In this document: in pieces, positions 1-29,882 of the stretch
Numbering within the stretch: the stretch's first letter is position 1
How the letters are laid out: every line of letters starts with the position of its first letter
Made by a program: the position numbers and the translations under genes
DNA from: Sphingobium yanoikuyae
GTDB lineage: Bacteria; Pseudomonadota; Alphaproteobacteria; Sphingomonadales; Sphingomonadaceae
Direction: 5' to 3'
DNA length: 29,882 nt
Assembly (NCBI RefSeq): GCF_034424525.1
Contig: NZ_CP139982.1
Location: 1-29,882, forward strand
Notes under the pieces: model-generated
What the model was told of the DNA's origin: nothing
The model's database searches: none
Seen by the model: the letters and a program-made list of their open reading frames with translations, nothing else

Positions 1-72
1 ATGAAACCCCGAATCGAGCCTGACCGTCAACGAAACCCCGAACTTCCGCTTGCCGTCAACGAAACCCCGAAC
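1..72 (+). repeat. Iterons of oriV, right part
   Basis: Bases 1-14 finish the iteron begun at 29878-29882. Two full copies follow at 24-43 and 53-72. They lie in the 5' end of the repA frame, so initiator binding here would also cover the repA translation start region. Confidence 0.85.
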
Positions 73-1104
73 GGCGCGGAGGGTCGCCCTCCCCTGTTGC
101 CGGTTCGCTATCCCGATCCCGATCTGTTCATTTGCGATGTTCTCGACGCCATCCCCAAGGATGACATGGCCTCGATGGAGCATCCGATTTTCTCGCTCGC
201 GACCAAGCCCGATCGGCGCGTGTTCCGCTACGAGCATAACGGCAACAAGCTCGAAATCGTCCCCAGCGTCAAAGGGCTGGCGACGATCCACGACAAGGAC
301 ATATTGATCTACTGCATCTCCCAGCTCATCGGGAAGATGAACCAGGGCGAGCGGCCGAGCCGCACTTTGCACCTGACCGCCCGCGATCTGCTGGTGTGGA
401 CCAACCGGCAAACCGATGGTGACGGCTATGACCGGCTGCGGAGCGCGTTCGAGCGGCTGTCGGGGACGCGGATCACCACGAACATCAAGGCCGATGGCGA
501 GGAAATCACCGAAGGTTTCGGCCTCATCAACGAATGGCGGATCGTGCGGCAAACCCGCTCCGGCCAAATGTCGGAAATCAAGGTCACGCTCTCTGACTGG
601 CTGTTCAAGATGGTCGAGGGGCGCAGCGTCCTGACGCTGCACCGCGACTATTTCCGCCTCCGCAAGCCGCTCGAACGGCGCATCTACGAGCTGGCGCGCA
701 AGCATTGCGGCGCGCAGGAAAAATGGTCGATCTCGGTCGAGACGCTACAGAAAAAGACTGGCGCGAGTAGCCATTTGCGCGTGTTCCGCTCGATGCTGCG
801 CGATCTCGTCGCGCACGATCATCTGCCCGACTATGCCGTGGAGATGAACGGCGATACGGTCACGTTCCGCAATCGCGAGGCGCTGGATACGGTCGAGGCG
901 ATCGAGGCGGAACCCGAGCGGCCCTATATCGACCCCGAAGGCTTCCACGACGCCAAGAGCGTTGCGCCTGGCTATGACGTGTATGCGCTCTATGACCAAT
1001 GGGTGTCATGGTGGATCGACAGCGGGCGGCCGGAACTGAAAAGCCCCCGCGCCGCCTTCATCGGCTTCTGCCGCAACAAGCACAAGACAGCCCCCTTGCG
1101 CTAG
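1..1104 (+). CDS. repA: Replication initiator RepA (RPA family)
   Basis: Plasmid replication initiator expected to bind the iterons and open the origin. The stretch from about residue 33 (PVRYPDPDLF, then DDMASMEHPIFSL, then VKGLATIHDKDILIY) resembles the replication initiator protein A (RPA) family of alphaproteobacterial plasmids. The ATG at base 1 lies inside an iteron, and two more iterons are translated as VNETPN near the N-terminus, so the first ~30 codons are probably not protein. A GGAGGG at 78-83 precedes in-frame CTG (94) and TTG (97), which are better start candidates. The stop codon TAG lies inside the left arm of a large palindrome shared with the convergent partition gene. Iterons overlapping the 5' end suggest autorepression by RepA. 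Identity is confident; the start is not. Confidence 0.88.
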   Translation: MKPRIEPDRQRNPELPLAVNETPNGAEGRPPLLPVRYPDPDLFICDVLDAIPKDDMASMEHPIFSLATKPDRRVFRYEHNGNKLEIVPSVKGLATIHDKDILIYCISQLIGKMNQGERPSRTLHLTARDLLVWTNRQTDGDGYDRLRSAFERLSGTRITTNIKADGEEITEGFGLINEWRIVRQTRSGQMSEIKVTLSDWLFKMVEGRSVLTLHRDYFRLRKPLERRIYELARKHCGAQEKWSISVETLQKKTGASSHLRVFRSMLRDLVAHDHLPDYAVEMNGDTVTFRNREALDTVEAIEAEPERPYIDPEGFHDAKSVAPGYDVYALYDQWVSWWIDSGRPELKSPRAAFIGFCRNKHKTAPLR

Positions 1105-1136
1105 TATAGGCGTATAGCTGTATACGCCTATACTAG
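1101..1136. promoter_or_regulatory. Large palindrome at the repA/parB convergent ends
   Basis: Perfect inverted repeat with 16-bp arms, CTAGTATAGGCGTATA (1101-1116) and its complement (1121-1136), around a 4-base centre GCTG. The stop codons of repA (1102-1104) and of the convergent RHH partition gene (1133-1135) each lie in an arm. Its core (1104-1125) matches the site at 1438-1459 at 21 of 22 bases, so it is more likely a partition-protein site that may also terminate transcription than a simple terminator. There is no T-tract. Confidence 0.6.
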
Positions 1137-1417
1137 CCGGCGATCCGCCCCCTGCCCTTCTTCACAAACAGGTCGTCCAGCGCCTCGCCTAGCAGGCTTT
1201 GAACGGTCGTCCCTTCCTCGGCCGCGATGATACGAAGCTGTGTGCTGACCTCCGGGGGGAAATGCCCGCCAATCAACTTGGTCCCCTGTCGGCCGCTCGG
1301 CGGGGCCTTGCGGGACACGTCTACCGGCTCGATCGCCGGCGCTGGTGCCGGGGCCGCGTCTCCGTCCGCCTTGGCGCGGTTCAGCACCGCTTGCAGACTG
1401 TTTCCGCCCTTCGCCAT
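1133..1417 (-). CDS. Ribbon-helix-helix partition protein (ParB-like, type Ib)
   Basis: Small DNA-binding partner expected for the ParA encoded just upstream; it would bind the GTATA-rich sites around the par genes, load ParA and repress the operon. The N-terminal ~45 residues are Ala/Pro-rich and probably disordered. The C-terminal half (GTKLIGGHFPPEVSTQL, then an IIAAEEGTTVQSLLGEALDDLF helix pair) has the pattern of an RHH fold. The ATG at 1417-1415 overlaps the parA TGA by one base (TGATG), implying translational coupling; a GTG one codon upstream is possible. The protein is not a classical HTH ParB, and RHH assignment rests on pattern and position. Confidence 0.7.
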   Translation of the reverse strand: MAKGGNSLQAVLNRAKADGDAAPAPAPAIEPVDVSRKAPPSGRQGTKLIGGHFPPEVSTQLRIIAAEEGTTVQSLLGEALDDLFVKKGRGRIAG

Positions 1418-2052
1418 CACGCCGCCTCCGCTTCATTGTATAGGCGTATAGTTGTATACTCGTATAGCCGGTGGATTTCGTCGGCCGCTGGTCCGTGCGG
1501 CTCGAACTCCTGCACGGCCTGGCCTGCGGCTTGGGCGCGGAAAAAGGCTTTGCGGTTGCCGATCGTCACCGGGCAAACCGTCGCGCCCAGCTCCGCCACG
1601 GCCTGAATCGCATCGCCGGTTTCCTGACCTTGTGGGGGCACGAAGGTAAGGACCACGGCAAAGGCGCGGTCGAGCTGGCGCACAACATCGAGCGTGTGCG
1701 TCATGCTCATGGTGTCGAATACGGCCGTCTTGGTCGGGATCAGGATGAAATCGGCTTGGCGCGCTGCCTCATAGGCCACGTCGCGCGCGACCGCTGCCCC
1801 GTCGATCACGACAAGATCGGTGCCGGCATCCTCGCAGGCTTTGAGCATGGCGGGCAGGCGCACCGGCTGAATCGACGCAACGGCGGGCGTGTCGAGCTGG
1901 CGCACGTCTTTCCAGAACGAGGCCGTCGCCTGCGGGTCCAGGTCGATGATTGCGGCGACCTTGCCGGCCTGCTCGGCCGCGACTGCCAGACAGGTGGCGA
2001 GCGTCGTTTTCCCGACGCCGCCTTTCTGCGAGAGAATGGCGAGAACCTTCAT
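1417..2052 (-). CDS. parA: ParA-family partition ATPase
   Basis: Deviant Walker-A ATPase that segregates plasmid copies. KGGVGKTT at residues 10-17 carries the signature lysine, IIDLDPQATA at about 35-44 is the A' region, and LVVIDGAA is the Walker-B-like strand. At 211 residues with no N-terminal HTH it fits the small type Ib group, which pairs with RHH partners. The start follows an upstream TAGGAGTG and the promoter region holds GTATA repeats (2066-2092), consistent with autorepression by the RHH protein. The last codons (YEYTTIRLYN) coincide with another GTATA-rich site, so a DNA site has shaped the C-terminus. Confidence 0.92.
   Translation of the reverse strand: MKVLAILSQKGGVGKTTLATCLAVAAEQAGKVAAIIDLDPQATASFWKDVRQLDTPAVASIQPVRLPAMLKACEDAGTDLVVIDGAAVARDVAYEAARQADFILIPTKTAVFDTMSMTHTLDVVRQLDRAFAVVLTFVPPQGQETGDAIQAVAELGATVCPVTIGNRKAFFRAQAAGQAVQEFEPHGPAADEIHRLYEYTTIRLYNEAEAA
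1437..1467. promoter_or_regulatory. Partition-type GTATA site inside parA 3' end
   Basis: GTATAGGCGTATAGTTGTATAC (1438-1459) differs at one base from the core of the 1101-1136 palindrome and is followed by a further CGTATAG. It lies in the coding sequence of the last parA codons. Likely a binding site for the RHH partner, by inference from its repetition near the par genes. Confidence 0.5.
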
Positions 2053-2065
2053 GCTACACTCCTAC

Positions 2066-2094
2066 ACGTATAGTCCTATACTTGTATACACGAT
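2066..2094. promoter_or_regulatory. GTATA-type operator upstream of parA
   Basis: CGTATAG, CTATAC and GTATACACG half-sites lie in the 40 bases before the parA start, overlapping its presumed promoter. Related to the sites at 1101, 1437, 21508 and 27430. Inferred autorepression site or part of the centromere. Confidence 0.5.
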
Positions 2095-2109
2095 AGACCG
2101 AGAGGGAAA

Positions 2110-2139
2110 GCCCTATCGTCGCTGAAATGACGATAGGGC
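2110..2139 (-). terminator. Hairpin downstream of the SprT-like gene
   Basis: GCCCTATCGTC (2110-2120) pairs perfectly with 2129-2139 around an 8-base loop. Read on the minus strand it follows the SprT-like gene and is succeeded by TTTCCCT, a weak U-tract, so it may terminate that transcript before parA. Confidence 0.5.
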
Positions 2140-2173
2140 GGCGCTGAATCTGAACTGACGAAAGCGCGGCGCA

Positions 2174-2806
2174 TCATTCCTCCGGCTCGGCCTCGTCATC
2201 GTCCAGTGGCTCATGCTCCATCTGGCCGTGATCCTCGATCGGGCAAAGCGGCGCTCCGGCCTGCTCAAGCCATTTGCGCGCGGTCCTGACGGTATAGCCG
2301 CACGTCGCGCACTCGCATTTGAGCATCCGGGTTTTCTGCTTCTTCGGCGCGGTCGACGCTCCGTCCGTGTCGAGACGGGCATGGGGGAGGGGGCCAACAT
2401 CGGCGAGAATCGGCACGATGGCCGCAAGGAACGCTTCGCCGGGGGTGGTGGCGCGCATCGGCCCGACAAGACCAAGGCCAAGGGCGACCCGTTTAAACGC
2501 CTTCCCATGCCCTGCCGGGATGCCGACTGCGGCATGGACCAGCTCATGCGCGAGGATGGCCGCGATCTGCGCGGGCATGGCGTCGGGCGCGTGCGCCAGG
2601 TCGGGCCGGATGAAGATTTCAAAATGCCCGTCCGCGCTCAAGCGGTTGTCCCAGCACTCGCCGATCGCCTTGCCCTTCGCGCCTCTGCTGGTGAAGCCGA
2701 TCGCCACGCGCACGCGGTCGGGCAGGGGGGCGTCCAGCGCCTCGAACAGCGGAGCCATGCCCAGCGCCACGGCATTGAGCCAGCTTTCGCGGGTTTGGTG
2801 GGTCAT
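2174..2806 (-). CDS. SprT-like zinc metalloprotease domain protein
   Basis: Carries the zinc-metalloprotease signature HELVH (residues 87-91, from the chosen start) with a third candidate ligand His100 in PAGHGKAF, as in SprT/Spartan-like domains. A C-terminal Cys cluster (CECATCG, later LCP) looks like the zinc ribbon seen in this group. Such proteins act on DNA-protein crosslinks or have unknown roles on mobile elements, so its plasmid job is not established. The ATG at 2806 is chosen because GGGAGTAAGG precedes it; a TTG at 2824 would put the Shine-Dalgarno inside the gene. One copy of the CGTTTAAACG palindrome is in the coding region (AFKR codons). The last ~15 residues are very acidic. 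Confidence 0.8.
   Translation of the reverse strand: MTHQTRESWLNAVALGMAPLFEALDAPLPDRVRVAIGFTSRGAKGKAIGECWDNRLSADGHFEIFIRPDLAHAPDAMPAQIAAILAHELVHAAVGIPAGHGKAFKRVALGLGLVGPMRATTPGEAFLAAIVPILADVGPLPHARLDTDGASTAPKKQKTRMLKCECATCGYTVRTARKWLEQAGAPLCPIEDHGQMEHEPLDDDEAEPEE
2490..2499. repeat. CGTTTAAACG palindrome, site 1
   Basis: First of eight copies of this 10-bp perfect palindrome. Here it is inside the SprT-like gene, read as codons for Ala-Phe-Lys-Arg. Confidence 0.9.
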
Positions 2807-3181
2807 CGTCCTTACTCCCTTCAAATCGCCTGTCCGGCGATGGCCATGCCATCGGCCGGAACACGGACGCCCAAGAACGCCGGCGAGAGAGGGGGGCAGC
2901 GGGATTCGATGGGGGTGGTGCGGCCGCAGCGCAGCGAGGCACGGCCCCGTCTAATCCCGTTGCGGGGGAGAGGCGGCCGGGACCGCCTTTCCCCCCTTGA
3001 ACGAACATCGACGCCGGCGAACGCCGGCACCATGAAGCGAGATCCGCTTGCGATCTCGCCCCCGCCATGTGGGTCGTCACCTTGGGCCAAGACCGCTTGC
3101 GGGCTTGGGGAGCGAAGCGAGTAGGGCCACGGTGCCGCGACAGCGGCAGGCGCATGTCCCCGCCCGCATCTAAACCTAGCT
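2807..3181. other. Non-coding GC-rich stretch with hairpins
   Basis: I see no convincing gene here. It holds a strong hairpin (2964-2995: GGGGGAGAGGCGG pairing with CCGCCTTTCCCCC, one G-T pair). A segment beginning GAACATCGACGCCGGC and a GAGATC/GATCTC stem near 3040-3058 follow. This block recurs in diverged form at 4271-4352. Confidence 0.6.
2964..3060. repeat. Dispersed hairpin repeat, copy 1
   Basis: A GC-rich stem-loop followed by CGAACATCGACGCCGGC and a second small stem. The same order and much of the sequence recur at 4271-4352, suggesting a shared mobile or structural element. In this copy the tail has an extra GCCGGC-GAAC-GCCGGC hairpin. Confidence 0.55.
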
Positions 3182-3424
3182 CTATTCGGTGGGAGACTTC
3201 GCCTTTTCCCGGCGCTGCAACTCACTTTCCACCGTCTCGCGGATGAATTTCGCAATCATTTCGGTGGGTGGTTCCGCCTTCTCCCGGCGCTCCAATTCGC
3301 TCTCGATCGCCTCGCGGATGAATTTCGCGATCCTCTTCTTGCCAACCAGCATCTCAATGCGGCGCATCGTTTCGAGCGGTAGCCGGATCGTCGTCGGCTT
3401 CATTCCAAGAGGCGGTCGTCCCAT
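3182..3424 (-). CDS. RHH (CopG/Arc-like) DNA-binding protein with internal duplication
   Basis: 80-residue protein. The N-terminus (KPTTIRLPLETMRRIEMLVG, residues 9-28) fits the strand-helix start of an RHH regulator. After it, a 25-residue unit IAKFIREAIESELERREKA is repeated as IAKFIRETVESELQRREKA. In DNA this is a 75-bp direct tandem repeat (3185-3259 and 3260-3334), with the reading frame kept and the copies partly diverged. The second helix of the RHH fold plus an acidic/basic tail is therefore present twice. Upstream lies a cluster of GCGATAGC-type inverted sites (3475-3527), probably its own operator. It may be an orphan antitoxin-like regulator or a copy-control protein; no toxin gene adjoins it. 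Confidence 0.65.
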   Translation of the reverse strand: MGRPPLGMKPTTIRLPLETMRRIEMLVGKKRIAKFIREAIESELERREKAEPPTEMIAKFIRETVESELQRREKAKSPTE

Positions 3425-3430
3425 GCCCTG

Positions 3431-3527
3431 TCGCTATCGGGCAAGGTTTCGTTCTCCAAGGCAAACCCGTTGACGCTATCGCTTATTTGAGTATTAGCTA
3501 TCGTTTTACTGTATAAGCGATAGCTTA
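3431..3527. promoter_or_regulatory. Operator cluster with GCTATCG repeats
   Basis: GCTATCGCTTA (3475-3485), AGCTATCG (3496-3503) and the near-palindrome TAAGCGATAGCTTA (3514-3527), plus CGCTATCG near 3432, lie upstream of the RHH gene that starts at 3424. The AT-rich spacing suits a promoter. Inferred autoregulation; the same GCGATAGCG word also appears at 21476 and 27398. Confidence 0.45.
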
Positions 3528-3660
3528 AACGCCGTGGACATGGCTTGCCTGGCTTTCGGGCTGACGCTGCGACAGCGCGATTCGCGCGGGAGCTGGTTTA
3601 AAGCCGCGTCCGTTTGCCACTCCCGATTTGCCACCACGGATGCGGCATGGAGGCAAGTCT

Positions 3661-4227
3661 ATGACCGGCAAACGGATTGCAGCGAGTTCCCTTGCGGGAG
3701 CCAACGAGCCGTTGACATTCGAGCAAAACTGGCAGTTGCGCGACCGTGTTACGGAGCGAGTGGCGCACCTTACGCACAGGAGACAAATCGAAGTAGAGCG
3801 CGCGGCCCGCCTGCTGCGCCTTCATTTTGTGAACAGGCGGGACCGCGCCCCGAAGCGGGGGACGCTGCATCGGTTGATGCTGGTCGGCCGCTATGCCGAC
3901 ACCAGGCGGCGCGATCGGGACGATTTCCACCGCACCGATCTCGAAATATGGGCCTTCGTGGACCACGACGCCTACAAAGGCATGAACCGCTATTGGGGCA
4001 TCGCTCGGCGAGCTATTGCGAGCGAGCTGCGCGGGCGGGCAACTGTCCGGCTCACGCATCCTGTTCGAAACCATGCCGCCGATCGCGCGCGAAACCTTTG
4101 TCTGCAATCGGGTTGGAGGAAAGAACTATGCCGAAATTGCGCGGAGTATGAGGACGTTTCGCTGGATAGTGCGATGGCGGATGCTGCGCGCGATCCAGCA
4201 CATCGCACGCGGCCCCGGCTGCTTTGA
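3661..4227 (+). pseudogene. Divergent nucleotidyltransferase-like protein, probably decayed
   Basis: Start chosen at ATG 3661 after GGAGG. Residues ~45-145 align by eye with the intact nucleotidyltransferase at 18390. LHRLMLVGRYA matches ILKLILFGSYA, TDLEIWAFVDHD matches YDLLVVVNSD, and YWGIARRAIASEL with ...LTHPV matches WWAVADDHLVREL with ...LSTPV. The catalytic Gly-Ser is Gly-Arg here, and the second carboxylate is at TDLE. After about base 4050 the frame no longer looks like a protein. A different frame continues with a sigma-factor-like segment, so a frameshift or fusion of remnants is likely. It could also be a real, very divergent protein. Function cannot be assigned. Confidence 0.4.
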
Positions 4228-4261
4228 AACATGGCTGTGGGAAGTAAGCAGGCGGTCGTAA
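4073..4261 (+). CDS. Sigma-70 region 4-like HTH protein or fragment
   Basis: MPPIARETFVCNRVGGKNYAEIARSM followed by VRWRMLRAIQHIA has the spacing of region 4 of ECF-type sigma factors: a Pro-Pro-x-x-Arg turn, helix, G-x-x-Y-x-E-I-A turn, recognition helix. The open frame extends upstream to TTG 4016, and ILFETMPP before the ATG also looks family-like, so the start is unsure. It overlaps the nucleotidyltransferase-like frame by ~155 bases. No region 2 is seen, so it is a small HTH protein or the 3' remnant of a broken sigma gene. Confidence 0.4.
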   Translation: MPPIARETFVCNRVGGKNYAEIARSMRTFRWIVRWRMLRAIQHIARGPGCFETWLWEVSRRS

Positions 4262-4270
4262 TCTGCTGCT

Positions 4271-4352
4271 GGGGAAAGGCGGCCAGGATCGCCTTTCCCC
4301 TTCAACCGAACATCGACGCCGGCACATCGCTCGCGAAATCCTCGCAGCGATC
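4271..4352. repeat. Dispersed hairpin repeat, copy 2
   Basis: GGGGAAAGGCG (4271-4281) pairs with CGCCTTTCCCC (4290-4300) around an 8-base loop. The tail carries CGAACATCGACGCCGGC as in the copy at 2964-3060. It lies between the sigma-like fragment and the toxin-antitoxin promoter, where it may act as a terminator. Confidence 0.55.
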
Positions 4353-4389
4353 TTGCCAAAATCGGATTTTGTGACTACATTAGGACTAC
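4353..4389 (+). promoter_or_regulatory. Promoter and operator of the DinJ/YafQ-type operon
   Basis: TTGCCA (4353-4358), 17 bases, then TACATT (4376-4381) fit a sigma-70-type promoter. A direct repeat GACTAC at 4373-4378 and 4384-4389, eleven bases apart (one helical turn), overlaps the -10 box and is a plausible antitoxin operator. Confidence 0.5.
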
Positions 4390-4409
4390 GTTTTCAGAAG
4401 GAAATCCCA

Positions 4410-4676
4410 ATGGCTGTTTCCGACACCTATGTTCGCGCCAGGATCGACAATGCAACGAAGGAACGCGCCACCGCCGCGCTGGGCGCGATGGGGCTTTCGA
4501 TCTCCGACGCGATCCGCCTGCTGATGCTGCGTATCGCCGATGAACGTCGCCTGCCTTTCGAGGTCAAGGTGCCGAACGCCGCGACGCGCGAGGCAATGGC
4601 GGAGCTGGCGGCGGGGAAGGGAACCAAGTTCGCCAGCGTCGAGGCGCTGATGGCGGACCTCCATGCGGACGATTGA
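4410..4676 (+). CDS. RelB/DinJ-family antitoxin
   Basis: Antitoxin that neutralises the RelE-type toxin encoded next and represses the operon. MAVSDTYVRARIDNATKE followed by AALGAMGLSISDAIRLLMLRI is the typical RHH dimerisation and DNA-binding domain of DinJ/RelB. The C-terminal part (EVKVPNAATREAMAEL...) should wrap the toxin. AAGGAAA precedes ATG 4410; the open frame upstream of it carries no family sequence. It overlaps the toxin gene by 14 bases, the usual coupling for this family. Confidence 0.9.
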   Translation: MAVSDTYVRARIDNATKERATAALGAMGLSISDAIRLLMLRIADERRLPFEVKVPNAATREAMAELAAGKGTKFASVEALMADLHADD

Positions 4677-4944
4677 TCGCTCGACCCGGTTCAAGCGCGA
4701 CTACAAGCGGGAATTGAAAGGCCGGCACCGGGCGACCCTCGACGCCGATTTTCAGCCCGTTCTGGCCGCGCTCGCGACCGACACGCCGCTTGATCCCAAA
4801 TACCGCGACCATGATCTGAGCGGCGATTGGGCGGGCTATCGCGATTGCCACATCAAGCCGGACCTGGTGCTGATCTACGCCAAGCCCGACGACGAAACGC
4901 TGCGCCTCGCGCGCCTTGGCTCTCATAGCGAGGTATTCGGATAG
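4663..4944 (+). CDS. YafQ-type mRNA interferase toxin (RelE superfamily)
   Basis: Ribosome-dependent mRNA endonuclease expected to act in stress or plasmid loss. The 93-residue length and residues His50 (RDHDLSG), His63 and Asp67 (CHIKPD), His88 (GSHSE) and Phe92 match the catalytic positions known for E. coli YafQ to within one residue, so it looks active. LSGDWAGYRDCHI is the family core. Translated from within the antitoxin 3' end. Its TAG is followed directly by the next gene's ATG, so the phosphatase downstream is probably co-transcribed. Confidence 0.92.
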   Translation: MRTIDRSTRFKRDYKRELKGRHRATLDADFQPVLAALATDTPLDPKYRDHDLSGDWAGYRDCHIKPDLVLIYAKPDDETLRLARLGSHSEVFG

Positions 4945-5574
4945 ATGACGCACATGCGGGCCATATTCATCCGCCACGGCCAAAGCACCGGCAACGCCGG
5001 CGTGCCCTGCCACGATCTCGGCGCGATCGAGCTGACGGAGCTGGGCCAGGAACAGGCGCGCGAAGTTGCGGCAAGCTGGATAGAAGCGCCCGCGCTCATC
5101 GTCACGTCGCCCTATACCCGCACGCAGCAGACGGCCGCGCCGACGATCGCGCGCTTTCCCGGCGTGCCGGTCGAAGTGTGGCCGATCGAAGAGTTCACCT
5201 ATCTGCAACCGGCGCGCTGGAACGGCACGCGCAGCGCGGAGCGGATGCCGCACCTCGAACGCTATTGGAGCGCGGCCGATCCTGATTATTGCGACGGGGA
5301 AGGGGCGGAGAGCTTCGCCACCCTGCTCCGGCGCTGCGAGGCGGCGCTGGCGCGGCTCGCCGCCATGCCAGTCGCATCGCCGGTCTATGTGTTCGGGCAT
5401 GGGCAGTTCATCCAGGCCGCGCGCGCGATCGTCGCCGACGCCCATATGGATGACCGGGCCAAGATGCGGGCGTTCTGGCGCAAGGGCGAGCCGCCCGCGA
5501 TCGCCAACGCGCAGCGGGTGGGGTTCCATTGGGAGGGTGGCCGCTGGTCCTGTGCGCCGGCGCTGGCGGCGTAA
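4945..5574 (+). CDS. Histidine phosphatase family protein
   Basis: Phosphoglycerate-mutase-like phosphatase of unknown substrate. IRHGQS at residues 9-14 carries the phospho-accepting His11. SPYTRTQQTA is the conserved arginine region, and VFGHGQF holds the second catalytic His. About 209 residues suits the two-domain-less branch-1 fold. The ATG immediately abuts the toxin stop; an internal ATG at 4954 (MRAIFIRHG) is an equally good start. Its coupling to a toxin-antitoxin operon is notable. It could act on a nucleotide or a phosphoprotein, but nothing in the sequence decides. Confidence 0.88.
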   Translation: MTHMRAIFIRHGQSTGNAGVPCHDLGAIELTELGQEQAREVAASWIEAPALIVTSPYTRTQQTAAPTIARFPGVPVEVWPIEEFTYLQPARWNGTRSAERMPHLERYWSAADPDYCDGEGAESFATLLRRCEAALARLAAMPVASPVYVFGHGQFIQAARAIVADAHMDDRAKMRAFWRKGEPPAIANAQRVGFHWEGGRWSCAPALAA

Positions 5575-5954
5575 TGTCCGCTGCACCCTTGATCCCAACA
5601 GAAGATGAAATCCGCGAGCATCAGGCTTGGGACGAATTCCATATGTGGGACGAAAAGGTGTGGCGGCACTGGCTCTGGCTTGCCCGCGACCTTTCCAAAT
5701 CACCTGAAATTATGCGGCGTGTTCAAAATGACGATTTCGCAAACAAACTGCTGAACGCGCTATTCAAGGGGAATCATAAATATGCGCCGGATGGCACGTT
5801 GGTATGGTTCGCCGGAGAGGACGGGCACCGGGACATCGTTGCCCGTTTGCGGCCTTTTGGAGAGCATCATAGCGCCTTCGTCGTAGGTGGCCGCTTGCGC
5901 GATGATGGCGAAGCCGCCGAGTTATTGGCCCAAATGGGCTATTTCCCTACCTAA
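5574..5954 (+). CDS. Hypothetical protein, 126 aa
   Basis: Not recognised. The ATG at 5574 shares its first base with the TAA of the phosphatase gene (TAATG), so translation is coupled. Soluble, rich in Trp and charged residues (DEFHMWDEKVWRHWLWLARDL), with a C-terminal segment VARLRPFGEHHSAFVVGGRLRDDGEAAELL. Base composition is lower in GC than its neighbours between about 5580 and 5800, hinting at separate origin. Its stop overlaps by 4 bases the stop of the convergent gene. Confidence 0.65.
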   Translation: MSAAPLIPTEDEIREHQAWDEFHMWDEKVWRHWLWLARDLSKSPEIMRRVQNDDFANKLLNALFKGNHKYAPDGTLVWFAGEDGHRDIVARLRPFGEHHSAFVVGGRLRDDGEAAELLAQMGYFPT

Positions 5955-6913
5955 AGCTGCGCGGAAAGCCGGGGCCACAAAGCCTGAAAATCGGCTTGCA
6001 GCGTCGCCCAGCTCGCGGAGTCCAGAAACTCGCCCTGGTCGTTATCCTCAAGCCGGTGATATTGCATGACGGCCGCCTCGGCTTCGGCCTGGTGCGCCGC
6101 AAGCCATGCCTCCATCTCGCGCACGATCTCATGCTGTTCCGGCCTCAACAGCTTCGGATTGACGTAGGTTCGCACGACGAAATTCGTCGGGGTGGGGTAA
6201 AAGACGGTGTGATTCCGCATACAATATTTGTTGAAGGTCACATGACCGCCTGAATTGTCGATCTTTGGCTCGGCCTGGAAACGACCGAGTAGCAGGCCGC
6301 CGGCGAACGGTATGGCGAGCGGCGATCCGTTCGCCTGCCCCCCGGTCGCGCGCACGGCCAAGGCCGGCAGGATATAGGTTGTCGCCAGTCGCCGCGCGAT
6401 CGAGCGCACCGCCGCGTCATGTTCTCCGCCGCCCCTTACGAGATAGCGGCGGGCCGCATGTTCCCAAAAGCAAAGCGGCAGCTCGCGGAAGCTCATCGCC
6501 ACCTCGCGCTGATCCAGCCTGGCCGCAAACACGCACAGGCGCATGATGCGGTCCATCGGCGTCCTGCCCGCCACAGCGGACTGCTCGACGGCCCCGACGA
6601 CATAATGCACGATGTCGTATCGCACTGATCCGGGCCGGAAGCGGCTCGGTGTGCGCTGCGTCATACTCGAACAAATGGAACTGAGCGCGCTGGACGCCTT
6701 CCTGTCGATCTCGCCTGCCAGCAATTTTAGGTTGGATGCCGAAAGCCGGCGACGGCCTTTGAAGCGGTCAACGATCACCCTGTATAATTCATCGGGAATA
6801 TGGCGGATTTGCTCATGGGCATCCCTGAGCTGTCGCGCCTCATGGCGCACCAGGCCGCGCGCCAAGGATGGGTCGATATAGGTCGGCCTCGGCTGATCGG
6901 CGCTCCCGTCCAT
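5951..6913 (-). CDS. Hypothetical protein, 320 aa, in recombinase operon
   Basis: Not recognised. It is soluble and Arg/Ala-rich, with no membrane segments. Features visible are PTYIDPSLARGLVRHEARQLRDAH near the N-terminus and the motif YPTPTNFVVRTYVNPKLLRPEQHEIVREMEAWL in the C-terminal third. It starts 3 bases after the stop of the tyrosine recombinase gene, so it belongs to the same minus-strand transcript and may be an accessory factor for that recombinase or for plasmid maintenance. That role is inferred from position only. Confidence 0.7.
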   Translation of the reverse strand: MDGSADQPRPTYIDPSLARGLVRHEARQLRDAHEQIRHIPDELYRVIVDRFKGRRRLSASNLKLLAGEIDRKASSALSSICSSMTQRTPSRFRPGSVRYDIVHYVVGAVEQSAVAGRTPMDRIMRLCVFAARLDQREVAMSFRELPLCFWEHAARRYLVRGGGEHDAAVRSIARRLATTYILPALAVRATGGQANGSPLAIPFAGGLLLGRFQAEPKIDNSGGHVTFNKYCMRNHTVFYPTPTNFVVRTYVNPKLLRPEQHEIVREMEAWLAAHQAEAEAAVMQYHRLEDNDQGEFLDSASWATLQADFQALWPRLSAQL

Positions 6914-6916
6914 CGC

Positions 6917-7891
6917 CTAGATCAACACCCGCTCCACCTCGTCGAGCGTCACGTCATCGGGCCGCCGATCGTAGAGCTGGGTGGTGCGCGTTGAGCTGTG
7001 GTTCGCCATCGTCGCGGCCGTCTCCAAGGTGCCGCCGTTTTTCAGATAGGTGGTGATTCCGGTCGCGCGGAATGAATGGTTGCCGATCGCCGTGCCGATC
7101 CCGGCCGCCGCCGCGCGCCGACGCACCATCGCGAAAGCATTGGCTTGGGGCAGGGGGGTTTCGCTCAACTGCCCGGTGCCGCGCGCGATCGTGCGGAACA
7201 GCGGCCCCTTGCGATCCTCGCGCAAGCCGCACCCGTCGATATAGGCGGTCAGATAGTCCTCAAGATTGTGGTGGCAGGGCATTTCGTGGCGCTTGCCGCC
7301 CTTTTCGTGCAGGCGGACCCATAGCCGCCTGTTCTGCATGAACACGTCCTCGACCCGCATCGCCAGCGCCGCGCCGATCCGCGCGAACGAATAGACCATG
7401 AGGCCGATCAAGGCGCGGTCGCGCAGGCCGGCGTGGGTGGCAACGTCGATCGTATCGAGCAAGTGCCGCGCCTCGTCGGGCACCAGCACCGGCGTCTTGC
7501 CGCGCCGCTGGCTATAGGCCGGCCCGCGCACCGATGCGGCGGGGTTCGCCGGCACCACCTGACCCATTACCAGCCAATCGAACAGGCTCCGCACGCCGGC
7601 GAGCTGCTGCTTGACGCTGGGCGGGGCCAGCTCGCCCCCCTGCGCCTCGATCCAGGCCGCGACGTGGAGCGGCTGCACGCCGGCGAGCGAGGCGACGCCG
7701 CGTGCCTCACACCAGGCCAGGAACTCACCCGCCGCGCGCATATAAGCGCGGCGGGTATGCGGATTGCGGATGGTGACGGCGAAGAACTCAAGGAAGCGCA
7801 GCCGCGCCGCCTCGTCGGCCGACGCCACCAGCGCCGGCAACGCCAGCGCCGAAGAAGATGGGGGCGGGGGCAGGGGGGCCAGCTCGTTCAT
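6917..7891 (-). CDS. Tyrosine recombinase / integrase
   Basis: Site-specific recombinase with all catalytic positions visible: Arg171 (FARIGAAL), Lys197/200 (EKGGKRHEMP), His272 and Arg275 (HSFRATG), His298 (NHSSTRTTQ) and nucleophile Tyr307 (QLYDRR). Residues ~25-115 form the SAM-like core-binding domain (TRRAYMRAAGEFLAWCEARG). The ATG at 7891 overlaps the TGA of the upstream RHH gene (ATGA). On a plasmid of this size it may resolve multimers, as XerC-type enzymes do, or be the remnant of an integrated element. I found no paired attachment sites flanking it. Confidence 0.9.
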   Translation of the reverse strand: MNELAPLPPPPSSSALALPALVASADEAARLRFLEFFAVTIRNPHTRRAYMRAAGEFLAWCEARGVASLAGVQPLHVAAWIEAQGGELAPPSVKQQLAGVRSLFDWLVMGQVVPANPAASVRGPAYSQRRGKTPVLVPDEARHLLDTIDVATHAGLRDRALIGLMVYSFARIGAALAMRVEDVFMQNRRLWVRLHEKGGKRHEMPCHHNLEDYLTAYIDGCGLREDRKGPLFRTIARGTGQLSETPLPQANAFAMVRRRAAAAGIGTAIGNHSFRATGITTYLKNGGTLETAATMANHSSTRTTQLYDRRPDDVTLDEVERVLI

Positions 7892-8283
7892 CGCGCGATC
7901 TTCGCCCAACGCGCTGGCTCGGGGCGCGGCTCGGCCATTTTGCGGCGCAGCTCGTCAAACACTTCCTCGGCGGGGCGGACGCGGCCCGCCTTCACGTCCT
8001 CAAGGCCGCGCACAACCGACGCATCCAATATCCGGCGTAGCAGCTCGTCGCGCAAATCGCGGTGTGGCTCCATCTCGATGAAGTTCTTGACGATCGCGAA
8101 CACCGCCTCGGACGGATCGACGAAATGGCCCTGCTCGACCTGCGCCAACAGCCAATCGGCCATATCGCCGGGTAGATACGCCTCGAAGCGCAGGCCGCCC
8201 GTGCGGGCCTGCTCGCGCAGCGCCCTAGCCTGATCGCGCTCAGCATAGTTGTCGGCGAAAGCCGTGTCGTCATCCTTGTGCAT
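7888..8283 (-). CDS. ParD/RHH-like small protein upstream of the integrase
   Basis: 131 residues. FEAYLPGDMADWLLAQVEQGHFVDPSEAVFAIVKNFIE (about 33-69) resembles the RHH of ParD-type antitoxins (strand, helix, G-x-F/Y-x-x-x-S/P-E-x-V turn). The tail LEDVKAGRVRPAEEVFDELRRKM resembles the C-terminal segment of such antitoxins. No ParE toxin follows; the integrase does, by ATGA overlap, so it may be a regulator of the recombinase operon. ATG 8283 is preceded by GGAGGGA. Its upstream gap holds a CGTTTAAACG palindrome. Confidence 0.65.
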   Translation of the reverse strand: MHKDDDTAFADNYAERDQARALREQARTGGLRFEAYLPGDMADWLLAQVEQGHFVDPSEAVFAIVKNFIEMEPHRDLRDELLRRILDASVVRGLEDVKAGRVRPAEEVFDELRRKMAEPRPEPARWAKIAR

Positions 8284-8315
8284 CAAGGCTCCCTCCTAGC
8301 TGTGGATCTCCGGGC

Positions 8316-8325
8316 CGTTTAAACG
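8316..8325. repeat. CGTTTAAACG palindrome, site 2
   Basis: In the short gap between the end of the bactofilin-like gene and the start of the RHH gene of the integrase operon. Confidence 0.9.
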
Positions 8326-8334
8326 CTCTGTCGG

Positions 8335-8664
8335 TCATCGCACCGTCTCCAATCGCCGGCCCCGAAGGACATGCGCCGCGCCGTCGATGATCGTCGCGGC
8401 ATCGGGGGACAGGTTCTCGACCGCAGCGGCCATGCCGAACAGCTCGACCCGCCCGCCCTTGTTGTAGATGCGCCCTGCGACAGTGCCGTGGATGATCGCG
8501 CGCGCTCCCGGCTCGACCGTGAGGTCGCCGCCGATCGTGCCGTGCAAGACCATCTTGACGCCGCCCTGCAGGGCGGCCCCCTGGGTGATGAGGCCATAGA
8601 CGGCCAAATCCTCCCCGATCGCAAAAGGGCCTTCGATCGTCTCATGCACCGCGCGCATTTCCAT
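8335..8664 (-). CDS. Bactofilin-like / beta-solenoid repeat protein
   Basis: Short protein whose middle repeats a hydrophobic-glycine rhythm: VYGLITQGAALQGGVKMVLHG, then TIGGDLTVEPGARAIIHGT, then VAGRIYNKGGRVELFG. This resembles the beta-helix of polymer-forming bactofilins, but it is short and its family is not certain. The ATG at 8664 (preceded by AGGACGAGG) is favoured; a GTG at 8709 would place the start inside the palindrome at 8689-8710. It is probably first in the operon that continues to the RHH and integrase genes. Confidence 0.5.
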   Translation of the reverse strand: MEMRAVHETIEGPFAIGEDLAVYGLITQGAALQGGVKMVLHGTIGGDLTVEPGARAIIHGTVAGRIYNKGGRVELFGMAAAVENLSPDAATIIDGAAHVLRGRRLETVR

Positions 8665-8688
8665 CCTCGTCCTGCGTTGCTCCAAATA

Positions 8689-8710
8689 TGTGATAATGTC
8701 CTTTATCACA
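8689..8710. promoter_or_regulatory. Inverted-repeat operator between divergent genes
   Basis: TGTGATAA (8689-8696) and TTATCACA (8703-8710) are perfect inverted arms 6 bases apart, in the gap between the minus-strand bactofilin-like gene (start 8664) and the plus-strand RHH-type gene (start 8756). Likely bound by the latter's RHH domain or another regulator. Confidence 0.5.
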
Positions 8711-8755
8711 CATAGTTGGGCGCGTGAATCCCGCGCATAGGTGGAGTGGAACCGG

Positions 8756-9340
8756 ATGCTGGAAATCGAGCTGTCGAAGGATATAGAGGCGCGCCTTGCG
8801 AAGATTGCCGACGCGACGGGGCGAAGCCTCGCCGCCTGCGCGGCCGAGGCGATCGAACGCTATGTGGAATCGCCGTCGCCGCAGCGGATCACCTACGGCG
8901 AACGAATCATCGTCCATATGCTAGCCGATTGGGTCGATACGCTGGCGGGGGAGAAGGGTTTGGAAGCATTGCGGCAAACGCTCCCCCCGGCTCTTGTTTT
9001 GGCGGCCCTGGAAAGCGGCCGCGACCATGTGATAACCGAGCATATCGGGATTGGTGGCGAAGAGTTCCAGCACCCCGGCACCGCCTATCAGGCAATGTGG
9101 ATCATGCTCGACGATCTCGCCGATGCCCGCGAGCGCGGCTGCGATGTTCCCTTATTCAGCGGCATCAGCGATGATGAAGAGGCGGACGCGCTCGCGGATT
9201 TGGCGCAAGTCGCGCACTCTGCCTACAAGGGCAAGAACCAAGCCCGACACGTCGATTACTCTCTGCCCGAGCGGCCCCTCGCCTTTTGGCGGGAACTGGC
9301 GGAGCGATATTCGGACAGGCGGGCAGGGGAGGGCGTTTAA
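8756..9340 (+). CDS. RHH-type N-terminal DNA-binding protein, 194 aa
   Basis: The N-terminus MLEIELSKDIEARLAKIADATGRSLAACAAEAIERYVE is a standard strand-helix-helix RHH. The following ~150 residues (HMLADWVDTLAGEKGLEALRQTLP... HIGIGGEEFQHPGTAYQAMWIMLDDL) are not recognised. GGAG lies upstream of ATG 8756; an in-frame ATG at 8741 is less well placed. The neighbouring inverted repeat suggests autorepression. Its TAA (9338-9340) lies inside a CGTTTAAACG palindrome whose other strand supplies the TAA of the convergent gene. Confidence 0.6.
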   Translation: MLEIELSKDIEARLAKIADATGRSLAACAAEAIERYVESPSPQRITYGERIIVHMLADWVDTLAGEKGLEALRQTLPPALVLAALESGRDHVITEHIGIGGEEFQHPGTAYQAMWIMLDDLADARERGCDVPLFSGISDDEEADALADLAQVAHSAYKGKNQARHVDYSLPERPLAFWRELAERYSDRRAGEGV

Positions 9341-9343
9341 ACG
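9334..9343. repeat. CGTTTAAACG palindrome, site 3
   Basis: Supplies the TAA stop of two convergent genes at once (9338-9340 on plus, 9339-9337 on minus). Confidence 0.9.
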
Positions 9344-9693
9344 TCCTTGGTTGGCGGCGGCGCGTTGATTATCATTTCGACATAATCGAGATGTTCGCGG
9401 GCCTGGTCCGCCGTGATGCCAAGGCGCTGCGCGATTTGCTCAAACGTCATCTCGTATTTGTTATGAAGCTGAAAGACCCTCTGCGCGACATAGGACATCT
9501 GCCAGGTGAGTTCCGTTTCGTCGGCTGTCATCTTGGCCAATGGCGCGGGCATCGCGGCGTCGATCGCCTCTACAAGATGTTCCACCGATTTCGCGCTATT
9601 TCCATCGAGCGTCCGCAAGATCGCGAGGGCGCGTTCCATGTAATCGAGTGCGGTAGCGCGCGAAGCGGGCACGCCTGCGACATTCCCCGTCAT
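9337..9693 (-). CDS. Sigma-70 region 4-like HTH protein
   Basis: 118 residues. The C-terminal half AQRVFQLHNKYEMTFEQIAQRLGITADQAREHLDYVEMII has the helix-turn-helix pattern of sigma-factor region 4. The N-terminal half (ALDYMERALAILRTLDGN...) is helical and does not look like region 2, so this is probably a small regulator and not a full sigma factor. GGGAG precedes ATG 9693. It lies 31 bases downstream of the receiver-domain gene on the same strand in the order receiver then HTH, so a shared signalling role is possible but unproven. Confidence 0.6.
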   Translation of the reverse strand: MTGNVAGVPASRATALDYMERALAILRTLDGNSAKSVEHLVEAIDAAMPAPLAKMTADETELTWQMSYVAQRVFQLHNKYEMTFEQIAQRLGITADQAREHLDYVEMIINAPPPTKDV

Positions 9694-9724
9694 CCGATTT
9701 TCTCCCGTTCAGGACGCGCGGCGA

Positions 9725-10084
9725 TTACAGTAATTCCGCCACCCTGTTCACAACTTCGTCGATCCGCCAGGGCTTCGCGAGGAAGCCGACACCCTGCGGC
9801 AAAGCCGCCTCGCTGGGGAACACCCGGCCCGAGCTGACAAGAATGGCGATCTCCGGCCATTGCTCGCGGATCGCGGCGGCCAGGGCGACGCCGTTCATGT
9901 TCCCCGGCATTTCAATATCGGTGAGGACCGCGCGAATGTCGTTGCGGGTTTCGAGGATCGACAGCGCGCCCAGCGCGTCGCCCGCCTCGCAAACGCAGTA
10001 GCCCGCATCTGCGAAGATTTCGGCCGCCATCATCCGCACAAGCGGTTCGTCCTCGACAACCAGCACCGTGACACTGCACTCCAT
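9725..10084 (-). CDS. Single-domain response regulator (receiver only)
   Basis: 119-residue CheY-like receiver. Acidic Glu11-Asp12 (VVEDEP), phospho-acceptor Asp56 (LTDIEMPG), Ser84/Ser85 (LVSSGR) and Lys104 (FLAKPW) are all in place, so it should be phosphorylatable. No output domain is present. LAKPW and the short alpha4 region resemble lone receivers of alphaproteobacterial stress and phosphorelay systems. ATG 10084 follows AAGGAGA; the open frame further upstream is not protein-like. No histidine kinase is on this plasmid, so the donor must be chromosomal. Confidence 0.85.
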   Translation of the reverse strand: MECSVTVLVVEDEPLVRMMAAEIFADAGYCVCEAGDALGALSILETRNDIRAVLTDIEMPGNMNGVALAAAIREQWPEIAILVSSGRVFPSEAALPQGVGFLAKPWRIDEVVNRVAELL

Positions 10085-10194
10085 GCGCGTCTCCTTGTTG
10101 GTGTGAGGGCGGAGCCGGGGTCGCGCGCTCCGCCCTCTTTCCATCGCCATTCCCCCACAGACGCCGATGGAAATCCCTGTTTCACGCCGATCCG

Positions 10195-10605
10195 CTACCC
10201 TTTGTCCCTTCGATACTCCGCCACATCGCGCAAGGTTGCGGCCCAATAGGCGAGGGCCAGGCCCTCGTCCTCATTCTCGTTCTTGCTGACCGTGGCATAT
10301 ATGCCCAGCGCCTGCGCGAAATCGTCCGTGGTCGCGATGCCGCTCTTTTCCAGAAGCGCGCTCACAACCGCCAGCGCCCCGCCGATCGCCTTCACCAGCG
10401 CGGGATCGAGCGACGTCGCCCGCTCCTGCGCGCGCCGATCGGGATCGGCAGCATCATCGGCGCGCAAGGCAGTCAGGCGCGCGGCAATGTCATGCGCCTG
10501 TTGAAGATAGATCGCGGCGGCATCCTCTCCGGCGCGGTCGAGCAAATCGAGCGCCTCGGCCATCAACGCGACCGCGCGACCGCGCAGGGCGGTCTTGTCC
10601 GTCAT
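10195..10605 (-). CDS. Hypothetical helical protein, 136 aa
   Basis: Not recognised. It is Ala/Asp-rich and helical (AVALMAEALDLLDRAGEDAAAIYLQQAHDIAARL), with a C-terminal ALAYWAATLRDVAEYRRDKG. The ATG (10605-10603) overlaps the TGA of the diguanylate cyclase gene (ATGA), so the two are co-translated and it may modulate that enzyme. The N-terminal helical region loosely resembles a short plus-strand gene here (12779: LALAEKAMKLFDKVGQDIAATHCQAAIE), which suggests a shared small-protein family. Confidence 0.6.
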   Translation of the reverse strand: MTDKTALRGRAVALMAEALDLLDRAGEDAAAIYLQQAHDIAARLTALRADDAADPDRRAQERATSLDPALVKAIGGALAVVSALLEKSGIATTDDFAQALGIYATVSKNENEDEGLALAYWAATLRDVAEYRRDKG

Positions 10606-11513
10606 GCAGGCTGCTCGCGAAGCGGGCCGCTCGCCCGCTCGCGCCCGTCGCGCTGGGGCTGGTCCGCCCAAGTGATTTCACAGGCGTTCTTGCCGGCCCG
10701 CTTCGCCACGAACATCGCCTGATCGGCCGCGTGCATGAGCGCAGCCGGATCGCGCGGGACGTGCGGCGGAATGACTAGCGCGCCCATGCTGCACGTCACC
10801 GGATGCTCGCCCGCAGCCAGCACGGCCGACACACGCGAATGAAGCGTGCGCGCGAACATCTCGCCGGCGTCCGCTGGATGCACGCGGAGCAACACCGCGA
10901 ACTCGTCGCCACCGATCCGCCCGAAAGCATCCTCGCGCCTGATGCTGCCCGCCGCCCCGCGCGCAAAGGTCCGTAGCACGGCGTCGCCAGCGGCATGGCC
11001 GTGGGCGCTGTTGACGCCCTTGAAATCGTCAAGATCGAAGATCGCCAGCAACAGCGTCTCGCTGGCCCTGCTGGCGACGGTAAGCGCCTCTGAAAACCGC
11101 TCGTTGAACGTCTCGCCGTTCAGCGCGCCGGTCTTGCGGTCGCGCAGCGCGAGATGCCGTTGGCGGTCAAACGATCGGCGGAAGCTCACGATCATTGCGG
11201 CGACAAAGAGATAGGTCGCGACCCGCACGCTGGTTCGGACTACCAGCGAGGCCGAGACCCCGCCATCGTCCAGATGCGGAACGATGGCGAGGATCGCGGT
11301 AAGCAAAGCAACAAAATACGCAGCACGTTCGCCCAGCGCCCATGCGGCGGCGCATATGATCGGAATGTAGAGCGGAGCCAGGCCAGCGCCGGGATAGGCG
11401 TGGTTCGCCCATGAAAGGGCGGTGACGGCAACGAGGATCGCGAACCAGGCATGTTCGCGCGGCAGGGATTCCAGACGTTCGGCCAATCGACCGACAGGGA
11501 GATGACTGTTCAC
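10602..11513 (-). CDS. Membrane-bound GGDEF diguanylate cyclase
   Basis: Makes cyclic di-GMP from two GTP. GGDEF at residues 201-205 (FGRIGGDEFAVLL) is intact, with FDLDDFKGVN for metal and nucleotide binding; no RxxD inhibitory site is seen five residues before it (RREDAFGRI has no clear match). Four hydrophobic segments occupy about 22-36, 46-60, 64-80 and 97-111, like a small MASE/DUF4118-type membrane sensor. GTG 11513, preceded by GGGGTAGGAAG, is the favoured start; ATG 11543 and GTG 11549 in the same frame are alternatives. A plasmid-borne cyclase could shift host biofilm or motility behaviour. Confidence 0.85.
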   Translation of the reverse strand: MNSHLPVGRLAERLESLPREHAWFAILVAVTALSWANHAYPGAGLAPLYIPIICAAAWALGERAAYFVALLTAILAIVPHLDDGGVSASLVVRTSVRVATYLFVAAMIVSFRRSFDRQRHLALRDRKTGALNGETFNERFSEALTVASRASETLLLAIFDLDDFKGVNSAHGHAAGDAVLRTFARGAAGSIRREDAFGRIGGDEFAVLLRVHPADAGEMFARTLHSRVSAVLAAGEHPVTCSMGALVIPPHVPRDPAALMHAADQAMFVAKRAGKNACEITWADQPQRDGRERASGPLREQPA

Positions 11514-11578
11514 GCGCTTCCTACCCCTACCGCAAAGCTCCATCCACACTCGCCGGCGACGGCCGATCGGACAGCCGA

Positions 11579-11760
11579 CTGCACGCCACCAAATCGGAAG
11601 CGTGCAGCCGGCAGCAACCGGCCATTGGAAACCTGATGTAAGTCAGGCGCGAACACCTTTGGGCCAAGGGCCTTGGACATGCGTGTCCGCTGCCCGGTCG
11701 CTGAAGCTCGTCTTACATTGAGAGGTTTCCACGCCTCTGCCCCCCTCTCGGCGGGCGCGT
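11579..11760. ncRNA. Putative structured RNA or DNA element of unknown class
   Basis: Nested stems without a gene. CTGCACGC (11579-11586) pairs with 11600-11607. GCCGG (11607-11611) pairs with 11618-11622. A long closing stem GGAAACCT plus ATGTAAG (11627-11642) pairs with CTTACAT plus AGGTTTCC (11712-11730). Inside it are two overlapping, mutually exclusive hairpins: CCAAG-GGC-CTTGG (11664-11676) and GGACA-TGCG-TGTCC (11675-11688). CACGC/GCGTG (11730-11761) may add another stem. It lies upstream of the diguanylate cyclase gene (minus strand). I do not recognise an Rfam class, and the transcribed strand is undecided. Confidence 0.35.
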
Positions 11761-11837
11761 GTCGTTTAGAGGAAAAGCATTAAGAATTGCAAATAAAGTG
11801 CAGTTCCGCACGCTCGCGGGACTGTTCTCCGCCAAGT

Positions 11838-11847
11838 CGTTTAAACG
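11838..11847. repeat. CGTTTAAACG palindrome, site 4
   Basis: Intergenic, between the structured block at 11579-11760 and the exonuclease operon. Confidence 0.9.
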
Positions 11848-11931
11848 ATCTCACCGACGCCGATCGGCGCTGGGGTGGTTCCATAATTGATACACCGGCA
11901 GCAGCGGTGATGCAGGAACTGATACGCCTCC

Positions 11932-11954
11932 TTATTGCAATTCGTTCGCAATAA
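11932..11954. promoter_or_regulatory. TTATTGC inverted repeat upstream of the exonuclease operon
   Basis: TTATTGC (11932-11938) and GCAATAA (11948-11954) form an inverted repeat 9 bases apart in an AT-rich patch, about 40 bases before the first gene of the plus-strand operon at 11992. Likely an operator. Confidence 0.4.
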
Positions 11955-11991
11955 TATTGCCTGAAGGCCGGTCCTGCGCTATGTGGCCGGC

Positions 11992-12189
11992 ATGACAGAG
12001 GATGGGTTCTTGTGCGCGAAATTGCGCGACAATCTGCGCTTCTACGAGGATCGCGCGCGCCAGGAGCGGGCGGCGGCCGAGTCGACGAACAAGCCCGAAG
12101 CGGCATCCGCGCATCGGCTGCTGGCGATCCAGTATGAGGCCGACGCCCGCGAGCTGCGGGCGGAACTGGTGATGACGGGCGCACCGTGA
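11992..12189 (+). CDS. Small hypothetical protein, 65 aa
   Basis: Not recognised. MTEDGFLCAKLRDNLRFYEDRARQERAAAEST... is charged and helical, probably a coiled coil. ATG 11992 is chosen; a GTG three codons earlier is possible and neither has a strong Shine-Dalgarno. Its TGA is overlapped by the GTG of the exonuclease gene (GTGA), so it is the first gene of a three-gene coupled operon. Confidence 0.55.
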   Translation: MTEDGFLCAKLRDNLRFYEDRARQERAAAESTNKPEAASAHRLLAIQYEADARELRAELVMTGAP

Positions 12190-12782
12190 CGCTCATCGCT
12201 CTGGATTTCGAGGCGTCCTGCCTGCCCCGTCATGGGCGATCCTATCCCATAGAGATCGGGATTGCCGATGAGCATGGCCTGATCCGCTCCTGGCTCATCC
12301 GACCTCCCGATGCCTGGGCGGGCTGGGGCTGGACGCAGGAGGCCGAACGCCTGCACGGCATCTCCAAGGAACAGCTCGCCCGCGACGGCCTGCCCCCGGC
12401 GCGGGTCGTCGCGGAGCTGGAACCCTATGTGCGAGGCGCGCGCGTCATCGCCGATTCCCATTTCGACGCGCCGTGGCTGATGACGCTTTCGGCACTGGCG
12501 GCCAAGCAGCCGCCCTGCGCCATCGGTCATGTCGCGGACCTGCTCGAAGAGATGGGCGCGGCCTATGAGCATGTCGAGGCGGCATTGCGCCAGCTCGATC
12601 GCCAGCCCTTTCGCCGGCACCGCGCCGTCGAAGATGCCCGCTTCATCATCGCGCTCGTGCGCGAAGTGCGGGGCCAGGTTGAAAAGACGCGGGAAAGCCA
12701 GCCCGTCTTTGACTGGCGGCGCGCGCCGCCGATCGCGCGCCCTTCCGTCTATCGACCGTCGAATGTGGGGAGTGTCCGGTGA
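12186..12782 (+). CDS. DEDDh-type 3'-5' exonuclease domain protein
   Basis: RNase T / DNA polymerase III epsilon-like fold. ExoI is ALDFEAS (Asp7, Glu9), ExoII is SHFDAPWL (Asp94), and ExoIII is HRAVEDARF (His145, Asp150), giving the complete DEDDh set, so it should be active on single-stranded DNA or RNA ends. The C-terminal ~35 residues (ESQPVFDWRRAPPIARPS) are Pro/Arg-rich. Start GTG 12186 overlaps the preceding TGA; its own TGA is overlapped by the next GTG. Substrate unknown; its place beside the mobilisation genes allows a role in processing transferred or damaged DNA. Confidence 0.82.
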   Translation: MTLIALDFEASCLPRHGRSYPIEIGIADEHGLIRSWLIRPPDAWAGWGWTQEAERLHGISKEQLARDGLPPARVVAELEPYVRGARVIADSHFDAPWLMTLSALAAKQPPCAIGHVADLLEEMGAAYEHVEAALRQLDRQPFRRHRAVEDARFIIALVREVRGQVEKTRESQPVFDWRRAPPIARPSVYRPSNVGSVR

Positions 12783-12973
12783 AGCCGATCAAAGACAGCA
12801 AGCGTCGCGAAGAGATGACCCAGGAAGCCCTCGCGCTGGCCGAGAAGGCGATGAAATTGTTTGACAAGGTCGGCCAGGACATTGCCGCCACCCACTGTCA
12901 GGCAGCGATCGAAACCGTCGAGTGCGGCCATATTGCCCGACTACAGACAGAGCATGTTCCGCGCGATAGCTGA
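12779..12973 (+). CDS. Small hypothetical protein, 64 aa
   Basis: Not recognised. GTG 12779 overlaps the exonuclease stop (GTGA). Sequence is lysine/glutamate-rich and helical (LALAEKAMKLFDKVGQDIAATHCQAAIE) with a short Cys/His-containing tail. Convergent with the XRE regulator gene, whose stop is 22 bases away. Confidence 0.5.
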   Translation: MKPIKDSKRREEMTQEALALAEKAMKLFDKVGQDIAATHCQAAIETVECGHIARLQTEHVPRDS

Positions 12974-12994
12974 ACAGACCGGGCGGCGCGATCG

Positions 12995-13228
12995 TCACTC
13001 GCGGAATAGGTCCACCACATGACAGCCCAGCGCGCCCGCTATCGAATCCAACAGTTCCAACGTGGGGTTGCCGCGTCCGTTTTCTATGCGCGACAGATAC
13101 GACGCGGCAACGCCCGATCGCTCCGATAATTCTACCTGCGACATTGCGAGTTGCACGCGGCGCTCGCGGCAATTTCGACCGACAAGCATCTGGCATTCCT
13201 CTGCCCCGGCAATAGCTGGCTGGTTCAT
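12995..13228 (-). CDS. XRE-family transcriptional regulator
   Basis: 77-residue Cro/C1-type HTH: RRVQLAMSQVELSERSGVAASYLSRIENGRGNPTLELLDSIAGAL spans the whole five-helix fold, with the RIENGRGNPT signature. The ATG overlaps the TGA of the DUF6118-like gene (ATGA), making it the last gene of the traA transcript. It probably represses mobilisation genes or itself. A Cys/Arg-rich short N-terminal segment precedes the HTH. Confidence 0.88.
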   Translation of the reverse strand: MNQPAIAGAEECQMLVGRNCRERRVQLAMSQVELSERSGVAASYLSRIENGRGNPTLELLDSIAGALGCHVVDLFRE

Positions 13229-13938
13229 GATTTTTGTCCGCTATCCGCTTTGACCTCAATCGTGCAGCGCACCGGCTTTGCCGCCTTTGCCGCCTGCTCA
13301 CGGCATTTCTGCACCGTCTCGCGATTGGCATCCGTCAGCGGCGAAGCCGCGACGATCAGCGCCCAGCTCTCCGGATCGGCCGCCTGCATCAACCGCTGCC
13401 CCGCCCCCCACGGTCCCGGTTCATTCAGAACGCGGGTCGCCATGCGCTCGGGCCAGCGCCAGCTATCGGGGGTCGCCCGCGCGAGCGGGCCGGCAAGGAA
13501 GGCATAGAGCAACAGCCCTAGCACCACGCTGCAAGCGCCGACGACATACAGCCAGCGATTTTGCTCGTCGCCGCGCCGCGCCGACGCGAGCCGATTGCCG
13601 ATCTCGCGCGCGGCCTGGTCCAGCGCCGTGCGCGCCTCGGTGATAAGGCGCTGATCCTCGCGCCGCGCATTCGTGGCGGCGCTGGCGATCTCGCCCGCCA
13701 TATGCGCCGGGTCCATCGACAAGGCGGGGCTTTTCCGCATCGCCGCGACCTGCTGGGCCAGCACGCCCAATATTTCCTGCGTCTTGGTGAGCGTCGGCTG
13801 ATAGTCGGGTATCTCGATATTCTCGCGCGCAGCGGTCAGTCCTTCGACCGCAAGGCGCAGCAACGACACTTCGCCGCGCAGCTTCTCGAACGCCCGCGCC
13901 GGATCGTCCGCGTCGTCCAGACCATCACCCTCGCCCAT
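13225..13938 (-). CDS. DUF6118-like single-pass membrane protein
   Basis: 237 residues with a helical, probably coiled-coil N-terminal half, one transmembrane segment (WLYVVGACSVVLGLLLYAFLAGPLA, about 129-153) and a C-terminal half with PERMATRVLNEPGPWGAGQRLM. I recall this architecture as DUF6118 proteins that accompany traA on sphingomonad plasmids; that match is from memory. AAGGAGAAA precedes ATG 13938, which is 12 bases after the traA stop. Function unknown. A membrane anchor or inhibitor for the relaxosome is plausible. Confidence 0.7.
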   Translation of the reverse strand: MGEGDGLDDADDPARAFEKLRGEVSLLRLAVEGLTAARENIEIPDYQPTLTKTQEILGVLAQQVAAMRKSPALSMDPAHMAGEIASAATNARREDQRLITEARTALDQAAREIGNRLASARRGDEQNRWLYVVGACSVVLGLLLYAFLAGPLARATPDSWRWPERMATRVLNEPGPWGAGQRLMQAADPESWALIVAASPLTDANRETVQKCREQAAKAAKPVRCTIEVKADSGQKS

Positions 13939-13950
13939 TATCGTTTCTCC

Positions 13951-16900
13951 TTACCGGCTAAGGCCACGATCGCGGCCAATTCCAAGTTCGTGCGTCAACT
14001 GGTGGCCAAGGTCGCGCCCGCGCCCCATGCCCATCTCAAGCCCCAGCTCGCGCTCACGGCCGCGCAGGATCGATTCCACCTGGGGGTCACGCTCAAGGCT
14101 TTTCGCCATGCCCGCCATCTCCTTGCCCGCCTTCTCCCGGCCCGTCATGTCCCCGGCACGATAAAGCCGGTCGCGATCCTGGGAGAGCTGTTGCCAGCGT
14201 TCCACGAACCGATCGGCGCGCAAGTTCGGATCGGCCCGCACCTTGGCCTCATGCGCCATCGCATCCATCATCGGGCCGCTGCGCCCCGCCGCCGCCTCAT
14301 GGAGCAAGCCGGGTTCGCGCTGGAACGCCGATGCCATATCGCGCGAGGCCCCCGCCCTGATCTGGTCCAGCGCCTCGGTCGCGCGCTCGAGCGCGACCTT
14401 CTGATGCTCCAATACCGGCCCGCCCGACGCGCGGGCCTGCAACACCGCCTCGGCCGAACGCGAGGCCCGCTCGACCGCGCGCCGGAAATCATGGGTATGG
14501 CCCTGCTCGGCACGCGCCGGGGCTTCCTTCGCCGGCGTCGGCGTGCGCGACGACAGTTTCAGCCCATCGAACATGCCGCGCTTGGGGGCCGCCTTTTCCT
14601 TCGCGCCCTGCGCTGGCTCGGCCACCTTCGCCGGCTCGGCCGACAGCTTCAAGCCGTCGAACATGCCGCGCCGCGGCTGTCGCTCGGCCGCGGCCTTCGC
14701 ATCCCCTGCGCCGCGGCCGCTGGCTTCATGGGGGCCGATCTCGCGCGGGCGTGGATCTTCGCCCATCTGGCGCATGGTGCCAGCACGCGGGCCTAGAAGC
14801 TCCACGCCCTTGCGCTCGGGCGCATCCGGCAATCGGATCTCGCCCGACAGGCCGCGCCGATCGGCGAACGATTGCGCCTCGCCGTCGCGGTCCCGATACA
14901 TGGGATAATCCGACGCCATATCCTTCGTCCGCTCGCGCGACAGCGTGCGGACAAGCCGCCGATCGTCGGCGAAGTCGTCGCGGCCGTAATGGAGCTGGAC
15001 GCCCTCACGGTGCCGCGACAGCGCCACATAGGCCGCATGGCGGTCCATGCCGGGGGTGGCGAGGACATGCCCCTGATCGACCGTCACGCCCTGCGATTTG
15101 TGGATGGTCGCGGCATAGCCATGATCGACATGGGCATAATCTTTCAGGTCGAACGCGACCGATCGGCCATCGTCGAGGCGAACGGCCATGCTGTCGGGCG
15201 ACACGCGCTCGACCTTGCCCAGCGTGCCGTTCTTCACGCCTAGCCCTCGCTCGTTCTTGAGGAACATGATGCGGTCGCCGGTCGCGAACTCGCGCGCGCC
15301 CCGCTCGGCCGAAATCCGCACGTCCTGCCCCAGCTCGCCGGCGTCGCGCAGACGATCGCGCGCGGCCAGGTTCAGCTCGCGGACCTCGGCATTGGTGTGG
15401 GTGAGGATGATCCGCGTCTTGTCGGGATCGGCAAGCCGCTGTGCGTCCCATGTGTCGATCAGCTCGGCGCGGGCCGCCTCGCGCGTCTCGGCCGCGTGGA
15501 CCATGCCGTGATCGGCATAGGCATGGATCGCCTCGCCGGTCCTGCCCGTCGCCAGCGCCCGCGTGGCGTCCTTCTGCCAGTCCTCATGCTGCCGGCGAAC
15601 CTCGTTGATCTCGGCCGCGCCGTGGCGCTCGGCAAGGGACCGGAACGCAGCGCCGGCCTCGATCGCCTGCAACTGCTCCGCGTCGCCGACTAGAACGACC
15701 TTCGCGCCCGCCCTCTCGGCCTCGGACAATACGCGCTCCATCTGGCGCGTGCCGATCATGCCGGCCTCGTCGATCACCAGCACGTCGCGCGGGCCTAGTA
15801 GCTCGCGGCCCTGATCCCACTGATATTCCATGCTCGCGATCGTGCGCGACTGAATGCCGGAGCCGCCCTCCAAGCCCTCGGCCGCGATGCCGGACAGGGC
15901 CGCGCCGCGCACCTGATAGCCGGTGCGCTCCCATTCGTCGCGGGCGACTCCCAGCATGGCCGATTTGCCGGTGCCGGCATAGCCGACCACGATGGCAATA
16001 TCCTTCTCGCCGGTTATATGCGCCAGCGCGGCTTCCTGCTGGCTCCCCAGCTTAAGGCCCTCACTCCCGGCGGCATCAGCCCCCCTTGAAAGCGATGCCG
16101 TCGGGAGACCATGCCCCGCCTTGCCGGCAAGCCGATCGCCGGCGCGCTCCAACCGCTGCTCGATGTCGATCATGTCGCGGGAGGTAAAGCGGTCCTCGCC
16201 GCGCCCGTTCTTGCCCAGCGCCACCAGCTCGGGCGAGGTCCGCACCGCGCTCATCACCTGGTCGAACTGATCCTTGCCGTCGCTGTGGCGGAACGCGAAC
16301 TGCGCGAGGTCGCGCCGCGTGAACGTCGCCTGCTGGCGCGTGATCGCGTCCAATGCGATCTCGGGCCGCGCAATGATCTTCTCGCCATTCTCGCGCGCGA
16401 TCCGGGCATGATCTTCGACCCGTTCCGCCTCAAGCCCCTGTTCGGGCATACGCGATGCAGCCGGCCCGATCTTGTGTTGCGGCTCAAGGTCGATGCCCTG
16501 CGCCGCCAACGTGCGATGGTCGATCCGCGCGTCAATATCCAGCTCGGCAAGCCGCTGGTTCACATGGTCCGCCCACGCCTCGCGCCACTCCTTCAGGAGC
16601 GCCGTGCTGTTCCACTCGACAACCTTCTTGCCGAAGCCGTCCGGACTGATTTCGCGCATCGACAGCATGACATGGGCGTGCGGCTTGGGTTGCCCGTCCT
16701 TGCCCATGTCCCAATGCACATTGAGGTCGGCCACCATGCCGCGTTCGACGAACTGCTTTTCGACGAACTCGCGCGCGAGCTGGACGCCTTGCTGCTGGTT
16801 CAGCTCGCGCGGAATCGAGAACTCGACTTCGCGGGCAAGTTGTGCGTCCTTGCGCTTCTCGCCGGCCTCCACCTCGTTCCACAAGGTCGCGCGATCGTTT

Positions 16901-17088
16901 AAACGCTCCGGCGCACCTTCGGGCAGCATGATTTCCGAATGGACGACACCGGCCTTGTTCGAGAAATCATGGTCGCGCCCGAGTCGGTCATCGTGCAGCC
17001 GTTCCGCTGCGCGATAGGCCGCGCTGGCAACGGCGCTCGATCCACTGGAGCGGCCGATGACTTTCGCGGAGAAATGATAGATCGCCAT
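13951..17088 (-). CDS. traA: TraA relaxase-helicase (MobQ / Ti-type)
   Basis: Nicks oriT, stays bound to the strand and unwinds it for transfer. Residues 1-~190 are a MobA/MobL relaxase: Tyr25 in SAAYRAAERL is the candidate nucleophile, and His125 with His137-x-His139 (KPHAHVML) forms the metal triad. Residues ~345-720 are a RecD/TraI-like helicase with GYAGTGKSA (369-377) and VLVIDEAGM (436-443), followed by YAATIHKSQGVTVDQ. The C-terminal ~280 residues are charged and hold a twice-repeated RGMFDGLKLS segment. ATG 17088 (MAIYHFSAKVI) matches the family start, 30 bases from the candidate oriT. A CGTTTAAACG site is in the coding region (ERLND codons). Confidence 0.92.
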   Translation of the reverse strand: MAIYHFSAKVIGRSSGSSAVASAAYRAAERLHDDRLGRDHDFSNKAGVVHSEIMLPEGAPERLNDRATLWNEVEAGEKRKDAQLAREVEFSIPRELNQQQGVQLAREFVEKQFVERGMVADLNVHWDMGKDGQPKPHAHVMLSMREISPDGFGKKVVEWNSTALLKEWREAWADHVNQRLAELDIDARIDHRTLAAQGIDLEPQHKIGPAASRMPEQGLEAERVEDHARIARENGEKIIARPEIALDAITRQQATFTRRDLAQFAFRHSDGKDQFDQVMSAVRTSPELVALGKNGRGEDRFTSRDMIDIEQRLERAGDRLAGKAGHGLPTASLSRGADAAGSEGLKLGSQQEAALAHITGEKDIAIVVGYAGTGKSAMLGVARDEWERTGYQVRGAALSGIAAEGLEGGSGIQSRTIASMEYQWDQGRELLGPRDVLVIDEAGMIGTRQMERVLSEAERAGAKVVLVGDAEQLQAIEAGAAFRSLAERHGAAEINEVRRQHEDWQKDATRALATGRTGEAIHAYADHGMVHAAETREAARAELIDTWDAQRLADPDKTRIILTHTNAEVRELNLAARDRLRDAGELGQDVRISAERGAREFATGDRIMFLKNERGLGVKNGTLGKVERVSPDSMAVRLDDGRSVAFDLKDYAHVDHGYAATIHKSQGVTVDQGHVLATPGMDRHAAYVALSRHREGVQLHYGRDDFADDRRLVRTLSRERTKDMASDYPMYRDRDGEAQSFADRRGLSGEIRLPDAPERKGVELLGPRAGTMRQMGEDPRPREIGPHEASGRGAGDAKAAAERQPRRGMFDGLKLSAEPAKVAEPAQGAKEKAAPKRGMFDGLKLSSRTPTPAKEAPARAEQGHTHDFRRAVERASRSAEAVLQARASGGPVLEHQKVALERATEALDQIRAGASRDMASAFQREPGLLHEAAAGRSGPMMDAMAHEAKVRADPNLRADRFVERWQQLSQDRDRLYRAGDMTGREKAGKEMAGMAKSLERDPQVESILRGRERELGLEMGMGRGRDLGHQLTHELGIGRDRGLSR
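16896..16905. repeat. CGTTTAAACG palindrome, site 5
   Basis: Inside traA, in a different reading phase from site 1 (Glu-Arg-Leu-Asn-Asp), using the rare TTA leucine codon. Confidence 0.9.
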
Positions 17089-17117
17089 GACGACACGAAA
17101 CTTACCTTTCTTAGCGC

Positions 17118-17147
17118 AGGTCGGCAACGACCTATAAGCGCGCACTC
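17118..17147 (+). other. oriT: Candidate oriT with nic site
   Basis: AGGTCG-GCAA-CGACCT (17118-17133) is a perfect hairpin, followed immediately by ATAAGCGCGCACTC. TAAGCGCGCACTC (17135-17147) matches 11 of 13 positions of the RSF1010/pTi-type nic region, TAAGTGCGCCCTC, as I recall it. By analogy the nick would be after base 17142. It lies between the divergent traA and traD-like genes, where such oriTs are expected. Confidence 0.65.
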
Positions 17148-17261
17148 ACCACTCACTGCCGTTCGCGTGATTGACTTCGCCGCATTTCTGTTCGGAACCG
17201 CTGTCCTGCCAGCGCGATCGTGCTACTGTGCGGCTTCTGTTCGACGGGCGCGAGGGAGAGA

Positions 17262-17564
17262 ATGATGCGGAAGACGCGCGACTATGACGCCGAATTGCGG
17301 GCACTGAGCGACAAGGCCAAGTCTATCAAGGCGAAGAAGGTCGAGCAACTTGGGCTACTGGTGACGGGGACCGGGGCCGATGCGCTCGATCTCGACACGC
17401 TCGCCGGTGCGCTGCTCGCCGCCGTGGAATCGGCTGACGCGGAGGAAAGGGAGGCGTGGCGCTCGCGGGGCGCGGCCTTCTTTCAAGGACGCGGGCGCAA
17501 GGCTGGGCGACGCTCTGGCGGCAACGGCGAAGGCGGAAACCCGACTGGCGCAGGCGAGGCATAG
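17262..17564 (+). CDS. traD: TraD-like mobilisation protein
   Basis: About 100 residues. MRKTRDYDAELRALSDKAKSIKAKKVEQLGLLVTGTGADALDLDTLAGALL resembles small TraD/TraC-type relaxosome proteins beside traA in alphaproteobacterial plasmids. In that family the short helical N-terminus, the LGxL-V region and the acidic LAGALL segment support DNA binding at oriT. The tail is Gly/Arg-rich. GAGGGAGAG precedes ATG 17262; ATG 17265 is equally possible. It begins ~115 bases after the candidate oriT, pointing away from traA. The next frame overlaps its second half. Confidence 0.75.
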   Translation: MMRKTRDYDAELRALSDKAKSIKAKKVEQLGLLVTGTGADALDLDTLAGALLAAVESADAEEREAWRSRGAAFFQGRGRKAGRRSGGNGEGGNPTGAGEA

Positions 17565-17844
17565 GGTTGAAGCCGCCGCGCGCCGCACCGATACGAGGGG
17601 ATGGGTCGTGCAGCGCCGCGAACGCACCCGCCATCTCATAGAGCTGGGCGGCCTCGTCCAGAAGGCCGGCCTCGTCGAACTGACCGACGACGATCGCGCA
17701 ACGCTCTATGGCGCGATGCTCGATTTGGCCGCTCGCGCGCGCGATGATGGCAACGCTCTCGCGCTCTGGAGGCGGCGCGGCAAACGGGCCTTCGACGCGG
17801 AAGCCGAAGGACAGGACAACGCGGAAGGAAACGCCCATGACTGA
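17380..17844 (+). CDS. TraC/TraD-family mobilisation protein (start uncertain)
   Basis: The part from about base 17500 (LGDALAATAKAETRLAQARHRVEAAARRTDTRGWVV...) and RTRHLIELGGLVQKAGLVELTDDDRATLYGAMLDLAARA looks like the conjugal transfer TraD family (IxLGGLVxKAGL). From 17380 to about 17500 the frame is the shadow of the upstream gene. No good ATG lies near the true N-terminus; ATG 17380, GTG 17407 or an unusual start such as CTG 17503 are the options. A ribosomal slip out of the upstream gene is also conceivable. The next gene overlaps its end by 8 bases. Confidence 0.65.
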   Translation: MRSISTRSPVRCSPPWNRLTRRKGRRGARGARPSFKDAGARLGDALAATAKAETRLAQARHRVEAAARRTDTRGWVVQRRERTRHLIELGGLVQKAGLVELTDDDRATLYGAMLDLAARARDDGNALALWRRRGKRAFDAEAEGQDNAEGNAHD

Positions 17845-18112
17845 CACGTCGCGCCTCTCCTGGCAGCTCCTGATGGTGGGACCGGGAATCGACCGCATCA
17901 CCCCCGACATTCAGGACAAGCTCGCCTCGCTGCTCGATCTGCTTCCCGCCACCGCGACCATCAATGTCCAGACCGATGCCGGCTATGTCACCATCTCGCG
18001 CGACTGGCCCAGTCACCGCATGGAAACCGTCGATAGCCTGGTGGACGAAATCGCCGCCGCTCCGGGCATCACCCATATCGCGCTGCCGGCAAGCGAAGGA
18101 CAGGAACCGTGA
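17837..18112 (+). CDS. Hypothetical protein, 91 aa, in tra operon
   Basis: Not recognised. Mixed alpha/beta sequence (LSWQLLMVGPGIDRITPDIQDKLASLLDLL... INVQTDAGYVTISRDW... GITHIALP) with no membrane segment. ATG 17837 overlaps the end of the preceding gene, and its TGA is overlapped by the next gene's GTG (GTGA), so it is translated as part of the mobilisation operon. Confidence 0.6.
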   Translation: MTDTSRLSWQLLMVGPGIDRITPDIQDKLASLLDLLPATATINVQTDAGYVTISRDWPSHRMETVDSLVDEIAAAPGITHIALPASEGQEP

Positions 18113-18393
18113 CGCGCGCCCTCGACATCGCGGCGATCCGCGCACAGGTCCGCGCGCTGGATTATGTGCGCGGCACCCCTGCCGACGCCGCCATGTGGCG
18201 CGAAGGCGATGCCGAAGCACGCGCCAATCTCGCGATCGAAGGCATGGACCTCGACGCCGACGAACGCGCCCTGTTCGACATGCTGCGCGAGGAAGCCGTG
18301 CCCCCTCCCCTCGCCACCGCGATCGTCCTCAAGCTGCTCGATCATCCCGACGCGGACCCGGCGCTGGCGATCACGCCGGCGACGATCGGATGA
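18109..18393 (+). CDS. VbhA-like (Fic antitoxin type) small protein
   Basis: 94 residues. ARANLAIEGMDLDADERALFDMLREEAV resembles the VbhA family, whose helix carries (S/T)xxxE(G/N) and inhibits Fic AMP-transferases. Here NLAIEG keeps the EG but has Asn for Ser/Thr, so the match is partial. No Fic gene is on this plasmid. GTG 18109 and the ATGA link to the next gene place it directly before the nucleotidyltransferase-HEPN gene, and it may instead partner that protein. The assignment is tentative. Confidence 0.4.
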   Translation: MTRALDIAAIRAQVRALDYVRGTPADAAMWREGDAEARANLAIEGMDLDADERALFDMLREEAVPPPLATAIVLKLLDHPDADPALAITPATIG

Positions 18394-19310
18394 CGATGCG
18401 GGCCGATCTCGATCATCTCCCCGCCGCCAAGCGCCGCGAGCTGGAACGGGTCGCCCGCGTCCTGTTCGATGAATTTGAGGATGCCGTCAAAACCAAGCTC
18501 TCCGACAAGCGCAAGGGCGGCCGCATCCTCAAGCTGATCCTGTTCGGCTCCTACGCGCGCGGCGATTGGGTCGAGGATCGCGCCAGCGGCTATATCTCCG
18601 ACTATGATCTGCTCGTCGTCGTGAACTCCGACACCTTCACCGATCTGCAAACATGGTGGGCGGTCGCCGACGATCATCTCGTGCGCGAGCTGACCGTCAC
18701 CCGCCACCTCTCCACCCCCGTCAATTTCATCGTCCATTCGCTGATGGACGTGAACGACCAGCTCGCGCGCGGTCGTCCCTTCTTCGCCGACATAGCCCGC
18801 GACGGCATCGCCCTCTATGAAGCGCCGGGACAGGGCCTCGCCGTGCCGCGCCAGCTCGACGCGCAGGAACGCCACGCCGAAGCCCTGCGCCATCGCGACC
18901 ATTGGTTCCCGCTCGCCGCACACGCGCTCAAGCTCGCCCAGGACAGCATTGCCGACGGCGTGCCGCGCGATGCCGCGTTCATGCTCCACCAGGCCGTCGA
19001 GCGGGCTTACAATGCCGTGCTGCTCGTCCTGACGCTCTACGCGCCCAAATCGCACCGGCTCGGCATCCTACGCTCGCTCGCCGAAAATCTCGATCCCCGG
19101 CTGATCGAAGCATGGCCGCGCGATACCCGCGCCGCCCGTCGCCATTTCGCGCAGTTGCAGCGCGCCTATGTCGAGGCCCGCTATTCTCACGCCTATGAAA
19201 TCACTCCCGACGAACTGGCCTGGCTCGTCGAGCGCGTGAGGCATTTCCACACGATCGCCGCCGCGATCTGCGCCGAACATCTCGAAAATGACAATGGGAG
19301 GGAATCCTGA
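18390..19310 (+). CDS. Fused nucleotidyltransferase-HEPN protein
   Basis: Combines in one chain the two halves of MNT-HEPN toxin-antitoxin systems. Residues ~45-75 hold the nucleotidyltransferase core ILFGSYARGDWVEDRASGYISDYDLLVVV (GS...RG, then SDYDL carboxylates). Residues ~205-305 are a HEPN-type helical domain (AAFMLHQAVERAYNAVLL), with ARYSHAY in place of the RX4HxY motif. The known logic is that the MNT domain modifies and silences a HEPN RNase; in this fused form the role is not known. ATG 18390 overlaps the preceding TGA (ATGA). It sits between the relaxosome genes and traG, so it is probably transcribed with them. Confidence 0.82.
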   Translation: MTMRADLDHLPAAKRRELERVARVLFDEFEDAVKTKLSDKRKGGRILKLILFGSYARGDWVEDRASGYISDYDLLVVVNSDTFTDLQTWWAVADDHLVRELTVTRHLSTPVNFIVHSLMDVNDQLARGRPFFADIARDGIALYEAPGQGLAVPRQLDAQERHAEALRHRDHWFPLAAHALKLAQDSIADGVPRDAAFMLHQAVERAYNAVLLVLTLYAPKSHRLGILRSLAENLDPRLIEAWPRDTRAARRHFAQLQRAYVEARYSHAYEITPDELAWLVERVRHFHTIAAAICAEHLENDNGRES

Positions 19311-19312
19311 CG

Positions 19313-20974
19313 ATGGAATGGTTCCGCCAGCTCGGCCGCGCGCTCCGCAACCTCGCCCGTCTAGCGCGCGAGCAACCGATATGGGCGATCACGGCGCTGA
19401 CCCTCAGCCCGCTCGCGCTCATCCGCCATCTGTTTCGCACCGCGATCCTGTTCCTGATCGTCGGCATCGTCCTGGCCGGCGGGATGCAATTCGTCCTGCG
19501 TTCGCTGCTCGGCCTGGCCCGCGATTCCAATCTCTACCAGCTCGGCATGATGCTGACGTTCCTCGTCATCATTCTCGTCACGCTGCGCGCCCTCTTCCAA
19601 CCGCTGATCCTGCGTTATGGCGGCCCTGCCGGCGACGACACCCACGGCTCGGCCCGCTTCGCCACCGATCGCGAGACGCGCCCCCTCGCCCAAAATGGCG
19701 ACGGCCTGCTGATCGGCCGCGACCGCAAATCGGGCAAGCCGCTGCGCTATGCCGGCCCCGCCCATCTCCTGACGATCGCGCCGACACGCACCGGCAAGGG
19801 CGTGGGCACCATCATCCCCAATCTGCTCGACTATCCCGGCCCGGTCGTCTGTATCGACCCCAAGGGCGAGAACGCCCGTATCACCGCCCACTATCGCGCC
19901 AGGTTCGGCCCGGTCCATGTCCTCGATCCCTTCGGCGTCACCCGCATGGTCGGGGCCGCGTTCAATCCATTGGATCGTATCGACCCTGCCGGCCTCGATC
20001 TCGCCGACGACTGCATGACGCTGGCCGACGCGCTGGTCTATGACGCCCCCGGCGAAGCTGGCGAGGCGCATTGGAACGAGGAAGCCAAGGCGTTGATCGC
20101 CGGCCTGATCCTGCATATCGTCACCAGCGAGCCGGCGGGCACACGGACCCTTGCCACGCTGCGCGACCGGCTCACCCTCGCCCCGCAAGCCTTCGCCGCC
20201 CAGCTCGAAGCGATGCAGGCGCAAGGCGGCCTCGCCGCCCGCGCCGCAAACCGCCACCTCGGCAAGTCCGATCGCGAAGCTGCCGGCGTGCTATCGGCCG
20301 CGCAGCGCCATACCCATTTTCTCGATAGCCCGCGCATGTCGGCCGTGCTGGGGCGCTCGGATTTCACCTTCGCCGATGTGAAGGCGCGGCCCACGACCGT
20401 CTATCTGGTGCTGCCGCCCGATCGGCTCGCCACCTATGCCCGCTGGCTGCGCCTGATGCTGGCGCAAGGTCTGACCGATCTCGCGCGCGCCCCGGCCTCC
20501 CCTGCCCGCCCGGTGCTGTTCCTGCTCGATGAATTTGCCGCGCTCGGCCGTCTCGAACCCGTCGAGCGCGCGATGGGGCTGATGGCGGGCTACGGCATCC
20601 AGCTCTGGCCGATCCTGCAAGACGTTCACCAGCTCCGCGCGCTCTACGATCGCCGCGCCGGCACCTTCCTGTCGAACGCCGGCGTGCTGCAAGTGTTCGG
20701 CGTCAACGATCACGACAGCGCCAAGCTCGTCTCCGACCTGCTCGGCCAGGAAACGGTCGTGTTCGAGACCATGAGCCGCGCGATCGACAGCGACGAAACC
20801 GGCATATCGTTCGGATCGCAGCATGTCGGCCGCCCCCTGCTCACGCCCGATGAGGTCCGCACGCTACGCGAGGATTTGCAATTGCTGTTCCTCGCGGGGC
20901 AACGGCCGATCGTCGCCGCCAAGCTCAAATATTTCGCCGATCGTGAGTTCGCGGGGAAGTTCGACAAGGTGTAG
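19313..20974 (+). CDS. traG: VirD4/TraG-type coupling protein
   Basis: Hexameric ATPase that hands the relaxosome to a type IV secretion channel. Two transmembrane segments lie at about 40-60 and 78-97. Walker A is APTRTGKGVG (156-165), followed by IPNLLDYPGPVVCIDPKGEN. Walker B is PVLFLLDEFAALG (400-412). Length 553 fits VirD4-type proteins. GGGAGGGAA precedes ATG 19313. The gene is intact, although its 3' part (from codon 322) is repeated downstream and broken by a transposon. No VirB genes are present, so a helper T4SS is needed. Confidence 0.93.
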   Translation: MEWFRQLGRALRNLARLAREQPIWAITALTLSPLALIRHLFRTAILFLIVGIVLAGGMQFVLRSLLGLARDSNLYQLGMMLTFLVIILVTLRALFQPLILRYGGPAGDDTHGSARFATDRETRPLAQNGDGLLIGRDRKSGKPLRYAGPAHLLTIAPTRTGKGVGTIIPNLLDYPGPVVCIDPKGENARITAHYRARFGPVHVLDPFGVTRMVGAAFNPLDRIDPAGLDLADDCMTLADALVYDAPGEAGEAHWNEEAKALIAGLILHIVTSEPAGTRTLATLRDRLTLAPQAFAAQLEAMQAQGGLAARAANRHLGKSDREAAGVLSAAQRHTHFLDSPRMSAVLGRSDFTFADVKARPTTVYLVLPPDRLATYARWLRLMLAQGLTDLARAPASPARPVLFLLDEFAALGRLEPVERAMGLMAGYGIQLWPILQDVHQLRALYDRRAGTFLSNAGVLQVFGVNDHDSAKLVSDLLGQETVVFETMSRAIDSDETGISFGSQHVGRPLLTPDEVRTLREDLQLLFLAGQRPIVAAKLKYFADREFAGKFDKV

Positions 20975-20976
20975 AG

Positions 20977-20986
20977 CGTTTAAACG
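20977..20986. repeat. CGTTTAAACG palindrome, site 6
   Basis: Just after the traG stop. Here the symmetry extends to 18 bp, AGAGCGTTTAAACGCTCT (20973-20990). It is part of the duplicated segment. Confidence 0.9.
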
Positions 20987-21011
20987 CTCTCAAACACAAG
21001 GTATTTCGACC

Positions 21012-21473
21012 ATGCCAAATGAACGATTTGAGGAATTTGCCGATCGTTTCATGAAGAGCATCGGCGAGCCAGACTGTGACCTACAAGCATTGGTCGATGA
21101 GCTGATAGAACTGCACGCTGTCGAGCGCGACGAATTTAACCGCGTCCGCCTGATAAGTATGCACATCGCGTTGACCAACATCGCCGCCGAAGGGTTGGCC
21201 AAGGCACAAGTTCCAGGCTCTCAGATCATCGGCTTTCTGGCCGATAACCTTTCGACTTACCATCTCATGCTCCGCCAGGAGAGTTTGGTTGACGGGCAGA
21301 TCGACAAGGCCGTGCTTTTGCGCGTGACCGAACGCGAAATCACCGCTGGCCGCATGAAGGGCAACGATCCGCTCCGAGCATTTGCCGAAGGCGGCGAATA
21401 TGTTCGCGACAATCCGATGGAGGGCCTTTTTCACGCTGATCCATCGGCCGACGATAAACCAGTCCTGAATTAA
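21012..21473 (+). CDS. Hypothetical protein, 153 aa (copy 1)
   Basis: Not recognised. MPNERFEEFADRFMKSIGEPDCDLQALVDELIELHAVERDEFNRVRL is helical; the middle (ALTNIAAEGLAKAQVPGSQIIGFLADNLSTYHLMLRQ) is a longer hydrophobic helix pair, still soluble-looking. AT content is above its neighbours. ATG 21012 is in the position after the palindrome; a weak ACAAGG-type ribosome site lies upstream. It is likely transcribed with traG, and an identical second copy is at 26934. Confidence 0.6.
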   Translation: MPNERFEEFADRFMKSIGEPDCDLQALVDELIELHAVERDEFNRVRLISMHIALTNIAAEGLAKAQVPGSQIIGFLADNLSTYHLMLRQESLVDGQIDKAVLLRVTEREITAGRMKGNDPLRAFAEGGEYVRDNPMEGLFHADPSADDKPVLN

Positions 21474-21507
21474 AGCGATAGCGCCGACGCGCCACAAGGG
21501 CGCGAAT

Positions 21508-21529
21508 GTATAGGCGTATACAAATATAC
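21508..21529. promoter_or_regulatory. GTATA partition-type site, distal copy 1
   Basis: GTATAGGCGTATACAAATATAC lies far from the par genes; its first 13 bases are identical to those of the sites at 1104 and 1438 and it ends in the same TATAC. The same site recurs at 27430 because of the duplication. Confidence 0.5.
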
Positions 21530-21596
21530 AGGGTCGCCGCCTGTTCGGCCTTGGCGTTGTTTAGCGGACTTTCCGCGCCCTCCCCTGCCGGCTCTT

Positions 21597-21914
21597 AGCT
21601 GCCGGCGTGCTATCGGCCGCGCAGCGCCATACCCATTTTCTCGATAGCCCGCGCATGTCGGCCGTGCTGGGGCGCTCGGATTTCACCTTCGCCGATGTGA
21701 AGGCGCGGCCCACGACCGTCTATCTGGTGCTGCCGCCCGATCGGCTCGCCACCTATGCCCGCTGGCTGCGCCTGATGCTGGCGCAAGGTCTGACCGATCT
21801 CGCGCGCGCCCCGGCCTCCCCTGCCCGCCCGGTGCTGTTCCTGCTCGATGAATTTGCCGCGCTCGGCCGTCTCGAACCCGTCGAGCGCGCGATGGGGCTG
21901 ATGGCGGGCTACGG
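21597..21914 (+). pseudogene. traG fragment (duplication copy 2, left part)
   Basis: Repeats codons 322 to about 427 of traG, up to the transposon insertion at TACGG. It has no start of its own and no function is expected; an internal ATG open frame (from 21607) is only a remnant. Confidence 0.9.
21910..21914. repeat. Target site duplication TACGG, left
   Basis: TACGG also occurs at 26513-26517 right after the transposon. In the intact copy it is present once at 20591-20595, proving that insertion duplicated it. Confidence 0.95.
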
Positions 21915-21952
21915 GGGGTGACTACACGAAAGTGACGTATCTGCACGGAAAG
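21915..21952 (+). repeat. Terminal inverted repeat, left
   Basis: Begins GGGGTGACTACACGAAAG. Bases 48-49 of the 219xx block (GA) are the only mismatches with the right end over the 38 bp. Confidence 0.9.
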
Positions 21953-21971
21953 GGCGAACGGATAGCGAACG

Positions 21972-24929
21972 TCACGCGGCAAGTAGGGAGTTGACGGCGC
22001 GCAGCGGTCGCAAGGCGTCCGGATCGGGTTGATCTTCAACATTCCAGCTATAGTCACCGGTCAGCGAGATATGCTCCCAGCCCAATGGCGCGATGTGGCG
22101 TGCGATTTCGTCGGCTGTGCCGATGTCCGCCAGCGCCATTTCGAGATAGCGAGTGTTCCACAAGATGATGGCGGCGACGAGCAGGTTGAGGCCGGAGGCG
22201 CGATAGGTCTGGTTCTCGAACCGACGATCGCGCAGTTCGCCGAGCTGGTTGAAGAAGAGCGCGCGGGCGAGCGCGTTGCGGGCTTCGCCTTTGTTGAGGC
22301 CCGCCTGGGTGCGCCGGCGCAGGTCGATGTCGCGCAGCCAGTCGAGCATGAAAATGGAGCGTTCGAGGCGGCCCAGCTCGCGTAGTGCGAGGGCCAGTCC
22401 GTTCTGTCGCGGATAGGCGGACAAGCGGCGCAGCATTGCCGAAGCAGTGACGGTGCCGGTGCGGATCGACGTGGCGAACCGCAGCAGTTCGTCCCAATGC
22501 GCCGCGACATGACCCAATGCGATCGGTTCGGCCGTCATGCCGGCAAGCAAGGGGCCGGATTCTTGGCCGGGAAGGAGGTGTAAACGACGCTCCTTGATGT
22601 CGCGCAGGCGCGGCGCGAAGCGGTAGCCGAAGAAGGGCATGAGGCCGAACACATGGTCCGATGCCCCGCCCGTATCGGTGTAGTGCTCCTCGATCGTCAG
22701 GCCGGTCTGGTGATACAGCAAGCCATCCAGCACATAGGGCGCTTCGCCAGCGGTCGCCGCGATCACCCGACTTGCGAAGGGGTCATATCGATCCGAGACA
22801 TGGGTGTAGAAGGCAACGCCTGGTTCGTTGCCGCTGCGCGCGTTGATGTCGCCGATCGCGGCCCCACGGCCCCCGGCATGAAATTGCTGTCCGTCGCTCG
22901 ACGAAGTGGTGCCGTCTCCCCACAGCGCGGCGAGCGGCATGGCGCGATGGGCGTCGATCAGCCTTCCCAACGCTTCGCCATAGGCGGCTTCGCTGATGTG
23001 CCAGTCGTGAAGATGGGCGAGCTGACGCAGACTTGCGCCCCGGCAGGTTTCCGCCATGCGTGTGAGGCCGAGATTGATGCCATCGGCGAGGATGACCGTG
23101 AGCAGCGCATTGCGATCGTCGGCTTCCCGGCCCGAACGACGATGGATGAAGCATTCGCTGAACCCGGTCCAGGCATCGACCTCCAGCAGAAGATCGGTGA
23201 TCTTCACGCGCGGCAGTCGATCATAGGCGGCGCGACGGGCAATCTCGGTGGCGGGCGGTGTTGCCGCCTTCAGCGGCGAGATGATGAGACCGTTTTCGTC
23301 AAGCTTAACCTGGGGCAGCTCCCCTTGCCGTGCAAGGACCGTTACCTGCTCGATCGCCGTGTCGAGCCTGGTGCGCCGTTCCTCGATATGGCGCTCGAAA
23401 TCCGTTTCGATGGCGAGCGGCAACGGCCCCTTCTCGCGCAGCGCCGCAAAGGTCGCCGGCGGTATGAGATAGCTGTCGAAATCGCGAAACTGCCGGCTTC
23501 CCGCGACCCATATATCCCCGGCTCGCAACCGCTCGCGTAGTTGCGACAAGGCGCATAGTTCATAAGCGGCACGATCAACGATGCCATCCCGCAGGACGAA
23601 CGGGCGCCATGCGGGCGGCACAAAGCGTAGCGGCACGCGATCAGGCAAGCGCCGTTTGCCGGTCCGATATAGCTCCGCGATGATGGCCAGCGCTGACAGG
23701 AGCCCCTGAACCGCGCCGGCGCCGCGAAACTCGAAGGCGTTGAGAAAAGCGCCGACAAAGAGCTTCACCGTCCGATGCCGCTCGATCAATTCGGCGGTGC
23801 GATCGACGGTTTCCGGTCGCCCGAGCACTTCGGCCTGCTCGACGGCCACGGCGAAGTGCTGCCAGTCCAGCGCCTCGATCTGCGCCAGAGAATCCACGCC
23901 CTTGCTGCGCGCGTCGATGAGGAGGCGGCAAGACCCCGTGAGCGTCCGGAGGTGGCCTTGCAACTCGCGCACCGTCTTGAGGGCTTTGTCGCGGGTCCGG
24001 TTCTCGGCGCGGCGCGCCATGCTGCCCAACAGCTTGTCGAACATCGTCAGGGTGGCGTCGGTCAGGCTTTCCTCAAGCCGGATGCCGGTTGCCGCCAGCG
24101 TCGCATGGCGGCGCAGGGCATTGAGTTCGCCAAGGTGCTGGGGTGTGATGCGGCTGCCTTCGTCCGCCAGCCTGTCAAAAGTCAAAGCCGGGATCATGTC
24201 GGCACGGGCGCGATCGAGGCCCAGCGCGCGGATATAGGCGAGCCGTTCGATCAGGCGCAGGATGTTGCGCGCTGCCGGCGATTGTGGCGCATTGCGCATC
24301 CAGGATAGCCATGTCGCGACCTGCCCCGGTCGTCGGGCCAGCAAATCGTCCAGGCCCTGAAGGGTGTCAGGCAGCAGGCCATTCGTGAGCACTTCATAGG
24401 TAAGCTGTTCGGCTTGCTGGCGCGCCCGCCGCAGCACCGCTTCGAGAATCGACGGAGAAGGCAGGAGGATCTGCAGGCGCCGGAGTTCATCGACGATGAC
24501 GTCTGCCATCTGGCCGGGGTGTATGATGGTCTGCGCGATTGGGACCGAGAAGGCGACAACTTCACGGAAAGCGTTGCGGTCAAAAATCCTGAACCCGTGC
24601 GATCGTCGGATTTCGACGAGATGCTCGCGACGGGTCTGGTCCCGATGGGCATAATCCGCGAAGGCTGCCGGCGCGACGCCGAGTTGCTGCGCCACATAGG
24701 CGAGCACAGGAGCGGGCGGGACTTCGCCCGCTTCCAGCGCACGGCCAGGCCATCTCATATATAGCATGAGCATCGCATAGCCGAGCCGGGTGACATCGCC
24801 GCGACGGCGGCCGACAATTTCCAGGTCGTCGCTGGTCAGCGTATAATGACGCGCGATCTCGCGCTCATCGAGCGGCGCGCCATAATGCCTCGCCCAGATT
24901 TCCAGGCTCACCAGTCGCCGTCTCGCCAA
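21972..24929 (-). CDS. tnpA: Tn3-family transposase TnpA
   Basis: Cuts and joins the transposon ends in replicative transposition. 985 residues is the usual family length. The N-terminal DUF4158-type DNA-binding region (RRRLVSLEIWARHYG, then ERE...HYTLTSDDL) occupies the first ~170 residues. The C-terminal catalytic core shows ALWGDGTTSSSDGQQF (first Asp) and HYTDTGGASDHVFG (second Asp), with the family end SGLNLLVAAIILWNTRYL. The third acidic residue I could not place with certainty. The start is TTG 24929, set by AAGGAG seven bases upstream; ATGs just before it are out of frame. The frame is unbroken, so it looks functional. Confidence 0.95.
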   Translation of the reverse strand: MARRRLVSLEIWARHYGAPLDEREIARHYTLTSDDLEIVGRRRGDVTRLGYAMLMLYMRWPGRALEAGEVPPAPVLAYVAQQLGVAPAAFADYAHRDQTRREHLVEIRRSHGFRIFDRNAFREVVAFSVPIAQTIIHPGQMADVIVDELRRLQILLPSPSILEAVLRRARQQAEQLTYEVLTNGLLPDTLQGLDDLLARRPGQVATWLSWMRNAPQSPAARNILRLIERLAYIRALGLDRARADMIPALTFDRLADEGSRITPQHLGELNALRRHATLAATGIRLEESLTDATLTMFDKLLGSMARRAENRTRDKALKTVRELQGHLRTLTGSCRLLIDARSKGVDSLAQIEALDWQHFAVAVEQAEVLGRPETVDRTAELIERHRTVKLFVGAFLNAFEFRGAGAVQGLLSALAIIAELYRTGKRRLPDRVPLRFVPPAWRPFVLRDGIVDRAAYELCALSQLRERLRAGDIWVAGSRQFRDFDSYLIPPATFAALREKGPLPLAIETDFERHIEERRTRLDTAIEQVTVLARQGELPQVKLDENGLIISPLKAATPPATEIARRAAYDRLPRVKITDLLLEVDAWTGFSECFIHRRSGREADDRNALLTVILADGINLGLTRMAETCRGASLRQLAHLHDWHISEAAYGEALGRLIDAHRAMPLAALWGDGTTSSSDGQQFHAGGRGAAIGDINARSGNEPGVAFYTHVSDRYDPFASRVIAATAGEAPYVLDGLLYHQTGLTIEEHYTDTGGASDHVFGLMPFFGYRFAPRLRDIKERRLHLLPGQESGPLLAGMTAEPIALGHVAAHWDELLRFATSIRTGTVTASAMLRRLSAYPRQNGLALALRELGRLERSIFMLDWLRDIDLRRRTQAGLNKGEARNALARALFFNQLGELRDRRFENQTYRASGLNLLVAAIILWNTRYLEMALADIGTADEIARHIAPLGWEHISLTGDYSWNVEDQPDPDALRPLRAVNSLLAA

Positions 24930-25068
24930 GCATCATCTCCTTCGCTTTGCGTGTCCGTCAGACGGTCCTCTGGCGGCCAACAGGAATATGTCCGTTAACT
25001 CTGGACCTGTAACGGCGATTCGGACAAGATCGCATAATGACGGGAAAACGGACAGGATCGGGCATCAT
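24930..25068. promoter_or_regulatory. Putative res site of the transposon
   Basis: Gap between divergent tnpA and tnpR with several half-sites TGTCCG/CGGACA: TGTCCG near 24953, TGTCCGTTAAC near 24989, CGGACA near 25021 and 25049. This is the usual place for resolvase binding and strand exchange, and for both promoters. Sub-site borders were not resolved. Confidence 0.6.
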
Positions 25069-25620
25069 GTGGCGCTGATCGGCTATGCGCGCGTCTCGAC
25101 CGCAGACCAGAAGCTGTCGCTCCAGCTTGACGCGCTGAACACTGCCGGGTGCGACCGTATATTCGACGATCACGCATCCGGGGCAAAAGCCGATCGGCCT
25201 GGCCTAACCGAAGCGCTCGCCTATTTGCGCCCCGGCGACACGCTGGTGGTCTGGAAACTCGACCGCCTCGGCCGCTCGATGAGCCACCTGATCGAGAAGG
25301 TCGGCGAGCTTGCGGCGCGCGGCATCGGGTTCCGCTCACTCACCGAGAATATCGACACCACCACTTCGGGCGGCATGCTGGTGTTCAACATCTTCGGCTC
25401 GCTGGCCCAATTCGAGCGTGACCTGATCCGTGAACGCACTCATGCCGGCCTCAAGGCCGCACGCGAGCGGGGCAACAAGGGTGGTCGCCGGCCTGTCGTT
25501 ACCCCCGACAAACTACGTAAAGCGCGGGCGCATATCGCAGCGGGCCTCACTGTTCGTGAGGCGGCGGCCCGGCTCAAGATCGGCAAAACCGCCCTATACA
25601 AGGCTCTGGAAAACGCGTGA
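25069..25620 (+). CDS. tnpR: Serine resolvase TnpR
   Basis: Resolves cointegrates. ALIGYARVSTADQKLSLQLDAL is the serine-recombinase N-terminus, with catalytic Ser10. LVVWKLDRLGRSMSHL and ERDLIRERTHAGL are the conserved arginine and helix-E regions, and the C-terminal GLTVREAAARLKIGKTALYKAL is the HTH. Start GTG 25069 gives 183 residues, the family size; an upstream ATG at 24988 would translate the res region. Its TGA is overlapped by the GTG of the dehydrogenase gene. Confidence 0.93.
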   Translation: MALIGYARVSTADQKLSLQLDALNTAGCDRIFDDHASGAKADRPGLTEALAYLRPGDTLVVWKLDRLGRSMSHLIEKVGELAARGIGFRSLTENIDTTTSGGMLVFNIFGSLAQFERDLIRERTHAGLKAARERGNKGGRRPVVTPDKLRKARAHIAAGLTVREAAARLKIGKTALYKALENA

Positions 25621-26402
25621 AACCGCTGGCGATCAAGAACTCGTGGGTGCTGGTCACAGGGGCTTCGACCGGTTTGGGCAGAGCGTCCGCCCTCCGCTTG
25701 GCGGCATCGTACCAGGCCAAGCCCCTGATTGTTGGACGAAGGCTCGACAACTTGCGGGAGCTACAGACCGAAATTGACGAGCGGTTCAATGTGCCGTGCG
25801 AGATTATAGTGGCTGATCAACGTGAAATCGAGGGCAGGGAGAAAATCGCGGCTAAGGTTGCAGAATTGCAAGTAACAGCCGCTTTGTTGGTTGCCGGAAT
25901 GACGAGCGTTGGTTCATTTGATGCAGGCCGTGCCGACACTTATGCCGAGGTAATTGAAACAAACATACTCGGTTTCACGGATTTGCTGGCTCGCCTGATT
26001 GCGATTTTCAGGGAGCAGCCGTTTGAATCCTCAGTAATCGCCGTGTCGAGCCTGGCGGGCGAAACATCCGTGCCCTTCCAAGCGGTCTACGGCGCGTCGA
26101 AAGCCTATGTGAGCACCCTCATGCGAGCGCTTTCCGTGGAGCTTGCCGGGACGGGAGTGAGTGTTGGGTCTTTTGCACCCGGTGGAATCGACACAGACAT
26201 GGCTGCCCTCAGCGATTTGAAGTGGGGGAGGTTGGGTTTGATGGACGTTGACCGGTGCGCGGCCCATGCAGTCCACGCTCTGGTTTATCGGCAATCCTTC
26301 GCCATACCGGGGATGGGCAACCAGCTCACATATTTGGCGAGCAGGGTTCTACCTCGATCGTTGGTCAATCGGATTGCCGCCCTCCCATATCGGCGCCCGT
26401 AG
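25617..26402 (+). CDS. Short-chain dehydrogenase/reductase, transposon passenger
   Basis: Classical SDR fold, 261 residues. TGASTGLG (14-21) binds the cofactor, and GRR (about 40-42) after the second strand suggests NADP preference. Asn116 (TNILG), Ser144/145 (VSSLAG), Tyr158 and Lys162 (YGASK) complete the catalytic tetrad. The usual NNAG is VAGM. It resembles the group acting on fatty or steroid-like ketones more than LinC-type enzymes, but the substrate is open. Translation starts at GTG 25617, overlapping the tnpR stop (GTGA), so expression follows the resolvase. The gene is lower in GC than tnpA/tnpR, consistent with capture. Confidence 0.85.
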   Translation: MKPLAIKNSWVLVTGASTGLGRASALRLAASYQAKPLIVGRRLDNLRELQTEIDERFNVPCEIIVADQREIEGREKIAAKVAELQVTAALLVAGMTSVGSFDAGRADTYAEVIETNILGFTDLLARLIAIFREQPFESSVIAVSSLAGETSVPFQAVYGASKAYVSTLMRALSVELAGTGVSVGSFAPGGIDTDMAALSDLKWGRLGLMDVDRCAAHAVHALVYRQSFAIPGMGNQLTYLASRVLPRSLVNRIAALPYRRP

Positions 26403-26474
26403 GGCGGCACCACATAAAAGGGGCAGGAAAGCCTGCGAATAGCATCTGCTGGCATCGTACCGGATTTGTTCGCC

Positions 26475-26512
26475 CTTAGCGTGCAGATACGTCACTTTCG
26501 TGTAGTCACCCC
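26475..26512 (-). repeat. Terminal inverted repeat, right
   Basis: Complement begins GGGGTGACTACACGAAAG and ends CTAAG, the canonical inner end of Tn3-family repeats. It is followed directly by the TACGG duplication. Confidence 0.92.
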
Positions 26513-26517
26513 TACGG
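26513..26517. repeat. Target site duplication TACGG, right
   Basis: Second copy of TACGG. After it, the traG segment resumes at CATCC exactly as in copy 1 (20596). Confidence 0.95.
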
Positions 26518-26896
26518 CATCCAGCTCTGGCCGATCCTGCAAGACGTTCACCAGCTCCGCGCGCTCTACGATCGCCGCGCCGGCACCTTCCTGTCGAACG
26601 CCGGCGTGCTGCAAGTGTTCGGCGTCAACGATCACGACAGCGCCAAGCTCGTCTCCGACCTGCTCGGCCAGGAAACGGTCGTGTTCGAGACCATGAGCCG
26701 CGCGATCGACAGCGACGAAACCGGCATATCGTTCGGATCGCAGCATGTCGGCCGCCCCCTGCTCACGCCCGATGAGGTCCGCACGCTACGCGAGGATTTG
26801 CAATTGCTGTTCCTCGCGGGGCAACGGCCGATCGTCGCCGCCAAGCTCAAATATTTCGCCGATCGTGAGTTCGCGGGGAAGTTCGACAAGGTGTAG
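26518..26896 (+). pseudogene. traG fragment (duplication copy 2, right part)
   Basis: Repeats traG from codon ~428 to its stop (20596-20974), cut off from the left part by the transposon. No start signals of its own; not expected to make coupling protein. Confidence 0.9.
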
Positions 26897-26898
26897 AG

Positions 26899-26908
26899 CG
26901 TTTAAACG
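26899..26908. repeat. CGTTTAAACG palindrome, site 7
   Basis: Duplicate of the site at 20977, with the same 18-bp extended symmetry. Confidence 0.9.
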
Positions 26909-26933
26909 CTCTCAAACACAAGGTATTTCGACC

Positions 26934-27395
26934 ATGCCAAATGAACGATTTGAGGAATTTGCCGATCGTTTCATGAAGAGCATCGGCGAGCCAGACTGTG
27001 ACCTACAAGCATTGGTCGATGAGCTGATAGAACTGCACGCTGTCGAGCGCGACGAATTTAACCGCGTCCGCCTGATAAGTATGCACATCGCGTTGACCAA
27101 CATCGCCGCCGAAGGGTTGGCCAAGGCACAAGTTCCAGGCTCTCAGATCATCGGCTTTCTGGCCGATAACCTTTCGACTTACCATCTCATGCTCCGCCAG
27201 GAGAGTTTGGTTGACGGGCAGATCGACAAGGCCGTGCTTTTGCGCGTGACCGAACGCGAAATCACCGCTGGCCGCATGAAGGGCAACGATCCGCTCCGAG
27301 CATTTGCCGAAGGCGGCGAATATGTTCGCGACAATCCGATGGAGGGCCTTTTTCACGCTGATCCATCGGCCGACGATAAACCAGTCCTGAATTAA
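26934..27395 (+). CDS. Hypothetical protein, 153 aa (copy 2)
   Basis: Identical to the gene at 21012 as far as I compared. It now lies behind the transposon and a traG fragment, so it depends on a promoter within the duplicated segment or on read-through from the transposon's dehydrogenase transcript. A second dose of this product is possible. Confidence 0.6.
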   Translation: MPNERFEEFADRFMKSIGEPDCDLQALVDELIELHAVERDEFNRVRLISMHIALTNIAAEGLAKAQVPGSQIIGFLADNLSTYHLMLRQESLVDGQIDKAVLLRVTEREITAGRMKGNDPLRAFAEGGEYVRDNPMEGLFHADPSADDKPVLN

Positions 27396-27429
27396 AGCGA
27401 TAGCGCCGACGCGCCACAAGGGCGCGAAT

Positions 27430-27451
27430 GTATAGGCGTATACAAATATAC
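27430..27451. promoter_or_regulatory. GTATA partition-type site, distal copy 2
   Basis: Duplicate of 21508-21529, giving the plasmid two extra par-type sites outside the par locus. Confidence 0.5.
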
Positions 27452-27596
27452 AGGGTCGCCGCCTGTTCGGCCTTGGCGTTGTTTAGCGGACTTTCCGCGC
27501 CCTCCCCTGCCGGCTCTTAGACCCCATGACTGCCAGAGCCTCGGAGGCTCGAATCTGAGATGCTGATGATGGATTTGTCAGCAGCGGAGACGAGTC

Positions 27597-28712
27597 ATGA
27601 CGGAGACGGTGAAATACGTTGGTCTGGACGTTCATAAGGAAACCATTGCGGTCGCGGTTGCCGATGGGGAACGCGGAGGCGAGGTGCGTTTCGTCGGCAC
27701 GGTCGCCAACGAGGACGATGCGATCAGGAAGCTGGTCAAGCGGCTGACTGGACCGGGCGTGACGTTGAACGTCTGCTACGAAGCTGGTCCCTGCGGGTAT
27801 GGCTTGCATCGGCTGCTGACGAAGCTGGGACAGAATTGCATCGTCATCGCCCCCTCGATGATGCCGCGGCGCCCGGGTGACCATGTAAAGACGGACCGGC
27901 GTGACGCGATGACCCTGGCGCGGCTGCTACGCGCTGGCGAACTCACCGCAATCTGGATACCGGACGAAGCGCACGAGGCGGTACGCGATCTCATCCGCGC
28001 GCGACGCAGCGCGCAAGATGATGCCATCGGAGCCAAGCAGACAGTGCGCAGCTTCCTGTTGCGTCATGATCGTCGTTTCGGCGGCAAGGCGGCCTGGACG
28101 AAAATGTACTGGCGGTGGTTGTCCGAGCAGCGGTTCGATTTTCCCCACCAACAGCTGGCATTCGAGGAAATGCAGAAGCGGGTGCTGGAGGCGCAGGCAC
28201 GGGTTGGGCGCTTAGAAGCGGCGCTGACTGAAGCGGTGGACGCATGGTGTTTTGCGCCGCTGGTCCGCAATCTACAGGTCCTGCGCGGTATCAGGCTGGT
28301 CAGCGCTGCGACGCTGGTCGCTGAAGTAGGCGATCTCACCCGCTTCGACAATCCCAAGCAACTGATGGCGTATGTCGGCTTGGTGCCGTCCGAGCACTCC
28401 AGCGGCGCTCGGACCAAACGGGGCCGGATCACCCGCGCGGGCAACGCGCAGGCACGAACCATGCTGATTGAGGCGGGCTGGTCGTATCGACTGCCCGCTC
28501 GCGAGGAACGACGCTACCGTGAGCGGGTCATCGACTTGTCCGAGGACATCCAGGCGATCGGGTGGAAAGCGCAGGTTCGCCTGTGCCAGCGCTACCGTCG
28601 CCTGGCGGCCACGGGCAAGCCTCAGCCCAAGGTGACCACCGCGATCGCGCGTGAACTGGTCGGCTATGCCTGGGACATCGCCCGTCGGGTGTCGCCGGCG
28701 ATAGCCGGCTGA
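27597..28712 (+). CDS. IS110-family transposase (DEDD recombinase)
   Basis: 371 residues. The N-terminal RuvC-like domain shows Asp11 (VGLDVHKET), Glu62 (CYEAGPCGYG) and Asp100/Asp103 (VKTDRRDA), the DEDD set. The C-terminal Tnp20 domain has VLRGIRLVSAATLVAEVGD and YVGLVPSEHSSGARTKRGRITRAGN, with a candidate serine in SEHSSG. These enzymes are guided by a bridge RNA encoded at one end of the element. ATG 27597 follows GAGACGAGTC. Frame intact. Confidence 0.93.
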   Translation: MTETVKYVGLDVHKETIAVAVADGERGGEVRFVGTVANEDDAIRKLVKRLTGPGVTLNVCYEAGPCGYGLHRLLTKLGQNCIVIAPSMMPRRPGDHVKTDRRDAMTLARLLRAGELTAIWIPDEAHEAVRDLIRARRSAQDDAIGAKQTVRSFLLRHDRRFGGKAAWTKMYWRWLSEQRFDFPHQQLAFEEMQKRVLEAQARVGRLEAALTEAVDAWCFAPLVRNLQVLRGIRLVSAATLVAEVGDLTRFDNPKQLMAYVGLVPSEHSSGARTKRGRITRAGNAQARTMLIEAGWSYRLPAREERRYRERVIDLSEDIQAIGWKAQVRLCQRYRRLAATGKPQPKVTTAIARELVGYAWDIARRVSPAIAG

Positions 28713-28915
28713 TCCACCCACGACATTAACGAGAGGAGGCGCCAGCGCACCAACTGCATAGCCTTGGCCGGCGTGCCGCGGGCACCCGACTGTGATGGGC
28801 AATCCACGGTGTACGGTGGGGCAGGTTCGTCCGACGCCCGAACTTAGACGGAGGATAGGCCCAGCGACGGATACGGGTAGTGCGGTAATCAACCCGCGGA
28901 TGAGAGCATGATCAA
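28713..28915 (+). ncRNA. Candidate bridge RNA region of the IS110-type element
   Basis: About 200 non-coding bases follow the transposase, against only ~76 before it. In IS1111-like members of the family the bridge RNA is encoded downstream; in the IS110 group it is upstream. The segment contains short complementary stretches (GCCGGCGTGCCGCGGGC and others), but I did not derive a fold. Confidence 0.3.
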
Positions 28916-28925
28916 TCGTCGTCGA

Positions 28926-29349
28926 TCAGGCGCCCGCGGCACACCCGCCAAGGTCAATGCGACCGCTGGTCTCGAGGCCAGCGAAGGAGTAAACTCGGCC
29001 AGCGTCTCGGATGGCAGTCATGAGAGCGTAGGATTCCGCCCTCTCCTGCAACGATGTTCGGGCCAGGTCCGCGAAATCGTTGTCTAGCGCACAAACCTTG
29101 AAGCTCGCCGGGCCGATCGTGCGAGGATCTAGCACCCAAAAAATCGGCCGCCTGGGAAGCCCGCAGAGCGGCATGGGGCGCTCGACCTCTCCAACCTGCC
29201 GAACGTCCAGAATGACGCCCAGCGGCCCGGAAATCGCCCCTGCCGCGACGTTTCCGCCTTCCCTGCCCTCTCGGCTCGATCGCTGCCCTATCCGCTTGGC
29301 TTTTCTGGAAAGCCAATTGCGACGGTGCCGCTGGCGCTGTGGTTGCCAT
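28926..29349 (-). pseudogene. Hypothetical minus-strand gene, possibly frameshifted
   Basis: The C-terminal ~100 codons (SGPLGVILDVRQVGEVERP, then FADLARTSLQERAESYALMTAIRDAGRVYSFAGLE) read like a protein and end in TGA at 28926. The best N-terminus, ATG 29349 with ATTAPAAPSQLAFQKSQADRAAIEPR, is in another frame; the two would join near 29260-29280. A TTG-initiated frame from 29378 also reaches the stop. No family recognised. The IS110 element may have cut off its promoter or end context. Confidence 0.35.
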
Positions 29350-29359
29350 AGAGGCGCAG

Positions 29360-29369
29360 CGTTTAAACG
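29360..29369. repeat. CGTTTAAACG palindrome, site 8
   Basis: At the 5' side of the uncertain minus-strand gene and just before the hairpin array that leads to the origin. Confidence 0.9.
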
Positions 29370-29393
29370 ATCCCCCAATCCAACAAAAAACGT

Positions 29394-29576
29394 GCCGGCG
29401 AAGCCGGCTCATCATGGGGGATGCCGGGTGGGAGGATCGCTTTAGCGATCCGGGGCGGCCGAAGGCCGCGAGCCGGCGGGGGCGAAGCCCCCAAGAGGCG
29501 GCGCTTTTCTTCCTTCTGCCTGTGCCTGAAGCGCGGCGCCAGTGACTTGCGCTGCCTCTGTCCCGATTTTCGGGAC
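29394..29576. repeat. Array of small perfect hairpins before the origin
   Basis: Five stem-loops: GCCGGC-GAA-GCCGGC (29394-29408), GGATCGC-TTTA-GCGATCC (29434-29451), GCGGCC-GAA-GGCCGC (29455-29469), GGGGGC-GAA-GCCCCC (29478-29492) and GTCCCGA-TTT-TCGGGAC (29560-29576). Three share a GAA loop. The segment carries no gene and precedes the DnaA box; it may be a single-strand origin, a terminator cluster or an RNA. Confidence 0.5.
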
Positions 29577-29629
29577 AAGCTGTCCGATCTGGCGGGACGC
29601 TGGTGGGTGAAACCACGACGCGGCAAAAG

Positions 29630-29882
29630 TTATCCACAGGTCGGTCTAGTGTTAATATATGGGTTAAAGAGTCGTGTTACGGGATTTTGGCGGTTCCGTA
29701 AGTTACTGAAAATAGGTATAGAATCGGGCGTTTTTGGGCCTTTGGCGTCAACGGAACCCCGAATCTGGTGACTCCAGAACCCCGAATCTGCGTCAACGAA
29801 ACCCCGAATCGTGGGCAGGCGTCAATGAAACCCCGAACTTTTCCGTTGCGTCAATGAAACCCCGAATCTACGGTGCCCGTCA
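29630..29882. other. oriV: Replication origin (oriV), left part
   Basis: A perfect DnaA box TTATCCACA lies at 29630-29638. An AT-rich stretch follows (about 29641-29720, including TTAATATATGGGTTAAAG), suitable as an unwinding element. Iterons with consensus CGTCAAYGAAACCCCGAAY then lie at 29745-29764 (one mismatch), 29768-29787 (degenerate left half), 29790-29809, 29819-29838 and 29848-29867. A further copy begins at 29878 and is completed by bases 1-14. Spacing is about 22-23 bp for the first three and 28-30 bp for the rest. Confidence 0.85.

Follow-up and report, generated by a model that had tools for sequence, protein, structure and literature searches.

The window, i.e. the whole stretch of 29,882 bp analysed here, is a circular plasmid of Sphingobium yanoikuyae carrying eight exact copies of the 10-bp palindrome CGTTTAAACG (Table 1). 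All eight were found again at the coordinates originally predicted, and a scan of the whole window revealed no copy with one mismatch. The copies at 20977 and 26899 share an exact duplication of 1,009 bp (20590-21598 and 26512-27520), hence seven are independent, as had been proposed. The 18-bp palindrome announced for one copy is AGAGCGTTTAAACGCTCT, centred on the copy at 20977, while the GC content is 64.0% rather than the 62% first estimated. No consistent placing of the sites relative to genes was seen, and scans of the window for Rfam families and tRNAs gave no matches.

Table 1. Copies of the palindrome and associated genes in the window.
Feature	Position	Strand	Location or description	Remark
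S1	2490..2499		within sprT-like gene 2174-2824(-), frame A-F-K-R	motif in 25 of 27 aligned sprT rows
S2	8316..8325		29 bp upstream of copG/ParD-like gene 7888-8286(-), which precedes tyrosine recombinase 6917-7909(-)	
S3	9334..9343		overlaps TAA stops of convergent genes 8741-9340(+) and 9337-9693(-)	
S4	11838..11847		between GGDEF gene 10602-11549(-) and exonuclease-like gene 12186-12782(+)	
S5	16896..16905		within traA 13951-17145(-), codons Arg81-Leu82(TTA)-Asn83-Asp84	
S6	20977..20986		2 nt past traG stop (19313-20974, +)	centre of 18-bp palindrome
S6, second copy	26899..26908		inside 1,009-bp duplication 26512-27520	
S7	29360..29369		~513 bp upstream of repA (1-1104, +), circular plasmid	
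SprT-like gene	2174..2824	-	C-terminal Cys-rich part, zinc-ribbon-like by eye	Pfam SprT-like match below cut-off
copG/ParD-like gene	7888..8286	-		considered as site reader
Tyrosine recombinase	6917..7909	-	Phage_integrase PF00589	relative of pPDL2 int1

An order-1 model predicts 0.011 occurrences of the exact 10-mer in the window against the eight observed, and none of 100 dinucleotide shuffles reached eight matches, the mean being 0.42 at up to one mismatch. Eight of the nine TTTAAA hexamers of the window fall within the motif. The complete genome contains 14 copies of CGTTTAAACG, namely eight on this plasmid, four on a 20-kb contig and two on a 237-kb contig. An equal frequency in the host chromosome, which would have spoken against the original prediction, was not observed: the 5.16-Mb chromosome has none, where chance would give only 0.09-0.78. 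SSTTTAAASS (1 seen versus 5.4-11.1 expected) and GTTTAAAC (1 versus 5.3) indicate at most a mild chromosomal deficit, and we do not claim avoidance as such.

The site recurs at fixed places on related plasmids, within sprT and traA, next to the traG stop and ahead of both repA and copG, and the conservation of position between plasmids that the original prediction had singled out as a check is therefore observed. When all frames of at least 35 aa of three plasmids were compared with the 14 plasmids having three or more sites, the sprT and parA regions were found in all 14, in L021 through a sprT remnant (among the matches listed). The counterpart of S7 in pPDL2, at 19254, lies within the published oriV-repA mini-replicon fragment (18,815-20,914; PMC3516476), and the S4-equivalent site of pUT1 follows an HTH gene. 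The flanks of S3 were seen in the window only, among the loci flank-typed. Turnover is visible in further site places on other plasmids, in DUF6118 and at a WGR stop, and in three new places on a 73.6-kb contig (G034:C4). Among the plasmids examined, the site is confined to one lineage, the sphingomonad MOBQ/RepA-type plasmids; the host of the site-free plasmid pDC06 has other plasmids that do carry CGTTTAAACG.

The two in-gene sites are read in different frames, A-F-K-R in sprT and R-L-N-D in traA. At the traA site, 69 of 85 rows use TTA for the leucine, against 0.65% elsewhere, which places this column first among 726; the arginine codon CGT ranks 9, while the remaining columns are unremarkable (Asp rank 295, Asn rank 390). 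The phenylalanine codon at the sprT site is TTT in 26/26 rows versus 24% elsewhere (rank 15 of 181). S5 is intact in 70 of 100 TraA genes, all 70 of which read RLNDR, whereas that asparagine is kept in 7 of the 30 genes without the motif. These 30 genes reveal that the site can be lost, and on a TraA tree 15 changes are required to account for the 55 rows that have it and the 29 that lack it. The differing frames and a codon-level signal, strong in traA but less so in sprT, support selection on the site at the DNA level and not through the protein, as first suggested.

This selection seems to extend beyond the core. On plasmids, flank positions +2, +3 and +4 are pyrimidines on both sides in 55, 52 and 55 of 60 half-sites (30 flank-type pairs) against only 20, 16 and 24 of 44 half-sites for the 22 sites classed as chromosomal, yielding the symmetric consensus RRRN-CGTTTAAACG-NYYY. 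Conservation in place, the codon signal and the symmetric flanks together thus suggest a protein-type site of about 18 bp. Since it recurs at matching places, even in genes where rare codons are forced, a protein, presumably dimeric, probably reads the palindrome. The binding site of the original prediction thereby receives indirect support from the symmetric flanks. An explanation by composition, codon usage or common descent alone can draw on the inheritance of orthologous copies and on the presence, if rare, of chromosomal TTTAAA (3 occurrences in a sample of 400 kb), but we regard it as practically untenable given the minute expectation, the seven independent copies, the conserved rare codon and the flank signature. 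The site is also a short palindrome whose placement disregards genes, as would be expected of a mark for a DNA modification or restriction/defence system; that it is such a mark rather than an operator is nevertheless highly improbable, as the 18-bp flank preference appears to exceed the usual length for these enzymes.

The best explanation, to which we would give about an even chance, is that CGTTTAAACG forms the core of an approximately 18-bp recognition palindrome belonging to a dispersed, plasmid-wide operator/organiser network. A sequence-specific dimeric DNA-binding protein would recognize the palindrome, and selection would retain several copies per plasmid in the sphingomonad MOBQ/RepA-type family. 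The network could function in the style of the KorA/KorB operators, with sites that coordinate or insulate the modules for replication, transfer and integration instead of serving one promoter. Such operators of the IncP-1 plasmid RK2 are likewise short palindromes scattered across the backbone, where a dimeric global regulator recognizes them, and the 12-bp KorA consensus GTTTAGCTAAAC has the half-site GTTTA in common with our palindrome (PMC4889941). The presence of several dispersed sites on one plasmid is a feature of the KorA network found here as well. However, the sphingomonad site is a 10-bp core, CGTTTAAACG, without the central GC and does not match the 12-bp GTTTAGCTAAAC-type consensus; it is also found inside coding sequences, and the genome encodes no KORA-family protein scoring over the cut-off. 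A KORA-family reader was accordingly rejected: PF16509 gave 10 weak matches in this genome, none over the cut-off, and weak matches were also obtained in 13 of 14 control genomes. Dispersed palindromes are otherwise known as organiser sites of the matS, Noc and SlmA type, for which number and spread outweigh exact position. These are chromosomal, unlike the sphingomonad palindrome, which is found on plasmids.

The reader could be supplied in trans, by the host or by a co-resident plasmid, or could be the SprT-like zinc-ribbon protein encoded on the plasmid itself. If the reader were chromosomally encoded, no operator of its own would be visible, as CGTTTAAACG is missing from the chromosome. 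Out of 37 gene families tested in 29 plasmids or segments, only ParA occurs in all 23 with sites; it also occurs in the six without and is of several types on site-bearing plasmids. RHH and XRE proteins, the readers originally favoured, are missing from many site-bearing plasmids and hence are not supported. A second partition site had been put forward too, yet at least three types of partition RHH proteins, with differing DNA upstream of parA, share one constant site. A partition (parS/centromere) site is consequently unlikely and, the sites being also dispersed, was rejected. SprT of the type found in the window is full-length in 15 of the 23 site-bearing plasmids and, where at least three sites are present, in 13 of 14 plasmids. 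This makes it a candidate, being the single plasmid family among those tested that accompanies multi-site plasmids; sites outside sprT are more numerous alongside full-length SprT (Mann-Whitney p 0.014, rows not independent). As sole reader it is disfavoured, because the traA site persists in four plasmids or segments that lack a usable sprT (L011, L017, L018 and L088) and L021 contains three kinds of site, each twice, yet only a sprT remnant. When ORF families were compared with the intact traA site across 99 loci, many of them incomplete, the best p value (0.002) belonged to an ORF overlapping S7 itself.

Another reader considered was the copG/ParD-like protein encoded in the copG-int-pgm module; it would bind the site, autoregulate and act plasmid-wide through the other copies. 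In the shown loci having S2, including one (L184) in which copG stands beside conjugation-type ORFs, judged by eye, on a 3.2-Mb contig, the site precedes copG by ~30-40 bp. The module adjoining S2 is the same as the integration module of pPDL2, for which CopG sites upstream of copG have been predicted and whose published attP lies at the 3' end of int1 (PMC3516476). The main text of that paper does not contain the string GTTTAAAC, and no mention of the repeated motif was seen in it. However, copG occurs without the site in L021, L025 and pUT1, the first two having a different inverted repeat upstream, GTGTGATAA-N6-TTATCACAC, and six relatives with copG at ~46-51% identity lack the site. Conversely, copG is absent from the site-bearing L009, L013, L022 and G034:C4, and none of the copG-bearing plasmid records listed (60 of 62) is from Sphingomonas MM-1, whose pISP3 has three sites. 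We therefore rejected CopG as a general reader, and the whole scheme appears very unlikely.

A pure operator model does not predict the exact placement of several sites at junctions. The main rival reading is that the palindrome is a recombination joint at which replication, transfer and accessory modules are swapped by crossover within the site, either through a site-specific recombinase or through breakage and short-homology repair at the bound site, a possibility that we consider real though rather unlikely. Flank-typing of 166 unique sites revealed seven partner types for the traG-end flank (F5) and five for the copG-side flank (F4), with F5-F8-F13-F17-F5 forming a closed cycle. Such counts overstate independence, as the Rep3-side types F17, F18 and F25 seem akin on visual inspection and types F12 and F71 resemble each other over 55 bp. 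On the differing side of 38 partner pairs, likeness stops at the site edge (median 0 bp, at most 6 bp in 35); control comparisons of unrelated flanks gave a median of 0 and a mean of 0.63. A plasmid of the same genome (C5), arranged as TraG-[site]-NTase-MFS-[site]-Rep3, forms an empty/occupied pair with L051, arranged as TraG-[site]-Rep3. In C5 the site contains the stop codon of the MFS gene, as it does, by match coordinates, in L022, where an 84% identical MFS gene adjoins the RepA2 side. In L015, by contrast, an insert lies ~10 bp away from the site, and the apparent fusion points of pDE4 and pPDL2 (annotation, by eye) are not at a site.

In-gene recombination was sought by correlating distances, by locating identity steps, by fitting single breakpoints and by testing for linkage to partition type; none of these four approaches gave a signal at the sprT and traA sites. 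Flanks are constant at these sites (55/55 unique copies in traA, 30/30 in sprT), and their distance correlations (sprT 0.66, traA 0.59) are within the range found elsewhere in the genes. Identity steps in sprT do peak at column 320, adjoining the site at 325, but this step stems from the conserved left side, and the traA site ranks only 25 of 274. Among 213 sprT pairs with a supported breakpoint, one had it 0-20 bp from the site and 155 at +220 to +260. Since neither the part of sprT before the site nor the part after it follows partition type, the other end of the replicon swap would not be at a site. Additionally, no tyrosine recombinase is common to all site-bearing plasmids (37 families, 29 plasmids or segments) and, at 10 bp and lacking a spacer, the site is short compared with those of known recombinases.

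The pdif sites of Acinetobacter are 28-bp XerC-spacer-XerD sites. The conserved part of the sphingomonad site is instead a symmetric palindrome of 10-18 bp, also found in sprT and traA, where there is no sign of exchange. Like the Acinetobacter sites, which border exchangeable modules on small plasmids, of which pairs differing by one module exist (PMC13141974), the sphingomonad sites may border such modules. One clean pair here, C5 and L051, may represent a site-bounded module with its empty counterpart; a replicon swap has an unmarked other end. A more doubtful reading is that of an undescribed sphingomonad module-shuffling system, in which co-resident plasmids would trade modules at exact joints formed by a protein-bound 18-bp palindrome. 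If true, replicons, transfer ends and accessory genes would all be traded, with sites kept in the relaxase and SprT-like genes by DNA-level selection.

A DNA signal that dictates a rare codon in a relaxase gene and is common to plasmids with unrelated replicons and partition systems would point to a factor on which sphingomonad plasmids depend. Several of these plasmids are annotated with the pollutant-degradation genes lin, opd and cehA, hence a control or exchange site common to them would matter for the spread of such pathways. The short sequence could directly serve as bait in a search for the reader protein. No description of the palindrome was found in the literature searched, and a search with the motif string returned no title on such plasmids among the matches listed. 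Elsewhere, the same string is used as a PmeI linker.

The repeated CGTTTAAACG palindrome is a real and conserved feature. We give an even chance to the most likely reading, that its scattered copies are bound by a putative protein whose function would extend to the plasmid as a whole. All eight exact copies noted in the window, which is the entire contig C4 (29,882 bases) of genome G000, were found in place and the window has no one-mismatch copy, against an order-1 expectation of 0.011; none of 100 shuffled windows reached eight matches. A 1,009-bp segment that is exactly duplicated accounts for two of the eight, which leaves seven independent copies, as first noted; GC content is 64.0% rather than near 62%. 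The genome totals 14 sites, with eight on C4, four on C5 (20,030 bp), two on C2 (236,891 bp) and none on chromosome C1. By chance this chromosome would hold just 0.09-0.78, so that the zero count does not demonstrate avoidance.

At least one site occurs in 35 of 61 genomes of the genus, where the places listed mostly cluster on small contigs, and in 80 of 196 genomes of the order. All 17 sphingomonad plasmids or segments resembling the window (L007-L023), chosen by shared backbone from the best 50 of 297 matching records, carry at least one site, and none was found in a further six (L200-L205), made up of relatives from Hyphomicrobiales and Acetobacteraceae together with pDC06. Among 30 loci from 40 genomes selected for having a match, 12 match plasmid genes and 18 do not, the latter showing no translated likeness to one another. 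The 12 include L170 on a contig of 3.2 Mb, where the site is followed by a copG relative adjoined by integrase-like and conjugation-type ORFs (by eye).

Site position is conserved between plasmids: among L007-L023 the site recurs within sprT, traA and DUF6118, next to the traG stop, upstream of repA and copG, and after an HTH gene. In the window, one copy (S3) overlaps both stop codons of a convergent gene pair. The claim that selection acts on DNA and not on protein was supported, since sprT reads the site as A-F-K-R in a different frame from traA (RLNDR), with a strong codon signal in traA and a modest one in sprT by itself. The TraA-alignment scan retained 80 of 365 loci; of 102 clustered ORFs, 100 were readable by residue/site pattern. 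Seventy of these carry the exact site, all with RLNDR, and its Asn is kept in 7 of the 30 others. In the traA codon alignment (85 genes, 56 with the motif), the site leucine is TTA in 69/85, compared with 0.65% elsewhere, ranking first of 726 codon columns, while the Arg, Asp and Asn codons rank 9, 295 and 390. The sprT phenylalanine (27 rows, 25 with the motif) is TTT in 26/26 versus 24% elsewhere (rank 15 of 181), its Ala codon ranking 98. On an 84-row TraA tree (site present in 55 rows and absent from 29; one of the 85 left out by residue/site pattern), presence or absence requires 15 changes, the shuffled mean being 24.2. Pyrimidines occupy positions +2, +3 and +4 in 55, 52 and 55 of 60 plasmid half-sites (30 flank-type pairs), compared with 20, 16 and 24 of 44 at 22 sites classed as chromosomal by hand, chiefly from absence of plasmid-gene matches. 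This gives a site of roughly RRRN-CGTTTAAACG-NYYY, whose symmetry would fit a dimeric reader.

The main rival, that the site is a joint between modules, we regard as rather unlikely, even though flank typing of 166 unique sites (from 241 found) gives it substance: seven partner types were seen for the traG-end flank and five for the copG-side flank, and four flank types close into a cycle. Likewise, C5 (TraG-site-NTase-MFS-site-Rep3) and L051 (TraG-site-Rep3) differ by NTase-MFS between sites; L022 reads MFS-site-RepA2. The same TraG end with its site is followed by RepA2, Rep3, a 37% RepA relative or accessory genes. On the changing side likeness stops where the site does: in 38 partner pairs it extends a median of 0 bp further and at most 6 bp in 35, with exceptions of 55, 11 and 10 bp (control median 0, mean 0.63). 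Some partner types are diverged relatives: F17, F18 and F25 look alike by eye and F12 and F71 share 55 alike bases. A general role in recombination is opposed by the lack of a convincing break at the in-gene sites. In addition, sprT tracks partition type on neither side of its site, so a replicon swap would have one end at the site and the other elsewhere. Flanks are constant for the 55 unique traA and 30 unique sprT sites.

For a protein-binding site, the proposed RHH or XRE reader was not borne out: of 37 gene families tested across 29 plasmids or segments, some incomplete, ParA alone is shared by all 23 that carry sites, and all six that lack them have it too. The ParA proteins of the site-bearing set are of several types (26-100% identity). 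Plasmid pPDL2, with five sites, lacks TraA, TraD, TraG and DUF6118; contig C4 of G034 has four without TraD, partition RHH or copG, alongside TraA, DUF6118, h366 and weak SprT, ParA and HTH relatives. Partition RHH proteins vary by type, as does, by eye, the DNA upstream of parA.

When every frame of at least 35 aa from three plasmids was compared with 14 plasmids bearing three or more sites, sprT and parA regions were found in all 14. A candidate reader encoded by the plasmids is the SprT-like protein, since full-length copies accompany multi-site plasmids: at full length the window type occurs in 15 of the 23 plasmids with sites and in all but one of these 14, L021 keeping only a remnant (31%). 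Not counting the site within the gene, plasmids with full-length sprT carry 1 to 7 sites and the others 1 to 6 (Mann-Whitney p 0.014, on related rows), the six of L021 being three, each doubled. However, L011, L017, L018 and L088 retain the traA site without SprT. Host and co-resident-plasmid proteins are candidates alongside SprT. Site-free L201 and L203 encode SprT-like proteins of a different type. Upstream of copG in L021 and L025, the inverted repeat GTGTGATAA-N6-TTATCACAC would be a better candidate copG operator than CGTTTAAACG.

Features located during the analysis
Feature	Location	Remarks
SprT-like gene	window 2174-2824	zinc-ribbon-like end (by eye); broken or remnant in several, mostly few-site plasmids (L010, L012, L020, L021 among those examined)
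parA-upstream repeats	window 2060-2110; also upstream of parA in L008, L009, L013, L021	by eye; TATAC-like or ACATG-like by partition type; perhaps true centromeres
Direct duplication	window 20590-21598 = 26512-27520	covers traG end, site S6, next ORF; Tn3-like transposase, resolvase-like and SDR-like ORFs between copies (Tn3, SDR names from similarity-search matches)
TraA relative, 68% identical	G000:C1:182623-184854	on the site-free chromosome; perhaps an integrated relative
Site-bearing plasmid backbone (L133-L134)	G034:C1 200-240 kb	within 4.1-Mb contig; three sites intact; suggests recent integration
Accessory ORF behind traG in C5	L144:9360-9950	predicted start M-K-S-F-K-R; site would encode about residues 3-6; start may have been created by the joint
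Conjugal-transfer TraD gene	L009:10728-10937	labelled vanR in PLSDB

Passages of the pPDL2 report already describe its copG-int-pgm module, an attP at the 3' end of int1 and predicted CopG sites (PMC3516476). In a literature collection short of most subscription journals, searches on the motif and on palindromes in connection with sphingomonad plasmids listed no paper whose title or abstract opening describes such a network. The vanR resistance label on the TraD gene of L009, given at 100% identity, is apparently a false call by the predictor.
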